Of a DNA stretch of 64,000 nt, positions 1 through 64,000 are shown piece after piece. Origin of the DNA: Tardiphaga sp. P9-11 (GTDB taxonomy: Bacteria; Pseudomonadota; Alphaproteobacteria; Rhizobiales; Xanthobacteraceae); NCBI RefSeq assembly GCF_008329525.1, contig NZ_NPKQ01000014.1, forward strand, positions 1 through 64,000, read 5' to 3'. The translations under genes and the position numbers were made by a program. A model generated the notes under the pieces. The model saw nothing but the letters and a program-made list of their open reading frames with translations. It was not told where the DNA came from and made no database searches. Numbering within the stretch: the stretch's first letter is position 1; each line of letters begins with the position of its first letter.

Positions 1-276
1 GCCAAAGGCGCGTGCGTATCCCCATCAAGGCCACGGCCCGCGAGCCGATCAACAGGCCGGATACATATCAGCGACTTCCGCTATCTAAGCATAATCTCAC
101 TTGCGATCAGCAGCCGGTCCATACATTTGCGCCACGAGTGGTCAATTCAATTGCGAGCGGGACCGGCGTCGCGCTGACACCAAACCAAGACCGATCAGGA
201 TAGCTTGGTCGGCGATGGGCAGTTGCAAGCTTGATCCGGAAGATTTTGTGTAAGGACGTGCACGCCGCGGAGAAGC
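1..276. other. Left-edge stretch, no gene recognised
   Basis: No reading frame here looks like a protein. The only open frame, on the plus strand at 12-203, has no recognisable composition, no ribosome binding site and no neighbour it would fit. The stretch lies downstream of the minus-strand quinone oxidoreductase that ends at 277, so it may hold the 3' end of that transcript. I see no hairpin followed by a T run. Confidence 0.4.
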
Positions 277-1278
277 TCAACCGGCTATCAACACCACGAT
301 CTTTCCGAGGACGCTGCGGTCCTTGAAGGCCGAGATCGCGGCCTGCCCCTCTTCCAGTGCAAATGTCGCGGTAATTGCCGGGGCGATCTTTCTGGCCGCA
401 TAGAACTCCAGCAGTTGGGCCCGATTCGCCGCGCTTTGAAGCGGTTGCTCCAAGGTGAAGGTCCGCCAGTTGATGCCGAGAACGTCACACGATTTGAGCA
501 GTGGAAGATTCATGGGCATCGCGGCGATGCCGGCCGTGAACCCCAGAATCAGATAGCGAGCCCCCTCTGCCGCGCAGCGCATGGCCGGCTCCACGGCGAA
601 GCCACCTACGGGGTCGATAATGAGATCTGCGCCGGTGCGTCCGACCGCGACCTTCATCGCGCGGGCAAGCTCCTTTTTCGGATCTTCAGACTCTTTGTCT
701 AATTGATAGACCAGACCGTGATCAGCGCCCTGCGATAAAGCGAATGCCAGCTTCTCCTCCGAAGATGTAGCCGCGACCACCCTGGCACCGAGCGCTTTCG
801 CGACCTGTATGGATGCCGATCCGACGCCGCCCGCAGCACCCAGAACGAGCACGGTCTCGTTCTGCTTCAGACGCCCCCGAGTGACGAGTGCGTAGTAGGC
901 CGTCTCATAAGTGAACTGGAAAGCGGCCGCGTCCCTGAAAGGCATTGTATCTGGGATCTTCGTGCAACGCGCCGCATCGATCGCGATCATCTCGGCCATG
1001 CCGCCCGTGCCGCAGCGCGCCGCCACTCGGTCCCCCACCTTAAAGCCGGAAATGCCTTCCCCGAGTGCTACAACTGTTCCGGCGATTTCCGCTCCCGGTG
1101 CGAATGGGCGTGGTGCCTTCACCTGATAGAGGTCCTGGATCATTAGCAGGTCCGGGAAGTTCACACCGCAAGCCGCGATCGAGACGAGCAACTGGCCACT
1201 GGCAGGCACGGGATCCGGCAGGGAGGCCAACCGAAGGGTGTCAGGGCCGCCCGGTTCATAGCTCACTAACGCGCGCAT
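277..1278 (-). CDS. NADPH:quinone oxidoreductase family protein (zinc-free MDR)
   Basis: The 333-residue product belongs to the medium-chain dehydrogenase/reductase superfamily, quinone-oxidoreductase branch. An N-terminal GroES-like fold (MRALVSYEPGG start, CGVNFPDLL near residue 55) is followed by a Rossmann domain with the nucleotide motif GAAGGVGSASIQVAK. The structural and catalytic zinc cysteines of alcohol dehydrogenases are absent, as usual for this branch, which reduces quinones or enoyl thioesters with NADPH. The frame stays open upstream to 1380, but the start at 1278 matches the family N-terminus and has an AAGG element just upstream. The gene is divergent from the AraC regulator at 1379 with 100 bp between them, so that regulator is a plausible controller. 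Exact substrate unknown. Confidence 0.85.
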   Translation of the reverse strand: MRALVSYEPGGPDTLRLASLPDPVPASGQLLVSIAACGVNFPDLLMIQDLYQVKAPRPFAPGAEIAGTVVALGEGISGFKVGDRVAARCGTGGMAEMIAIDAARCTKIPDTMPFRDAAAFQFTYETAYYALVTRGRLKQNETVLVLGAAGGVGSASIQVAKALGARVVAATSSEEKLAFALSQGADHGLVYQLDKESEDPKKELARAMKVAVGRTGADLIIDPVGGFAVEPAMRCAAEGARYLILGFTAGIAAMPMNLPLLKSCDVLGINWRTFTLEQPLQSAANRAQLLEFYAARKIAPAITATFALEEGQAAISAFKDRSVLGKIVVLIAG

Positions 1279-1378
1279 GCTCTCAGCCTTGCTTTTCGTC
1301 GAATTGCCCGCAATCTGCCAGCGCGGATGGTCGCCCGATATGACGTATCCGCCCAAATTCGTTGGCAGACCGAATAGC

Positions 1379-2500
1379 ATGACCGTGCACCCCAGTAGAG
1401 CAAGCGACGCAGGCCCGGAACTGTCCGCGGACGTCGCTCGCGCCGTAATCGACCCCGGCTATGTGGACCTGATCATGAGCGGAATGCGTCAGGCCGGCGT
1501 GGACACGGTCTCCGTCATGCGCCGCGCCGGCGTCGAGCCAGGCTCGACGCCCATACAAGGGGCCCGCCTGTCGCAGCGCCAGTTCGCGCAGCTCATCGCG
1601 ATGATGACACGTGTTTCCCGTGACGAGTTCTGGATGCTTTGCGATCGTCCGATAAAGCCCGGAACCTTCCGGACGATGTGTCGACTCCTTGTGCGATGCA
1701 GCACGCTCCGCGAGGCGCTTCGCACGGGATGCCATTTCTATCATCTCGTCGTCGATGACTTCGCCGTCCGGTTCGCTGAAGACGATAGAGAGGGATCCTT
1801 ATGGGTCACCGACCGGATCCACGACCCGGATCGCAGACGGATGGTGAACGGCGCCATCATCTTCTTCGTTTACGGGCTCATGTGCTGGCTCGTCGGCAGG
1901 CGGCTTCCGCTCCACACCGTGCATTACGTCTTTCCCGAGCAACCCTACAGCTCGGAGCTGGAGCCTGTATACAAGGCGCCGCTGTTGTTTAGTCAGCCGA
2001 GAAGCGAGCTCCGGTTCGATTCCGCGATTCTCGACATGCCGATAATGCCCGACGAAGAGAGGTTGTTGCGCTTCTTGGCGTCTGTGCCCAGCGTGCTGCT
2101 AGTTCGGTACCGCGATGAGAACAGCCTTGCCGAGCGCGTGCGCTCGGTCCTGCGGCGAAACATCGGGAAGCAGCTCACCCTCGAGAATGTCGCAGGAATG
2201 CTCGCGCTATCTCCACAGACGCTGAGACGACGCCTGCATGAGCAGGACAACTGCACCTTCCAGGACCTCAAGGACCGCGTCCGTCGCGAGGTTGGGATGC
2301 ATCTTCTCGAAAAATCGAGACTTCCGCTCGAGGAGATCGCAATTTCTCTCGGATTCTCCGAACTCAGTACGTTTCACCGAGCGTTTCGCCGCTGGACGGG
2401 GACGGCTCCTGGAGAATTCCGCCAGGCCGCCCGACGGACGTTGGAGCAGGCGCGGCAGAAAGATGCGGCCAACGATTTTGTCGGCCAAGGTCATACCTAG
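1379..2500 (+). CDS. AraC-family transcriptional regulator
   Basis: This 373-residue regulator has an N-terminal arabinose-binding-like sensor region (roughly residues 50-240) and a C-terminal pair of AraC helix-turn-helix motifs (about residues 265-360, with LTLENVAGMLALSPQTLRRR and the second-motif signature EEIAISLGFSELSTFHRAFRR). The layout is that of the OruR/ArgR-like AraC subgroup that senses small organic acids or amino acids. The start at 1379 was preferred over in-frame upstream starts (1277, 1340) because those overlap the divergent oxidoreductase start region. An acyl-CoA ligase and a binding protein follow on the same strand (gaps of 70 and 24 bp), suggesting local control of a small uptake-and-activation unit. 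The inducer cannot be read from the sequence. Confidence 0.85.
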   Translation: MTVHPSRASDAGPELSADVARAVIDPGYVDLIMSGMRQAGVDTVSVMRRAGVEPGSTPIQGARLSQRQFAQLIAMMTRVSRDEFWMLCDRPIKPGTFRTMCRLLVRCSTLREALRTGCHFYHLVVDDFAVRFAEDDREGSLWVTDRIHDPDRRRMVNGAIIFFVYGLMCWLVGRRLPLHTVHYVFPEQPYSSELEPVYKAPLLFSQPRSELRFDSAILDMPIMPDEERLLRFLASVPSVLLVRYRDENSLAERVRSVLRRNIGKQLTLENVAGMLALSPQTLRRRLHEQDNCTFQDLKDRVRREVGMHLLEKSRLPLEEIAISLGFSELSTFHRAFRRWTGTAPGEFRQAARRTLEQARQKDAANDFVGQGHT

Positions 2501-2570
2501 CTTCGGCCCTAGTCTCGATATTTGCGACCAAGAAGCCCCCGTATGGACGGGGTAAAGTCTTGGGATCGAA

Positions 2571-4097
2571 ATGCCGACACTCAGAAGATGGGCGGAACTG
2601 CACCCGCACAAGGAAGCGACGCGTATCGCGTTCGGTGATGCGTCGCTCACCTATAAGGCTCTGGACGAACGCGCAAACTCGGTCTCCCAACTGCTCATGT
2701 GGATGGGACTAACCAAAGGAGACGGCGTCGCCGTCCTCCTGGATAACGACCTCGCCTTTTTCGAGCTCGTTTGGGGCGCCAGGAGGCAAGGCATCTACTA
2801 TACGCCCGTCAGCACGCATCTTACACCGGCCGAGGCGACCTACATCGTCCGGGATAGCGGCGCAAAGGTCTTCTTCGTCGCTGCGCGTTTCGCCAACGTG
2901 GTCGAGGAGCTCCTCGCGGACAACCCGGCGCGCTGCACCGTATTCGCACTCCACGGAGAGATCACGGGCGCACTCGACTATGAGACCGAACTGAAACGTT
3001 TCGATCGCTACATCGAGATCCCCGATGGCCCTGTAGGCAAGGATTTTTTCTACTCCTCGGGCACGACCGGACGGCCGAAAGGGATCAAGCAGCCACTCTT
3101 CCAGAACATCACGCAGGCGCAAGCATCGGGCGACTGGGTTCGGGAGAACTTCGGCTTCGACGAAAACACCGTCTATCTATCTCCCGCTCCGCTCTACCAC
3201 GGCGCCCCGTTGCGCTTCACACTGCGTACGATCGAGTCCGGTGGCACCGCCGTCATCATGACCAAGTTCGCCGCGGACAGGGCTCTGGAGGCTATCGAGA
3301 AGTACGGCGCGACCCACAGCCAATGGGTCCCCACGATGTTCTTCCGACTGCTCGCGCTTCCACAGGACGTCCGCTCGTCCTGGGATTTATCGACGCATCA
3401 ATGTGCCATCCATGCGGCGGCGCCGTGCCCTCCCGACATAAAGGAGCAGATGATCGCATGGTGGGGCCCGATCATATGGGAGTACTACGCCGGCTCCGAG
3501 AGAAACGGCGCCACGTGCATATCGACGCAGGCTTGGCTGAGCCATCGCGGGTCGGTCGGCAAGGCATGCGTCGGCAAGCTGCACATTCTCGATGAAGACC
3601 AGCGAGAGCTGGGGCATGGCGAGATCGGCGACGTCTACTTCGAAGGCCCGCAGTTCGTCTATCACAACGACCCGGAAAAGACGGCAAGATCGCGCAACGA
3701 TAAAGGCTGGTCCTCGATCGGCGACGTCGGCTATCTGGACGAGGATGGCTTCCTCTACCTGACCGACCGCCGATCGCACATGATCATCTCTGGAGGCGTG
3801 AACATCTATCCCGCGGAGATCGAAAACCGGCTTTCGATGCATCCGGACGTCCAAGACGTCGCGGTGTTCGGCGTACCTAACCCGGAATTCGGTGAGGAAG
3901 TGAAGGCCGTCGTCCAGCTCAAAGAAGCGGTGCAGGCGTCCGACATCGTGCGCCAATCCCTAATGGCCTTCTGCCGTGAGGCGTTGTCCAGCGTGAAGTG
4001 CCCCCGATCAATCGACTTCGCGACGGAGATGCCACGGCACGACAACGGAAAACTGTTCAAGCACGTGCTCAAGCAAAAATATCTGCAGCCCGCATAA
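2571..4097 (+). CDS. AMP-forming acyl-CoA ligase
   Basis: A 508-residue member of the ANL superfamily, which activates a carboxylic acid to its CoA thioester through an acyl-adenylate in the cytosol. The P-loop motif YSSGTTGRPKGI sits near residue 163, the A5-type region WEYYAGSERNG near 300, the hinge motif region with YLTDRRSHMIISGG near 400, and the C-terminal catalytic lysine in DNGKLFKH is K494. The length matches medium-chain or carnitine-type ligases. It lies between an AraC regulator and a branched-chain-type binding protein on the same strand, so it probably activates what that binding protein captures. Substrate is not determinable from motifs alone. Confidence 0.87.
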   Translation: MPTLRRWAELHPHKEATRIAFGDASLTYKALDERANSVSQLLMWMGLTKGDGVAVLLDNDLAFFELVWGARRQGIYYTPVSTHLTPAEATYIVRDSGAKVFFVAARFANVVEELLADNPARCTVFALHGEITGALDYETELKRFDRYIEIPDGPVGKDFFYSSGTTGRPKGIKQPLFQNITQAQASGDWVRENFGFDENTVYLSPAPLYHGAPLRFTLRTIESGGTAVIMTKFAADRALEAIEKYGATHSQWVPTMFFRLLALPQDVRSSWDLSTHQCAIHAAAPCPPDIKEQMIAWWGPIIWEYYAGSERNGATCISTQAWLSHRGSVGKACVGKLHILDEDQRELGHGEIGDVYFEGPQFVYHNDPEKTARSRNDKGWSSIGDVGYLDEDGFLYLTDRRSHMIISGGVNIYPAEIENRLSMHPDVQDVAVFGVPNPEFGEEVKAVVQLKEAVQASDIVRQSLMAFCREALSSVKCPRSIDFATEMPRHDNGKLFKHVLKQKYLQPA

Positions 4098-4121
4098 AGC
4101 GGCCAGAAGACGGGAGGAACC

Positions 4122-5333
4122 ATGAGATATCACGCAGCAATCGCCTGCGCGCTGGCGCTCGTCTCGACGCCGGCATTCGCGGACGCCAAGACGAAGTCCT
4201 ACGGTCCCGGTGTCACCGATACCGAGATAAAGATCGGTCAGACCATGCCATACAGCGGACCGGCCTCAAGCTTCGCCGCAATCGGCCGTTCGATGAACGC
4301 TTATTTCCAGAAAGTGAATGCGGAAGGTGGCGTCAACCGACGAAAGATCAATCTTATCTCTCTGGATGACGGGTACAGCCCTCCGAAAGCTGTCGAGCAG
4401 ACACGGCGCCTCGTCGAAAGCGACGAAGTTCTGGCCATCGTGGGCACGTTCGGGTCACCGACGAACTTCGCCATCCAGAAGTATCTGAACGCGAAGAAGG
4501 TGCCCGGTCTGTTCCTCGGCACCGGCGCCAACCGGGTATCGGAGCCCGAGACTTATCCCTGGTCGATGGGCTGGCAGCCGAACAATCATGCAAAGGGCGT
4601 AATCTACGCGAAATACATTCTGCAGGAACGCCCGAACGCTAAGGTGGCCGTCCTCTTCCAGAACGACGATTTCGGCAGGGACTACGCCAAGGGGTTCCGC
4701 GACGGGCTGGGCGGCAAGGCGTCGTCGATGATCGTGAAGGAGGTCAGCTACGAACTTTCCGAACCGACCATCGACTCCCAGATCCTCGTGCTCAGGTCGA
4801 CCGGCGCCGACGTGCTGGTTAACATCTCGACACCAAAGTTCTCGGCGCAGGCGATCAAGCGCATGGCCGAGATCAGGTGGGAAGCTCTCCACCTGCTAAG
4901 CGATGCTGCCGGCTCGATCGCGAGCACACTTATCCCGGCCGGGCTGGAGAATTCCAAAGGCGTCATCACCGTCGCCTTCCGAAAGGATCCGAACGATCCG
5001 GCATGGGCGGACGACAAAGGGATGAGGGATTACCTCGCGTTCCTCAAGCAGTACATGCCTGACGCTAATGCCGCCGAGACCTACAATGTATTCGGTTACG
5101 CAACAGCCCAGACGTTCGTTCACGTGTTGGAAAAGTGCGGCGACGACCTGACTCGCGAAAACCTGATGAAGCAGGCGGCAAGCATCAAGGATCTTGAACT
5201 CCCGATCATGCTCCCTGGCATCAAGCTCAATACGACACCCGCCCGTTACACACCCATGAGCCAGGAACAAATCATGCAGTTCGACGGTGCGAAATGGATG
5301 GCCGTCGGGCAGGTGATCGACGCAGAGAAGTAG
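4122..5333 (+). CDS. Branched-chain-type ABC transporter substrate-binding protein
   Basis: The 403-residue protein has a Sec signal peptide (residues 1 to about 21, cleavage near AFA-DA) and a type I periplasmic binding fold (Peripla_BP_6, LivK-like) with the typical opening ITDTEIKIG-like segment here as VTDTEIKIGQT. Such proteins deliver amino acids, aromatic acids or other amphipathic carboxylates to LivHMGF-type importers. No permease or ATPase gene is adjacent; the nearest liv genes are 40 kb away at 45.8-49.1 kb. It starts 24 bp after the acyl-CoA ligase and is followed directly by a strong hairpin terminator, so it is the last gene of its unit. Confidence 0.87.
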   Translation: MRYHAAIACALALVSTPAFADAKTKSYGPGVTDTEIKIGQTMPYSGPASSFAAIGRSMNAYFQKVNAEGGVNRRKINLISLDDGYSPPKAVEQTRRLVESDEVLAIVGTFGSPTNFAIQKYLNAKKVPGLFLGTGANRVSEPETYPWSMGWQPNNHAKGVIYAKYILQERPNAKVAVLFQNDDFGRDYAKGFRDGLGGKASSMIVKEVSYELSEPTIDSQILVLRSTGADVLVNISTPKFSAQAIKRMAEIRWEALHLLSDAAGSIASTLIPAGLENSKGVITVAFRKDPNDPAWADDKGMRDYLAFLKQYMPDANAAETYNVFGYATAQTFVHVLEKCGDDLTRENLMKQAASIKDLELPIMLPGIKLNTTPARYTPMSQEQIMQFDGAKWMAVGQVIDAEK

Positions 5334-5341
5334 GTTCAATG

Positions 5342-5371
5342 AAGGGGAGATGCTCGCAAGCATCTCCCCTT
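5342..5371. terminator. Bidirectional hairpin terminator
   Basis: A perfect 12-bp stem (5342-5353 pairing with 5360-5371, AAGGGGAGATGC with its complement) closes a 6-nt loop. It lies in the 42-bp gap between two convergent genes, 8 bp after one stop codon and 4 bp before the other. The A and T ends of the stem give a short T run on each strand, so it can act for both transcripts. Confidence 0.85.
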
Positions 5372-5375
5372 TCGT

Positions 5376-6557
5376 TTATCGGTACTTTTTCAGGACTTCA
5401 CGGGCGATCGTCATCTTCATGATTTCCGTGGTGCCCTCGGCGACCTGCGCGATGCGGCTCTGGAAGTAAAGCTGCCCGAACCTGCTTTCTTTCAGAACCC
5501 CCAGACCTCCGTGAATTTGGATGGCGCGGTCGATCACGCGACAGGCGGCAACAGGCGCGAAGCACTTGACCATCGCTGCTTCTTTGCGGGCATCCTGCCC
5601 GTTATCTAGCATCCACGCCGTCTTGTAGACCATCAAGCGCGCCTGCTCCAAATCCATCTCTGATTCCGCGAGCATCCATTGGATGGCCTGCCGGTCGGCG
5701 AGCGGTTTTCCGAAGGTCTCGCGTTCGCTGGCGCGCTTCGCGGCCTGAGCGTGCGCCCACGTCGCCGTGCCCGTCAATCGCGCCCCGATGACCGTACGAT
5801 TGCGGTTTAGCTGATCCATCATGTAGCGGAAGCCCATGCCCTCCTCCCCGAGGAGGTTCTTCGCGGGCACCACGCAATCCTTGTACTCGTAGTCGCAGCT
5901 CCGGCCGAGATACGTGCCCGGCGCCATCGTCTCGTATTCGCGAATAACCGAAACGCCTGGGTTGGGATAATCGACGAGAAGGAGGCTGATGCCCTCGTAT
6001 CCCTTGGTCGGATCGGTCACCGCGTAGCAAAGGAGGTATTTCGGCGTGATGCCCGGATGGTTCGGCGGCGGCGCCCAGCGCTTGATGCCATTGATGATGT
6101 AGTTATCTCCGTCCCGGATTGCGGTCGTCTCGATACCGGCGGCGTCGGAGCCCGCACCGGGCTCGGAGATGTTGATATGATAGAATTTGTCTTCCTTCAG
6201 GATCGGATAGAGGTAGGCCTCCTTCTGCCATTCGGGAGCGACGTAGAGCGCCGGGTGAGGATCGAGGAAGCCTGACCAGGTCGTCAGAAGTCCGTGCATG
6301 ACCGGCGATTTGACGATCTCCTCGTAGACCAGACATTTCGCCATGGTGCCGAGCCCCTGACCACCCGCATCCTTCGGGACCGCCAGCCCACGGAATCCGT
6401 ATTCGCGAAATTTCCGGACGACCGACATAAAGATATCGTGGGGAACGGCGTAATCGTCCACACCCCAGGTACCTTCGAGAGGTCGACAGACCTCCTCGAC
6501 GAACGCGGCAGCGCGGCCTTTTATATCTCGTTGTTCCTTGGATAGCTCGAAGTCCAT
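5376..6557 (-). CDS. Acyl-CoA dehydrogenase
   Basis: A 393-residue FAD-dependent acyl-CoA dehydrogenase, which forms a 2,3-enoyl-CoA and passes electrons to electron-transfer flavoprotein. Family motifs are visible: the FAD/substrate segment NISEPGAGSDAAG near 135, ERETFGKPLADRQAIQW near 280, and QIHGGLGVLKESRFGQLYF with VAEGTTEIMK at the C-terminus. The start at 6557 (MDFELSKEQRD) is favoured because a GAGGGG ribosome binding site lies just before it and overlaps an alternative ATG at 6572. It stands alone, convergent with the binding protein and separated from the next dehydrogenase by a gap with a decayed LysR gene. Its acyl-CoA substrate is unknown. Confidence 0.88.
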   Translation of the reverse strand: MDFELSKEQRDIKGRAAAFVEEVCRPLEGTWGVDDYAVPHDIFMSVVRKFREYGFRGLAVPKDAGGQGLGTMAKCLVYEEIVKSPVMHGLLTTWSGFLDPHPALYVAPEWQKEAYLYPILKEDKFYHINISEPGAGSDAAGIETTAIRDGDNYIINGIKRWAPPPNHPGITPKYLLCYAVTDPTKGYEGISLLLVDYPNPGVSVIREYETMAPGTYLGRSCDYEYKDCVVPAKNLLGEEGMGFRYMMDQLNRNRTVIGARLTGTATWAHAQAAKRASERETFGKPLADRQAIQWMLAESEMDLEQARLMVYKTAWMLDNGQDARKEAAMVKCFAPVAACRVIDRAIQIHGGLGVLKESRFGQLYFQSRIAQVAEGTTEIMKMTIAREVLKKYR

Positions 6558-6804
6558 TGCAACGCCCCTCATTGTTTGATGCCCGAAGCTACCTGGGCTC
6601 CCGAGAGATGTTTATGACTTTGACGATCAATCAGCATGGCTCGGCCGTCGGGCTCCGCGACCCGGCCCATCCGCCGGCGCGGCACTGCAGAACAGGGTGG
6701 GGTGACCCAGACCTCTCCAGAAGACCAAGAGGCAAGCAGAGCGATGAGGTTCAAAAGCTTGTCAAACTTTATGTCCGTTCAGCGTCACGGCATCTCAGCG
6801 CTGA
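6558..6804. other. Gene-free stretch upstream of the acyl-CoA dehydrogenase
   Basis: This is the first part of a gap of about 600 bp. It should contain the promoter of the minus-strand dehydrogenase that starts at 6557. Short open frames on both strands show no recognisable protein character. Confidence 0.4.
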
Positions 6805-7101
6805 CCGGACCATACATTGGTGCAATTGCAGGCGGCTCAGGATGTCCTCGGCGTAGCCATGGGGCCCACCGTTCTCGTCCAAGCCGATATCGTTGCAGGA
6901 CGTCTCGTCACGCCGTTTCCGGACATCACCCTTCCTACGCGCAGCTACTACGCTTACGTTCCAGAGGCGAGGAGATCGCAGGCCTCAGCGCTTTACGCTG
7001 GTTGGAGGAGGAAGGTGCTCGACCTAGCCCTTCCGCTCCGACCACGACTCATCGAAGCGTCGGAAGCTTGTCGTTCCAAATCAATGACGATTCGCGGTTG
7101 A
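6805..7101 (+). pseudogene. Decayed LysR-family regulator (C-terminal remnant)
   Basis: Translation of this stretch reads HTLVQLQAAQDVLGVAMGP followed by VLVQADIVAGRLVTPFPD and RSYYAYVPEARR. These match, in order, the end of the effector-binding domain of GcvA-type LysR regulators (the usual pattern is QAA..G.GVALG, LV..DL..GRLV.PF, then Y..VP). An in-frame stop lies immediately upstream at 6802-6804, and neither the helix-turn-helix nor the first half of the effector domain is present nearby. A further segment in another frame (QINDDSRLTE...RRWLKAGL, about 7075-7140) also resembles a LysR effector-domain stretch but is weaker. I read this as the remains of a regulator, perhaps once controlling the flanking dehydrogenase genes. 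Confidence 0.6.
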
Positions 7102-7154
7102 CGGAAAATCGATGCAGACGGTGGCTAAAAGCGGGCTTGTCAGAGCTAGAACAA

Positions 7155-8297
7155 CTATGTGATTAGGCCACCCGCCCTGGCGACGCTGCTCAAATGAAAG
7201 TCAGCATCGCCAAACTGCTGCTCGATCATGGTCAGCCGCTTGAAGTAGTGACCGATCTTGTACTCCATCGTAACGCCAATGCCACCATGCAGCTGCACGC
7301 CGCCCTGCCCGACAAAGCGCGCCGAGCGGCCGATCTGTACCTTGGCAGCAGCGACCGTTATTGCGCGTTCGTCCAGATCTGTGAGGCCTGACGCCATCGA
7401 AGCTAGATAGGACATGCTGCGTGCGGTCTCCATTGCGGTAAACATATCGGCGGCGCGGTGCTGCAGAGCCTGGAACGAGCCGATTGCGACGCCGAACTGC
7501 TTGCGCTCCTTGATATATTCAACCGAGATCTTGAGCGCCTCCTCCATCGCGCCGACCGCTTCGGCGCACAGCGCGATGCGAGCGTCATCGGCGACCTGCT
7601 CGACGATGGGAAGGCCGTTCTCGGCATCACCGATCACGGCATCCGCAGGGATTTCCACATTGGTGAGCTTGATATCGGCAGCGCGGCTGCCATCTTGCGT
7701 CTCGTATCCGCGGATATCGACTCCTTTGGCATTGGCGGGAACGAGAAACACACCGATACCCTTGGCATCGCGCTGACCACCGGCGGTGCGAGCGGTGACG
7801 ATGAGTGTATCGGCCGTGTCGCCATGGCCCGCCACGAATTTCTCGCCGTTGAGCACGTAGCCCGCGGCGTTCTTCTTGGCAGAGGTCGCCACATCGCCGA
7901 GATCATAACGCGAGCCGCGCTCGAGCTGGGCAAAGGCCATGCTCTTACTGCCCTCAATAATTCTCGGCAGATGTGCTGCACGCTGCTCGCTTGAGCCGCG
8001 GCGCAGAAAACCGCCGCCGATGACGACCGTGTCGAGATAGGGTTCGACTACCAGATTGCGGCCGAGCGCTTCCATTACGACCATGGTCTCGATGGGACCG
8101 GCGCCGAAACCGCCGTCTTCCTCGCTAAACGGCAGGCCAAGCAGGCCCTGCTCGGCAAACTTGCCCCACATGGCCTTGCTGTAGCCACCAGGCTCAGCGC
8201 GATACTTTTTGCGGACCTCGAAATCGTAGGACGACTTCAAAAGGCCGTCGATGCTGTCCTTGAGGAGGCGCTGCTCCTCGGAAAGATCAAAATCCAT
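7155..8297 (-). CDS. pimD: Acyl-CoA dehydrogenase, PimD-like small subunit
   Basis: The 380-residue product resembles the small subunit of the two-subunit pimeloyl-CoA dehydrogenase of Rhodopseudomonas (PimD), which with PimC oxidises medium-chain dicarboxyl-CoA esters. Visible features are MDFDLSEEQRLLKDS at the start, EEDGGFGAGPIETMVVMEALG near 70, YIKERKQFGVAIGSFQALQHR near 290 and QLHGGIGVTMEYKIGHYFKR near 345. The start at 8297 fits the family N-terminus and is preceded by a purine-rich GAAAGAAAA stretch; the frame is open further upstream to 8372. It follows the large-subunit gene on the same strand with a 178-bp gap. The substrate assignment is by family resemblance and pathway context, not by active-site proof. 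Confidence 0.78.
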   Translation of the reverse strand: MDFDLSEEQRLLKDSIDGLLKSSYDFEVRKKYRAEPGGYSKAMWGKFAEQGLLGLPFSEEDGGFGAGPIETMVVMEALGRNLVVEPYLDTVVIGGGFLRRGSSEQRAAHLPRIIEGSKSMAFAQLERGSRYDLGDVATSAKKNAAGYVLNGEKFVAGHGDTADTLIVTARTAGGQRDAKGIGVFLVPANAKGVDIRGYETQDGSRAADIKLTNVEIPADAVIGDAENGLPIVEQVADDARIALCAEAVGAMEEALKISVEYIKERKQFGVAIGSFQALQHRAADMFTAMETARSMSYLASMASGLTDLDERAITVAAAKVQIGRSARFVGQGGVQLHGGIGVTMEYKIGHYFKRLTMIEQQFGDADFHLSSVARAGGLIT

Positions 8298-8475
8298 CGT
8301 GTTTTCTTTCGGATCGCGCGGAGTGCGCGTGGCGTGAATGAGCCGGCTCGGCTCTTCGTCATCTCGTCGCAAAGCGCCTAGTGAAGGGAGCCGCGAGCGA
8401 CGGGCTATGTGATCTCAGCAGCCGCAGCGCTGCGCTGCGCGCCTCGACCTCCTTCGGGGTAAGAAGTAAGAATGA

Positions 8476-9663
8476 TCAAAGGCCGAGGACAGCCTTGGCG
8501 ATGATGTTACGCTGGATCTCGTTTGAGCCGCCATAGATCGAAACCTTCCGGTAATTGAAGTATGTCGGCGCGATCGGCGAGGCCCAGTCGGTCTCGTCGT
8601 TTGTGCCATCGACTTCCGGGAGGAAAGGCATCGCGAACGGGCCGGTGACTTCGAGCAAGAGCTCGGTCAGCGTCTGCTGGATTTCCGAACCCTTGATCTT
8701 GAGGATCGACGAGGCCGGATCCGGCTTGCCCTTGCCATGCTTGCCTTCGGCGGCAACGACACGCATCTGCGTCAGTTCCAACGCCTTAAGCTCGATCTCG
8801 GTGGCGGCGAGTTTCTGACGGAATTGCGGATCCTCGATCAGCGGCTTGCCGCCCGATAGCACGTTGCCCGCAAGCTCCCTGATGCGGCGGATGCGTGCCT
8901 TCGATATGCCGACGCGGGCAATATTGACGCGCTCATGGCCGAGCAGGAACTTGGCATAATCCCATCCCTTGTTTTCCTCGCCGACGAGGTTTTCGGCGGG
9001 CACCAGAACGTCATCGAAGAACACTTCATTGATCTCGGCGCCGCCATCGATCATCTGAATTGGACGGACGGTGACGCCTTTCGATGCCATGTCGATCAGG
9101 AGGAAGGAAATGCCTAATTGCTTCCTAACATCGGAATCGGTGCGGCACAGGCAGAAAATCCAGTCGGCATGCTGCGCGAGTGTGGTCCAGGTCTTCTGAC
9201 CGTTGACGATATAGACGTCACCCTTTCTCTTCGCCGTGGTCTTCAGCGAGGCGAGGTCCGAGCCAGCACCCGGCTCCGAAAAGCCCTGACACCACCAGTC
9301 GTCCATATTCGCGATGCGCGGCAAATAGTGCTTCTTCTGCGCGTCATTGCCGAAAGTGTAGATGACCGGACCGACCATGTTCACGCCGAACGGCAATGGC
9401 GGCGGCGCCGGATGTTTCTGCAGCTCCTCAAGGAAGATATACTGCTTCGCCGCGCTCCACCCGGTACCGCCATATTCTACCGGCCAGTGCGGCACGCCCC
9501 ACCCCTTCCGGTTCAGCACGCGCTGCCAGGAGACCTGTTCATCCTTGCTAACATGCCGCGTCGCCATCAGCTTGGCGCGCACCGCAGGGTCGAGGTTGTC
9601 CTCGAAGAATTCACGCACTTCGTCGCGAAACGCGATTTCATCGGCCGTAAAACTGAGATCCAT
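8476..9663 (-). CDS. pimC: Acyl-CoA dehydrogenase, PimC-like large subunit
   Basis: A 395-residue acyl-CoA dehydrogenase resembling the pimeloyl-CoA dehydrogenase large subunit. Motifs are WPVEYGGTGWSAAKQYIFLEE near 65, CQGFSEPGAGSDLASLKT near 125, NGQKTWTTLAQHADW near 155 and SIYGGSNEIQRNIIAK at the C-terminus. The start at 9663 (MDLSFTADEIAF) fits the family. With the small subunit at 7155-8297 it probably forms a heteromeric flavoprotein doing the first oxidation of a beta-oxidation spiral whose later steps are encoded at 12764-16143. An ABC permease gene ends 108 bp upstream, so the transporter may share the transcript. Related pairs also occur in steroid and cyclohexane-carboxylate pathways, so the substrate is open. 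Confidence 0.8.
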   Translation of the reverse strand: MDLSFTADEIAFRDEVREFFEDNLDPAVRAKLMATRHVSKDEQVSWQRVLNRKGWGVPHWPVEYGGTGWSAAKQYIFLEELQKHPAPPPLPFGVNMVGPVIYTFGNDAQKKHYLPRIANMDDWWCQGFSEPGAGSDLASLKTTAKRKGDVYIVNGQKTWTTLAQHADWIFCLCRTDSDVRKQLGISFLLIDMASKGVTVRPIQMIDGGAEINEVFFDDVLVPAENLVGEENKGWDYAKFLLGHERVNIARVGISKARIRRIRELAGNVLSGGKPLIEDPQFRQKLAATEIELKALELTQMRVVAAEGKHGKGKPDPASSILKIKGSEIQQTLTELLLEVTGPFAMPFLPEVDGTNDETDWASPIAPTYFNYRKVSIYGGSNEIQRNIIAKAVLGL

Positions 9664-9771
9664 ATACCTAAGACTCCGGTTTCGGCGGGCCGCGGCCCGC
9701 AACCACGCTGCGGGCGTCTCATCGTCACGAGGGCGCCCTACGATTTTAGGGGTTTGAGATGCGGCCGCAAT

Positions 9772-10566
9772 TTAATGCGGCATCACGGCAGGCTGCTCGC
9801 GCCGGATCCAGAAGATGTAGCGACGCCCGGCAAAACGCGTGATGCCGTGCAGGATCATGCCGATCGCCGACAAAATGATCAGGACAGCAAAGACGCCGGT
9901 GATGTCCAAATTAAAATTATAGTTCATGATCAGGTAACCGAGCCCGGCCTGCGCGCCCACGAACTCGCCGACGATGGTGCCGATCACCGCGAGAACGGAC
10001 GCGATTTCGAGCCCCGCAAAGATCAGGACCAGCGCGGAAGGAATCCTCAGGCGGAGCAGCGTCTGCCATGTTGTCGCGCCATAGGCCTTCATCATGTCGA
10101 GCTGGTCACGATCGGTGGAATGAAAGCCGGAAATGACGCTTACTAGGATCGGGAAGAAGCAGATCAGTGCGGTGATCACGACCTTCGAGGTCAGGCCGTA
10201 ACCGAACCAGATAACTAGAAGCGGCGCGACGGCGACCTTCGGCACGGTCTGCAATGCGACCAGATAGGGATAGACCAGCTTTTCGATCACCGGCACCAAG
10301 GATATCAGCGCGCCAACGACGAGGCCGGATGCTATTCCGACAGCGAAGCCGATCAGCACCTCGGTCAATGTGACCAGCAGATGCGGCCACATCGTCCCAT
10401 CGCTCAGCAGGGTGTAAAGGCGGACGGCGACGCCGCTGGGCGCTGGCACCACCAGCGGTGAGACATGGCCGATGCGGCAGATGGCTTCCCAGAGAGCCAC
10501 GAGAACGATCGCCAGGGCGATCACCTGGATCCGCGCGGATAATTGGTTCGCTAGCTTGTGGTTCAT
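9772..10566 (-). CDS. NitT/TauT-type ABC transporter permease
   Basis: A 264-residue inner-membrane permease of the SsuC/TauC kind, with about six hydrophobic segments and the EAA-like cytoplasmic loop around AYGATTWQTLLRLRIPSAL (about residue 165-185) that docks onto the ATPase. The start at 10566 overlaps the stop of the ATPase gene by 4 bp (ATGA), which indicates translational coupling. The binding protein and ATPase lie just upstream in the same direction. Members of this family carry nitrate, sulfonates, thiamine precursors or aromatic acids; here the downstream pim-like genes and the shared operator upstream of the binding protein point to an organic carboxylate, as inference only. Confidence 0.87.
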   Translation of the reverse strand: MNHKLANQLSARIQVIALAIVLVALWEAICRIGHVSPLVVPAPSGVAVRLYTLLSDGTMWPHLLVTLTEVLIGFAVGIASGLVVGALISLVPVIEKLVYPYLVALQTVPKVAVAPLLVIWFGYGLTSKVVITALICFFPILVSVISGFHSTDRDQLDMMKAYGATTWQTLLRLRIPSALVLIFAGLEIASVLAVIGTIVGEFVGAQAGLGYLIMNYNFNLDITGVFAVLIILSAIGMILHGITRFAGRRYIFWIRREQPAVMPH

Positions 10567-11390
10567 AGTGACGCCCCCGTCGGCGCTTCCGAGCCGAAAA
10601 TGGTCCTGATCCGATCGCAAATCTCGCCGAAACGCGTGTCAGCCATGGTCTTGAGACTGCGCGGCCGCGCGATATCGACGTCGATGATTTCCGAGATGCG
10701 GCCGGGCCGAGGCGACATCACCACTACGCGGTCGCCGAGCAGCACGGCCTCGGGAATGCTATGCGTGATGAACAGCACGGTCTTCTTCTCTTCTGAGCAG
10801 ACCCGCATCAATTCGACATTCAGCGACTCGCGGGTCATGGCATCGAGCGCACCGAACGGCTCGTCCATCAGAAGAACCTTCGGCTCGCGCATCAGCGCGC
10901 GGCAGATGGCGACGCGCTGCTGCATGCCACCCGACAGTTCGAACGGATATTTCCGGCCGAAATCAGCAAGCCCCATGAAATCCAGCCAGCGTTCTGCACG
11001 CCACCTGGTCGCCTCGGACCGATCGTTCTTCAGATGGGGCGACAGCAGAACATTGTCCAGCACGGTATTCCACGGCAACAGCAGAGCCTGCTGAAACACG
11101 ATGCCGACATCGGACCGCGGCCCGCGGAGGATTTCGCCATCGCATTTCACCGTGCCCGACGTCACCGAGGTCAGGCCGGCCAGTATGCGCAGCAACGTCG
11201 TCTTTCCGCATCCGCTCGGCCCGACGACCGAAACAAATTCGTTCTCCTTGATGTCGAGATTGACTTTCGCGAGCGCAGTCACGACCTCGCCCGAGTGTGT
11301 GGCGAATTTCTTTTCGACATTTTCGATCGTGATCAGCGCGCGGCTCGCAATCGCCGGCCTATCGGTCTCTGTGACGGGAGACGTCAGCAT
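10563..11390 (-). CDS. NitT/TauT-type ABC transporter ATP-binding protein
   Basis: The 275-residue ATPase has all nucleotide-binding motifs: Walker A GPSGCGKTTLLRIL near residue 58, the signature LSGGMQQRVAICRA near 152, and Walker B VLLMDEPFGALD near 172, followed by the switch histidine in FITHSIPEAVLL. It belongs to the SsuB/TauB group that energises type II-binding-protein importers. The stop overlaps the start of the permease gene by 4 bp. The binding protein ends 68 bp upstream. An N-terminal extension of about 17 residues precedes the conserved ALITIENVEKKF segment. Confidence 0.9.
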   Translation of the reverse strand: MLTSPVTETDRPAIASRALITIENVEKKFATHSGEVVTALAKVNLDIKENEFVSVVGPSGCGKTTLLRILAGLTSVTSGTVKCDGEILRGPRSDVGIVFQQALLLPWNTVLDNVLLSPHLKNDRSEATRWRAERWLDFMGLADFGRKYPFELSGGMQQRVAICRALMREPKVLLMDEPFGALDAMTRESLNVELMRVCSEEKKTVLFITHSIPEAVLLGDRVVVMSPRPGRISEIIDVDIARPRSLKTMADTRFGEICDRIRTIFGSEAPTGASL

Positions 11391-11458
11391 GCATATGTCT
11401 CGTTCGTTTTGGTGAAGTGGGCGCGCCCGTGCGGCCGCGCTATCGAATGTGCCGCTCG

Positions 11459-12541
11459 CTATTGAAGCGTTTTTAGGTCGAAATTCTTCGCCTGCTTCAC
11501 GATCGCTGCCCGATCATAATCGTTGATTTGATCGACCAATTCGGTGGTAAACATGCGCGACGCCGGAATCGGCTTGGCGATCTGACCGCCCTGCAGCAGA
11601 AAATCGCTCAGATCCTGCCAGCGCGGTTCGATGAACACGCCGCGCTTGTCGCCGATCTCGAGATCGGTCCAACCGTCCCAAGTGGTTGTCATCTTCAATC
11701 CGCGCTCGAGCTTCTGTTCGACAGAGCCCTCGGCAGGCTTGCTTTCCGGATAGATTTTCCAGGTCATCAGGACGCAGGCGGTTCGGTTGGCGAGGCAGAA
11801 GTCGAGGCCCTTGGCCAGCGCACGGCCAAAACCGGCGAGCAGCTTCGGCTTTTTTTTGATTGTCTCATTGGTCGCCAGAAGCGAAACGTCGGGAAGCTTG
11901 GCGAGCTTGTCGTCGATCGGCAACTGCCTGACCGGCGAGCCGGCGAGCCCGAAGGTGATATTCGCCGTCTCCCAAAACACGATCGCGTCGACCACCTTTT
12001 GCTTCATGGCAGCCATCGCCTGCCCGCCGGCGCCGATCGGAATGAAGGTGACATCGCGGTCCGGATTCAGCCCGGCGGCGCGAAGATAGGCCTTGCCATA
12101 ATTCATGGCGGCGCTGCCAAGCGCCGTCACACCGATACGCTTGCCTTTCAATTCGGTCACCGACTGTATCGCGCTGTCGACCGGAACCGAGATTGACCAG
12201 ATATTGCGATATTCAACGCTGGAGAAATAACGCAGGTCTAGCGGCGCGGCGACGCCTTCTTGCATCGCGATCACGGCCTGCGCCGGACTGGCCCAGCCGA
12301 TCTGGGCGTTGCCGGTAGCAACCTGAATTGCGACCTCGTTCGATCCTGCCGCCAGGATGTAGGCGACGTCGAGCCCCTCCTGATCGAGATAGCCGAGATA
12401 CTTCGCAGCGATGAACGGTGCGATGGCCTCGTTCGCGTTGCGCTGCGGCAACAGGACGTTGATTTGTTCGGCAGAGACGGCACCGGAAAGCGAGCCGCAG
12501 GCGGAAACCGTCAGAAGGAAAACAGCAAGAAGCTTATTCAT
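11459..12541 (-). CDS. NitT/TauT-type ABC transporter substrate-binding protein
   Basis: A 360-residue periplasmic binding protein of the NMT1/THI5-like fold (type II, SsuA/TauA relatives). The N-terminus is a signal peptide; VSAC at residues 12-15 could be a lipobox, while AVSA-E near residue 24 could instead be a signal peptidase I site. Conserved fold segments include VATGNAQIGWASPAQAV near 75 and LKGKRIGVTALGSAAMNYG near 135. It is the first gene of the importer unit. Its 222-bp upstream gap contains the promoter-operator module at 12584-12632, which it shares in design with two other units in the window. Ligand unknown. Confidence 0.86.
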   Translation of the reverse strand: MNKLLAVFLLTVSACGSLSGAVSAEQINVLLPQRNANEAIAPFIAAKYLGYLDQEGLDVAYILAAGSNEVAIQVATGNAQIGWASPAQAVIAMQEGVAAPLDLRYFSSVEYRNIWSISVPVDSAIQSVTELKGKRIGVTALGSAAMNYGKAYLRAAGLNPDRDVTFIPIGAGGQAMAAMKQKVVDAIVFWETANITFGLAGSPVRQLPIDDKLAKLPDVSLLATNETIKKKPKLLAGFGRALAKGLDFCLANRTACVLMTWKIYPESKPAEGSVEQKLERGLKMTTTWDGWTDLEIGDKRGVFIEPRWQDLSDFLLQGGQIAKPIPASRMFTTELVDQINDYDRAAIVKQAKNFDLKTLQ

Positions 12542-12583
12542 GTTCTTAAAACTCCAGGCTCAAGCCGGTTGACAACTAACGCA

Positions 12584-12632
12584 ACGCTATTCGGGAAATC
12601 ACTCGTACACAAGCTCAGCGCTCGCTTACAAG
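12584..12632 (-). promoter_or_regulatory. Promoter with tandem MarR-type operators (importer unit)
   Basis: On the minus strand a -35 TTGTGT (12612-12607) and a -10 TAGCGT (12589-12584) are 17 bp apart. The palindrome CTCG-TACA-CAAG at 12602-12613 overlaps the -35, and a second copy, CTCG-CTTA-CAAG at 12621-12632, starts exactly 19 bp further upstream. A half-site CTTG follows at 12642. The same arrangement occurs at 20953-21020 and 30631-30679, next to MarR regulator genes. The expected transcript starts about 35 bp before the binding-protein gene. Confidence 0.7.
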
Positions 12633-12763
12633 CAACAAAAACTTGCTCACATTTCATCAGTTTTTGTGCAGCCCACCATTCGCCATGATGCGGCTGCCCT
12701 CGCGGCATCTAGCGCGGACTGCCCGAGCGTAAGATGGCGTCGTCATCATCCGGAGGGCGTCCG

Positions 12764-14866
12764 TCAGCGATCGCTCTTTGCAGCATTGAGCGATGCGAAA
12801 GTCGCGCCTTCGCTCGCCAGCCGAGCGAGCAAGGCGGCCGGTCTCAAAGCCGGCTCGTTGAGGTGGTCCGCATAGAATTCGAGCCGCCCGACGATGTGCT
12901 TCAGGCCAACCTGGTCGCCATAGAACATCGGACCGCCGCGGTGGATCGGCCATCCGTACCCGTAGAGCCAGATCACGTCGATGTCGCTCGGGCGCGCCGC
13001 GATATCTTCCTCGAGGATGCGCGCGCCTTCGTTAATCATCGGATAGATCATGCGCTCCAGAATTTCCTGATCGCCGATCGCCCGACGCGTCAGGCCAAGA
13101 CGCCTGCAGGTGTCGTCGATAATCTTTTCGACCTCCGGATCGGAGATCGGCGCCCGCGATCCCGCTTCGTACCGGTAGTAACCTTTGGATGTCTTCTGGC
13201 CGAGGCGGCCAGCCTCGCAGATCGCATCGGCGATGTCCCAGCGGATGCCGCGATCCTGCCGCGAGCGCCAGCCGATATCGAGGCCGGCGAGATCGCCCAT
13301 CGCGAACGGGCCCATGGGAAGGCCGTAGCGGGTGATGACCGCGTCGACCTGTTCGGGCAGCGCGCCGCTCTTAAGCAGCGCTTCGCCCTGCAGGCCGCGA
13401 ACAGCAAGCATGCGGTTGCCGACGAAGCCGTGGCAGACGCCCACGACGACGGGCGTCTTGCGGATGCGCTTGGCCACCGCGGCGGCGGTCAGCAGCGCAT
13501 CGGCCGCCGTCTTGTCGGCACGCACGATCTCGCAGAGCTTCATGATATTGGCCGGCGAGAAGAAGTGCATGCCCAGGACATCCTGCGGCCGCCCCGTGAC
13601 GGCCGCTATCTCGTTGATGTCGAGATAGGACGTGTTGGTGGCCAGCACCGCGCCCGGTTTTGCATGGGCATCAATGGCGGTGAAGACGTCCTTCTTGATG
13701 GCCATGGTTTCGAACACGGCCTCGATGACAAGATCAGCGTCTCTGACATGTTCGAGCCCGACCTTGCCGTCGATCAAAACCATGCGTTTGCCGGGCTCGT
13801 CCGCGGCAATGCCACCGCGTGCCGCGGTGGCTTCCCAGTTCTTCTGCATCATGCCGAGGCCACGGGTCAGCTGCGCCTCTCCGGTCTCGATCAGGGTCAC
13901 GGGGATGCCGGCATTGGCAAAGGCCATCGCGATACCGCCGCCCATGGTGCCGGCACCAATGATGGCGACGCGCTCGACCGGCCGCGGCTTCACGCCAACC
14001 GGCACGCCTTGAACCTTGACCGCCTCACGTTCTGCAAAGAACGCGTGACGCTGCGCCTTAGACTGATCGTCGGCCACGAGTTTTAGAAAGGTCTCGCGTT
14101 CCCGCTTCAACGCGTCGTCGAACGGCGTGTCGAGGGTCCAGCTCACCGCCTCGGCGCAAGCCAGAGGCGCATTCATTCCACGCGCTTTCTTCGTGGCTGC
14201 CGCAGCAGCGGCGGTGAACAGCGAGCGATCCGCCCGGGCGTCCGCGAGCCTAGAGTCGTCGTTGCGCAGCAGAAGCAGCGGGCGCCGCTCGGCAACGACG
14301 CGCTTCGCAAAAGCAATCGCGCCATCCGCCGGCCTTTCGACGATATCGTCGATCAGGCCGCGCTCGCGCGCCTCGGCGGCGCCGATTGGCTCGCCGGTCA
14401 CGATCATTTTGACGGCGAATTCCGGACCGACCGCGCGCGGCAGGCGCTGCGTGCCGCCGGCCCCGGGCAGCAGACCGAGCTTCACCTCGGGAAGACCGAG
14501 TTTCGCGTCGTTCGTGGCGACACGAAAGTGACAGCCCAGCGCGAGTTCGAGCCCGCCGCCGAGCGCGGTGCCATGGATAGCGGCGATCACCAGCTTGCTG
14601 CAGCTCTCGATCGCCGCGATCACCTCGTTGAGGGATGGCGACTGCGGCGGCTTTCCGAATTCGGTGATGTCGGCACCGGCGACGAATGTGCGTCCGGCGC
14701 AGGCGATCACGATGCAATCCACTGCGGCGTCCACATTTGCGGCCTCGACCCGTTCGAGGATCCCACGGCGGACGGCGGCGCTCAGCGCATTCACCGGCGG
14801 TGAGTCGATGGTAACGACCGCACAGCGGTCGGTCACCGCGAGCTTGACGACTTCGCTCAATGTCAT
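12764..14866 (-). CDS. Bifunctional enoyl-CoA hydratase / 3-hydroxyacyl-CoA dehydrogenase (PimF/FadB-like)
   Basis: The 700-residue protein fuses a crotonase domain (residues 1 to about 190) to a 3-hydroxyacyl-CoA dehydrogenase (about 297-700). In the crotonase part, E107 (in GGGLELAL) and E127 (in LPEVKLG) are 20 residues apart, as are the two catalytic glutamates of FadB. The dehydrogenase part has the NAD motif IIGAGTMGGGIA (residues 302-313) and MHFFSPANIMKL with the active-site histidine. It hydrates enoyl-CoA and oxidises the 3-hydroxy product. The set of FadB-like protein, thiolase, ligase and two dehydrogenases equals the gene content of the Rhodopseudomonas pim operon. It ends 222 bp before the importer binding-protein start. 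Confidence 0.88.
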   Translation of the reverse strand: MTLSEVVKLAVTDRCAVVTIDSPPVNALSAAVRRGILERVEAANVDAAVDCIVIACAGRTFVAGADITEFGKPPQSPSLNEVIAAIESCSKLVIAAIHGTALGGGLELALGCHFRVATNDAKLGLPEVKLGLLPGAGGTQRLPRAVGPEFAVKMIVTGEPIGAAEARERGLIDDIVERPADGAIAFAKRVVAERRPLLLLRNDDSRLADARADRSLFTAAAAAATKKARGMNAPLACAEAVSWTLDTPFDDALKRERETFLKLVADDQSKAQRHAFFAEREAVKVQGVPVGVKPRPVERVAIIGAGTMGGGIAMAFANAGIPVTLIETGEAQLTRGLGMMQKNWEATAARGGIAADEPGKRMVLIDGKVGLEHVRDADLVIEAVFETMAIKKDVFTAIDAHAKPGAVLATNTSYLDINEIAAVTGRPQDVLGMHFFSPANIMKLCEIVRADKTAADALLTAAAVAKRIRKTPVVVGVCHGFVGNRMLAVRGLQGEALLKSGALPEQVDAVITRYGLPMGPFAMGDLAGLDIGWRSRQDRGIRWDIADAICEAGRLGQKTSKGYYRYEAGSRAPISDPEVEKIIDDTCRRLGLTRRAIGDQEILERMIYPMINEGARILEEDIAARPSDIDVIWLYGYGWPIHRGGPMFYGDQVGLKHIVGRLEFYADHLNEPALRPAALLARLASEGATFASLNAAKSDR

Positions 14867-14958
14867 TCTCCAATCAGAGCATTATCACTCGGTGCACGCA
14901 GCGAGCCGCGGTCCTGCCAGCCGCAGAACGCTGCGCAACGTTATTATCGGCACGCGGG

Positions 14959-16143
14959 TCAGTGGATGATCTCGAACAGGCCCGCGGTGCCCATGCCGCC
15001 GCCCACGCACATGGTCGCGACGCCATATTTCGCCTTGCGGCGGCGGCCCTCGATCAACAGATGGCCGGCCAGCCGCGCGCCGCTCATGCCATAGGGATGG
15101 CCCATGGAGATGGCGCCGCCATTCACGTTCAGCTTCGCCGGATCGATGCCGAGCTTGTCGCGGCAATAAATCACCTGGACCGCAAAGGCCTCGTTCAGTT
15201 CCCAGAGATCGATGTCGTCGATGCCAAGGCCGTGACGCGCGAGGAGGCGCGGGACGGCGTAGACCGGGCCGATGCCCATTTCGTCCGGCTCGCAGCCTGC
15301 CGATACGAAGCCCCGGAAAATGCCGAGCGGCTCCAGACCCCGCCGCGCCGCTTCCCTGTCGCTCATGATCACCATAGCGCTGGCGCCGTCCGACAGCTGG
15401 CTGGCATTGCCTGCCGTGATGCAGCCGCCTTCGCGCACCGGCTTCAGCCTGGTCAGGCCATCTTGCGTCGTATCCGGACGCGGTCCCTCGTCCTGCGACA
15501 GCGTGATGCCTTTCAGGCTAGTTTCCTTGGTCTCCTTGTTCGTCACCGACATGGTGGTCGTCAGCGGCACGATCTCGTCGTCGAACTTGCCACTGGTCTG
15601 CGCGGATGCGGTGCGCATCTGGCTATCGAACGAATATTCGTCCTGCCGGTCGCGCGAGATCGCGTAACGCTTCGCCACCACCTCCGCGGTGTCGAGCATT
15701 GGCATATAGATGTCCGGCTTCATCTCCATCAATGCAGGATCGACGGCGCGATAGGTGTTGGCATGTTCGTTCTGCACCAGCGTGATCGACTGGCCGCCGC
15801 CGCCGACCGCGATCTGGACGCCATCGTGGATCACCGAGCGGGCGGCGATGGCGATGGCCTGCAGCCCCGACGCGCAAAGGCGATCGACCGTGGTGCCCGA
15901 CACCGAAACCGGCAAGCCTGCGCGCAGCAAGGCCTTGCGGGCGATGTTGCCGCCGGTGGTGCCCTGCTGCATGGCGGCGCCCATGACCACGTCCTCTATG
16001 TCGCCGGGATCGACCTGCGCGCGCGTCACCGCCGCCTTGATCGCCTCGCCCAGCAGCGTGGCACCATCGGTGCTATTCAGCGCGCCGCGATAGGCCTTTC
16101 CAATCGGGGTACGCGCGGTCGAAACGATAACGGCATCGGTCAT
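14959..16143 (-). CDS. Acetyl-CoA acyltransferase (thiolase)
   Basis: A 394-residue thiolase, the last step of a beta-oxidation round, splitting a 3-ketoacyl-CoA with CoA. The nucleophile is C90 in DRLCASG, the general-base histidine is H349 in GAISMGHPYGMSGAR, and C379 lies in MCVGGGMG. The degradative rather than biosynthetic role is suggested by its place between a FadB-like gene (92-bp gap downstream) and a CoA ligase (15-bp gap upstream). It is comparable with PimB. The SMGHPYGMSG variant of the histidine motif differs from the more common ALGHPLGASG, which may reflect substrate preference. Confidence 0.9.
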   Translation of the reverse strand: MTDAVIVSTARTPIGKAYRGALNSTDGATLLGEAIKAAVTRAQVDPGDIEDVVMGAAMQQGTTGGNIARKALLRAGLPVSVSGTTVDRLCASGLQAIAIAARSVIHDGVQIAVGGGGQSITLVQNEHANTYRAVDPALMEMKPDIYMPMLDTAEVVAKRYAISRDRQDEYSFDSQMRTASAQTSGKFDDEIVPLTTTMSVTNKETKETSLKGITLSQDEGPRPDTTQDGLTRLKPVREGGCITAGNASQLSDGASAMVIMSDREAARRGLEPLGIFRGFVSAGCEPDEMGIGPVYAVPRLLARHGLGIDDIDLWELNEAFAVQVIYCRDKLGIDPAKLNVNGGAISMGHPYGMSGARLAGHLLIEGRRRKAKYGVATMCVGGGMGTAGLFEIIH

Positions 16144-16158
16144 GGGAGAACTTCCAGT

Positions 16159-17811
16159 TTAAGCAGAATGGGAGGAGAGCTGGTCGCGGAGCGCTTGCCG
16201 GGACAGCTTGCCGACATTGGTTCGCGGCAGTTCGTCGATGAAATCGAGCGCCGTCGGCAATTCATGCTTGCCAATCTTGCCGGTGAGGAAGGCGCGCAAC
16301 TCGTCGATGTCGAAACCCGCGGCGCCGGGCCGCAGCGTGATATAGGCTTTTGCGGCCTCGCCGCGATATTCGTCGGGAATGCCGATGACGAGCACCTCCT
16401 TGACGTGCGGATGCGCATAGATCGCCTGCTCGATCAGTTGCGGATACACGTTGAAGCCGCCCGATATGATGAGATCCTTCTTACGGTCGACCAGATAGAA
16501 CCAGCCATCGGCGTCCATGTAGCCGATGTCGCCGGTCAGGAAGCGATCGCCGAGGAACCATTCGGAACGGTCTTCGTCGCGATTCCAGTAACCCTTCGTC
16601 ACGTTCGGCCCGCGGATGCGCAATTCACCGACCTCGCCGGCAGGCAGCACGCGATGCGGGTCGTCATGCGCGACGATGTCGATTTCGATGCCCGGCAGCA
16701 TCAAGCCGATGGAGCCGGGCCGGTCCGGACCGTCCGACGGATGCGTGGTGCCCGGCGACGAGGTTTCCGTCATGCCCCAGCCGCTGCGCAGCCGCAGAGC
16801 GGTCTTGCGCTCGAGGATCGCCGCGACCTCGACGGGCAGCGGCGCTCCACCCGAGCCGCAGGAGACCAGCGACGACAGATCGCGGTTGTCGAGATCCGGC
16901 AGGCTTGTGATGGCGATCCACATGGTCGGCACGCCCGGAAACACTGTCGCGCGCTTGACCTCGATGTCGCGCATAATCTCGTCCAGGTCGAAGCGCTGAT
17001 GCAGCGAAATGAGGTCGCCGTAGCGCAGCCGCTTCATTAGCACGAGCGTAAGGGCATAGATGTGAAACAAGGGAAGCGCACAGATCACCCGCTCGGCAAT
17101 GCTGCGCTTGGCCCGGAACGGGCGCGTCCACACTTCCCGGATCGAGACCGCGGCGGTCAGATTACGATGCGAGAGCATCGCTCCCTTGGGCAGGCCGGTG
17201 GTCCCGCCTGTGTATTGAAGCAGAGCGACGTCGTCCTGATCGAGAGCCGGCCAGGTCGCGGGCGACTGCGCCTCCTTGATGAAATCCGCGAAAGTGACGA
17301 TCTCCGGACGCCGGTCGTAGGAGGCCAGCGCGTTCTTGGCCGCGCCCCATGCTTCGTCTTCGCAGACAATTATGCGATCGACGATCCCGGCCTCGAGAAA
17401 CGCAAGGGCGCGCGGGAAAATCGACGCGAGATTGCTGGTGACGACGACCCGCGTGCCGCTGTCGGTCAATTTGTGCTTCAGCGTGATCTCGCCATCAAGC
17501 GGGCTGAGATGCACGAGACGCGCGCCCGCCTTGAGCGCGCCGAAGAAGTTGATCGGGTGATCCGGCGTGTTGCCGAGAAAGATTCCGACGGTGGTACCGC
17601 GGCCGAGACCAGCGCGCAGATAGGCGGCGGCCGCCTCCGTGACTTTGGCATTCAGGTCAGAATAGCTGGTCTGACGGCCACGGAATTCGATGGCCGGTCG
17701 ATCCGCGAATTCGCGTGCCGATTGCTCCAGCAGCGCCGGCACGAGGCCGGTCTTGATTGGCTCGTCCCAGCGGACGCCTTCCGGATAGAATTTCTCGCCG
17801 GGATATTTCAT
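16159..17811 (-). CDS. AMP-forming acyl-CoA ligase (PimA-like position)
   Basis: The 550-residue enzyme has the ANL motifs YTGGTTGLPKGAML (near residue 200), GWGMTETSSPGTTH (near 345), YLVDRKKDLIISGG (near 437) and the C-terminal catalytic lysine K535 in NVGKLSR. It activates a free acid to its CoA ester. It sits between the Tct transporter (48-bp gap upstream) and the thiolase, so the likely flow is import, activation, then beta-oxidation. Family resemblance is to long-chain or dicarboxylate ligases; a pyridyl or aryl alkanoate is also possible given the neighbouring ring-degradation genes. Substrate remains inference. Confidence 0.87.
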   Translation of the reverse strand: MKYPGEKFYPEGVRWDEPIKTGLVPALLEQSAREFADRPAIEFRGRQTSYSDLNAKVTEAAAAYLRAGLGRGTTVGIFLGNTPDHPINFFGALKAGARLVHLSPLDGEITLKHKLTDSGTRVVVTSNLASIFPRALAFLEAGIVDRIIVCEDEAWGAAKNALASYDRRPEIVTFADFIKEAQSPATWPALDQDDVALLQYTGGTTGLPKGAMLSHRNLTAAVSIREVWTRPFRAKRSIAERVICALPLFHIYALTLVLMKRLRYGDLISLHQRFDLDEIMRDIEVKRATVFPGVPTMWIAITSLPDLDNRDLSSLVSCGSGGAPLPVEVAAILERKTALRLRSGWGMTETSSPGTTHPSDGPDRPGSIGLMLPGIEIDIVAHDDPHRVLPAGEVGELRIRGPNVTKGYWNRDEDRSEWFLGDRFLTGDIGYMDADGWFYLVDRKKDLIISGGFNVYPQLIEQAIYAHPHVKEVLVIGIPDEYRGEAAKAYITLRPGAAGFDIDELRAFLTGKIGKHELPTALDFIDELPRTNVGKLSRQALRDQLSSHSA

Positions 17812-17859
17812 CCATTTCCCTCCCCGCAGCGCCGTTTAGCTTGATGACAGGCTGCGATG

Positions 17860-19368
17860 TTATGCGTGTTTTGCGCGGATGGCGTTTCGCCTGACCATGG
17901 CGATGATGGCGGGACCCAGCACTGCCACGACGCAAAGCGCGGACAAGGTCCCGCTGATCGGCCGGGTGACAAAGATGGATAGATCGCCACCGCTTAGAAA
18001 CAGCGTTTCGCGTAGCGATTTCTCGAAAATGGGCCCGATTACGATTCCAAGAACCAGCGGCGCGAGGTCGAAACCGATCTGCCGCAGAATCGCCCCGACC
18101 GCGCCGAATCCCACCAGCACGCAAAGATCCCAGTAGCTGCTGCGCATCGTATAGACGCCGATGAAACTGATCGCGAAGATGAAGCCGATCAGCGCATATT
18201 GCGGTACCCGCAGCAGGCGCACCCAAATGCCGACCAGCGGCAGGTTCAGCGCGAGCAATGCAATGTTTCCGATATACATCGATGCCAGCAGGCCCCACAC
18301 CACATCCGGATGCTGCGACAGCAGCAGCGGCCCCGGCTGGATTCCCTGAACGATCAGCGCGCCCAGCATCAACGCCACATTGGGCGTGAACGGGATGCCA
18401 AGCGCCAGCACTGGCACCAGCGCCGACGTCGCCACGGCATTGTTGGCAGCCTCAGGCCCGGCGAATCCCTCAACCGCCCCGCGGCCGAATTCATCGCGAT
18501 ATTTGCGAGCGATCGCCTTCTCAACGCCGTAGGACGCGAAAGTCGCGGTCAGCGATCCTGGCCCCGGTAACAGGCCGATTAGAAAACCGATGCCGGAGCC
18601 ACGCACGATCGCCGGCCATGCCCGCGACCATTCGACCCGTGTCGGAATCATGTCGCGCAGCCGCACCCTATCGGCACGAGGGAATCCATTATTAGAAGCG
18701 ACGACATGAAACAGTTCGCTCAACCCGTAAAGGCCGAGCGTGATCGGGACAAGATCGAAGCCCAGCGCGAGAGTGTTGGTGTCGAAAGTGAAACGGGTGT
18801 CACCGCCCACGGCATCGACACCGATCGTTGCCAGCGCCATTCCGATCAACAGCATCAACATATTTCGCGCCGGGTCGTTGCCGGTGATGCGCACCAGGGT
18901 CAGGCCGCCCAGCAGCGCCAACAAACAGAATTCTGGCGAGGAGAAGCGCAAGGCGACATCGGCTAGGACGGTGGTGAACAGGCTCAGCCCAATAATGCTA
19001 ATCGTGCCCGCGATGAACGAGCCGACGGCGCAGATCATCAGCGCCGCCCCTGCCCGTCCCTTGCGTGCGAATTCGTAGCCATCGATGGTGGTGACGATGG
19101 ATCCTCCCTCGCCCGGAATACGCAGGAGGATGGCCGTTGTCGATCCGCCATACATGGCGCCGTAATAAATGCCGGCCAGCATGATCAAACCGGTGACCGC
19201 GGAAAAATGCACGGTGATCGGCATGAGAATGGCCATCGCACCGAGCACGCCGAGGCCGGGCAGAACGCCAGTGGCTGTGCCGACGAGCGCACCCAACAGG
19301 GCAGCGCCGATATTGACCGGCTGAAGCGCGACGGCGAAGCCGCCGAGCATTTGGGCGAGCAGGTCCAT
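17860..19368 (-). CDS. tctA: Tripartite tricarboxylate transporter, large permease TctA
   Basis: A 502-residue inner-membrane protein with about twelve hydrophobic segments. The TctA hallmarks are visible: the N-terminal GALVGTATGVLPGLGVLGAM repeat segment (residues 25-45), YYGAMYGGSTTAILLRIPGE near 70, and the second-half FLIGLLPGPGSLTATFASY near 265. With TctB and TctC it imports carboxylates using a cation gradient and a periplasmic binding protein. Its start is 2 bp after the tctB stop. Known substrates of the family include citrate, terephthalate and other dicarboxylates. Confidence 0.92.
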   Translation of the reverse strand: MDLLAQMLGGFAVALQPVNIGAALLGALVGTATGVLPGLGVLGAMAILMPITVHFSAVTGLIMLAGIYYGAMYGGSTTAILLRIPGEGGSIVTTIDGYEFARKGRAGAALMICAVGSFIAGTISIIGLSLFTTVLADVALRFSSPEFCLLALLGGLTLVRITGNDPARNMLMLLIGMALATIGVDAVGGDTRFTFDTNTLALGFDLVPITLGLYGLSELFHVVASNNGFPRADRVRLRDMIPTRVEWSRAWPAIVRGSGIGFLIGLLPGPGSLTATFASYGVEKAIARKYRDEFGRGAVEGFAGPEAANNAVATSALVPVLALGIPFTPNVALMLGALIVQGIQPGPLLLSQHPDVVWGLLASMYIGNIALLALNLPLVGIWVRLLRVPQYALIGFIFAISFIGVYTMRSSYWDLCVLVGFGAVGAILRQIGFDLAPLVLGIVIGPIFEKSLRETLFLSGGDLSIFVTRPISGTLSALCVVAVLGPAIIAMVRRNAIRAKHA

Positions 19369-19370
19369 CG

Positions 19371-19871
19371 TCAGCCTCCGAACATGGTGGTGAACAGCGA
19401 TCCGTAAGGAAGCGAGACTTTAAGGCCGAGCGCGAACACGACCCAGAACGCGATCGGCGTCGTCACGGCAACCACGCACGCATTCTTCCATGTCGCATCG
19501 GCGAGGCGCGCCATCAGAAGCAGGAAGGCCGCCGTCGTCAGGAAGATGCCGAGAAAGGGCAACGTCACTACGAAGGCTATGCAGAGCAGAAGCGAATAAC
19601 CGACGCGCAGCGCCGCTGTGCCGCGCGGCCACGGACCGAGCTCCGCAGCCACGGGGCGATTGCGGATCGTGACATAGATGCCGAATGCCACCCAGCAAAC
19701 CGCGATTAGTGCAGGGATCGCACCGACGCCTGTCCCCAGGGGATCCCCCATCGGAAGTTGCATCGATTGGTACAGATAGCCCAGGCCCGCAGCGGTCAGG
19801 ATCAGCGACGTCAGCCGCGATCCTTTGGCCGCTGCCGGGACATCGACGTCAGTTGCTGTCGCGTCGACCAT
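19371..19871 (-). CDS. tctB: Tripartite tricarboxylate transporter, small permease TctB
   Basis: The 166-residue protein has four hydrophobic segments, the usual size and layout of TctB. It lies between tctC (7-bp gap) and tctA (2-bp gap), as in most such operons. TctB proteins are poorly conserved, so the assignment leans on position, length and topology (for example the segment LLCIAFVVTLPFLGIFLTTA near residue 95). Confidence 0.85.
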   Translation of the reverse strand: MVDATATDVDVPAAAKGSRLTSLILTAAGLGYLYQSMQLPMGDPLGTGVGAIPALIAVCWVAFGIYVTIRNRPVAAELGPWPRGTAALRVGYSLLLCIAFVVTLPFLGIFLTTAAFLLLMARLADATWKNACVVAVTTPIAFWVVFALGLKVSLPYGSLFTTMFGG

Positions 19872-19878
19872 CCGCGAC

Positions 19879-20832
19879 CTACTTTCCGGCCTGTGCAGAC
19901 GGCGCCGTGCCGCGAAAGACCTCTGTGAATTGCCGGGTCATCTCCTCGCCATCGGTGAACTTGACCTGGATGTTCTGCGCCACCAGAACAAGCCGGAAAT
20001 CGGGATCCGACACCGCCTGCTTGATGGCTTCGATCAGAACGCTTCGCCTGGCCTCCGGAATTCCCTTTGGTGCGTAGACGACATAGTCGCTGGTGGTGAC
20101 GACGTCGTAACCCAGCTCCTTGAAGGTCGGAACATTCGGATTGGTCGCCATCCGCTCCGGGCCGAACACGGCCAGCGGCCGCGCTTTGCCGACCTCGACC
20201 TGCGCTTTCAGACCCGGCCATGTGAGCGCCACGAGCTCGGTGTTCTTGCCGAGAAATGAGGCTACGCCGTCGGCGTCGCCGCTATAGGGCACGAATCTAA
20301 TATTGATATTGGCCTTCTTGGCAAAGGCGTCCCAAGTGTAGTGATTGATGCCGCCGGCGATGCTGGCGACCTTCAGCTTGCCGGGATTCTGGCGCGCATA
20401 GTTCACCACGTCGTCCAGCTTCTGCAACGGCGAATCGGCCTGAATGCAGAGGGCGTTGTAGACGATGCCGATACCGCCTAGGATATCATAGGTGCCGGGA
20501 TCTCCCCAGGACAGCCCCTTGACCGAGTGCACGGCAATGGTCATCGGACTGTTGGTCGCGACACCGATCTGGTACCCATCGGCCACGGCCGTCACTACGG
20601 CCGTCACGCCGCGCGTGCCCGCGCCGCCCGCCACATTCTCGATCGTCACCGGCTGCTTCAGCGGCTTCTCCAGCGCCCTTCCAAGCGCGCGCGCAATAGC
20701 ATCCGAGCCGCCTCCGGCGCCGTAATTGACGGTCAACGTCACTGGCTTGGTGGGAAACGGCTCATCCGCTGCGAAAGCGCACGAATTGGCGAGAGCGAAA
20801 CTAGCGAAGGCGATTCCTGCAATACTGCGCAT
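19879..20832 (-). CDS. tctC: Tripartite tricarboxylate transporter binding protein TctC
   Basis: A 317-residue periplasmic binding protein of the TctC/Bug family. A signal peptide occupies about residues 1-21 (cleavage near AFA-AD). The Bug hallmarks are present: PVTLTVNYGAGGGSDAIAR near 30 and the ligand loop ...VASIAGGINHYT... near 155. It is the first gene of a unit that continues into tctB, tctA, a CoA ligase and probably a thiolase and FadB-like gene. Its promoter, at 20953-20981, carries a MarR-type operator and is divergent from a MarR gene. Confidence 0.9.
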   Translation of the reverse strand: MRSIAGIAFASFALANSCAFAADEPFPTKPVTLTVNYGAGGGSDAIARALGRALEKPLKQPVTIENVAGGAGTRGVTAVVTAVADGYQIGVATNSPMTIAVHSVKGLSWGDPGTYDILGGIGIVYNALCIQADSPLQKLDDVVNYARQNPGKLKVASIAGGINHYTWDAFAKKANINIRFVPYSGDADGVASFLGKNTELVALTWPGLKAQVEVGKARPLAVFGPERMATNPNVPTFKELGYDVVTTSDYVVYAPKGIPEARRSVLIEAIKQAVSDPDFRLVLVAQNIQVKFTDGEEMTRQFTEVFRGTAPSAQAGK

Positions 20833-20952
20833 CGTGAGCTACCCCGTCGAGTGACCAAATAGAAATCGACGGTCGGGCACATCCCGATGCTTCGGACTCC
20901 GAGCCCATGATCTGCCCGGGCAAGACGCTTCCGCCGACTTTTATCAAACACA

Positions 20953-21039
20953 ATGATATTTCGACTATCACTCGTATGCAAGCACAAAACTTGTTCGCAA
21001 GCGCACAACTTGCAAGCAAGCAAATGAATGGGATAAAAC
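20953..21039. promoter_or_regulatory. Divergent promoters with three phased MarR-type operators
   Basis: Three palindromes of the form CTYG-N4-CAAG start at 20971, 20990 and 21009, exactly 19 bp apart. The left one (CTCGTATGCAAG) overlaps the -35 TTGCAT (20981-20976) of a minus-strand promoter whose -10 TATCAT (20958-20953) is 17 bp away and which would drive tctC. The right one (CTTGCAAGCAAG) overlaps a plus-strand -35 TTGCAA (21010-21015), with a plausible -10 TAAAAC at 21034-21039, which would drive the MarR gene. This is a mirrored layout suited to autorepression plus repression of the transporter unit. Confidence 0.75.
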
Positions 21040-21102
21040 ATTCATCCCGGTTGTCAGGTTTCGAGACGCTTGCAGCCTTCGTACGACAAGCGCGAGAACC
21101 CG

Positions 21103-21576
21103 ATGACCATCGCTTCCACGAAGAGAGCAAATACTGCCAGCGTTGCTCCACAGCCGGAGCCGTCATATGCGCTCGACGATCAACCCGGTTTTCTCCTGCG
21201 CGTGGCGCTAAAAGCCCATACGACGGTATTCGCCGGAAATATGATCGACGGTCTCACCGCGCCGCAATTCTCGACGCTGGCTAAGCTCAAAGAAGTCGGG
21301 CCGTGCTCGCAAAACTATCTCGGGCGCCTGATCCACTATGATTCCGCAACCATCACCGGGGTTGTCAACCGACTGAAGATTCGCGGTCTGATCGAAAGCA
21401 TCGTTGATCCGCTTGATCGCCGCCGCGTCGCTGTCGACCTGACGGAGAGTGGCCGGGCCATCGCCGACGATGCCATCGCCGCCGTCAAGAAGATATCGCA
21501 GGAAACATTCTCGCCGCTGTCTGCGAGCGAGCATGCGACGCTGACCGCGCTGCTAAAGAAAGTGATCCTGCGATAG
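21103..21576 (+). CDS. MarR-family regulator, NicR/BpsR-like
   Basis: A 157-residue winged-helix regulator. The core runs from YALDDQPGFLLRVALKAH (near residue 33) through GPCSQNYLGRLIHYDSATITG, the helix-turn-helix with recognition helix (about 72-92), to the wing DPLDRRRVAVDLT. It resembles NicR and BpsR, MarR repressors of nicotinate catabolism that respond to 6-hydroxynicotinate (recalled from the family, not checked). The start at 21103 is chosen over 21070 because it better fits family length. It is divergent from tctC and is followed by a thioesterase gene. A close paralogue lies at 30878-31345, with nearly the same recognition region, so the two may bind each other's sites. Confidence 0.85.
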   Translation: MTIASTKRANTASVAPQPEPSYALDDQPGFLLRVALKAHTTVFAGNMIDGLTAPQFSTLAKLKEVGPCSQNYLGRLIHYDSATITGVVNRLKIRGLIESIVDPLDRRRVAVDLTESGRAIADDAIAAVKKISQETFSPLSASEHATLTALLKKVILR

Positions 21577-21618
21577 CCCCGCGATTTTCTTTTTCCTTTC
21601 TGACAGGCCAAAGCCGCG

Positions 21619-22041
21619 ATGCCCGCCCATTCGATGCAGCTCACTGCCGATGAACTCCAAAGCCGTCTGTCCCGCAATCACCTTGCGAACTGGATGGGCT
21701 TGAGGGTCGTCCACGCCGCCGCCGGACAAATCCGGCTGTCATCGCCCTGGCGGGACGAATTCATCTCCAATCCCGACCATCGCTTCGCCCATGGCGGCAT
21801 CCTGGCCACCCTGCTCGATACCGCGGGATCGTATGCGGTCGCTACCCTGCTCGGCAGGCCGGCGCAGACCATCGATATGCGGGTCGATTTTTTGCGGCCG
21901 GGCTTCGAATCGGAACTGATGACGGACGCCAACGTGCTTCATTTCGGGCGCACCGTGGCCAGCGTCGACGCGTCCGTTTTTAATCGGGAGAATCGTTTGC
22001 TGGCGACGGGCCGGATGGTCTTTCTGACATCCGGTCGATAG
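21619..22041 (+). CDS. PaaI-family hotdog-fold thioesterase
   Basis: The 140-residue protein has the single hotdog domain of the PaaI/YdiI group, with the motif HRFAHGGILATLLDTAGSYA (residues about 54-73) that holds the catalytic acidic residue and helix, and a conserved second strand around DMRVDFLRPG. Such enzymes hydrolyse acyl- or aryl-CoA esters. It starts 42 bp after the MarR gene on the same strand, so it is probably coregulated with tctC and the beta-oxidation unit. A role in releasing a free acid from the last CoA ester, for the ring-degrading enzymes next door, is inference. Confidence 0.82.
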   Translation: MPAHSMQLTADELQSRLSRNHLANWMGLRVVHAAAGQIRLSSPWRDEFISNPDHRFAHGGILATLLDTAGSYAVATLLGRPAQTIDMRVDFLRPGFESELMTDANVLHFGRTVASVDASVFNRENRLLATGRMVFLTSGR

Positions 22042-22159
22042 CCGGCGGCCGACAAAGGCAGCCCTCGCCCGACGTCTGCGCCTGCAGCGTTGTCGCCGCC
22101 GCGATCCTTAGGAGCGCAACACCGAAGCGGCATCCGCCCATGACCATCGCCGCTGTGAA

Positions 22160-22470
22160 ATCCCTTGGCCGACAGGCCGGCCGAGAGTCTCTGGCAATAG
22201 CATCGACGCGATGACGAGGACGGCTGCGGCCAGCAATGCGATGGCGACCATGCCGCCGAGTCCGCCCCCGCCGAAGCACCGGCTTTGCTTTTCCAGATCT
22301 CGTTCAATTCCATGCCGATGCTGTAAGCGCGCGCGTGCCGGTGATCAGCCGCAGCACCGCGAGCGATCAATAATTCCATGCAAAGGCGGTCACCAGAGCG
22401 GCCACGGAAAACAGAAGTCGAGGATGTGTCCCAGCATGGCCGAAATCATGATCGCGTAGTGCTGGTTCGC
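22160..22470 (-). pseudogene. Decayed MFS transporter, internally deleted
   Basis: The minus strand reads pieces of a major facilitator transporter in order but in different frames and with stops. NQHYAIMISAMLGHILDF (about 22470-22410) looks like the first membrane helix. LFSVAALVTAFAWNY, a stop, then SLAVLRLITGT (about 22415-22330) looks like helices 3-4 with the LRxxTG motif. GLGGMVAIALLAAAVLV and MLLPETLGRP (about 22265-22170) match a last helix and the usual PET-G-P tail. Most of the roughly 430-residue protein is missing. It lies directly downstream of nicX, where nicotinate operons often carry an MFS importer (nicT), so a lost importer is plausible. The flanking 22042-22159 and 22471-22585 show nothing else. 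Confidence 0.55.
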
Positions 22471-22585
22471 GGTTTAATTGTTCGATGGAAAAGACCGATG
22501 CGGACATCTGGCAATCTGGCTGAAAGTCGGAGGGCTCGGACGGGCTTCGATCGCGCGAAGCCCGCCGAATGATTGTAGCTGCCGC

Positions 22586-23638
22586 CTATCTGCCCGGGGC
22601 TCTCAGCTCCTTGTAGGCAAACTCGCCCTTGTCCAGGATATGGATGTCGTCCAGCCACAGGCTGCAGCCGCGCAGCGGAATGTCGAGATGGCACGGCGTG
22701 TCGTTGGTGCCACCGAGCTCCACGTTCGGGCCGGTGGAGAACAGCACGTTTCCATAGAACGAAAGCGCGTTCATGATGTGCTCCTCGGACAATTGCTGCG
22801 AGGCGGCGATGTGATGCCATTGCGCGCGCTCGTTGGAGCCCCAGCCGATATGGGCGATCGCCCAGCCGCGCGGATCGCCGAAGCTGTCGATATAGTTCTT
22901 GATCAGGAGCGCATCGGTGCCCTCGCCCTGGATATCGACGATGAACCCGTCCTTCACCGTCAGCGTGACCGGCGACTGGATGTAGCGCTTGAAGGCGCAG
23001 AGGATATCGCCCGGCATCAGCACCACGGTGCCGTTGACATCGCCATCGGTCGCCTGCGTGAAGGCGAAGCCGGAAGGGAAGTGATCCCAGCGGCCGGGCT
23101 CGTCGGTATAGCCATATTCGGAAATCACCGGATATTGCTTCAGCCCATAGGTCACATCTGTTCCGCCCGGCGAGGTGATGCGCATCTTACTGGCCGACTG
23201 CAGCAGCTTGCGCGACAGTTCGGTGCGGCGGCGCAGGTCCTCGGTCGGAAACATCTTCTTGAGAATGTGGAACGGCTCCATCACGCGCAGGATGCGCGCA
23301 CCGGCCTCTTGGATTTCGGCCTGTTCTTTGGAGAACAACAGACCGAGCAGATCGATCACCATATCGGCGCGCTTCAGCGTATCGATGGCTAGCTGAATGC
23401 CCGTCAGCGCGTGGCGGCCTTGCAGGCCGGCGACCTTGCCCTGACCGTATTTCGGCACGTTGATATGAAAGGTCGTGGCACCCAGGCTCTGGGCAGCCAG
23501 CATGAAGGCCTGGGCGTATTCCGGCTGATCCTCGCCGCCGCTGAGTACGACGACGACTTCGCCCTTCCTGACCTTGCAGAGTTCGAGCTCGGTCTTGAAC
23601 AGATCGAGCATCTCGACATCGACGCGTTGCCTGGGCAT
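22586..23638 (-). CDS. nicX: 2,5-dihydroxypyridine 5,6-dioxygenase (NicX)
   Basis: The 350-residue product matches NicX of Pseudomonas putida in length and in signature segments: EYGYTDEPGRWDHFPSGF near residue 175, IAHIGWG near 262, and LFSTGPNVELGG followed by TPCHLDIPLRG near 300-322. The mononuclear Fe(II) ligands of NicX correspond to H263, H317 and D319 here. The enzyme opens the ring of 2,5-dihydroxypyridine to N-formylmaleamate using oxygen. It starts 15 bp after nicD and is the last intact gene of the operon. The family also contains leucyl-aminopeptidase-like (M29) proteins, but the HIGWG and CHLDIPLR motifs favour the dioxygenase. Confidence 0.88.
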   Translation of the reverse strand: MPRQRVDVEMLDLFKTELELCKVRKGEVVVVLSGGEDQPEYAQAFMLAAQSLGATTFHINVPKYGQGKVAGLQGRHALTGIQLAIDTLKRADMVIDLLGLLFSKEQAEIQEAGARILRVMEPFHILKKMFPTEDLRRRTELSRKLLQSASKMRITSPGGTDVTYGLKQYPVISEYGYTDEPGRWDHFPSGFAFTQATDGDVNGTVVLMPGDILCAFKRYIQSPVTLTVKDGFIVDIQGEGTDALLIKNYIDSFGDPRGWAIAHIGWGSNERAQWHHIAASQQLSEEHIMNALSFYGNVLFSTGPNVELGGTNDTPCHLDIPLRGCSLWLDDIHILDKGEFAYKELRAPGR

Positions 23639-23653
23639 TGTGACAGACTCCTG

Positions 23654-24505
23654 TTAGCGATAGGTGGAATGATCGGCTTGCTGGGAACGTGGCGGCGCAA
23701 GAATGTCCTCGACGATGGCGAGGAATCCTTCGGTATCGTCGATCTGCATCTGGTGACTGGCGCCTTCGAGGCGCCGGATCGCAATGGAAGGCAGCAGTCG
23801 CTGGATTTCGGCTTCATCCTCACCCCGAATGACGCCGCCTTTGCCCGCGACGATCAATGTGGCAGCGACGGCGATCTTGCCGAGATCGAAGTGAACGTCG
23901 TCGTGATGGAAACCCTTGTGGCTCTCCGTCAAGGCGCGCTCGTCGCAGGTATGCATCCACTCGGCACGCATCTTGATGTGCTGCTCTGGCCAATTCGGAG
24001 CATCCGGGCCGCGCAGGGCCGCTTCAACATCGCCGCGCTGCGCGCTGTGCAGCAGTCTGATCAGCGGTTCGATCGGGATCGGATAGGCGCGACGACCTGG
24101 ACCCGAAACGGGCGGATCCACCATGATCAAACGCTCGATGGAGGCCGGCCGCCAGCGCGACGCGCGAATGCCGATGCGCGCCCCCATGGAGTGACCGAGG
24201 ATCGTGTATCTCGTGATGCCGAGCGCCTCGGCGAATGCGAGGAGGTCGGACGCGCAGGCATCGAGCGAGTAGTTGAGATGCCGACCGCTTTCGGACAGGC
24301 CGCGGCCGCGAACATCAAGAACAAAGATATCGCGTCCGACGCAAAGGCGTTCGGCGACGAAAGCCCATTGCGCCGCCGTGGTCGAGATTCCCGGAACGAT
24401 GATCAACACCGGTCCGCTTCCACCGAATCTCAGATAATGCTGTCGGATGCCGTTGGCGCGCACATGGGCGCCGTAGAGCAATTTCGAGGGCCCGGTGCCG
24501 GTCAC
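23654..24505 (-). CDS. nicD: N-formylmaleamate deformylase (NicD)
   Basis: A 283-residue alpha/beta hydrolase closely resembling NicD: ANGIRQHYLRFGG near residue 17, LDVRGRGLSESG near 63, and VDPPVSGPGRRAYP near 129. The catalytic triad reads as S106 (GHSMG), D130 and H251. It hydrolyses N-formylmaleamate to maleamate and formate, the step after NicX. Its start overlaps the nicF stop by 4 bp (ATGA), indicating coupling. The protein is some 15 residues longer than the P. putida enzyme, mostly at the ends. Confidence 0.88.
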   Translation of the reverse strand: MTGTGPSKLLYGAHVRANGIRQHYLRFGGSGPVLIIVPGISTTAAQWAFVAERLCVGRDIFVLDVRGRGLSESGRHLNYSLDACASDLLAFAEALGITRYTILGHSMGARIGIRASRWRPASIERLIMVDPPVSGPGRRAYPIPIEPLIRLLHSAQRGDVEAALRGPDAPNWPEQHIKMRAEWMHTCDERALTESHKGFHHDDVHFDLGKIAVAATLIVAGKGGVIRGEDEAEIQRLLPSIAIRRLEGASHQMQIDDTEGFLAIVEDILAPPRSQQADHSTYR

Positions 24506-25203
24506 GGTGCGCGCTCCGCCGACAATGTCCGAAGCTTGTCGATGACGGCGTGCGTGGGCAGAATGTCGGCATATTTGCTGGCGATGTCGAACAGGTTGAC
24601 GGCATGCGAGGTCGGGGACCGATCATACACCGCGTCGCTCGGAACGATGGATTTGAAGTTCAAGGCGCAGGCATCAACGACCGATGCGCGAACGCAGCCG
24701 CTGGTGGTGCAGCCCGTGACGACGAGCGAATCCACGCCGCCGCCGATCAGATAGGTCGCCAACGGCGTACCGAAGAAGGCGCTTGCCTGAGTCTTCGGCA
24801 GCAGCAATTCGCCGGGCTGCGGGGCAACTTCCTTGACAAAATCATAACCCGCTGCAGGGATCCGCATGATGCCCGGAATCTTGGTGGCGAACGCGCCGTG
24901 GTCCTGGGCGACCTTGCGGGCGACGTGCGGGAAGATCACCGGCCACCTGTTCTCGCGAAACACGCTCACGAGATTGGCGATATGCGGAATGGCATTCCAC
25001 CCGGCGTCGCCACAACTGGTCGGATACTGCTTCACCGCCTCGCGGATCGGCATCGGCCGGTCGCCGACCGAACGATATTGAACGTCAATGACGAGGAGTG
25101 CCGGCCGCTTGCCGAAGCCGGCCGCGCCGCCGAGCCCGGCCATCGCATAGGTCTCGCGCTCCTCCAATGGAATAACGTCGTCCCAAGGCTGCTTGATGGT
25201 CAC
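24502..25203 (-). CDS. nicF: Maleamate amidohydrolase (NicF-like isochorismatase fold)
   Basis: This 233-residue cysteine hydrolase belongs to the isochorismatase/N-carbamoylsarcosine amidase family. The triad is visible as D40 (LLVIDVQ), K137 (LLPKTQAS) and C170 in TGCTTSGCVRAS. In the nicotinate pathway NicF deaminates maleamate to maleate. The position between the NicC-like monooxygenase (22-bp gap) and nicD (4-bp overlap) supports this. The N-terminal 25 residues (QPWDDVIPLEERE) match carbamoylsarcosine-amidase relatives more than the shorter P. putida NicF, so another amide substrate is not excluded. Confidence 0.82.
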   Translation of the reverse strand: MTIKQPWDDVIPLEERETYAMAGLGGAAGFGKRPALLVIDVQYRSVGDRPMPIREAVKQYPTSCGDAGWNAIPHIANLVSVFRENRWPVIFPHVARKVAQDHGAFATKIPGIMRIPAAGYDFVKEVAPQPGELLLPKTQASAFFGTPLATYLIGGGVDSLVVTGCTTSGCVRASVVDACALNFKSIVPSDAVYDRSPTSHAVNLFDIASKYADILPTHAVIDKLRTLSAERAP

Positions 25204-25225
25204 GACTACACTCCTGTCTTTGATG

Positions 25226-26437
25226 TCACCGAAGCGGCACGGTGGTCGCGTCGTATTGGTAGATCCAGTCGAAGCGCGCCTTGGACGCGACCGGTGACCA
25301 CTGCGTCTTGATGTAGTCGTCCGCGGTCTCGACCGTGCCGAGCGCCTTGTTGTGGAAGATCGGCAGCATGCCGATCGCCGACTCCACCACCTTGCCGGTG
25401 CGATCGAGCCGCAGCCCCTGATAGGTTTGGAACGCCCTGGCCAAATCGTTGGGCTGCTCGTCGAGGCAGCGCGCCAGCACGGCGGCGTCCTCCAGCGCCA
25501 TGTTCACGCCCTGCCCGAGATAGGGCGGCATCGAGTGACAGGCGTCGCCCAGCAAGGTGACGCGGCCCTGCGACCAAGTCTTGAGCGGCGGCCGCACGAA
25601 CAGGCCCCATTTGTTCAGCGTATCGACGTTCTCGACCAGCGCGATGATGTCGGAATGCCAGCCGACGAAATCGCGGAGACACTCCTCGATCGATCCTTTC
25701 TCGGACCAAGATTCCAGCTGCCAGTCGGCGCGGTCGACCTGTCCCGAAAAAGTCATCAGCATGGTGTCCTGCCACAGCACCGGATAGGCGGTGACATGCG
25801 CGGTCGGCCCAATCCAGGTCGACACCACATGCTCTCGCTGGTGCGGCGCCAGCCGATCGACCGGCACCAGACCGCGCCAGGCGATGACATTGGTGTACTT
25901 GCTCGCGAGCTGACCCATGATCCCGGTCCGGACCTTGGAATGGGCGCCGTCGGCCCCGATCAGCGCGCGGCCTTCGACCTCGGCACCGTCGGCGAGGGTC
26001 GCTCGGACGCCGCCATCGGTCTGGCTGAATCCGACGACATGGGCGTTCAGATGAATGGCGCCCGGCTTCAGTTTGCGGACGCCGTCCGTCAGAAGCTTGA
26101 GGAGATGCGCACGGAGCAGAAGGTAAGGCTGATTGCCGGCAACATCCATCGCACGGTTATAAAGCGGCCAGCTTTGGCCAGTGCTCCACAGACGGATGTC
26201 GCGCCGTTCGGCCGCGATACAGCTCTGCTCGACCTGCTCGGTCAGGCCGAGATCGTTGAGAACGCGCACGCCATTCATGGAAATCCACAGGCCAGCGCCG
26301 ACCTCGCGCAGTTCGGGTGCCTGCTCGAACACGTCGCAATCGATGCCGCGACGCAGCAGCGACAGGGCCATCGCGAGGCCGCCGATCCCGGCGCCGGCGA
26401 TGAGAATGCTCGACTTGCCGACTTGTTCAGTATTCAT
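25226..26437 (-). CDS. nicC: FAD-dependent monooxygenase, NicC / salicylate hydroxylase-like
   Basis: A 403-residue single-component flavoprotein hydroxylase. The FAD-binding GAGIGGLAMAL motif is at residues 15-25, the DG motif (GADGAHSKVR) near 160 and GDACHSMPPYLGQGVNMALEDA near 290. The start at 26437 has a GGAG element 8 bp upstream; the frame is open to 27085, but that part only mirrors the genes behind it. In this operon it should convert 6-hydroxynicotinate, or a related 2-hydroxypyridine carboxylate, to 2,5-dihydroxypyridine with decarboxylation, the NicC step. By sequence alone salicylate-type hydroxylation is equally possible; the operon decides the call. Confidence 0.78.
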   Translation of the reverse strand: MNTEQVGKSSILIAGAGIGGLAMALSLLRRGIDCDVFEQAPELREVGAGLWISMNGVRVLNDLGLTEQVEQSCIAAERRDIRLWSTGQSWPLYNRAMDVAGNQPYLLLRAHLLKLLTDGVRKLKPGAIHLNAHVVGFSQTDGGVRATLADGAEVEGRALIGADGAHSKVRTGIMGQLASKYTNVIAWRGLVPVDRLAPHQREHVVSTWIGPTAHVTAYPVLWQDTMLMTFSGQVDRADWQLESWSEKGSIEECLRDFVGWHSDIIALVENVDTLNKWGLFVRPPLKTWSQGRVTLLGDACHSMPPYLGQGVNMALEDAAVLARCLDEQPNDLARAFQTYQGLRLDRTGKVVESAIGMLPIFHNKALGTVETADDYIKTQWSPVASKARFDWIYQYDATTVPLR

Positions 26438-26502
26438 GATATCTCCGGACAAAAGATGTGCTGGGGCACGATGGTTCAGGCGGCGTCTTCCGAAACATGC
26501 TG

Positions 26503-26964
26503 CTAGGCAAGACTCTTCACCGCCTCGAAAATCTTGATGTATCCGGTGCACCGACACAGATTGCCGTGCAGGTAGTGGCGGATTTCGTCGTCGGTCGGAT
26601 GCGGCTTCGCTTTCAGCAGCGCGGTCACCGCCATGATGAAGCCAGGCGTACAGAAGCCGCATTGCAGACCGCCGTGACGCACGAAGGCCTCCTGGATGCG
26701 CGACAGACCGTCCGCCGGAGTTACCCCCTCGATGGTCGTGACCTCGCGGCGATCCACGTCCACCGCCAGTGTCGTGCAACTCGAAATCGGCGCGCCGTCG
26801 AGCAGCACGGTGCAGGCGCCGCAGACCTCCATGTCGCAGGACCGCTTCGTGCCCTTGAGGCCGATGCGATCCCTGATCAGATCGACCAGCAGCGTGTGGG
26901 TCGGCACCTCGATCGCGATGGCCTCGCCATTCAGCGAGAAGGAAATGGGGAGATGATGTGTCAT
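26503..26964 (-). CDS. Molybdenum hydroxylase, 2Fe-2S subunit
   Basis: The 153-residue subunit has both iron-sulfur clusters of the xanthine oxidase family: the plant-type cluster with C43, C48, C51 and C63 (CDMEVCGAC...), and the second cluster with C102, C105, C137 and C139 (CGFC...CRC). It passes electrons from the molybdenum centre to FAD. It lies 5 bp after the FAD subunit gene. Nicotinate hydroxylase NicA and carbon monoxide dehydrogenase CoxS are relatives. In this operon it is probably part of a pyridine-ring hydroxylase that adds a hydroxyl next to the ring nitrogen using water. Confidence 0.9.
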   Translation of the reverse strand: MTHHLPISFSLNGEAIAIEVPTHTLLVDLIRDRIGLKGTKRSCDMEVCGACTVLLDGAPISSCTTLAVDVDRREVTTIEGVTPADGLSRIQEAFVRHGGLQCGFCTPGFIMAVTALLKAKPHPTDDEIRHYLHGNLCRCTGYIKIFEAVKSLA

Positions 26965-26969
26965 CCGGC

Positions 26970-27836
26970 CTAGCTCCTGCCGCCACCAAGCGCGTCGTCC
27001 AGATTTCTCTGTAGCAGGACGCCGGCGAGATGGCGCTTGTAGTCGGCGCCGCCATGCCGATCGGCGTTGACATCGAGCGCATCAAGCGCCGCCGGCAATG
27101 CCTCAGCCACCGCGCAACGCGCCTCGACGATGGAACGACCGCGAAGTGCGTCTTCGACGGCCGTCAACGCCTGCGGGCGGAAGCTCAGTGCGCCGACCCG
27201 GATCCGGGCGCTTGCGATGATCGTATTGCGCTCGGCCAGCGACCAGGCCATGGCGACATTTACCGACGGCCGTTCGCCATGCTTGAAACGGCGATAGGTG
27301 ACGGAGCCGCTCGGACGCGGAAATACGATTGTCGTCAGCAGCTCGTTCGGCGCACGCACCGTTTCCAATTCGCCCTGGATGAACTCGTCCGCAGGCACGG
27401 ATCGGATGCCACCGAGACCCTGCAGCACCAGCCGCGCATCGAGCACCGCCAGCATGGTCGGCGGATCGGCATGCGGCTCTCCGAAGCACAGGTTGCCGCC
27501 GATAGTCCCGACGCTGCGGACCCTGATATTGGCCACATCGGCGCAGAGCGCGGACAGCGCCGGCACATGCTCCTGAATGAGTGCATCGCCCGCAATCCGG
27601 TTATGCGTGCAGCGCGCGCCGATCTCGATCTCGTCCGCATCGTTCAACATGATGCCATCGAGCCCCGCGATACCCTTGATATCAACGAGCCGTTCCGTAT
27701 GGATCACGCGCATCTTCATCGCCAACAGCAGCTCGGTGCCGCCGGAATAGAACATGCCCTCGCCGTCCTCACCGACGGCTGCGAGTGCCTCGTCGATCGT
27801 CGGCAACCTTGTATATTCGAAGGGAAGCGGCAGCAT
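26970..27836 (-). CDS. Molybdenum hydroxylase, FAD subunit
   Basis: A 288-residue FAD-binding subunit of the CoxM type. The flavin motifs are YSGGTELLLAMKM near residue 32 and TIGGNLCFGEPHADPP near 108. The ATG at 27836 is chosen over a TTG two codons earlier. It follows the CoxG gene by 2 bp. It takes electrons from the iron-sulfur subunit and passes them to an acceptor. The presence of an FAD subunit separates this enzyme from the two-subunit NicAB of P. putida, which uses a cytochrome domain instead. Confidence 0.88.
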   Translation of the reverse strand: MLPLPFEYTRLPTIDEALAAVGEDGEGMFYSGGTELLLAMKMRVIHTERLVDIKGIAGLDGIMLNDADEIEIGARCTHNRIAGDALIQEHVPALSALCADVANIRVRSVGTIGGNLCFGEPHADPPTMLAVLDARLVLQGLGGIRSVPADEFIQGELETVRAPNELLTTIVFPRPSGSVTYRRFKHGERPSVNVAMAWSLAERNTIIASARIRVGALSFRPQALTAVEDALRGRSIVEARCAVAEALPAALDALDVNADRHGGADYKRHLAGVLLQRNLDDALGGGRS

Positions 27837-27838
27837 GA

Positions 27839-28288
27839 TCAAGCAGCGCCCAACATGTCTTTGAGCTTCTTTTCAAACTCTTCGAAATTCTGATCGACTC
27901 GTCGCTTGATGACGCCGAAGCCCATGGAGGCGAGGCGTCCCTGCACATCGACCTTCGCTTCCACGGCGAATGTCGAGCCGGCGTCCTGCGGCGTCACCGT
28001 CACATCGAGGACCACCGCAAGCCGCGTACCGGTGAACTTGTCGCGCCCCGTGGCGCGGGTGCGTACGTGCGACGGTTCGGTGATGGATTCGACGACGATA
28101 TCGGCGGGTACTTCGATCTTGAACGGGCCGATTTTCTGTTTGACCGTTGCTTTGTAGGTCGCGAGCCGTTCGATTTCCTCGACATTGTCGCAGCCCGGGA
28201 TGCAGGACGAAATGCGCGGCACATCTAGCAGCGTGCTCCAAAGCTCCGCAGGTGTCGCCGGGACGACCATCGACATCTTGAATTCCAT
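27839..28288 (-). CDS. CoxG-family protein (SRPBCC fold)
   Basis: The 149-residue protein is a carbon monoxide dehydrogenase subunit G homologue, starting MEFKMSMVVPATPAELWSTL and containing ISSCIPGCDNVEEI (about residue 30-43), both typical. CoxG proteins are thought to help assemble or membrane-anchor CoxSML-type molybdenum hydroxylases; they are not part of the catalytic site. Placement between the molybdenum subunit (4-bp gap) and FAD subunit (2-bp gap) supports a role with this enzyme. The family's C-terminal membrane helix seen in some members is missing here. Confidence 0.85.
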   Translation of the reverse strand: MEFKMSMVVPATPAELWSTLLDVPRISSCIPGCDNVEEIERLATYKATVKQKIGPFKIEVPADIVVESITEPSHVRTRATGRDKFTGTRLAVVLDVTVTPQDAGSTFAVEAKVDVQGRLASMGFGVIKRRVDQNFEEFEKKLKDMLGAA

Positions 28289-28292
28289 TAGC

Positions 28293-30554
28293 TCAATTCC
28301 TCTTCTGCAAAGCGCGCCACACTTTTTCCGGCGTCATGGGCAGGTCGGTAATGCGGATCCCATAAGCAGAGAACAGCGCGTTGGCGATCGCCGGCGCGAC
28401 CGGAAGAATGGCGCCTTCGCCCATTCCCTTGGCGCCGCCCGGCCCGGGACCGTCGCCATTTTCAATCAGGATGGTGTCGAAGGCCGGCGGCACGTCGGAG
28501 ATCCGCGGGATGAAATAGTCGATTGGATTCGCATTGACCGGCTGGCCGTCCTCGAATTCCAACTGCTCGTAAAGCGCGTGCCCGAATCCCATCACAGCCG
28601 CGCCCTCGTCCTGCCCTTCGGCGGCGACGCGGTTGATGACCCGGCCGACATCGGCGGCGCTGGCATAGTGGGGAATGTGGATTTCGCCGGTGTCTTCATC
28701 GACGATGATTTCAGCAAGACCCGCCGAAGTCTCCCAAAACAGCGGCGACTCGACCAACGCCCCTTTCTTCGAGCGCGGGGTAATGGCGCCGCGGCCGATG
28801 ACCTCGCCGGAATCGACGCCCAGCGTGCGGTGGAAAATCTCGTGAAAGGTGAGAACTTCGGCGCCAATCGAGACGCCGCCTTCGACCAGCGACAGGCTCT
28901 CCTTCGGCAGTTCCCAGACATCTGCGACCATCTCCAGGATCTGATCGGCTGCATCGAGCGCTGCCTTTTCGACCGACAGGCCGACCACGATAGTCGAGCG
29001 ACTGGCCCCAGTGCCCCAGTCATAGGGGGCGACCGCCGTATCCGTGCGCAACACCGTGACCGCGGAGGCCGGCTGCTTCAGCGTCTGTGCCGCGATCCGC
29101 CCCATGGTCGCATGGGATCCCTGCCCCACTTCGATGGCAGAGGTCGAAACCAGGATCGAGCCGTCAATCTTGAGCCGCACGATCGCGTTGCTGATCGGCG
29201 TATTGGCCGGATCCGTCGCCGCCACGGCGAGCCCACGCGACTTCCTGTTGGACGCGTTGGCTTCGGTGCCGAACGACTGGCTCACCCGGCCCATCAGCTC
29301 GCTCATATCCATGTCGAGCGCCCGCAGGTCCGGCCGCGTGCGCTGGCCTCGGGATGCCAAATTGATCAACCGGAATTCGCTCGGATCCATGCCGATGGCC
29401 GCCGCGACATTGTCCATGTGCGACTCCTTGGCCCATACGGCCTGCGGGCCGCCGATCGAACGAAATGCGGCCCCCGGGATCGTGTTCGTATACACCGCCT
29501 GCGCTTCGAGACGCAGATTGGGCATCACATACGGGCCCATGATGCGATTGGCCGACTTGGTTGCGACCGCGGAGCCCGTATCGGAATAGGCGCCACCATC
29601 GAGCAGCAGCTTTGCGCTCTTGGCGACAATGCGCCCCTTCGCGTCCACTGCGGTGCGTATCGTTATGTCCGCGCCGAGCCTGCGGCAGGTGAGCATGGAC
29701 TCCACTTGGGATTGGGCAATGCGAACCGGACGCTGCACCTTCCAGGACGCAGCTGCGACCAGCGGCTCGATTTTGACCGATGCCTTGCCACCGAAGCCGC
29801 CGCCGACGAACGGGACGATCACCCGGATGCGCGCAAGCTGCAGGCCGAACAGGCGTGACAATACTTTCTGCACGGCCGTCGGCGTTTGTGCGCCAGCCCA
29901 GATGGTCAGGGAATCGCCCTTGAAGTCGGCGATCACGGTGTGCGGCTCCAATGCGAAATGCGAGATGCCGGGAAAGGTGAAGTGATCCTCGTGGATATAG
30001 GCGGCGGTGGCCTCGGCCGCGTCGACGTCACCGACTTCGTTCCGATAGGTGTGAAAGACGTTGCTGCCCTGGGTCGGGCGCGCGCCGCCCTTGAAATAGA
30101 AGTCCTGAAGATTTTCGTGATGCGCGTGGATCAGCGGTGCGCCGTCGGCCATCGCCTCCCGGATCGTCGTCGCCCGCGGCAGCTCTTCATATTCGACATC
30201 GACCAGTTCCGCGGCGTTTTCCGCGATCTCGACCGTGTCGGCGATCACCACGGCGATGGGTTCCCCGACATGACGAACGCGGTCGATCGCAATGATCGGC
30301 CGATCCTTGAGAACCAGACCCCACAGACCGAATTGCGCGACATCGGCACCGGTCAGCACATCGACAACGCCGTCGGACGCCAGTGCTGCGCTCGTATCGA
30401 TCGACACGATACGGGCATGGACCGCCGGCGACCGGACCACGAAGCCGTGCAGCATGCCCGGCACCGTCAGGTCGGTGATGTACTCCGCCCGCCCGGTGAC
30501 CTTCTCGATGAGGTCGGGCCGCACGGAGCTCATATTGTCAATCGTCTTCGACAT
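28293..30554 (-). CDS. Molybdenum hydroxylase, molybdopterin subunit
   Basis: A 753-residue catalytic subunit of the xanthine oxidase family (CoxL/XdhB/NicB-like). It has the aldehyde-oxidase N-terminal domain (VTGRAEYITDL near 20), the cofactor segment FVGGGFGGKASVKIE near 255, and the C-terminal GAKGMGEGAILP with the catalytic glutamate at E713. It hydroxylates a ring carbon next to nitrogen with water-derived oxygen. As first gene of the ring-degradation operon it likely acts on nicotinate or another pyridine carboxylate. The CoxL-specific selenocysteine-loop motif of true CO dehydrogenase is not seen. An alternative start is M8. Its promoter at 30631-30659 carries a MarR-type operator. 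Confidence 0.87.
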   Translation of the reverse strand: MSKTIDNMSSVRPDLIEKVTGRAEYITDLTVPGMLHGFVVRSPAVHARIVSIDTSAALASDGVVDVLTGADVAQFGLWGLVLKDRPIIAIDRVRHVGEPIAVVIADTVEIAENAAELVDVEYEELPRATTIREAMADGAPLIHAHHENLQDFYFKGGARPTQGSNVFHTYRNEVGDVDAAEATAAYIHEDHFTFPGISHFALEPHTVIADFKGDSLTIWAGAQTPTAVQKVLSRLFGLQLARIRVIVPFVGGGFGGKASVKIEPLVAAASWKVQRPVRIAQSQVESMLTCRRLGADITIRTAVDAKGRIVAKSAKLLLDGGAYSDTGSAVATKSANRIMGPYVMPNLRLEAQAVYTNTIPGAAFRSIGGPQAVWAKESHMDNVAAAIGMDPSEFRLINLASRGQRTRPDLRALDMDMSELMGRVSQSFGTEANASNRKSRGLAVAATDPANTPISNAIVRLKIDGSILVSTSAIEVGQGSHATMGRIAAQTLKQPASAVTVLRTDTAVAPYDWGTGASRSTIVVGLSVEKAALDAADQILEMVADVWELPKESLSLVEGGVSIGAEVLTFHEIFHRTLGVDSGEVIGRGAITPRSKKGALVESPLFWETSAGLAEIIVDEDTGEIHIPHYASAADVGRVINRVAAEGQDEGAAVMGFGHALYEQLEFEDGQPVNANPIDYFIPRISDVPPAFDTILIENGDGPGPGGAKGMGEGAILPVAPAIANALFSAYGIRITDLPMTPEKVWRALQKRN

Positions 30555-30630
30555 TCAACAATCCACGGGAACTTCGCTGCTATTCCGAGCCGCGCGGTGC
30601 CGCGACACAGTTTGAAAAACGCTGCGACAA

Positions 30631-30679
30631 GCGCTAAAGCATTTATTGCTCGTATGCAAGTGCTGCGCTCGTGCACGAC
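30631..30679. promoter_or_regulatory. Promoter with two phased MarR-type operators (ring-degradation unit)
   Basis: On the minus strand a -35 TTGCAT (30659-30654) and a -10 TAGCGC (30636-30631) are 17 bp apart. CTCG-TATG-CAAG at 30649-30660 overlaps the -35 and is the same 12-mer as at 20971-20982. A second element CTCG-TGCA-CGAC at 30668-30679 begins exactly 19 bp away. It lies in the 323-bp gap between the divergent molybdenum hydroxylase and MarR genes. The remainder of this gap shows nothing recognisable. Confidence 0.7.
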
Positions 30680-30877
30680 TGGACCCATTATAGGCTGGCC
30701 GGGAGCTTTGACCCTCCCTGCGTGCAGACGGCCATTTCCCATGAAGCCAAAGACAGGAAATTGCAGAGACCACCGTGGATTTCGGCGGCCGGGATCGGTA
30801 AACAGGCAAGCAGCCTTAACGGCTTTCGCGCCGTATCATGGCTTGCAATTGATGCCAGATCAGACCCGGGGGAATGT

Positions 30878-31345
30878 TTGTCGCCTAAGACGAAGCCACG
30901 CTCGACCGACAAAGCGAAAGATGCCGCGCTCTCATATACGCTTGATGAGGCGCCCGGCTTTCTGCTGCGGGTCGCCTTGCGGACCCACACGGCTTTTTTT
31001 ACCGCAAAGATGATCGAAGGCTTGACGGCGCCTCAGTTCTCGACGCTAGCGAAACTGCGCGAGGTGGGTCCCTGCTCCCAGAACCATCTCGGTCGGCTCA
31101 TTCATTATGATTCGGCGACGATCACTGGCGTAATTACACGCCTCAAGTCGCGTGGCCTGATCACGAGCTACAAGGATCCGTTGGATCCAAGACGGAGAGA
31201 AATCGACCTGACCGAAAAGGGGCGACGAATAGCCGACGCCGCGATAGAGACCATCGGGGAGATTTCTAACGAGACATTTTCGCCCCTGAGCCAGCAGGAG
31301 TTTCGAACGCTGACTGAGATCTTGAAAAAAGTAATTCGCCGATGA
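30878..31345 (+). CDS. MarR-family regulator, NicR/BpsR-like (paralogue)
   Basis: A 155-residue winged-helix regulator, closely similar along its length to the one at 21103-21576; GLTAPQFSTLAKL and the helix-turn-helix GPCSQNHLGRLIHYDSATITG differ in only one or two positions. The open frame extends upstream to 30671, but the preceding part has no family counterpart. I choose a TTG start at 30878, which has a GGGGGAA ribosome binding site six bases upstream and gives MSPKTKPRSTDK. It is divergent from the ring-degradation operon and is the likely repressor of it, with 6-hydroxynicotinate or a similar intermediate as a possible effector. Confidence 0.83.
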   Translation: MSPKTKPRSTDKAKDAALSYTLDEAPGFLLRVALRTHTAFFTAKMIEGLTAPQFSTLAKLREVGPCSQNHLGRLIHYDSATITGVITRLKSRGLITSYKDPLDPRRREIDLTEKGRRIADAAIETIGEISNETFSPLSQQEFRTLTEILKKVIRR

Positions 31346-31359
31346 TAAACAACTGACAC

Positions 31360-31889
31360 TCAGGCACTTCCCGGGACGAAAAGTTTCGCAGACGGACTGA
31401 TGATGTCGAACCATGCCTCGGCAAATATAACCGCATAGTCCGGGTATGTTGAGGCCATTCTGGCAGCCCGGTCGTCAATCCCGTCCGGAGGCCAGTTAGA
31501 TAGTCTCTGCCGAAATCGTCTGCCGTAGAGCGCACGATCCAAACAGAAGTGATTTAGCTGTTCAACATTTGGCCGTTGTCCCGGCTGAGCGAACTCAAGA
31601 TTTTTATTTTGAATAACGCGAGATCGTGTTTCAGCTTCGGTTGATCGTTGGCACTTATGCGCCCGTTTTGCACCGCCAGCGGCATGACTTTGAGCAAACG
31701 CGCTAGACCGTGTTCTAAGAACGCTTCTCTGACCGGCAAATCTCTCGAGATCGAGAGGCATCGATTGAAAAGAAGGATTTTCGCGGATAGCTGCGGCTGC
31801 TTCGCCAAAGTAAAATCGCGACAAGCGGCTGCGAACTCCTCCTCCTGGACGTTCAATGAGATTCCTAGATAGGTGTGATCGCCGGCCAC
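31360..31889 (-). pseudogene. Unknown protein gene broken by a probable frameshift
   Basis: Two overlapping minus-strand frames each look protein-like in only one half. The first (31889 to about 31605) reads FTLAKQPQLSAKILLFNRC and LEHGLARLLKVMPLAVQNG; the second (about 31600 to 31360) reads RALYGRRFRQRLSNWPP and YPDYAVIFAEAWFDII. The change of frame falls near runs of T at 31601-31610. Joined, they would give a protein of about 176 residues. I do not recognise the family. It lies between the MarR gene and lpd, both facing it or following it, with no obvious partner. It could be a real broken gene, a sequencing error in the homopolymer, or chance open frames. Confidence 0.3.
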
Positions 31890-31913
31890 GTCATAGTCAT
31901 CCTCTGGATCAGC

Positions 31914-33659
31914 TTAAACACTTCCGTTCACCGACGATCTTTTCAACGACTTTCGAGAGCTAGGCAGTGTATCGGTGCAGACGCCTTCGTAGATTTCAGC
32001 CGCCATACCGATGGTTTCGCCGAGAGTCGGATGCGGATGGATAGTCTTCCCGATATCGATCGCATCGGCGCCCATCTCAATGGCGAGGCAGATTTCCCCA
32101 ATCATGTCGCCGGCATGCGGTCCGACGATCACGCCGCCGATAATGCGATGCGTTTCCTCATCGAAGATTAGTTTTGTCATGCCATAGGCGGCGCCTGACG
32201 CGATTGCTCGCCCCGATGCCGCCCACGGAAATTTCGCGCTCTTGCTGCGCCGGCCCAACGGTGCGACGCCAGCTGCACCTTCCATCTCTCCGACCCAGGC
32301 AATCTCGGGATCAGTATAGGCAACGTTCGGCACTAACTTGGCGTCGAAGAAGCTCTTGTGGCCGGCCGCAGCTTCCGCCGCCACGTGGCCTTCGTGCACG
32401 GCCTTATGCGCCAGCATGGGACCGCCAGCGACATCGCCGATGGCAAAGATGTGCGGCACGTTGGTGCGCATCTGCGCATCGACGGTCACGAAACCTCTGG
32501 CATCGCAGGCAATGCCAATGGTTTCGAGCCCGAGATCCGCACTGTTCGGCAGCCGGCCGGCCGACTGCAGGACCAGATCATAGGACCGGCTCGTGTCCTT
32601 CGCGCCGACGATCTGAACCGCTATGCCGTCAGGGCCCGCTTTGGCACTGGTGACGCTGGCGTTGAGATCGATAGCACCGAAGCGATGATTGTTGCGGCTT
32701 CGCCAGATCTTTATCGCATCGGGGTCAAGGCCAGCGAGCATGTCCGACAGGCGCTCGACCACGTCGATCCTGGCGCCCAGCGCGCTGTAAACCGTGGCCA
32801 TCTCCAAGCCGATGATGCCCGCGCCGACCACCAGCATGCGCTCCGGAATCGCGTCCAATCGCAGCGCGCCGGTGGATGTGACGACGCGCTTGTCGTCCGG
32901 AAACACACCGAGCTTCACGGCCGACGAGCCGGTAGCGATGATACAGGAGTCGAATGCCATGCGATGCGTTGCACCCTCGGCCTCGGTGACGGTCAGGCAT
33001 TGCGCGGATTCAAACTGCGCGACGCCGCGGATCACCGTGACATTCCGAGCGCCGGCCATTTGGCTCAAGCCGTCGGTGAGCTTCTTGACCGTGCCATTCT
33101 TGTACGCGCGGAGCGCGTCGAGGTCGATCACCGCTTTGCTGAAACGCACGCCCTTGTCGGAGATCCGCTCCGCTTCCTCCTTCACGGCGGCGATGTGCAG
33201 CAGTGCCTTTGATGGAATGCATCCGACATTCAGGCATACGCCGCCGAGAGTCTCGTGCCGTTCGACGATCGCGACCTTGAGGCCGAGATCCGCGGCGCGG
33301 TAGGCCGCTGAATAGCCGCCCGGCCCGCCGCCGATCACGACGAGGTCGAACTGCCCGCCGCCGCCCTCGCCGGCCGCTTTGACAGGGGCTCCGATCGGCT
33401 CATCGGCTCGCTCCGCATCGGCCGGGACCAGCGTGGCGATCGCCGTGCCCTTCGACACCTTATCGCCGACCTTCAGGAGCACGCTGGCGATCCTGCCTGC
33501 CGCAGGCGATGGAATCTCCAGGGTCGCCTTGTCGGACTCTACGGTGATCAGCGCCTGTTCGGCGGCGACGACATCGCCCGCCGCCACAAGTACGTCGACG
33601 ATCTCGACTTCCTTGAAGTCGCCGATATCAGGGACTTCGATCTTAACGGTGCGTTCCAT
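31914..33659 (-). CDS. lpd: Dihydrolipoyl dehydrogenase with N-terminal lipoyl domain (E3)
   Basis: The 581-residue E3 begins with a lipoyl domain (residues 1-80; lipoylated K44 in ESDKATLE) joined by an Ala/Gly-rich linker to a flavoprotein disulfide reductase. The FAD motif is VIGGGPGGYSAA near 108, and the redox pair is C142/C147 (CLNVGCIP). The C-terminal HPHPTLGE holds the catalytic histidine. It reoxidises dihydrolipoamide of the E2 core with NAD. The start at 33659 is 8 bp after the aceF stop. The lipoyl-E3 fusion is common beside homodimeric-type E1 in beta- and some other proteobacteria. Confidence 0.92.
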   Translation of the reverse strand: MERTVKIEVPDIGDFKEVEIVDVLVAAGDVVAAEQALITVESDKATLEIPSPAAGRIASVLLKVGDKVSKGTAIATLVPADAERADEPIGAPVKAAGEGGGGQFDLVVIGGGPGGYSAAYRAADLGLKVAIVERHETLGGVCLNVGCIPSKALLHIAAVKEEAERISDKGVRFSKAVIDLDALRAYKNGTVKKLTDGLSQMAGARNVTVIRGVAQFESAQCLTVTEAEGATHRMAFDSCIIATGSSAVKLGVFPDDKRVVTSTGALRLDAIPERMLVVGAGIIGLEMATVYSALGARIDVVERLSDMLAGLDPDAIKIWRSRNNHRFGAIDLNASVTSAKAGPDGIAVQIVGAKDTSRSYDLVLQSAGRLPNSADLGLETIGIACDARGFVTVDAQMRTNVPHIFAIGDVAGGPMLAHKAVHEGHVAAEAAAGHKSFFDAKLVPNVAYTDPEIAWVGEMEGAAGVAPLGRRSKSAKFPWAASGRAIASGAAYGMTKLIFDEETHRIIGGVIVGPHAGDMIGEICLAIEMGADAIDIGKTIHPHPTLGETIGMAAEIYEGVCTDTLPSSRKSLKRSSVNGSV

Positions 33660-33667
33660 GATCGACC

Positions 33668-34942
33668 TCACAACGCATATCGCCGCAGGTCGCTGAGGAC
33701 CGCGGCGATGAAGCCGAGGAATTGGGCGGCAGCGACGCCATCAACCACGCGGTGATCCCATGACAGGCTGACCGCAAGAATCGAACGCGGCTGGAATTCG
33801 GTGCCGTTCCAGACAGCCTCGGTGGCCGATCGTCCGGCGCCGAGAATGGCGACTTCGGGCGCGTTGATGATGGGCGTGAAGCCAGCGCCGCCGACGCCGC
33901 CGAGGGAGGAGACGGAAAAGCATCCGCCCTGCATGTCGCTGGCGGGAAGCTGACCCGCGATCGCCTTATCCGCGAGGGCGCGCATCTCCGATGCGATCTC
34001 CAGCAGACCTTTCCTGTCGCAGTCCCTGATCACCGGCACGACCAGGCCCTTTGGCGTATCGACGGCGAAGCCGACATGGACGTATTGCTTGAGTACCAGC
34101 TCGTCCTGTTCCAGCGAGGCATTGAAGCGCGGATATTTCTTTAATGCCAGCGCCGATGCCTTGATCAGGAAGGAGACCATGGTCAGTTTCGGTGCGCTCT
34201 TGTCGCTCTGGCCGTTGACGATCTTGCGGAACGCTTCGGCGTCAGTGACATCCGCTTTGTCGAAATTCGTGACATGAGGGATCACGTTCCAGTTGCGCGA
34301 CAGGTTTGCGCCGGTCAGCTTCTGGATTCGCGATAGTGGCTGCCGCTCGATCGGACCGAATTTCTCAAAATCCACCTTCGGCCAGTCGAGCAGGCCTTGC
34401 CCTGGCGATGTCCCGCGCGGCGCGCTCAGGACACGCATGACGTGATTGGCGACGTCCTCGCGCAGGATCCGGCCCTTAAGCCCGGTAGGCGTCACGCCAT
34501 TCAATGCCACGCCCAGTTCGCGTGCCAAGGAGCGCACCGACGGCGATGCATGCGCCGCCGATGCGATCGGCTGCCGCTGGGTGTCGCGGCTCTCCACCAT
34601 CGGTGCGGGCGCGGCCGGCTTAGGCGCAGTCGGTGAATCGGGCTGCGCGGGGGCCGACAGTGTCTCAATGGGCTTCACCTGAGAGGTCGAGGCGGAGCCC
34701 CCCGCACCTTCCAGGATCATCAGCACCGCGCCCTGGGACACCCGGCTGCCGACCTCGATCATCAACTGCTTGATCTTGCCGGCGGCGGGCGACGGCACCT
34801 CCATCGTCGCCTTGTCGGATTCGATCGACAGCAAAGGCGTATCGATGGCGATCTGGTCGCCGACCGCCACATTGATCTCGACGATGGGAACGTCCTTGTA
34901 GTCACCAATATCCGGCAGGACCACTTCTACTGAATTGCTCAT
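33668..34942 (-). CDS. aceF: Dihydrolipoamide acetyltransferase (E2)
   Basis: The 424-residue E2 core protein has one lipoyl domain (K44 in ESDKATME), a Pro/Ala linker, a peripheral subunit-binding domain (SPSVRSLARELGVALNGV near 128-145) and a catalytic domain with H397 and D401 in SWDHRVVDG. It transfers the acetyl group to CoA in the pyruvate dehydrogenase complex. Many AceF proteins have two or three lipoyl domains, so this is a short form. It lies between aceE (21-bp gap) and lpd (8-bp gap). Confidence 0.92.
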   Translation of the reverse strand: MSNSVEVVLPDIGDYKDVPIVEINVAVGDQIAIDTPLLSIESDKATMEVPSPAAGKIKQLMIEVGSRVSQGAVLMILEGAGGSASTSQVKPIETLSAPAQPDSPTAPKPAAPAPMVESRDTQRQPIASAAHASPSVRSLARELGVALNGVTPTGLKGRILREDVANHVMRVLSAPRGTSPGQGLLDWPKVDFEKFGPIERQPLSRIQKLTGANLSRNWNVIPHVTNFDKADVTDAEAFRKIVNGQSDKSAPKLTMVSFLIKASALALKKYPRFNASLEQDELVLKQYVHVGFAVDTPKGLVVPVIRDCDRKGLLEIASEMRALADKAIAGQLPASDMQGGCFSVSSLGGVGGAGFTPIINAPEVAILGAGRSATEAVWNGTEFQPRSILAVSLSWDHRVVDGVAAAQFLGFIAAVLSDLRRYAL

Positions 34943-34963
34943 GACGCTGTTCTGACTAATTGA

Positions 34964-37651
<2,688 letters not shown>

Positions 37652-37720
37652 TCGTCGGACTCCTGAAAAGCCCGTATTTGGTAGCATCGAGTACCGTGGC
37701 ACTTGCTGCTGAATACCGAC

Positions 37721-37737
37721 GCAATCTGGAAGATTGC
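37721..37737. promoter_or_regulatory. Inverted repeat between aceE and an AraC gene
   Basis: GCAATCT-GGA-AGATTGC is a perfect 7-3-7 inverted repeat in the 285-bp divergent gap, 70 bp upstream of aceE. It is a candidate operator, though most AraC proteins bind direct repeats, so another regulator may use it. The rest of the gap shows no clear promoter. Confidence 0.4.
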
Positions 37738-37936
37738 ACGCCTTACGTGGACGCCGGACGCCTCATTCAGCATTCTCTGCTGTTGGCCCATCTGCTGCGC
37801 GGAATTGCAGAACCGGTATTTTGCCGCAGATCGGCGCATCTCACGCTGCGCAGTTTTCAGTGACCTCGCGTTGCGGAAACGCTATCGTCGCTTGGCAAGG
37901 CCGCGCTAGGGCCAGACAGCGTCGACGAGTCACACA

Positions 37937-38803
37937 ATGCGAATCGCGCCCGATCCCAAATACGATCCCGATTTTGCCCGCATGGATTTGCCCGATCTCC
38001 GGATCAATTATGATCCGGTCGATCCGGATCAGTTCGATCGCCCGATCACCTCGTTTTGCCTCGAGACGAGTGAGGACAATGACGATCTCCCGTTGCATTC
38101 ACATCGAAAGGGCCAGCTGGTCGTCGCATCTCACGGCTCGGTGATGTGCAGAGCACCGGGCGGCTTGTGGATCGTCCCTCCGCAAGGCGCCGTCTGGATA
38201 CCGGCCGGCATTCTTCACAGTAACTGCGTGGCCGACTTCGGCCGCATCTACACGGTGTTCATCGATCCGCAAGTCAGCATGCTGCCACGGACCTGCTGCA
38301 CGCTCATGATCACGTCGCTAGTGCGGGAACTGATCCATCGCTTGTCCGTCTTCCCGCCGCTCTACCCATTGGAGGGGCCGACCAGCCGCCTTGGGCGAGT
38401 CTTGCTCGACGAGCTTGTTCAGATGTCGACGACGGATGAGATGTATCTGCCGATCTCCGCGGACAGTAGGCTTCAGCATCTCGCAGCGGCCCTACTGCAG
38501 AATCCCGGCGACCGCAGCACCATTGGTGAGCTGGCAGCACGATATGCAATGAGCGAGAGCACATTCGCCCGCCTCGTTGTAAAGGAGACGGGAATGACAT
38601 TCGGGCGCTGGCGCCAGCGGCTGCAGATCCTCATCGCGATGCAGCGCCTCACGGCCGGCAGTTCTGTGCAGACGGTTTCGCTGGATCTCGGCTACGAGAC
38701 GCCCAGTGCGTTCATTACAATGTTCAAAAAAACTATGGGAAAAAGCCCGCGGCGCTTTCTGGCCGAGCGAGCGCGTCTGATCAATCTTGAAACTCTGCCG
38801 TAA
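37937..38803 (+). CDS. AraC-family regulator with cupin-type sensor
   Basis: The 288-residue protein has an N-terminal cupin-like sensor (LPLHSHRKGQLVVASHG near 52, and WIVPPQGAVWIPAGILH near 78) and a C-terminal AraC DNA-binding domain (TIGELAARYAMSESTFARLV near 195, YETPSAFITMFKKTMGKSPRRF near 255). It is divergent from aceE. A paralogue with the same architecture and many of the same segments lies at 61895-62755, divergent from a FUSC transporter. Control of the neighbouring aceE operon is likely by position; the ligand is unknown. Confidence 0.85.
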   Translation: MRIAPDPKYDPDFARMDLPDLRINYDPVDPDQFDRPITSFCLETSEDNDDLPLHSHRKGQLVVASHGSVMCRAPGGLWIVPPQGAVWIPAGILHSNCVADFGRIYTVFIDPQVSMLPRTCCTLMITSLVRELIHRLSVFPPLYPLEGPTSRLGRVLLDELVQMSTTDEMYLPISADSRLQHLAAALLQNPGDRSTIGELAARYAMSESTFARLVVKETGMTFGRWRQRLQILIAMQRLTAGSSVQTVSLDLGYETPSAFITMFKKTMGKSPRRFLAERARLINLETLP

Positions 38804-38835
38804 CCCTCACGCTTCGCAGAACCCGGGCGCGGGCG

Positions 38836-38860
38836 GGCCCCACGATATTTCCATGGGGCC
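38836..38860. terminator. Possible hairpin between convergent genes
   Basis: GGCCCCA (38836-38842) and TGGGGCC (38854-38860) can pair around an 11-nt loop in the 73-bp gap between the convergent AraC and binding-protein genes. No T run follows, so a termination role is uncertain. Confidence 0.35.
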
Positions 38861-38876
38861 GCACGAACCGGCTTAG

Positions 38877-40100
38877 TTATCGCTTGCTATAGGGCGTCAG
38901 CGGATATTCGAGCGACGCTTCCGCGATGGCTTTCGGCGCCACCACGCGTGGTCTGCCTTGCAGGCCTTGCAGCATGACCATCGAACAGTTGACGTTCTGT
39001 CCGGTCTGATCGAATTTGGTGTTTTCGCCATACATTAGGACCGGCTTCATGTCGGTCGCCTTGAGCGCACTGTGAATGGCTCCCGACTCCGACGACGACG
39101 CCCGCTTCACCGCATCGCCTACGATCTGCACGGCCTCGAAGGCGCAGCCCGCATTCGCGTCGAACCAGTCATTGGGATAGTCGGTCGCGAACATCTTCAT
39201 GATCTTTTCGGAATCGGCCCCCTTCGGATTGAGCCAGAGCGCCGACAAGATCGGACCATTGCCATATTTTCCAAGCGCATCGTGATAGGCCTTGTCGGAC
39301 ACGCCATTGGAATTGGGTGAGAACACCATCTTGGGATCCCATCCCTGCTTGATGCATTCGCGTGCGATCATGATCGCGTCGTTGACGCGGGTGACCGAGA
39401 TCAACGCGTCAGCTCCCGATGCCTTGGCCTTAGCAACTTCGACGGATAGGTCTTTGGCCTTCTCGTCATAGGCGACATATTGCGCGATCTTGAGCGGAAC
39501 GTTCACCTCTTTCCACGCCTGGTCAATACTCGCAGCCGTCGATTGTCCCATCGTGTTGTTGAGATGGAGGATGGCTGCGCTGGTCGGCGGATCTTTCAAC
39601 GTGCCGAGCACAGACTTCAGCTCGACCAGCGACTGCCGCACGATGGTGAGCGAGGTCGGGTAGTAACGGAAGACCTGGGTAAACCCCTGCGAAGTCACCT
39701 GTGTCGCGCTGGCAATGTGAACGACCATCGGCACCTTGGCGGCTTCGCATGCCTGGAGCGCCGAGATGGTGGCACCGGAATCCCACGCGCCGATCAGCAC
39801 GGTGCAGCCCTGCCGAATGAGGCTCTCCGCAGCGATCCGACCATTCTCGGGGCGGCTCTGCGTATCGGCATGAACGATCTCGATGTCGAGCCCGTATTTC
39901 TCGCGCGCGAATTTCGCACCGAGGTCAATTCCCCGAACACAGGCCTGGCCTGGAAAGGCGAGCACGCCGCTGCTGGGCATGATCGCCCCGATTTTCACTT
40001 TCGCCGTCGCCGCGACAGACGGCCAGGACGTCAGGCCGGCTGCAATCCCCAATCCACTTCCTACGATCGTCCGCCGTGTAATTCCGCCTCGCTTGGTCAT
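38877..40100 (-). CDS. Branched-chain-type ABC transporter substrate-binding protein
   Basis: A 407-residue type I binding protein (LivK-like) with a twin-arginine-like leader (TRRTIVGSG at residues 8-16, then a hydrophobic stretch), suggesting export by Tat or Sec. The mature part opens KVKIGAIMPSSGVLAFPGQA, typical of the family. It is the last gene of a minus-strand cluster that includes the liv permeases and ATPases 6-9 kb upstream, so it is the probable binding partner of that importer. A 145-bp gap separates it from the CoA ligase. Ligand unknown. Confidence 0.85.
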   Translation of the reverse strand: MTKRGGITRRTIVGSGLGIAAGLTSWPSVAATAKVKIGAIMPSSGVLAFPGQACVRGIDLGAKFAREKYGLDIEIVHADTQSRPENGRIAAESLIRQGCTVLIGAWDSGATISALQACEAAKVPMVVHIASATQVTSQGFTQVFRYYPTSLTIVRQSLVELKSVLGTLKDPPTSAAILHLNNTMGQSTAASIDQAWKEVNVPLKIAQYVAYDEKAKDLSVEVAKAKASGADALISVTRVNDAIMIARECIKQGWDPKMVFSPNSNGVSDKAYHDALGKYGNGPILSALWLNPKGADSEKIMKMFATDYPNDWFDANAGCAFEAVQIVGDAVKRASSSESGAIHSALKATDMKPVLMYGENTKFDQTGQNVNCSMVMLQGLQGRPRVVAPKAIAEASLEYPLTPYSKR

Positions 40101-40245
40101 ATGAATGTCCTGCTTTGAAATGAGAAAGATTTGCCCGACTCGAGGGCGTACTGGGCTTGAATTTTTTCGACACCGACACCTTCATATCATCGACGCCGCC
40201 TAGTCTTGGGGGCATCGACGCATCCACGCTTGGCCGGCGTTGACG

Positions 40246-42114
40246 TCAAAGACCCATTTCCGCCCTGATCAGATTTTCTTCGGTTTCGTCATAGAGGGAA
40301 TTGATCAGGGACTGATATCGCTCATGCAATTGCTTGCGGCGTTTCTTGCGTGTCGGAGTCATCACTCCGTTCTCTGGTGACAGCTCCTCCGGTAGGATGC
40401 GGAAGGCCTTGATTTGCTCAGCGCGCGCCAGCCTTCCGTTCGCCTTGCCAATCTCCGCCTCGATCAAGCGGTTAACGATTTCGGACTTTGCAAGATCTGA
40501 GTATTCTACGATCTTAGGATCGCGCAACTTCGCCCAGTCCATAGTCGCGGTCGCATCTACCTCGATCAGTGCGGTGAGATACTTCCGTCCCTCGCCGATC
40601 ACCGCCGCTTCGGAGATGAACGAGCTATGCCGAATCTCGTTCTCGATCTGAGTCGGACTGATTGATTTTCCGTTCGAGGTGTTGATGATCTCCTTTTTCC
40701 GGTCGACCAGCTTGAATACGCCGTCGGGGGACACTTCGACGATATCGCCTGTGTAGAGCCAGCCATCGCGCAGCGCCGACTTGGTCTCGTCAGGCTTATT
40801 CCAATAGCCGGCGAAAAGACCCGGCCCGCGCACGATCATCTCCCCGTCCTCCAGCACCGCTGTCTCCCAGGCAGCGTCCGGCAAGGGAACACCTACGTTG
40901 CCAGAATGGGGCCACTCGGCCATCTGAACTAGATTGGCGCCGACCAGTTCGGTTTGTCCGTAGCATTCCTTCAGCTGCAGTCCCCATAGCTGCCAAAGCG
41001 ACATCAGTTCGGACGGCATCGCTGCCGACGACGTGAATGCGACCTTCAGCTCGTCGAAGCCGACCTCCGCGAGAAGCGGCAGGAATACCTGCTCGCGGCA
41101 GGTGGAGAAGAGTTTGGAGACAAAAGCATCGAGCGCGCCTCCGGTCTGTCGGTCATCCAGGGCCTTACGCGCGACGGTCATGGCGAGAGGGTATCGCTGA
41201 ACCCTCGTCTCCGTTGCAGCATGCGCCTTGCTAAGGATCTGAGTCGCGAACCGCTGATAGAAGCGCGGAGGCGCCATGTAATACGTCGGTTTCACTTCCT
41301 TGATCGTCTGAGCGAAATCCGCGGTCGTCTCGCCAAAATAGGGAACGACATTGGCAACGAGCGGCAGTACCGTTGCCTGTCCGCGCGCCACAGTATGCGA
41401 CATCGGCAGGTGCACCACCACGCGATGCTCATCGTTACGCATGCTCGGCCCGAACAAGGTGACGCAATGGGCGCCAGCGAGAATGGAGAGATGGGTTAGC
41501 ATCGCGCCCTTCGGATTTCCGGTGGTCCCGGATGTGTATCCGATGCTAACCAGATCTGAGGTCTTGGCCGCTGCGCTCTCCTTCTGAAGATATGCTGCGG
41601 GTTCGACGTTTTCCGCTCCTACAAAGTCCGCCATGGCTTGGACCGAAGCGCCTGCTTGGCCCTTCCATTCTGGGTCTAGGACAATGATGCGGCAGAACCT
41701 TTCAGCTTCGCCGGAGGCCAGCACCACACGCAGCTGCTGCTCACCGCCCACGAATACGAACTTGGCTCCAGAATCGCTGAAGTAATAGGCAACCTCTTCA
41801 GGCGAAGAAGTGAAGTAGACTCCGACCATGACGCCACCGGCGCACATGATCGCCATGTCCGCGATCAACCATTCCTGCGACGAATCGCCCATGATCGCGA
41901 CCCGGTCGCCGCGCTGCAATCCAGCGCGTTGCAGAGCGTTGGCAAGATTGACCACGCGTTGGGCATAGACGCCCCATGTCACGCCCGCCCATGCTCCGTG
42001 ACGTTTTTGCTGATAGGCAGTCTTGCCGGGCCGCTCCGCAAGCCGCGCAGCGAACAGCTGCGCAACCGTCGAGTCGGCCAGCTGAGCGCCGGAAGTGACC
42101 GCAGCGAGATTCAT
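40246..42114 (-). CDS. Long-chain-type AMP-forming acyl-CoA synthetase
   Basis: The 622-residue enzyme is of the FadD15/long-chain type, with the P-loop YTSGTTGNPKGAML near 193, ECYGQTELVGAN near 395 and a C-terminal region with DRKKEIINTSNGKSISP near 490. The start at 42114 lies one base after the crotonase stop, so the genes are coupled. It activates a carboxylate to a CoA ester in an otherwise unassigned pathway containing two crotonases and a flavin monooxygenase. The long-chain label reflects family only. Confidence 0.86.
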   Translation of the reverse strand: MNLAAVTSGAQLADSTVAQLFAARLAERPGKTAYQQKRHGAWAGVTWGVYAQRVVNLANALQRAGLQRGDRVAIMGDSSQEWLIADMAIMCAGGVMVGVYFTSSPEEVAYYFSDSGAKFVFVGGEQQLRVVLASGEAERFCRIIVLDPEWKGQAGASVQAMADFVGAENVEPAAYLQKESAAAKTSDLVSIGYTSGTTGNPKGAMLTHLSILAGAHCVTLFGPSMRNDEHRVVVHLPMSHTVARGQATVLPLVANVVPYFGETTADFAQTIKEVKPTYYMAPPRFYQRFATQILSKAHAATETRVQRYPLAMTVARKALDDRQTGGALDAFVSKLFSTCREQVFLPLLAEVGFDELKVAFTSSAAMPSELMSLWQLWGLQLKECYGQTELVGANLVQMAEWPHSGNVGVPLPDAAWETAVLEDGEMIVRGPGLFAGYWNKPDETKSALRDGWLYTGDIVEVSPDGVFKLVDRKKEIINTSNGKSISPTQIENEIRHSSFISEAAVIGEGRKYLTALIEVDATATMDWAKLRDPKIVEYSDLAKSEIVNRLIEAEIGKANGRLARAEQIKAFRILPEELSPENGVMTPTRKKRRKQLHERYQSLINSLYDETEENLIRAEMGL

Positions 42115-42115
42115 C

Positions 42116-42895
42116 TCATCGCTCCGCGAATCGCTTACGTTTTTCTGCGAACGCAGCAACTGCTTCAGCCCGCTCAGGCGACGCGAAGGTCAACATCTCG
42201 AGAGCCGCCGAGGTGTCGAGCAACAGATGAGTATACTGCTTGATGATCTTGTTGACGCTGTATTTCGTCCACACGATCGACTCTTTCGGGCCGCTGGCAA
42301 GCATCTCGGCATATTCGATCGCGACGTCGAGAACGTTCTTGTCCGCAATCACCTCGTTGATCATACCGATAGCCGCTGCTTTCTCGGCCGAGATGAATTC
42401 GCCGGTCATCAGGTAATGCTTGGCCCGCACCGGCCCCATAAGAAGTGGCCACATGATGGCGCCGCCATCGCCGGCGACCACACCGGCATTAACGTGCGTA
42501 TCGGCAAATCGCGCGTTCGGGCTCGCATAGATCACGTCACAGAACAGAGCGAGCGTGGCACCAAGACCCACAGCAACGCCGTTGACGGCCGCCACGATCG
42601 GAACTTCCACTTCGAGCATGTTGCGAATGAGATGGCGTCCGCTTCGGGTCGGCGACGGAAGCACGCCTTTATCGAGCGACTTTTGATCGCCTCCCGAGCA
42701 AAATCCACGTCCCGCGCCCGTCAGAACGATGGCATTGACGGCCTTGTCGTGGTCCAGCTTGACGAAAACGTCTTCCAGCTCCTCATGCATATCCCAGTTG
42801 ATCGCATTGAGAATCTCCGGCCGGTTCATCGTTACGATCGCAACGCCGGTGGGACGCTTCTCAACGATGAGATACTTATAGTCGTATTTCGACAT
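42116..42895 (-). CDS. Crotonase-family protein lacking both usual catalytic glutamates
   Basis: A 259-residue enoyl-CoA hydratase/isomerase superfamily member. The oxyanion-hole segments GFCSGGDQKS (about 65-73) and NGVAVGLGA (105-113) are intact. At the positions of the two catalytic glutamates of classical hydratases there are T114 (LGATLAL) and H134 (ADTHVNAG). The following AGDGGAIMWP replaces the common PGAGGTQRL. It therefore probably does a different reaction, such as isomerisation, C-C bond cleavage or thioester hydrolysis. It follows the LLM oxidoreductase by 16 bp and is coupled to the CoA synthetase. Confidence 0.82.
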   Translation of the reverse strand: MSKYDYKYLIVEKRPTGVAIVTMNRPEILNAINWDMHEELEDVFVKLDHDKAVNAIVLTGAGRGFCSGGDQKSLDKGVLPSPTRSGRHLIRNMLEVEVPIVAAVNGVAVGLGATLALFCDVIYASPNARFADTHVNAGVVAGDGGAIMWPLLMGPVRAKHYLMTGEFISAEKAAAIGMINEVIADKNVLDVAIEYAEMLASGPKESIVWTKYSVNKIIKQYTHLLLDTSAALEMLTFASPERAEAVAAFAEKRKRFAER

Positions 42896-42911
42896 CGATC
42901 TTTCCTTTCGA

Positions 42912-44042
42912 TTAGTTCTGTGGCCGCATCAGACGGATCTTCCCGAGAATTTCCTCGGTAGGTCGCACCACATTGTTTCGGTCGTTGAAATGCGGAATGA
43001 CAAAGCGGCCGACCATGTCGATCGCTTCCATGATCTTTTCATGCGGCACCGAGTCCATGTGCAGCAGGATTTCATCGACACCCATGGCCTCGAATTTCTC
43101 GAGCTGGCGGATGATCGTGTCGGGGCTGCCGCAAACCGTCGTGGCCGACTCGTTGACCAGATAGTCCCAGTCGTTCGCCGCGCGCTCCATGGAAGGAATG
43201 CTTTCGCTCATATACTTGTAGTCATCAGCGATCTTGGCGAGACGCGGATAGGCATCAGTCGAGATTTTCGCATAATGCATGAGCGGTCCGGCGTAATCCG
43301 CCTTGGCCTGCTCGTCAGTCCTGCCGATACCGATGAACAGCGGAATGCCGATGCGGGGGCGTTGCAGCGGTCCTTCCTCGTCGCGCTTCCAGTTGGACCG
43401 GTAAGTGTCGATCAGCTTCTGCTGGACCTCCCAGCCCTGATAGATGTTACTGCTCATCACAGCGAAGCCCTCGGACGCCGCCCAGACATGGCTGCGCTCG
43501 CTGGTCGCGGCGATGCCGATGACCGGATGCGGCTTCTGCAGCGGCTTTGGAACCAGCTGACGCGGCGGAATCTGGTAGTACTTTCCTTCGAAGGTGAAGA
43601 TGTCCTCGCGCATCGACTTCTTCAGAAGCGCCAGGCCCTCTTCCATCTGTGCCAACGTTTCGTTCGGATCGACGTTGAACGCCCGCATCGCGATAGTTGT
43701 ATTGGCGCGGCCTCCGTAGAATTCCATGCGGCCATTCGAGAGGATGTCAGTCACCGCAAGGCGCTCGGCAGAACGCAAGGCATGGTTGATGCGCTGGGGC
43801 ATCAGCGTCACCGCCGCGCGCAACTTGACTCGGGAGGTCACGGCGGCGAGATAGCCGAATACGACCTCGGGCGCAGAGCTCGATATACCGCCCAGGGCGA
43901 CGTGCTGCTCCGAAAGCGCGACGCAATCGAAGCCAACCTTTTCTGCCAGAAGCACTTCATCCACCAACTCGTGGAGTCTGCGCGAGTAGCTGTGGCCGAC
44001 CTGGGTTTCCTGCTCAGACCAGAACCCAAACGTTAGTGCCAT
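42912..44042 (-). CDS. LLM-class flavin-dependent monooxygenase
   Basis: The 376-residue protein is a luciferase-like (bacterial luciferase/alkanesulfonate monooxygenase superfamily) enzyme that uses reduced flavin and oxygen. Family features are LTFGFWSEQ at the start, FDCVALSEQHVALGG near 40, and GRMEFYGGRANTT near 105. Such enzymes need a separate reductase; a flavin reductase gene lies in the same cluster at 49340-49891. Possible reactions include Baeyer-Villiger-type or C-S/C-N bond oxidation. It is 105 bp after the creatininase-family gene. Substrate unknown. Confidence 0.85.
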   Translation of the reverse strand: MALTFGFWSEQETQVGHSYSRRLHELVDEVLLAEKVGFDCVALSEQHVALGGISSSAPEVVFGYLAAVTSRVKLRAAVTLMPQRINHALRSAERLAVTDILSNGRMEFYGGRANTTIAMRAFNVDPNETLAQMEEGLALLKKSMREDIFTFEGKYYQIPPRQLVPKPLQKPHPVIGIAATSERSHVWAASEGFAVMSSNIYQGWEVQQKLIDTYRSNWKRDEEGPLQRPRIGIPLFIGIGRTDEQAKADYAGPLMHYAKISTDAYPRLAKIADDYKYMSESIPSMERAANDWDYLVNESATTVCGSPDTIIRQLEKFEAMGVDEILLHMDSVPHEKIMEAIDMVGRFVIPHFNDRNNVVRPTEEILGKIRLMRPQN

Positions 44043-44147
44043 TTCTAGATCCTTTTAGATTTCGAGATGGCTCAGAGTTTCATAGGCGGAGCGACATTTT
44101 CGTTCGAAAGCTGCAGCGTGCCGCAAGTCTTTCCAAATTTTATGCCG

Positions 44148-44933
44148 TCAGGAGCCGGTTGATCTCTCCTGCTCCTTGAACGTATCGACGAGCAGATCTG
44201 CGATCGCGGCGAGACACGCCTCACCAATGTCGCGGCTCGCGCCGATCGGGCTTCCGATGATGCCGTTCTGAGAAATCGACCGAACTCCGTTTTTCCACAT
44301 CAATTCGAGTTGCACCTGCGTCAGGGCACCAAGATGCCCGGCTTCGAACCGGTCCTGTCTCACGCTGTCCGGGCGGATCGCCATCATCAACGAGGTTTCG
44401 GCGATGTCGGCATGTCCGCCGACGGCGAGAGGATCTCCGCCCGCAGCCGCCACTGCATGACGCCAAGTGTCGATCCACAGCGTCGAGTCAGTGAACGCGA
44501 CAATCTCTACATCCGGCGGCACCGATGCGCGCAGCCGATCGAGCATTCCCTTGATGACGGGAAAGTTACCGATATGACCGGAGAAGATCAGCAGCCGCTT
44601 GAAGCCATGCCCAGCAAGACTCGTGCAATAGTCCGTGCAGATCGCCTCGAGCGTTTCCGGGCGAAGCGACAGGGTGCCCGGAAACGGCAAATGATGAGCC
44701 GAACAGCCGACCTTGATGGTCGGCGCCACCAAGGTCTTGCCTCGGCTTCGCGCGACGCGCTCGCCCAAGGCGTCGGCATGATCCGCGTCCATGCTGAGCG
44801 CCAGATGCGGTCCGTGCTGCTCAATGGCGCCTAGCGGGATCATCACCGCCGTGTACCCCTGCGCCAGCGCAGCGCCGACGTCCTCGAAACTCATCTGCTC
44901 CAGATGGATTGCACTGGGATATTCCCGCGCCAT
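44148..44933 (-). CDS. Creatininase-family metal-dependent amidohydrolase
   Basis: The 261-residue protein has the creatininase fold with the expected metal ligands E38 and H40 (GAIEQHGPH), D49 (SMDAD), H120 (FSGHIGN) and an acidic residue such as E179. Members open cyclic amides (creatinine), remove formyl groups (in riboflavin and F420 synthesis in archaea) or cleave other amides. It starts 3 bp after a crotonase gene. In a catabolic cluster with a flavin monooxygenase, a lactam or amide intermediate is a reasonable guess, but no more. Confidence 0.85.
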   Translation of the reverse strand: MAREYPSAIHLEQMSFEDVGAALAQGYTAVMIPLGAIEQHGPHLALSMDADHADALGERVARSRGKTLVAPTIKVGCSAHHLPFPGTLSLRPETLEAICTDYCTSLAGHGFKRLLIFSGHIGNFPVIKGMLDRLRASVPPDVEIVAFTDSTLWIDTWRHAVAAAGGDPLAVGGHADIAETSLMMAIRPDSVRQDRFEAGHLGALTQVQLELMWKNGVRSISQNGIIGSPIGASRDIGEACLAAIADLLVDTFKEQERSTGS

Positions 44934-44936
44934 CGC

Positions 44937-45701
44937 TCAGCCTTTGCTGTTCTTGGACAGAAACCGCGCGCGGGCCTCGGCCGAACTTTCTGCGGTGACA
45001 TAGGCCTCAAGGTCGGCGACGGTCATGTCCTCAAGCGCCCGATCGTCCAACAAAGCTGTGCGGTTGAGCGATCGCTTGATGACATCGAACAGCTTGCGAT
45101 CCTTCTGCCGCAATGCTCGGCAGACCTCCGTCGCACGCGGCGCCACCTCCTCGGTCCGAACGACTTCGTTGATCGCTCCGATCGCTTTGGCCCGCGTCGC
45201 GTCGATGAAGTCGCCCCAATACAGCAACTCTTGGGCCGCCCGCACGCCGAGTTTTTCGACGGCCCGGCGCATGCCCTTGGTCACGGGCAGGAGGCCGTGA
45301 TTGATTTCGGGGAAGCCGACCTTGCACGCTTCATCGGCAACCACGTGGTCCGCATGCAGCAGGAACTCCAAAGCACCTCCGACCGCATAGCCGCGAACGG
45401 CGCAGACAATCGGGCCCGGATAGCTCTCCATCGTCACGAGCAATTGGTGGAAGAGCCGGATGCGCGGCCTTGCGACCTCCAACCCCACCACCTCCTTGAT
45501 GTCTCCGCCGGCGCTGAAGAAGCGACTGCCGCTTCCGGTCAGCACGATTCCGGGAGGCTGCTCCTCCGCCGCAAAGCACTCGATCGCGTCCAGCAACAGG
45601 GCGATGAGCCGGGAATTCAACGCATTAGCCGGAGGCCTGTTCATGGTGATCGTGACCAGGTCACCATCGCGCTCGATCAGAAGGGACGCATCAGAGATCA
45701 T
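44937..45701 (-). CDS. Enoyl-CoA hydratase family protein
   Basis: A 254-residue crotonase with both catalytic glutamates in place: E112 (GGALEFLL) and E132 (GFPEINHG), spaced by 20 residues. The oxyanion segments FSAGGDIKEV (about 62-71) and GYAVGGA (104-110) are also present. It probably hydrates an enoyl-CoA. It is 3 bp upstream of the creatininase gene and 114 bp after livF. Together with the atypical crotonase at 42116 it suggests a two-step conversion of a CoA ester in this cluster. Confidence 0.87.
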   Translation of the reverse strand: MISDASLLIERDGDLVTITMNRPPANALNSRLIALLLDAIECFAAEEQPPGIVLTGSGSRFFSAGGDIKEVVGLEVARPRIRLFHQLLVTMESYPGPIVCAVRGYAVGGALEFLLHADHVVADEACKVGFPEINHGLLPVTKGMRRAVEKLGVRAAQELLYWGDFIDATRAKAIGAINEVVRTEEVAPRATEVCRALRQKDRKLFDVIKRSLNRTALLDDRALEDMTVADLEAYVTAESSAEARARFLSKNSKG

Positions 45702-45815
45702 GAGAAGATCCTCGGCAGGATACGGCAGGAGCTACCGCCGACATGAAGTTGATTGATGCAGCCACGACGCATGCCTGCTCGTGCTGCATAAAGGTCTCGT
45801 CAATTCGGCGCGCGC

Positions 45816-46535
45816 TCACATCCCGAGATAAGCGCGCTGGATATCGGGATTTTCGAGCAGTTCTTTGCTCGATCCGTGAAGCACCACGGACCCGTTCTCC
45901 AGAACGTAGCCGCGGCTGCTCAATGCCAGCGATTTCGCAACATTCTGCTCCACCAGAAGAACGGTGATGCCCTGGTCATTGAGCGATTTGACCACCCCGA
46001 ACATCACGTCGGTGAGCGCCGGTGATAGACCGATCGACGGCTCGTCGAACATCACGACTTCCGGCTTCGACATAATGGCTCTGCCGATCGCCAGCATTTG
46101 CTGCTCGCCGCCGGACAGGGTACCGGCCAATTGGCGGCGGCGCTCACGAAGCCGCTCGAACAACTGATAGACGAATTCGAGCGTACCCATCTGGTCGTCT
46201 CGTGCCCGCTTCAGCGCGCCGCCGATGAGCAGATTGTCCTCGACGGAAAGCGCGCTGAAGATCTGGCGGCCTTCGGCGACCTGGGCGATGCCCATTTCGC
46301 AGATCTCCCAGGGCGGCAGCCGCGTGATATCGACCCCCTTCATCCTCACGGATCCACCCGACGACGGGACGATTCCTGCAATCGAGCGGATAAGGGAAGT
46401 CTTGCCGGCGCCATTGGCTCCGACCACGCAGATCAGCTCACCCTTGCTAATCCGGAGCGACACGCCGTTCAGGGCATTGGAACCGTCATAGGCGACGCAC
46501 AGGTTGTCGATGGCGAGAAGAGCATCGTCAAGCAT
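45816..46535 (-). CDS. livF: Branched-chain-type ABC transporter ATPase LivF
   Basis: The 239-residue ATPase has Walker A GANGAGKTSLIRS (near 37), the signature LSGGEQQMLAIGRA (near 135) and Walker B VVMFDEPSIGLSPAL. The start at 46535 overlaps the livG stop by 8 bp. It forms the nucleotide-binding pair with LivG for the LivHM permease. The family transports branched-chain amino acids, but in catabolic clusters such systems often carry aromatic or amphipathic carboxylates. Confidence 0.92.
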   Translation of the reverse strand: MLDDALLAIDNLCVAYDGSNALNGVSLRISKGELICVVGANGAGKTSLIRSIAGIVPSSGGSVRMKGVDITRLPPWEICEMGIAQVAEGRQIFSALSVEDNLLIGGALKRARDDQMGTLEFVYQLFERLRERRRQLAGTLSGGEQQMLAIGRAIMSKPEVVMFDEPSIGLSPALTDVMFGVVKSLNDQGITVLLVEQNVAKSLALSSRGYVLENGSVVLHGSSKELLENPDIQRAYLGM

Positions 46536-47253
46536 GGAAACCGGCCCCCAGATAACTTTCGAGCACCCGCGGGTCGGCCACCACGTCCGACGGCTTGCCC
46601 TCCGCAATCTTGGCGCCGTGATGCAGCACCACCACCGTCGAGGCTACTTCCATAACGATCCGCATCACATGCTCGACCAGCAAAATCGTCAGCCCACTCT
46701 CCGCGAGCTTTTGCAGCACGCCGACCACGCCGGCCGCCTCGGTCGGCCGCAGACCTGCCATCACTTCGTCAAGCAGCAGCAATCTGGGGCGCGTCGACAA
46801 CGCTTTGGCCATTTCCAGCATTTTGCGATCAGGCAGCGTCAATTGATCGGTGCGCGCATTCGCCTTGCCGGCAAGGCCGACGCTTTCGAGCGACTCGTAG
46901 GCCTTGGCCCGCGCCTCCTTGACACTCGTCGTCCAGCTGAAGGCCCCCACCATGGCATTCTCCAGCACCGACATGTCCTTCATTGGCCGGACGATTTGAA
47001 ACGTCCGCGCTATGCCCATGCGACAGACCGTCTCGGGTGGCGTCCGTTCGATCGAACGCCCCTCAAACAGAACCTGTCCGCGGGTCGGGCTCAGCGCACC
47101 GGCAACGAGATTGAAGCATGTGGTCTTGCCCGCGCCATTCGGCCCGATCAGCGCGGTGATGCGGCCCGGCGCCAGCGCGAAGCTAACGTCATTGACGGCA
47201 ACCAATCCCTGGAAGGATTTGGTCAGGTTTTTCACTTCAAGCAGCGCGGTCAT
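46528..47253 (-). CDS. livG: Branched-chain-type ABC transporter ATPase LivG
   Basis: A 241-residue ATPase with Walker A GPNGAGKTTCFNL (near 36) and Walker B LLLLDEVMAGLRPTE (near 155). The signature region reads LTLPDRKMLEMAKAL instead of the usual LSYGQQRRLEIARAL, a variant that occurs in a LivG subgroup; with LivF supplying a normal signature, one composite site would be altered. The start at 47253 overlaps livM by 17 bp, which indicates tight coupling. Confidence 0.9.
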   Translation of the reverse strand: MTALLEVKNLTKSFQGLVAVNDVSFALAPGRITALIGPNGAGKTTCFNLVAGALSPTRGQVLFEGRSIERTPPETVCRMGIARTFQIVRPMKDMSVLENAMVGAFSWTTSVKEARAKAYESLESVGLAGKANARTDQLTLPDRKMLEMAKALSTRPRLLLLDEVMAGLRPTEAAGVVGVLQKLAESGLTILLVEHVMRIVMEVASTVVVLHHGAKIAEGKPSDVVADPRVLESYLGAGFHA

Positions 47254-48280
47254 TCTCGACCTCCCGCAGCTTCGATATCCGAACACGCGCCGGCAGTTGG
47301 ATCGCGCCATAAAGGCGAACCACCGCGGGCCAGATGCCATCAGGCAGAAACCAAACAACAAGGATCAGCACGGCCCCGTACGCGATGCTGTTCAATCCCG
47401 GAATGCCGAAACTGTCCCCGAGAGCACCCATGGCATGGTGAAGCGGTATGGCAGCCATCGAACCGACCAGCGGACCGAAGGCCGTGCCCAGTCCGCCCAC
47501 CACCGGGCCGATGAGCACATCGACGGAGATGCTCATACCCATGATCGAGTCCGGAAAGATCGCCCCCTGCACGAGTCCTAGCACGCCACCGCCGATCGCC
47601 GCCATTGCGGCTGAGATCGAAATCACTAAAATCTTGTGACGAAAGGTCTGAACGCCGAGCGCGCGCGCCGCGTCGTCGTCGTCCCTCATCGCGCGCCAGA
47701 CGTAACCTAGATAGGACCGCGAGATCATTTCCGTTCCCGCCACGCCGATGGCCGCGAGGGTAAGAGCGACGAAGTAATAGAACCGCGTGTCGCCTCGGAG
47801 CATGGCGATGTCCATCGAACCCGTCGGGGCCTGAAAGAAAAGGCCCTGCATCCCTCCTACATAGTCCCATCCGCCGAACATGATCCGAGCGAATTCAGCG
47901 GCAGCGATCGTAAGCAGCGCGAAGTAGATGCCGCGGACCTCGAAACGGAAGCTGAGCCATGCGAGCACAGCACCGATAAGACCGGCAATGGCCGCTCCCA
48001 GGATCAACCCGATCCACGGTGTGATGCCGTATTTGATGTTCAGGATCGCTACGCTATATGCGCCGATCCCGACAAACAGCGCGTGACCGATGGATAACTG
48101 CCCGCCGATCCCGAGCATGAGATTCCAGGACTGTCCCATAAACGTAAACAACAGGACGACCGTGAGGAGCGAAATGATGTAGGCATTTGATATACTACCC
48201 ACCATCGCAAGGATGGCGAAAACCAGAACGCCGGCACCCCATCGCTTCGGATCGCTGGTTTGATCAAACTTCTTTTGCAC
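47237..48280 (-). CDS. livM: Branched-chain-type ABC transporter permease LivM
   Basis: The 347-residue inner-membrane permease has about ten hydrophobic segments and the LivM hallmark GQSWNLMLGIGGQLSIGHALFVGIGAY (split here for length: GQSWNLMLGIGG, QLSIGHALFVGIG; residues about 48-74). The cytoplasmic coupling loop lies around SYLGYVWRAMRDDDDAARALG near 190. It overlaps livH and livG by 17 bp each. Confidence 0.91.
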   Translation of the reverse strand: MQKKFDQTSDPKRWGAGVLVFAILAMVGSISNAYIISLLTVVLLFTFMGQSWNLMLGIGGQLSIGHALFVGIGAYSVAILNIKYGITPWIGLILGAAIAGLIGAVLAWLSFRFEVRGIYFALLTIAAAEFARIMFGGWDYVGGMQGLFFQAPTGSMDIAMLRGDTRFYYFVALTLAAIGVAGTEMISRSYLGYVWRAMRDDDDAARALGVQTFRHKILVISISAAMAAIGGGVLGLVQGAIFPDSIMGMSISVDVLIGPVVGGLGTAFGPLVGSMAAIPLHHAMGALGDSFGIPGLNSIAYGAVLILVVWFLPDGIWPAVVRLYGAIQLPARVRISKLREVENDRAA

Positions 48281-49133
48281 CGAAAAAACCCCTCGGACGG
48301 AGAATTAAAATGATGATCAAGAGCGCGTAAGGGAGTGCCGTCTTCATCGACGGCGTGAACATCAACGCCGCTACCGCTTCGGCCACTCCGATCGTGAGCC
48401 CCCCCAAAAGAGCGCCGCCGAAACTGCCGAGACCACCGACAATCACTGTCACGAAGGCCAGAAGAGTAAAGTCGACCGCGAGATAAGGTTGTGCGTCGAA
48501 CAACGGTGAAATCAGCGCACCAGCGACTCCGGCGCAAGCGGAGCCGATACCAAAGGTCACGGCATACACGCGCGGAATATTGAGGCCGACGACCAACCCG
48601 CCCAAGCGGTTATCTGCGGCAGCCCGAAGCGATCGGCCGAATGCAGAATATTTCAGATAGGCGCTGAGAGCAGCGATCAGAACGCCGGCTGTAAGGGCGG
48701 CCTGGATCCGCGCCCAATCCAGCGTCAGCGGCCCCACCGCAACGGTCTGGAACGATAGCTGCGAGGCCGTCGGCCGCGGATCAGGACCAAACGAGACCAG
48801 CAGTACGCCGCTGAAGAGGAGCGACAGGCCGATGAAGACAATGAATTGATAGTGGTGCGGTCGATTGACGAACCGCTTCACGACCAATGCTTCCAAGAGA
48901 TATCCAAACAAGAACATAATCACTGCGGCGATCGCAGCGGCCGCGATGATCGGAATGTCCCAGATGCGGACGGTCCAGTATCCGATGTACACCCCGAACA
49001 CCACCATCTCTCCATGCGCAAAATTCACCACGCGCATGACGCCGAAGATAATGGTGAGGCCAAGCGCCACGAGCCCGTAAACCAGGCCGATAAGTACCCC
49101 GCTCGCAAGAACATTGAGCCAAAGCGACAACAT
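48264..49133 (-). CDS. livH: Branched-chain-type ABC transporter permease LivH
   Basis: A 289-residue inner-membrane permease with about eight hydrophobic segments. LivH hallmarks are GLVYGLVALGLTIIFGVMRVVNFAHGE at the N-terminus (residues about 16-42; VNFAHGE is diagnostic) and SLRAAADNRLGGLVVGLN as the coupling loop near 185. The start at 49133 fits the family; the frame is open to 49229. A 206-bp gap without a recognisable gene separates it from the flavin reductase upstream and could hold its own promoter. Confidence 0.91.
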   Translation of the reverse strand: MLSLWLNVLASGVLIGLVYGLVALGLTIIFGVMRVVNFAHGEMVVFGVYIGYWTVRIWDIPIIAAAAIAAVIMFLFGYLLEALVVKRFVNRPHHYQFIVFIGLSLLFSGVLLVSFGPDPRPTASQLSFQTVAVGPLTLDWARIQAALTAGVLIAALSAYLKYSAFGRSLRAAADNRLGGLVVGLNIPRVYAVTFGIGSACAGVAGALISPLFDAQPYLAVDFTLLAFVTVIVGGLGSFGGALLGGLTIGVAEAVAALMFTPSMKTALPYALLIIILILRPRGFFGAKEV

Positions 49134-49339
49134 CAGCACGCCCCCGCTGGTAGGTAGGTGAAGCAGCTTGCAGCGCGATCGCTTCGTCGATGACGGCGCG
49201 CCTCGCACGGCCGACACATCTCCAGACATGCCTGATCGGAAAGCTCACGGCTGGCCTCGATTGGAACGCTGCACTTTCCTGGCATATCAATCGGCTCCAT
49301 TCTGGTTGTATCCAAATCGGTACTGCGTAGATGCTCGGT

Positions 49340-49891
49340 TTATTTCGGAAGCGCCTTGGGCGCGGCGAAACATCCATCGACATAGACGAGCGGTTCGCCG
49401 CCTTTTCTCGTGGTTTGAGCCACGACCTCGCCGGTGAAGATGGTATGGCTGCCGGAGCTGTGTGCATTCACGACCCGGCAATCGAAGCTACAGATCGCGT
49501 CGATCAGACTTGGCGCTCCGGTTTTCAGATCGCACCAAAGGCCGTCCGCGAAGCGGATATCGCCTTTGCTTCCATCCTGACCAGAAAAGGTCAGAGCCAA
49601 GCCGAGATGTTCGATGCCCAGAATATTCCAGCAGAACGAGCCGTTGCTTTCTATCGTGTCATGCGCCCCCGCAGAGCGATTGACGCAGACCAGCACACTC
49701 GGCGGCTCGGTGGATAAAGAACAGCCCGCGGTCAGTGTCAGGCCGTGCCGATGAGGCATGCGGCCTGTCGTGACAATTGAAACAGCGCCCGGCACGTTGC
49801 GCATGGCGACGCGGAACTCAGCAGGATCGAAGGATGACGGATCGGAAGCTGAGGCTGCTGGCGCTTGCATAGGTGATACTCTTAGATTCAT
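49340..49891 (-). CDS. Flavin reductase family protein
   Basis: The 183-residue protein has the FMN-binding split-barrel fold of flavin reductases of two-component monooxygenases, with FRVAMRNVPGAVSIVTTG (about 26-43), GLTLTAGCSLSTEPPSVLVCVNRSAGAHD (about 50-80) and NILGIEH. It would supply reduced FMN to the LLM-class monooxygenase at 42912-44042 in the same cluster. It lies 74 bp after the VOC gene and 206 bp before livH, all on the minus strand. Confidence 0.87.
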   Translation of the reverse strand: MNLRVSPMQAPAASASDPSSFDPAEFRVAMRNVPGAVSIVTTGRMPHRHGLTLTAGCSLSTEPPSVLVCVNRSAGAHDTIESNGSFCWNILGIEHLGLALTFSGQDGSKGDIRFADGLWCDLKTGAPSLIDAICSFDCRVVNAHSSGSHTIFTGEVVAQTTRKGGEPLVYVDGCFAAPKALPK

Positions 49892-49965
49892 GTAAAAGAT
49901 GCGCCCCGATATCGTCGATGGTGACCGGCGTTGGTATCCGCCGTCTTATCTACTGAGCGTCTGAT

Positions 49966-50310
49966 CTATTTGATCGCCTGGTAGAACTGGATAACGTTGC
50001 CGCTCGGGTCGCGCACCTTCACCGCACGGCCGTGGCTGGCCATGTCGCGAATTGCCTCAACTTGAGCACCACCTGCTACGGCGCTCTCTATCGCGGCTTC
50101 CAGATTGTCGACATCAAACACCAGAACGGCATCTTGCAGTTGATCCGACACCGATTCAGCTGGGCTGGCGACACAGAAAGCCGCGGGATCGCTCACGAAT
50201 TGAATCCACTTTCCCGGGTCTGCAAAGCGCACCTTCAGACCCAGGCCTTCGTAGAACGAGGCCAGACGCTCTGGGTCGGCCGCTGTGAGATAAACTTGCT
50301 TGAGTTTCAC
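49966..50310 (-). CDS. VOC (glyoxalase/dioxygenase fold) protein
   Basis: A 114-residue single VOC domain with LKQVYLTAADPERLASFYEG at the N-terminus and VKVRDPSGNVIQFYQ at the end. The chosen GTG start at 50310 begins at the domain; an ATG at 50367 would add 19 residues with no family character. Metal-binding positions of glyoxalase I or extradiol enzymes are only partly present. It lies 235 bp downstream of mutB, so I considered methylmalonyl-CoA epimerase, but it lacks that enzyme's signature segments. Function unknown. Confidence 0.72.
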   Translation of the reverse strand: MKLKQVYLTAADPERLASFYEGLGLKVRFADPGKWIQFVSDPAAFCVASPAESVSDQLQDAVLVFDVDNLEAAIESAVAGGAQVEAIRDMASHGRAVKVRDPSGNVIQFYQAIK

Positions 50311-50545
50311 GTTCGAAATCCATTTGATCGATGCCCCCTGCAATGCGCATCGTCGATGGATATTCACCCTGGCCGTCCAGCATTAATGCTTGAACAGCGC
50401 GTGTCGCATGTCGTTCATAAGCATTTTATGCTGCCGCGGCGACATGCGGGAAATTCGGGCCTGCGCTTGCCCGGCGCGATGTTACAAACCTTCTTCGTCC
50501 GCGCACCGGCGGCGTAGCATCAGGCTGTCTTCAACGCGGCAGAAA

Positions 50546-52699
50546 TCAGGAGACAATAAGGTATCCGAGCCGCGCATTGAGCTTATGGACCAGTTCCTCC
50601 GCCGCTTCCGAGATCACGGTACCCGGCGGGAAGATCGCCTCGGCGCCGGCCTTGTAGAGTTCGTCGTAATCCTGCGGGGGGACGACGCCGCCGATGATGA
50701 TCATGATGTCCTCGCGGCCCTGCTTCTTCAGCGCGGCCTTCAATTCGGGGACTGCGGTGAGGTGGGCGGCGGCCAGCGACGACAGGCCGAGGATGTGCAC
50801 GTCGTTTTCGACAGCCTGACGCGCGGCCTCATCGGCGGTCGCGAATAGCGGCCCGATATCGACGTCGAAACCGACATCCGCGAAAGCGGACGCGATCACC
50901 TTCTGACCGCGGTCGTGGCCGTCCTGGCCGATTTTCGCGACGAGAATGCGCGGGCGGCGGCCCTCGGCGTCCTCGAAGGCGTCGATCAGCGCCTGAACTT
51001 TCGCGACGTTGTCATTCATGGTTGACGCCTCGCGCTTGTAGACACCGGTGATGGATTTGATCTCGGCGCGGTGGCGGCCGAACACCTTCTCCATCGCATC
51101 GGAGATTTCGCCGACGGTGGCCTTGGCCCGCGCGGCATCGATGGCCAGCGCCAGCAGGTTGCCGTTGCCGTCCTTGGCGCTGCGCGTCAGCGCCGCCAGC
51201 GCGGCATCGACGTCGGCCTGGCTGCGCTCGCCACGAAGCCTCTTCAATTTGTCGATCTGCAGCCGGCGCACGGTGGAGTTCTCCACCTTGAGCACGTCGA
51301 GCGCTTCTTCATTCTCCGGCTTGTATTTGTTGACACCGATCACCGCCTGGCGGCCGGCGTCGATGCGCGCCTGCGTCTTGGCCGAGGCTTCCTCGATGCG
51401 CAGCTTGGGCACGCCGGCCTCGATGGCCTTGGCCATGCCGCCGAGTTCTTCCACTTCCTGGATATGCGCCCAGGCCTTGGTGGCGAGGTCGTGGGTCAGG
51501 CGCTCGACGTAATAGGAGCCGCCCCATGGATCGATGATGCGGTTGGTGCCGGTTTCCTGCTGCAGAAAGAGCTGCGTGTTGCGCGCGATGCGCGCGGAGA
51601 AGTCGGTCGGCAGCGCCAGTGCCTCGTCGAGCGCATTGGTGTGCAGGGACTGGGTGTGGCCCTGCGTCGCCGCCATCGCCTCGATGGTGGTGCGCATCAC
51701 GTTGTTGTAGACGTCCTGCGCGGTCAGCGACCAGCCTGAGGTCTGGCAATGAGTGCGCAGCGACAGCGATTTCGGGTCCTTCGGATTGAACTGCGTCAGC
51801 AGCTTGGCCCAGAGCAGCCGCGCGGCGCGCATCTTGGCGACTTCCATGAAGAAGTTCATGCCGATCGCCCAGAAGAACGACAGCCGCGGCGCGAAGCGGT
51901 CGACATCGATGCCGGCGGCAAGACCCGCGCGCAGATATTCGACGCCGTCGGCGAGCGTGTAAGCGAGTTCGAGATCCTGCGTCGCGCCGGCTTCCTGCAT
52001 GTGATAGCCGGAGATCGAAATCGAATTGTACTTCGGCATCTTTTGCGAGGTGTAGGCAAAGATGTCCGAGATGATCCGCATCGAGGGCGTCGGCGGATAG
52101 ATATAGGTGTTGCGCACCATGAACTCTTTCAGAATGTCATTCTGAATGGTGCCTGTGAGCTTCTCCGGTGGCACGCCCTGTTCCTCGGCGGCAGCGACAT
52201 AAAGCGCGAGGATCGGCAGCACCGCGCCGTTCATGGTCATCGACACGCTCATCTGGTCGAGCGGAATGCCGGCGAACAGCGTGCGCATGTCGTAGATCGA
52301 ATCGATCGCCACGCCGGCCATGCCGACATCGCCCGACACGCGCGGATGATCTGAGTCATAGCCGCGATGGGTGGCGAGATCGAACGCGACCGAGAGACCC
52401 TTCTGGCCGGCGGCGAGATTGCGGCGATAGAAGGCGTTGGAATCCTCCGCGGTGGAGAACCCGGCATATTGCCGGATCGTCCAGGGCTGGTTGACATACA
52501 TGGTCGGGTAGGGGCCGCGCAGGAACGGCGCGATGCCCGGATAGGTGTCGAGGAAATCGATGCCCTTGACATCGTCCTCGCTGTAGCCCGGCTTCACCAG
52601 AATGCCTTCTGGCGTCAGCCACGGTTCGGCTGTGCCGGCAAAGACCGGGGCTGCGGTTGGGGTGAAAGCGATATCGGCGAAATTCGGAATCCTGGTCAT
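50546..52699 (-). CDS. mutB: Methylmalonyl-CoA mutase, catalytic large subunit
   Basis: The 717-residue enzyme interconverts (R)-methylmalonyl-CoA and succinyl-CoA with adenosylcobalamin. The N-terminal TIM-barrel has [20 protein letters not shown] (about 63-82) and [15 protein letters not shown] (about 107-121). The C-terminal cobalamin domain has DGHDRG at 593-598, where H595 is the lower cobalt ligand. It is the last gene of the pccB-pccA-mutA-mutB operon, 58 bp after mutA. Confidence 0.95.
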
Positions 52700-52757
52700 G
52701 TCCAGCCTTCGTGATTGAAGGGGTGCGTGCCAACGTGATCGATGATATTGGCCGATA

Positions 52758-54616
52758 TCATGTCAACTCACCGAAGGCGTCGGTTAGAACGCCGAGTGCA
52801 TCCTTGCCGGCAAAGATGAAGTCCTGCACGCCAGCTGCACGCAGCTCGGCCTCAAGATCACCGGGGTTACCGGCGAGATAGATATGGCGAGCACCCGCCG
52901 CCTGTAGCGCGTTCGCCGCTGCCGCGGCATGAGCGGGATATTGCTTGTCCGAGGAGCACAGACAAGCGATTGCCAGCCCCGTCGCCTTGAATGCGTTAGC
53001 TAAGGCTGCGGGATCGGCGAAGCCCTCGCTATGGACGGCCTCGATGCCCCCGGTTTCGAAGAAGCCCTTGGCGAAGCTCGCGCGTGCGGTGAAATCGGCG
53101 GACGTGCCGAGATTGGCGAGAAACACCTGCGGCCGCACACCGTTGCGGGCGAGCAGCTGATCGGATTTGTCGCGCAGCGCCTCGAACGGTTCGGCAAGGC
53201 GGATCGGCTCCAGCGGCGGAAACTTGATCTCGTTGTCGTCACGGCGTCTCGCGAAGATCCGCTTGGCCTTCAACACCGCAGCGCGGGTTTCGTGCAGATT
53301 GGGGAACTCGCTAGTGCCGGTCAGGACATCGATGCGCTTGCCGACAGCGGCTTGGCGCGCGGCGCCGGTAACTGCGACCTTCGACTGGATCAGATTGGCG
53401 CTAAGAGCGGCGAAGGCGCCGCCGGCTTTCTCGATCTCTTGGAACAACGCCCATGCCGCGTCGCAGAATTCGCGTGTCAGTGTTTCGATGCCGCCAGCAC
53501 CAGCGGCAGGATCGGTGACCTTGGCGAGATTGGCCTCTTCCAGCAGGATCAGCTGCGTGTTGCGCGCGATGCGGCGAGCGCCAGAATCCGGCAGGCCGAG
53601 CGCGAGCGTATGAGGCAGCACGCAGACCGAGTTGGCGCCAGCAAGCCCGGCGGAAAATGTCGCCATGGTGGCGCGCAGCATGTTCACCGCGGAATCGCGC
53701 TGGGTCATCATGCGCCATGCGGTTTCTGCGGCAATAAAGAGCGGCTTCGGCCTCACCCCACAACCTTCCTCGATACGCGCCCACAACAAGCGCAGAGAGC
53801 GAAATTTTGCCATCGTTAGAAACTGGTCGGCATCAGAGGCAAGGCGCGCATAGACCATGCACCGCGCCATCTCCAGCGCAAAGCCGGCTCCGTCGAGCTT
53901 GCGCAGATAGGCCAGCATCACCGCCAATGTGTAAGCGAGTTCCTGCACCTCCGAGCCGCCGGCATCATGGATGACGCGGCCATCGGCGACCATGAACGGG
54001 CCCCTAAAACCGTCATCGTCGAGCTTCCTCACCACATCGGTGACAGCAGGCGCGATCTCGTCGCAGTCCTGGACGCCCGCGCCCCACACCGCGCAGGCGC
54101 CGATCGGATCGAGGCCGAAACGGATGTCGCACTTTTTTGGATCAAAGCCCTGGACCTTGATGGCGTCGGCGAGCCAGGTCGCTGCCATGCGCGATTGCGG
54201 GCCGGCATGAAGTTCGAAGCCAACGCCGGCGTCGGGATAGATGCCGTTGAGCAAAGTCGAGATGCTGTCCTGGTTGGCCGGCAGGCCGAAGCCGCGGGCG
54301 CCAATGGCACCTTCAAGCACCAATGCGAGACCGGTGGCACCGTTTTCGAGATCGTGCAGCGCCTGCCCGTTCGACGCGGCGGCGTCGGGATGATCGATCC
54401 GCTGCATGATCTGCCATGGTGCGGCAGCGGGGCGGCCGGCGATCGATTGCACATCGACCGCACGTTCATAGAGCGGACGGGTGGCAATGCCGTTATAGGT
54501 CTTGCCGATCAGCTTCTCGAACGGTGCACCTTTGAGCACGCCATCCACCAGTTTGCGCCACTGGGCAGCGTCGAAGTGGGCCCATTCCGGGCGTATAAAT
54601 CTATCGTCACGATGGT

Positions 54617-54620
<4 letters not shown>
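52758..54620 (-). CDS. mutA: Methylmalonyl-CoA mutase, small subunit
   Basis: A 620-residue non-catalytic partner of MutB. It keeps the mutase barrel fold in divergent form (ATRPLYERA near 46, and [28 protein letters not shown] near 355-382) but its C-terminal cobalamin-like domain has no DxHxxG motif ([17 protein letters not shown] instead), so it does not bind B12. Two-subunit mutases are common in proteobacteria and actinobacteria. Its start overlaps the pccA stop by 4 bp (ATGA). Confidence 0.9.
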
Positions 54621-56640
<2,020 letters not shown>

Positions 56641-56644
<4 letters not shown>

Positions 56645-58185
56645 AACGGCATATTGTCGTGCTTCTTCATCGGCACTTCCAGATGCTTGTCCTTCAGCAT
56701 CGCCAGCGCGCGGGCGATGCGCTTGCGGGTGGAGTGCGGCATGATCACGTCGTCGATATAGCCGCGCTCGGCGGCGACGAAGGGTGACAGGAAGCGGTCT
56801 TCATATTCCTTGGTGCGCGCGGCAATCTTGTCGGCGTCGCCAATGTCCTGGCGGAAGATGATCTCCACCGCGCCCTTGGCGCCCATCACGGCGATCTGCG
56901 CGGTCGGCCAGGCATAGTTCATGTCGGCGCCGATTTCCTTCGAGGCCATCACGTCGAAGGCGCCGCCATAGGCCTTGCGGGTGATCACGGTCACCAAAGG
57001 GACGGTGCACTGGCTGTAGGCGAACAGCAGCTTGGCGCCGTGTTTGATGAGGCCACCATATTCCTGCGCGGTGCCCGGCAGGAAACCCGGCACGTCGACG
57101 AAGGTCACGATCGGAATGTTGAAGGCGTCGCAGAAGCGTACGAAGCGCGCAGCCTTGCGCGAAGCGTCGCTGTCGAGCACGCCGGCCAGCACCATCGGCT
57201 GGTTGGCGACGAAGCCCACCGTCTTGCCGGCGATGCGGCCAAAACCTGTGACGATGTTCTTGGCGAAGGTTTCCGCGATCTCGAAGAAGTCGCCCTCGTC
57301 CACGATCTTCAGGATCAGCTCCTTCATGTCATAGGGCTTGTTGGGATTGTCGGGGATCAGCGTGTCGAGCGACAAATCCGTGCGCTCGATGTCGTCGAAG
57401 CTCGGCCATTCCGGCACGCCTTCGGTGTTGTTGGCTGGCAGGAAGTCGATCAGCCGGCGCATCTGCAACAGCGTCTCGACGTCATTCTCGAAGGCGCCGT
57501 CGGCGATCGAGGATTTCGTCGCATGCACGCTGGCGCCGCCGAGTTCCTCGGCGGTGACCACCTCATTGGTGACGGTCTTCACCACGTCCGGGCCGGTGAC
57601 GAACATGTAGCTGGTGTTCTTCACCATGAAGATGAAGTCGGTCATGGCCGGCGAGTAGACGTCGCCGCCGGCGCAGGGGCCCATGATGACCGAGATCTGC
57701 GGGATCACGCCCGAGGCCTGCACGTTGCGGCGGAATACGTAGGAGTAACCGGCGAGCGCCGCGACGCCCTCCTGGATGCGCGCGCCACCCGCGTCATAGA
57801 GACCGATGATCGGCGCCCGCGCCTTCATCGCCATGTCCTGCAGCTTGGTGATCTTGAGCGCGTGGGTCTCGGATAGCGAGCCACCGAACACGGTAAAATC
57901 CTTGGCGAAGACGAAGGTCTTGCGGCCGTTGACGGTGCCCCAGCCAGTGACGACGCCGTCGCCGGGAATCCTGGACTTATCCATGCCAAATTCCACGGAG
58001 CGGTGTTCGACGAACATGTCGAACTCCTCGAACGACCCCTTGTCGAGCAGCAGCTCAATGCGCTCGCGGGCGGTCAGCTTGCCCTTGCTGTGCTGCGACT
58101 CGATGCGCTTCTCGCCGCCGCCCAGTTTGGCGCCTGCCCGACGCGCTGCGAGTGATTCCATGGTCGTCGTCAATCGCCGCTCCAC
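56641..58185 (-). CDS. pccB: Propionyl-CoA carboxylase beta subunit
   Basis: A 514-residue carboxyltransferase. The N-terminal [20 protein letters not shown] and [17 protein letters not shown] segments, then [16 protein letters not shown] near 170 and [16 protein letters not shown] near 372, identify PccB rather than acetyl- or methylcrotonyl-CoA carboxylases. It is the first gene of the pcc-mut operon. The 122-bp gap to the divergent ScfR-type regulator carries a repeat cluster that is the probable operator. An internal start at 58161 is possible. Confidence 0.94.
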
Positions 58186-58279
58186 GCTGTTCCGGTTTGC
58201 AAGATCTGAGCGTGTCGCACTACTTCAGCGAGAACGTCAGGAACAGAGTTGAACGGGCGCATATGAGCATGTTATGAAA

Positions 58280-58309
58280 TTGCGAATTGCAATTTGCGAA
58301 TTTGCGAAT
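58280..58309. promoter_or_regulatory. TTGCRAAT repeat cluster, probable ScfR operator
   Basis: Four copies of TTGCGAAT or TTGCAATT begin at 58280, 58287, 58294 and 58302, that is, every 7 or 8 bp. The family regulator PccR is known to bind TTTGCAAA-like sites before propionyl-CoA genes; these repeats resemble that core. The last copy overlaps the proposed regulator start codon at 58308, so binding should block its own expression as well as act on pccB about 95 bp away. Confidence 0.65.
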
Positions 58310-59726
58310 GGTGGGCAAACTTTTCATCGGCCGAAAGGTCCGCGAGATCCGGGAAAGCCGGCGGCTCAGCCAGTCCGGCTTTGCGGAGCGGCTTGGGATT
58401 TCCACGAGCTATCTCAACCAGATCGAAAACAACCAACGGCCGGTCTCCGCCTCGGTCCTGGTTCTGCTGGCGGAGCGTTTTCAGATCGACCTCGACGCAT
58501 TTTCGCTCAACGACAGCGACAGAATTCTGTCGATGCTCACCGAAGCATTGGCGGATCCGGTCTTTGCCTCCTACAATCCCAGCATTCATGAGCTGAAATT
58601 GGTCGCGCAAAATGCGCCCGGTTTCGCGCAGGCTTTGCTCAATTCGCACCGGGCCTATAAGCGAAACAGCGAACAGCTGGCCAGTATCGACGGACAATCC
58701 GCAAATGGCGCCGGCGAACCGACCGCTTATGAGGAAATCCGCGACTTCTTCCACCTCGTGGACAATTACGTCCATGATCTCGATATGGCGGCCGAGGCAC
58801 TTGCCGACCGTCTGGGCATTCCTGATGAGAACGTTACACAGGCCCTGGTCGACCATCTGGCATCCCACCACAATGTTCAAATCCGGCGAGGCGCTCCTCA
58901 CGAGACCTCGCAGCGGCGCTTCGACCGCGCGTCCCGGACGCTATTTCTGAGCCCCTATCTTCCGGCACCGACCCGCAATTTCCAGATCGCACTCCAGATT
59001 GCAGTTCTCGAAGAGGAAGAGCGGATCGGCGAGATCGTCGGCAAAGCCACCTTCCGGTCGGCAGATGCGCGCAATGTCTGTGCGGCCGGCCTTCGCAACT
59101 ATTTTGCGGGCGCGCTTCTGCTCCCCTATCGCCGGTTCCTGCAAGCCGCCAAGGAGCTCCGGCACGATCTCGAATTGATCGCAATCCGGTTCGACGCCAG
59201 CCTAGAGCAGGTGGGCCACCGCCTTTCCACATTGCAGCGCCCGGGCCATAAGGGCGTGCCCGTGTTCTTTGCGCGGGTGGACCGCGCCGGCAACATCACC
59301 AAGCGCCATAGCGCCGCCAAATTGCAATTCGCACGCTATGGCGCCGCCTGCCCGCTCTGGAACGCCCACCAGGCCTTCGAGACACCGAGCCAGATCATCA
59401 GGCAGCTCGCCGAGACGCCGGACGGCGTCCGCTTCTTATGCGTAGCCACGGAATTATCGAAAGCACGTGGAGGATTCGAAGCCCCGCGTCCACGCTATGC
59501 GATCGCCCTTGGATGCGAAATTTCTTATGCGAAGGACTTCGTCTATGCGGATGGGCTCGACCTCACTAACAGGGCCGCGTACGACCCGATCGGCATCTCG
59601 TGCCGGATCTGCGAGCGGGTGAGTTGCTCGCAGCGTGCCGTCCCCCCGCTCAAAAGCAAACTGTCAATCGATCCTGATGTCAGGGATATTCTACCGTATC
59701 GGATCGTGCACGGTCCCGAGAGCTGA
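58308..59726 (+). CDS. ScfR/PccR-type short-chain fatty acyl-CoA regulator
   Basis: The 472-residue protein has an N-terminal XRE helix-turn-helix (RKVREIRESRRLSQSGFAER, then STSYLNQIENNQRPV; residues about 9-48), a central M78/IrrE-like region without a clear HExxH zinc motif, and a C-terminal domain ending in a cysteine cluster CRICERVSCSQRAVPP (near 438), the hallmark of this family. Such regulators sense short-chain acyl-CoA and control propionyl-CoA or acetyl-CoA genes. It is divergent from pccB. The ATG at 58308 sits within the operator repeats; an in-frame TTG at 58287 is an alternative. Confidence 0.88.
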   Translation: MVGKLFIGRKVREIRESRRLSQSGFAERLGISTSYLNQIENNQRPVSASVLVLLAERFQIDLDAFSLNDSDRILSMLTEALADPVFASYNPSIHELKLVAQNAPGFAQALLNSHRAYKRNSEQLASIDGQSANGAGEPTAYEEIRDFFHLVDNYVHDLDMAAEALADRLGIPDENVTQALVDHLASHHNVQIRRGAPHETSQRRFDRASRTLFLSPYLPAPTRNFQIALQIAVLEEEERIGEIVGKATFRSADARNVCAAGLRNYFAGALLLPYRRFLQAAKELRHDLELIAIRFDASLEQVGHRLSTLQRPGHKGVPVFFARVDRAGNITKRHSAAKLQFARYGAACPLWNAHQAFETPSQIIRQLAETPDGVRFLCVATELSKARGGFEAPRPRYAIALGCEISYAKDFVYADGLDLTNRAAYDPIGISCRICERVSCSQRAVPPLKSKLSIDPDVRDILPYRIVHGPES

Positions 59727-59881
59727 TTGATGATCAGCCTATTGGCTCGCCGACACTGCGAAGTTTGCGCACGCGTTCACGCCTAACCGGCAACTATACT
59801 GCGCATCGAATATGCAAAAAATGGCTCGAAAATAAGCAATCAGCCAATCGACCGCAATGCACAAAAATGACTTTGACTGTT

Positions 59882-59910
59882 TTTCGACACAAGTCGGCAT
59901 TTTGTCGAAA
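59882..59910. promoter_or_regulatory. Inverted repeat upstream of the Lrp-type regulator
   Basis: TTTCGACA (59882-59889) and TGTCGAAA (59903-59910) form an 8-bp inverted repeat with a 13-bp spacer; the arms are 21 bp apart, two helical turns. It is in the relatively AT-rich 290-bp gap before the regulator that starts at 60017. An autoregulatory Lrp/AsnC site is a reasonable guess. Confidence 0.45.
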
Positions 59911-60016
59911 TTCCATCGGCGCGCCTGAGGTTACCATTTGTCATTCGGTTGTCACTCGGCCTCGTAACGCGAGCGACCGGTCCGGATTGAAAACTGTTAG
60001 TTTTGGGAGACACGCG

Positions 60017-60640
60017 ATGATGACGACCTCTCTCGACAGGATAGACATCAAGATTCTGAACGAACTTCAGCAGAACGCGAGCTTGACCAATGTCGAACTC
60101 GCGTCGCGCGTCAATCTTTCACCGTCGCCATGTCTCGCACGCGTCAAGACGCTCGAAAAACTCGGCGTGATCGACCGCCGTATCGCCATTCTCGATCCTG
60201 CATTACTTGGCATTGCAGTGACCGCGTTCATCCAGATTAAACTCGAAAAGCAGGTCCAGACCTCGCTGGAAGCGTTTACACGGGTCATCGATCGCCTGGC
60301 GCAGGTCATGGAATGTTATCTGATGACGGGCGACAGCGACTACATGCTGCGTGTCATGGTGTCCGACATCGAAGATCTCGAGGATCTCATCGTCAACAAG
60401 CTTTCACGTATCCCCGGCGTTTCCAGCATTCGGTCCAATCTCGCGCTCAAACGCATTTCCCACAAGACCGTTCTGCCGCTCGATACCAATCATCCGGTTG
60501 TCGTGAAGGTATGCCGCAGCTCATCCCGATCTCTTGAGCGAACGACGAAACCTCGATGCGACGCAACGAGTTCATCGCTATCGGATGCGCCAGTCGGCAT
60601 CGATGCCCGTTACCCCAGCTATTGCGCGGGAAGGCTATGA
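60017..60640 (+). CDS. Lrp/AsnC-family regulator with an unusual C-terminal tail
   Basis: A 207-residue regulator. The start at 60017 has a GGGAGA ribosome binding site and gives MMTTSLDRIDIKILNELQQN, the normal family opening. The helix-turn-helix (TNVELASRVNLSPSPCLARV, about 23-42) and RAM domain (GVTAFIQIKLEKQ-like segment near 75, YLMTGDSDYMLRVMV near 105) are complete by TVLPLD at about residue 160. About 45 further residues, rich in Ser, Arg and Cys (CRSSSRSLERTTK...), have no family counterpart and look like read-through after loss of the normal stop or a frameshift. Target genes unknown; ribB follows 137 bp later. Confidence 0.83.
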   Translation: MMTTSLDRIDIKILNELQQNASLTNVELASRVNLSPSPCLARVKTLEKLGVIDRRIAILDPALLGIAVTAFIQIKLEKQVQTSLEAFTRVIDRLAQVMECYLMTGDSDYMLRVMVSDIEDLEDLIVNKLSRIPGVSSIRSNLALKRISHKTVLPLDTNHPVVVKVCRSSSRSLERTTKPRCDATSSSLSDAPVGIDARYPSYCAGRL

Positions 60641-60777
60641 AGCGATCGTGACAACCATCTTGGATGGCCTCGATCCATGCTTGAATAGGCGTGTGTGATC
60701 TCGCAGGCGCCATATGCGGATCCAGCTGCTTGACCACCGAACTATCGTTCCAACATCGTCGCGGGTGAGATCTTTCA

Positions 60778-61854
60778 ATGGCGGCATCAGTCAACACGGT
60801 ACTGCGCGCCTTTGCCGAAGGCGAGATCATCGTCGTGACCGACGACGATGACCGCGAGGGCGAGGGCGATCTTGTCGTTGCCGCATCCCTCTGTACGGCC
60901 GAAAAGATGGCATTCATCATCCGGCATACATCGGGAATCGTCTGCGCGCCGATTACGGCCGACCACGCGAGGCGTCTGCGCCTTGACCCCATGGTCGTGA
61001 ACAACGACTCAGCGCATACGACTGCTTTTACCGTATCGGTGGACTACCGGCCGGATGATGGGACGGGTATCTCAGCTGAGGAGCGGGCGTCATGCTGCCG
61101 CGCGCTCGCTAATCTTAATGCCGGCGCCAGCGATTTTTCCCGGCCCGGCCACGTCTTTCCGCTGATCGCGAAAGAGGGAGGTGTGCTTATGCGATCGGGC
61201 CACACCGAAGCCGCTGTCGATCTGTGCAAACTAGCTAAACTCGAACCGGTCGGCGTGATCAGCGAGCTGATGAATGACGATGGCTCGGTCATGAAGGGAG
61301 TGCAGGTCGCGGCATTTGCCGAGAGGCACAGACTGAAACGTGTCACCATCGCTGATCTGATCCGCTTCAGGCAAGCCCGCGAGACGCTGATCGAACGCGT
61401 ATCGAGCGTCACCGCGGACAGCCCAATCGGCCCGTTGCAGGGCTATTCCTATCGCTCTCCGTTCGATCCCATCCATCATGTCGCTTACGTCTATGGCGAT
61501 ATCGGCGACGGCACCAACGTCCTCACGCGCTTCTACAAGCCGAACATCCTGCGCGACCTATTTTCGGGTCAGGAACAGGCGAAGATGAATGTCGTCCTGC
61601 ATCGCTTCAAGGATAATGGCAGCGGCGTGCTTGTCTATCTGCGCGATGGCGCAGCGGGCGTCCCCCCGGCGCCGCTGGCGTCGGCCTCATCGCAAGAGGA
61701 TGATCGCAACAGGCAGTGGCGCGAAATTGGTGTGGGCGCCCAGATCCTGCGCGATCTGAGGATCACGTCCATCCGTCATCTCACCTCCTCAACCCATCAC
61801 TTCAGGGGATTGTCGGGCTTCGGCATCGAGATCGTCCGGAACGAGTCGCTCTGA
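60778..61854 (+). CDS. ribB: 3,4-dihydroxy-2-butanone 4-phosphate synthase with degenerate GTP-cyclohydrolase domain (RibBX-like)
   Basis: The first about 205 residues are a complete RibB domain: DDDDREGEGDLVVAA (near 22), FIIRHTSGIVCAP, SDFSRPGHVFPL, and RSGHTEAAVDL with the catalytic histidine and glutamate. It makes the four-carbon precursor of riboflavin from ribulose 5-phosphate. The remaining 150 residues follow the outline of RibA but lack the zinc-binding cysteines (GDIGDGTNVLTRFY stands where HSECLTGDVFG... is expected), so this half is probably not a GTP cyclohydrolase. This matches described RibBX proteins. No FMN riboswitch is visible upstream. It may be a dedicated, unlinked flavin-supply gene. 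Confidence 0.85.
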   Translation: MAASVNTVLRAFAEGEIIVVTDDDDREGEGDLVVAASLCTAEKMAFIIRHTSGIVCAPITADHARRLRLDPMVVNNDSAHTTAFTVSVDYRPDDGTGISAEERASCCRALANLNAGASDFSRPGHVFPLIAKEGGVLMRSGHTEAAVDLCKLAKLEPVGVISELMNDDGSVMKGVQVAAFAERHRLKRVTIADLIRFRQARETLIERVSSVTADSPIGPLQGYSYRSPFDPIHHVAYVYGDIGDGTNVLTRFYKPNILRDLFSGQEQAKMNVVLHRFKDNGSGVLVYLRDGAAGVPPAPLASASSQEDDRNRQWREIGVGAQILRDLRITSIRHLTSSTHHFRGLSGFGIEIVRNESL

Positions 61855-61894
61855 TTGCACGAATTCGGTTATGGCGAACATCCCGATGACCACG

Positions 61895-62755
61895 TCAGAG
61901 GCTCCAGGCATCCGGCGAGGCCGGCAGCACACCACCAGCCGGGTCCACGCGCGTCTGATCGGCCCCGCGGTCGGAGAAGTAGCGGGCTGGCGACTTTCCG
62001 AGCGCCTTCTTAAACATGGTGATGAAAGCGCTCACCGACTCATAACCTAAAGCGCCCGATACGGACTGAACCGTGTCTCCAGCAGACAGTTTCTGGATGG
62101 CGACGATGATCTGAAGCTGTTGGCGCCAGCGGCTGAAGGTCATGCCTGTTTCGGTGACCACGAGACGCATCAGCGTCCGCTCGCCGAGCGCCGCTGCTTC
62201 CGCCCATTCCGCCACGGTCCGGCGATCGGCGGGATCGTCTATCAAGGCGTCGGCTATGAAGCGTAGTTTTGAATGACGCGTGATTGGCAGATGCAACCTT
62301 TCGGTCGGCAGGGCGATCAGTTCGTTCAGGAGCACCGCCGCGATCTGAGCGAGAGGCCCCTGCGGATCGTAAAGCGGCGGTAGCGTCGCCATGCGGAGGA
62401 TCAGTTCATGCAGCAGCGGCGTGATCGAGAGGGTGCAGCATTCTTGCGGCAGGCCCGCGGCTTCCATGTCCACATAGAGAAAGAGCAGGCTGGCATTTGC
62501 GGTGACCCGGTTGCTGTGCGGCATGCCGCCCGGGATCCAGACACCGCAGCGCGGTGGGACCATCCACAGCCCGCTCGGTACCTCGCAGGTCACTCCTCCG
62601 CGCTGCGCGAGGACGAGCTGCCCCTTGCGGTGGGTATGAACCGGTAGCTCGTCCTCTTTCTCCTGCGTATCCACCATCCTCGCTACGATTGGACGGTCCA
62701 GACTATCAGGGTCGAATAGACGGTAGTGCTGATGAAGCGTCCCGCGCATTGTCAT
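61895..62755 (-). CDS. AraC-family regulator with cupin-type sensor (paralogue)
   Basis: The 286-residue product has the same layout as the regulator at 37937-38803: cupin-like sensor (LPVHTHRKGQLVLAQRGG near 35, WMVPPRCGVWIPGGMPH near 62) and AraC DNA-binding domain (FSRWRQQLQIIVAIQKLSAG near 205, YESVSAFITMFKKALGKSP near 235). It is convergent with ribB (40-bp gap) and divergent from the FUSC gene (89-bp gap), so it probably controls the FUSC transporter. The second in-frame ATG at 62749 could also be the start. Confidence 0.85.
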   Translation of the reverse strand: MTMRGTLHQHYRLFDPDSLDRPIVARMVDTQEKEDELPVHTHRKGQLVLAQRGGVTCEVPSGLWMVPPRCGVWIPGGMPHSNRVTANASLLFLYVDMEAAGLPQECCTLSITPLLHELILRMATLPPLYDPQGPLAQIAAVLLNELIALPTERLHLPITRHSKLRFIADALIDDPADRRTVAEWAEAAALGERTLMRLVVTETGMTFSRWRQQLQIIVAIQKLSAGDTVQSVSGALGYESVSAFITMFKKALGKSPARYFSDRGADQTRVDPAGGVLPASPDAWSL

Positions 62756-62844
62756 ACCTTAGCAATTAATTGGCAGAGTATCGAAATTCACGCGACACAG
62801 CAATGCCTATGGTCTGGATGCTTGCTCCACGGAAGCTCAGGACC

Positions 62845-64000
62845 ATGCCAAAATCACTTCTGTCTCGGATTCTCGCCGCCGCACCGCTGGGCCAACTCGA
62901 CCCCAAATGGGCGCTGTTCTCGGCGAATTCGTTCATCGCGGCGATGCTGGCGATCTATCTCGCCTTTCGCCTCGGCCTGCAGCGTCCCTATTGGGCGATG
63001 CTCACCGTCTATCTGACCGCGCAGCCCTTCGTCGGAGCGGTTCGGTCGCGCGCCGCCTATCGCTTTCTCGGAACCTTGCTTGGCGCTTGCGCAGCTCTAG
63101 CCCTGGTACCGGTGCTGGTCGATCAGCCGGCACTGTTGTCGGTCGCTGTCACCGCCTTTGCTGGACTGTGCCTTTACATCTCCCTGCAGGACCGCACCCC
63201 GCGCAGCTATGTCTTCCTGCTGGCCGGTTACACCGCTACTACCGTCGCCTTTTCCAGCGTGAACGCGCCGGCCATGGTGTTCGATACCGCGCTGTCGCGG
63301 GTCGAGGAAATCCTGCTCGGGATCAGCTGCGCGACGCTGGTGCACACGCTGCTGTTCCCGAGCGATGTCACGCGCCCCGTTCTAAAACTGGTGCGCGCCG
63401 CCGTCGCCGACGCCTTCGCACTGACGAGCGATGTGCTGTCGGCGCGCGCTAGCAACGTTCCGGATCCGGGTCGTTGGAAACTGGCTGCCGACATCACCCA
63501 GCTCGACATCCTGTCGACGCATCTGCGCTACGACACCGCCGCAAGAAAGCCGGAGCCGCGCGCCATCAGCGCCGTTCAGAACCAGCTCGCACTGGTGTTG
63601 CCGATGCTGCTGGCGGTCGAGGACAGCCTCGCGGCCATGGGCGAGCTGCGCTCGGCCGAATTAAACGGCCTGCTGGCAGACCTCGCCGACTGGGCACGAG
63701 ATCCGGATCGATCCTTGGTGGATGCGAAAGACCTGATCGCCAGATGCGAAAGATTCGGAGCAGTCGCGAGCGGCGATACCAAGATTTGGGATCGCCTTCT
63801 TGAAGCCAGCACGGTCACCAGACTGTCCACCTTGATCGATGCGCTCGCCTCCGCCAATAGCATTTCCGCAGCTCTGCACGGCACTTCGCCGGCCTCCGCG
63901 CGAAAAGACAAAGGCCAATGTCCGCATGCCAAAGCACGCCGGCATCTGCATCGCGATCCCGGTCTCGCCGCCTTGTCGGTCGCTGCTCTCTTTATCGCCG
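62845..64000 (+). CDS. FUSC-family inner-membrane transporter (aromatic acid exporter type), partial
   Basis: The reading frame starts at an ATG with an AGGA element close upstream and runs to the window end without a stop (385 codons), so the 3' end is missing. The N-terminal half has six hydrophobic segments, with FRLGLQRPYWAMLTVYLTAQPFVGAVRSR (about residues 42-70; QRPYWAMLTV and TAQPF are typical of FUSC/AaeB/PET112-like YccS proteins), then a long soluble region and the start of a second membrane block at the edge (LAALSVAALFIA). Relatives export p-hydroxybenzoate and similar acids. It is divergent from an AraC regulator. Confidence 0.82.
   Translation, partial: MPKSLLSRILAAAPLGQLDPKWALFSANSFIAAMLAIYLAFRLGLQRPYWAMLTVYLTAQPFVGAVRSRAAYRFLGTLLGACAALALVPVLVDQPALLSVAVTAFAGLCLYISLQDRTPRSYVFLLAGYTATTVAFSSVNAPAMVFDTALSRVEEILLGISCATLVHTLLFPSDVTRPVLKLVRAAVADAFALTSDVLSARASNVPDPGRWKLAADITQLDILSTHLRYDTAARKPEPRAISAVQNQLALVLPMLLAVEDSLAAMGELRSAELNGLLADLADWARDPDRSLVDAKDLIARCERFGAVASGDTKIWDRLLEASTVTRLSTLIDALASANSISAALHGTSPASARKDKGQCPHAKARRHLHRDPGLAALSVAALFIA

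Follow-up and report, generated by a model that had tools for sequence, protein, structure and literature searches.

Three long catabolic operons of Tardiphaga sp. P9-11 share one tandem operator and probably two paralogous MarR repressors

How might several long catabolic operons, each with its own promoter, be brought under common control? The window analyzed here, a stretch of 64,000 nucleotides from Tardiphaga sp. P9-11, raises this question, as three minus-strand gene units are preceded by arrays of the same palindrome. Judging from sequence, we consider it likely that they constitute an accessory catabolic regulon, in which two paralogous MarR repressors would bind and repress through one tandem operator. 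The three gene groups are very probably switched on and off together, because the same tandem switch lies on their promoters and recurs in soil-dwelling relatives beside the same type of regulator.

Unit 1 (7155..12541, minus strand; extent predicted from gene order and strand) encodes, by Pfam, an NMT1-type binding protein (11459-12541), an ABC ATPase (10563-11390), a permease (9772-10620) and two acyl-CoA dehydrogenases (8476-9702 and 7155-8372); a third acyl-CoA dehydrogenase (5376-6572) possibly belongs to it. Unit 2 (12764..20832, minus strand, predicted extent), likewise assigned by Pfam, consists of TctC (19879-20832), TctB (19371-19871), TctA (17860-19368), an acyl-CoA synthetase (ACS, 16159-17811), a thiolase (14959-16143) and a FadJ-like hydratase/dehydrogenase (12764-14866). 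Unit 3 (22586..30554, minus strand, predicted extent; Pfam and PDB sequence matches) comprises a molybdenum hydroxylase large subunit (28293-30554), a CoxG-like protein (27839-28288), FAD (26970-27842) and 2Fe-2S (26503-26964) subunits, a flavin monooxygenase (25226-26440), an isochorismatase-fold amidohydrolase (24502-25203), a deformylase-like hydrolase (23654-24505) and a 2,5-dihydroxypyridine dioxygenase (22586-23638). The long ORF 25226-27085 was rejected as one fused protein: no Pfam family is matched by residues 1 to 220, and the frame that encodes the 2Fe-2S subunit is a different one.

Sequence matches to solved structures place four enzymes of a 2,5-dihydroxypyridine cluster in one gene row of unit 3. 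The dioxygenase matches 2,5-dihydroxypyridine 5,6-dioxygenase (7cn3, 2.6e-81) and the hydrolase a deformylase (4l0c, 7.8e-68). The monooxygenase matches 6-hydroxynicotinate 3-monooxygenase (5eow, 7e-49), with tropone 2-monooxygenase scoring better (4.6e-61). For the amidohydrolase, a maleamate role is presumed; its best match is N-carbamoylsarcosine amidohydrolase (2.4e-34), followed by the isochorismatase-like 3ot4 (2.3e-28). The molybdenum hydroxylase is nearest to 4-hydroxybenzoyl-CoA reductase, nicotinate dehydrogenase (3hrd) ranking fifth. Enzymes of the unit 3 type are presumably those named NicX, NicD and NicC. The best reading of these matches is that the cluster imports and degrades a nicotinic-acid-like compound; the pyridine-ring operon proposed earlier is thereby upheld and refined to a putative nicotinate/2,5-dihydroxypyridine type.

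The arrays upstream of these units are built from 12-bp palindromes, CTYG-N4-CRAG, repeated two or three times per operator in exact steps of 19 bp. Promoter-operator 1 (12584..12632, minus strand) carries palindromes at 12602-12613 and 12621-12632, promoter-operator 2 (20953..21020, minus strand) at 20971-20982, 20990-21001 and 21009-21020, and promoter-operator 3 (30631..30679, minus strand) at 30649-30660 and 30668-30679. The outer copies at 12621, 20990 and 21009 have no mismatch and the one at 30668 has 1 mismatch out of 8. The minus-strand cores read CTTGTGTACGAGTGAT (12598-12613), CTTGCATACGAGTGAT (20967-20982) and CTTGCATACGAGCAAT (30645-30660). Predicted -35 and -10 hexamers are TTGTGT (12607-12612) and TAGCGT (12584-12589) in promoter 1, TTGCAT (20976-20981) and TATCAT (20953-20958) in promoter 2, and TTGCAT (30654-30659) and TAGCGC (30631-30636) in promoter 3, separated by 17 bp in all three; the transcription starts are likewise predicted. 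The first-pass annotation had described three minus-strand promoters with a common -35 sequence and a -10 at 17 bp, a second palindrome copy 19 bp farther out and a third at 21009. All of these are present, the mismatch counts confirming the outer copies. It had also placed a palindrome on each -35, including those of promoters 1 and 3; the position stands in every promoter, but this proximal copy is imperfect (CTTG-N4-CGAG on the promoter strand). The outermost copy of the three-copy array at promoter 2 may cover the -35 of the divergent marR1 as well. A strict sigma-70 scan with the E. coli consensus, run on two of the three regions, returned no promoter.

How specific is this module? Exact matches to CTTGYRTACGAGYRAT number three in the whole 6.16-Mb genome, every one in the window. 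Allowing up to two mismatches brings the 16-mer to 17 matches, made up of the 3 exact ones, 1 at one mismatch and 13 at two. The reversed pattern gives 16, which marks the relaxed matches as background. The 12-bp single-site pattern yields 28 rows, corresponding to 26 places, against 41 for its reversed control; single palindromes are therefore not enriched. A second palindrome (at most one mismatch) lies 19 bp away at 3/3 exact sites and at 0/14 other 16-mer matches. Neighbors at 19 bp accompany 6 of the 26 single-site places, all inside this cluster; at the remaining 20, both flanking positions depart from the pattern by 4 or more mismatches out of 8. The one-mismatch site C16:466392 and the 13 two-mismatch sites were not counted as members, because they have no 19-bp partner at one mismatch or fewer. 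A further array in the window, at 46864 (2 mismatches), sits within an ABC-ATPase ORF.

The background level of relaxed single-site matches is what chance, or resemblance to a repeat family such as a dispersed palindromic repeat, would produce. The tandem module, however, occurs nowhere else in the genome by the patterns used, its pitch and promoter register are kept across genera, and the window holds four 19-bp pairs against a mean of 0.02 and a maximum of 1 in 100 dinucleotide shuffles. We rule out a chance origin of the arrays on the shuffles, the genome scan and the relatives, and give a repeat-family resemblance practically no weight. The compact MarR-type regulon of the first-pass annotation gains support: the genome scan proposed as its test places the full module only before the three units, with few exact matches and none of the random abundance named as counter-evidence, and in relatives the module tracks the MarR orthologue and the pathway genes.

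Two of the three arrays adjoin a MarR gene. The predicted repressor genes marR1 (21103..21576, plus strand), divergent from tctC, and marR2 (30878..31345, plus strand; start codon probably TTG), divergent from the molybdenum hydroxylase operon, encode PF01047 domains scoring 44.6 (on the longer ORF 21070-21576) and 50.0 bits, respectively, against a cut-off of 24.6. A 4HBT acyl-CoA thioesterase gene (21619..22041, plus strand; Pfam) lies downstream of marR1. The two proteins are 72% identical over 137 amino acids, and their recognition region is invariant except for a His/Tyr exchange in 12/12 MarR1/MarR2-type sequences, with a third homologue differing. Around the more distant MarR homologue at C16:481363 (54%), no 19-bp array was found in the surrounding 30 kb (L174, L175). 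For 43 MarR homologues of greater divergence, a motif search of the upstream regions gave dyads that resemble conserved coding sequence, and these were set aside.

The best evidence comes from related genomes: among 391 of the family, the core site is present in 7/7 genomes with a MarR2 orthologue of at least 80% identity (a cut chosen after the identities had been seen) versus 1/384 others. The single exception, G212, carries three palindrome copies just before yet another MarR gene. MarR2 orthologues of at least 79% occur in loci L074-L093, where the promoter-operator 3 array keeps its position. Arrays adjoin the MarR2 homologue in 20/21 close loci at up to two mismatches (L074-L093), 16 of them at up to one; at L140, with a partial close MarR2 homologue, no array was found. 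These observations bear on whether the sites belong to another regulator, such as an AraC, TetR or GntR protein encoded elsewhere, with the MarR genes merely linked. The window does hold AraC-type genes, and MarR binding at the arrays is a prediction; but arrays separate marR1 and marR2 from the divergent catabolic genes, the core tracks the MarR2 orthologue, and even in G212 the palindromes precede a MarR gene, which makes a foreign regulator very improbable.

The pitch and the promoter register are conserved as well. Across 44 sources, 38 distinct palindrome pairs are spaced at 19 bp, each three-copy array contributing two of them. The next most frequent spacings are 33 bp, with 10 pairs, and 38 bp (twice 19), with 8. 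The -10 TA falls in identical register in 37/37 promoters, a count taken from 43 listed arrays after leaving out four duplicates of named loci (L144, L147, L149, L151) and two arrays, L170 (0 mismatches) and window 46864; a 38th table row, the L146 array in the wrong reading direction, is excluded. Other genera, too, have arrays of this pitch, placed upstream of homologous NMT1, ACS, NicX/MarR1 and MoCo units. In G050, G181 and G380, homologous arrays precede the NMT1 operon and three-copy arrays adjoin the MarR1 genes. Three of the 15 places matched among relatives (in G380, G378 and G351) are lone sites with no 19-bp neighbor. As a whole, the operator is found only before related units in this genome and is conserved before their homologues elsewhere.

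Do both repressors act on every array? Trees place MarR1 and MarR2 in clades of their own, with supports of 0.97 and 0.96 in FastTree and of 93 and 91 by ultrafast bootstrap. The arrays differ in detail: in three-copy arrays the linkers are TTTTGTG-like and the inner bases specific to each copy, and most MarR2-side arrays are two-copy with YGYAGYR-like linkers. Each array might thus be served by one paralogue in the cell, inner bases and linkers giving the two proteins slightly different preferences, and the common operator would be a legacy of duplication instead of shared control. We hold such a division of labor to be possible though somewhat doubtful, as both array types agree in palindrome core, in pitch and in -10 register, the paralogues hardly differ in their recognition region, and the core is shared by G351, G378 and G383, which have MarR2 and lack a second homologue at the MarR1 level. 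The exact core is absent from G071 and G123 (MarR 73% and 71%), where three-copy arrays nevertheless adjoin the single MarR. This MarR groups with MarR1, and both genomes are without a close ACS orthologue; the link between MarR1 and the upper module is therefore imperfect.

Under shared control, which we favor, MarR-family dimers would hold all three operons off. MarR1 and MarR2, with their near-identical DNA-recognition regions, would read one operator, and adjacent dimers would probably stabilize one another. As the proximal copy sits on the -35, we propose that a dimer bound there excludes RNA polymerase. MarR2 accompanies the pyridine-ring operon, which would serve hydroxylation and the cleavage of 2,5-dihydroxypyridine; MarR1 accompanies the beta-oxidation module. 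A pathway intermediate would free the repressors and open all units together, the likeliest inducers being a hydroxylated pyridine carboxylate and a related acyl-CoA. More speculatively, and in our view unlikely, two sister repressors with different ligands could occupy the same pitch-locked arrays in mixed dimer rows acting as an AND-gate, with an undescribed pyridine-alkanoate beta-oxidation feeding the 2,5-dihydroxypyridine route. If so, no unit would open fully until signals had arrived from the upper pathway (MarR1, beta-oxidation) as well as from the lower one (MarR2, ring cleavage). The gate would have arisen from a single operator and a duplicated gene, and would have been retained in several genera of the family.

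The MarR proteins could instead activate from the arrays. MarR-family activators exist, and BhbR2, in the passages covered, activates while covering -22 to -43 (PMC12016517). A proximal copy over the -35 in every unit is the usual repressor layout, as with CouR in the passages covered (PMC4737184), yet BhbR2 likewise covers a -35, so layout alone is not decisive; we consider activation improbable and retain repression.

The proposed regulon is testable and complete, with an operator precise enough to be recognized by sequence in the family, including Bradyrhizobium and Rhodopseudomonas. It ties pyridine-ring breakdown to an uncharacterized module for beta-oxidation and transport. Its two old paralogous repressors seem to have retained one DNA code, so that the reasons for which pairs of this kind persist can be tested directly. 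Among the matches listed and in the open literature, with most subscription papers outside this scope, we found no published account of the operator or regulon.

Compared to known systems, the dioxygenase, deformylase and monooxygenase are alike in sequence to those of the NicX/NicD/NicC-type 2,5-dihydroxypyridine (maleamate) route, whereas this cluster adds a putatively co-regulated beta-oxidation module. The PicR operator is reportedly a short TCAG-type palindrome. PicR of Alcaligenes faecalis is, by its paper's title, a MarR repressor acting at several points on a pyridine-carboxylate cluster, pic (picolinate). BpsR of Bordetella, also a MarR protein and the repressor of a nicotinate degradation (nic) cluster, responds to 6-hydroxynicotinate, bound in the passages covered by Tyr15, His23, Arg26 and His32 (PMC6837509); those passages gave no operator sequence. 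Its structures (6PCP/6PCO) match MarR1 (2.7e-22) and MarR2 (3.9e-17). MarR1 keeps three of these four ligand residues, His23 being Phe, and MarR2 has the same letters in the MarR1/MarR2 alignment; the inducer may therefore differ from 6-hydroxynicotinate, and the relation to a BpsR-type sensor is one of resemblance, not membership. In contrast to BpsR, the window has a paralogous MarR pair, tandem 19-bp arrays, and beta-oxidation and transporter genes in the predicted regulon. CouR of Rhodococcus jostii RHA1, in the passages covered, is similar in placing an inverted repeat on the -35 of several (four) promoters under a MarR repressor, but differs in having one box (cATTGA-N5-TCAATg) per promoter, an acyl-CoA ligand and a single regulator (PMC4737184). 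MarR control of such clusters is thus known, and pitch-locked arrays common to old paralogues are a variant of it.

The three promoter-operators of the Tardiphaga window each consist of an array of CTYG-N4-CRAG palindromes at a 19-bp pitch, with a 16-mer core at the promoter-proximal copy. On the minus strand, this core reads CTTGTGTACGAGTGAT at 12613-12598, CTTGCATACGAGTGAT at 20982-20967 and CTTGCATACGAGCAAT at 30660-30645, accompanied by the -10 elements TAGCGT, TATCAT and TAGCGC, respectively. In all three promoters, 17 bp separate the TTGNNT hexamer from the -10. Outer palindromes start exactly 19 bp farther out at 12621, at 20990 and 21009, and at 30668, the last with one mismatch. The sites, -10 spacing, second palindromes and third copy described in the first-pass annotation are all present.

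Four pairs at 19 bp occur in these 64 kb, whereas 100 dinucleotide shuffles give 0.02 on average and never more than 1. Across the genome (6,158,120 bases, 30 contigs), the exact 16-mer is found three times, always inside the window. Allowing up to two mismatches yields 17 matches, and the reversed control 16, which makes the relaxed matches background; a palindrome (at most one mismatch) lies 19 bp away from 3/3 exact and 0/14 relaxed matches. A search with a degenerate 12-mer finds 26 places in 28 rows (reversed control, 41). Six of these places have a 19-bp neighbour, all within this cluster, while the remaining 20 show at least 4/8 mismatches at both flanking 19-bp positions. From both scans, single palindromes are therefore common, and the tandem module is found in the genome, by the patterns used, only at these three promoters, as anticipated by an earlier expectation of few matches before related genes.

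All three units lie on the minus strand. Unit 1, from 12541 leftward, encodes an NMT1-type importer and acyl-CoA dehydrogenases, and unit 2, from 20832 leftward, TctCBA, an acyl-CoA synthetase (ACS), a thiolase and a FadJ-like enzyme; the importer and the TctCBA and beta-oxidation genes previously assigned to them were recovered. Unit 3 (30554 to 22586) comprises a three-subunit molybdenum hydroxylase (MoCo), a CoxG-like protein, a flavin monooxygenase, an isochorismatase-fold amidohydrolase, an alpha/beta hydrolase and a 350-aa protein. The long ORF at 25226-27085 is misleading, as the monooxygenase occupies about 25226-26440 and the 2Fe-2S subunit 26503-26964 in another frame. The 350-aa protein has no Pfam match and, by its match to the solved enzyme 7cn3 (2.6e-81), is a predicted 2,5-dihydroxypyridine 5,6-dioxygenase (NicX). 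The alpha/beta hydrolase matches deformylase 4l0c (7.8e-68), the monooxygenase tropone 2-monooxygenase (4.6e-61) and 6-hydroxynicotinate 3-monooxygenase 5eow (7e-49), and the amidohydrolase N-carbamoylsarcosine amidohydrolase (2.4e-34) and 3ot4 (2.3e-28). These matches to solved enzymes indicate a lower route of the 2,5-dihydroxypyridine type. The nearest solved match of the hydroxylase itself is 4-hydroxybenzoyl-CoA reductase. The synthetase of unit 2 is nearest to fatty-acyl, feruloyl and 4-coumarate-type ligases. The starting substrate may be a pyridine-alkanoate that is cut back to a pyridine carboxylate. Next to the regulon, at 31914-37702, sit genes for pyruvate dehydrogenase E1, E2 and E3 with a divergent AraC gene; genome G378, too, carries homologues of E1 and AraC close to its MarR2 gene.

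Two paralogous MarR-family genes, marR1 (21103-21576, divergent from tctC) and marR2 (30878-31345, divergent from the molybdenum hydroxylase operon), encode proteins with 72% identity over 137 residues. The recognition region SQN[HY]LGRLIHYDSATITGV is the same in 12/12 aligned sequences of both types and differs in the third MarR homologue of this genome (contig C16, 54%). In the tree, MarR1 (4 sequences) and MarR2 (23) are distinct clades, with FastTree supports of 0.97 and 0.96 and ultrafast bootstraps of 93 and 91; the single MarR of G071 and G123 groups with MarR1 (0.87; 88).

MarR2 orthologues of at least 80%, a cut-off chosen after the list was seen, occur in 7/391 genomes of the family. 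The pattern CTTGCATACRAGYRAT is present in 7/7 of these and in 1/384 others; its reversed control matches one genome. Among 22 chosen genomes, a looser pattern matched the same 7, 0/13 controls and 0/2 genomes with 71-73% homologues. Those two, G071 (73%) and G123 (71%), carry three-copy arrays without the exact core between MarR and MoCo. Twelve of the 15 looser-pattern places fall in arrays, and three are lone sites without a 19-bp neighbour, at L145 6057-6072 (G380), L149 9949-9968 (G378) and L171 9348-9363 (G351); those in G380 and G378 lie less than 2 kb from the cluster's NicX gene. The single match among the 384 others, G212, lacks an orthologue of at least 80% and has three copies at a 20-bp pitch (C136, L177 8283-8334). 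These directly precede another MarR-family gene, not a close homologue of MarR2, which supports the palindrome as a MarR-type operator. Of nine genomes, only G000, G050, G181 and G380, the four with MarR1, have an ACS orthologue of at least 84% (best 66-70%, or none, in the other five). By this co-occurrence, MarR1 accompanies the beta-oxidation module and MarR2 the ring operon; one reservation is that G071 and G123 have their single MarR on the MarR1 side. In 17 other same-genus genomes, no MarR2 homologue above about 55% identity was seen among the matches listed, and no core site; the cluster (5376-31345) looks accessory or acquired.

A scan of the species collection for MarR2 relatives returned 67 loci. 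In 16/67, a pair at 19 bp has no more than one mismatch overall, always upstream of the MarR gene and within L074-L093; at up to two mismatches, such a pair occurs in 20/21 close loci (L074-L093), the partial locus L140 having none. By spacing, distinct pairs (44 sources) number 38 at 19 bp, 10 at 33 and 8 at 38 (twice 19), with fewer elsewhere. In G050, G181 and G380, arrays precede the NMT1 operon, the ACS gene and whichever of NicX or ACS diverges from MarR1. The MoCo gene also lies behind an array with a weaker outer copy. G050 has an additional three-copy array before a second NMT1/SsuBC-type ABC-transporter operon (L141 4904-4953), and G181 a near-identical one (L169 12916-12965). In G123, the MarR-like gene at about 9960 of L155, which lies by a perfect three-copy array, is interrupted by an in-frame stop ahead of the part that was matched; this array may outlive a broken regulator.

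Copies are position-specific in eight three-copy arrays, reading CTTGYYTRCAAG (outer), CTYGHGRRCRAG (middle) and CTTGYAYRCRAG (inner) on the promoter strand. The outer copy beside MarR1 resembles the -35 of a divergent marR1 promoter, which makes MarR1 autoregulation plausible. TATYGT follows 18 bp beyond it in 3/4 MarR1 genomes, the window having TAAAAC there; the array at the second ABC operon and the one like it show no such -10.

The array alignment holds 38 rows, 37 promoters plus one row in which the NMT1 array of G380 is read in the wrong direction. Positions 25 and 26 are T and A in 37/37 promoters, which keeps the -10 at 17 bp from the -35 within the proximal palindrome; several promoters come from near-identical strains, so the 37 do not count as independent events. 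That the inner palindrome always sits on the -35 speaks for steric repression, and the fixed 19-bp pitch, some 1.8 turns of the helix, for neighbouring dimers that would touch. Binding of MarR1 and MarR2 at the arrays, its cooperativity, the sign of regulation and the ligand are inferred. The CouR boxes offer a comparable layout for steric repression (PMC4737184), though a -35 is also covered by one activator of the MarR family (PMC12016517).

By sequence, the nearest solved structures to MarR1 and MarR2 are 2nnn and BpsR. BpsR is described as binding 6-hydroxynicotinate via Tyr15, His23, Arg26 and His32 (PMC6837509); MarR1 keeps the Tyr, Arg and His32, whereas His23 is replaced by Phe. MarR repression of pyridine-carboxylate clusters is already known from BpsR and, by title, PicR; our searches listed no open paper that describes this operator or regulon. 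One Bradyrhizobiaceae strain, SG-6C, is proposed to degrade nicotinate partly via a reductive step, a proposal resting on a 6-hydroxynicotinate reductase homologue (PMC3511419), which makes a cluster of the 2,5-dihydroxypyridine type noteworthy in this family as well.
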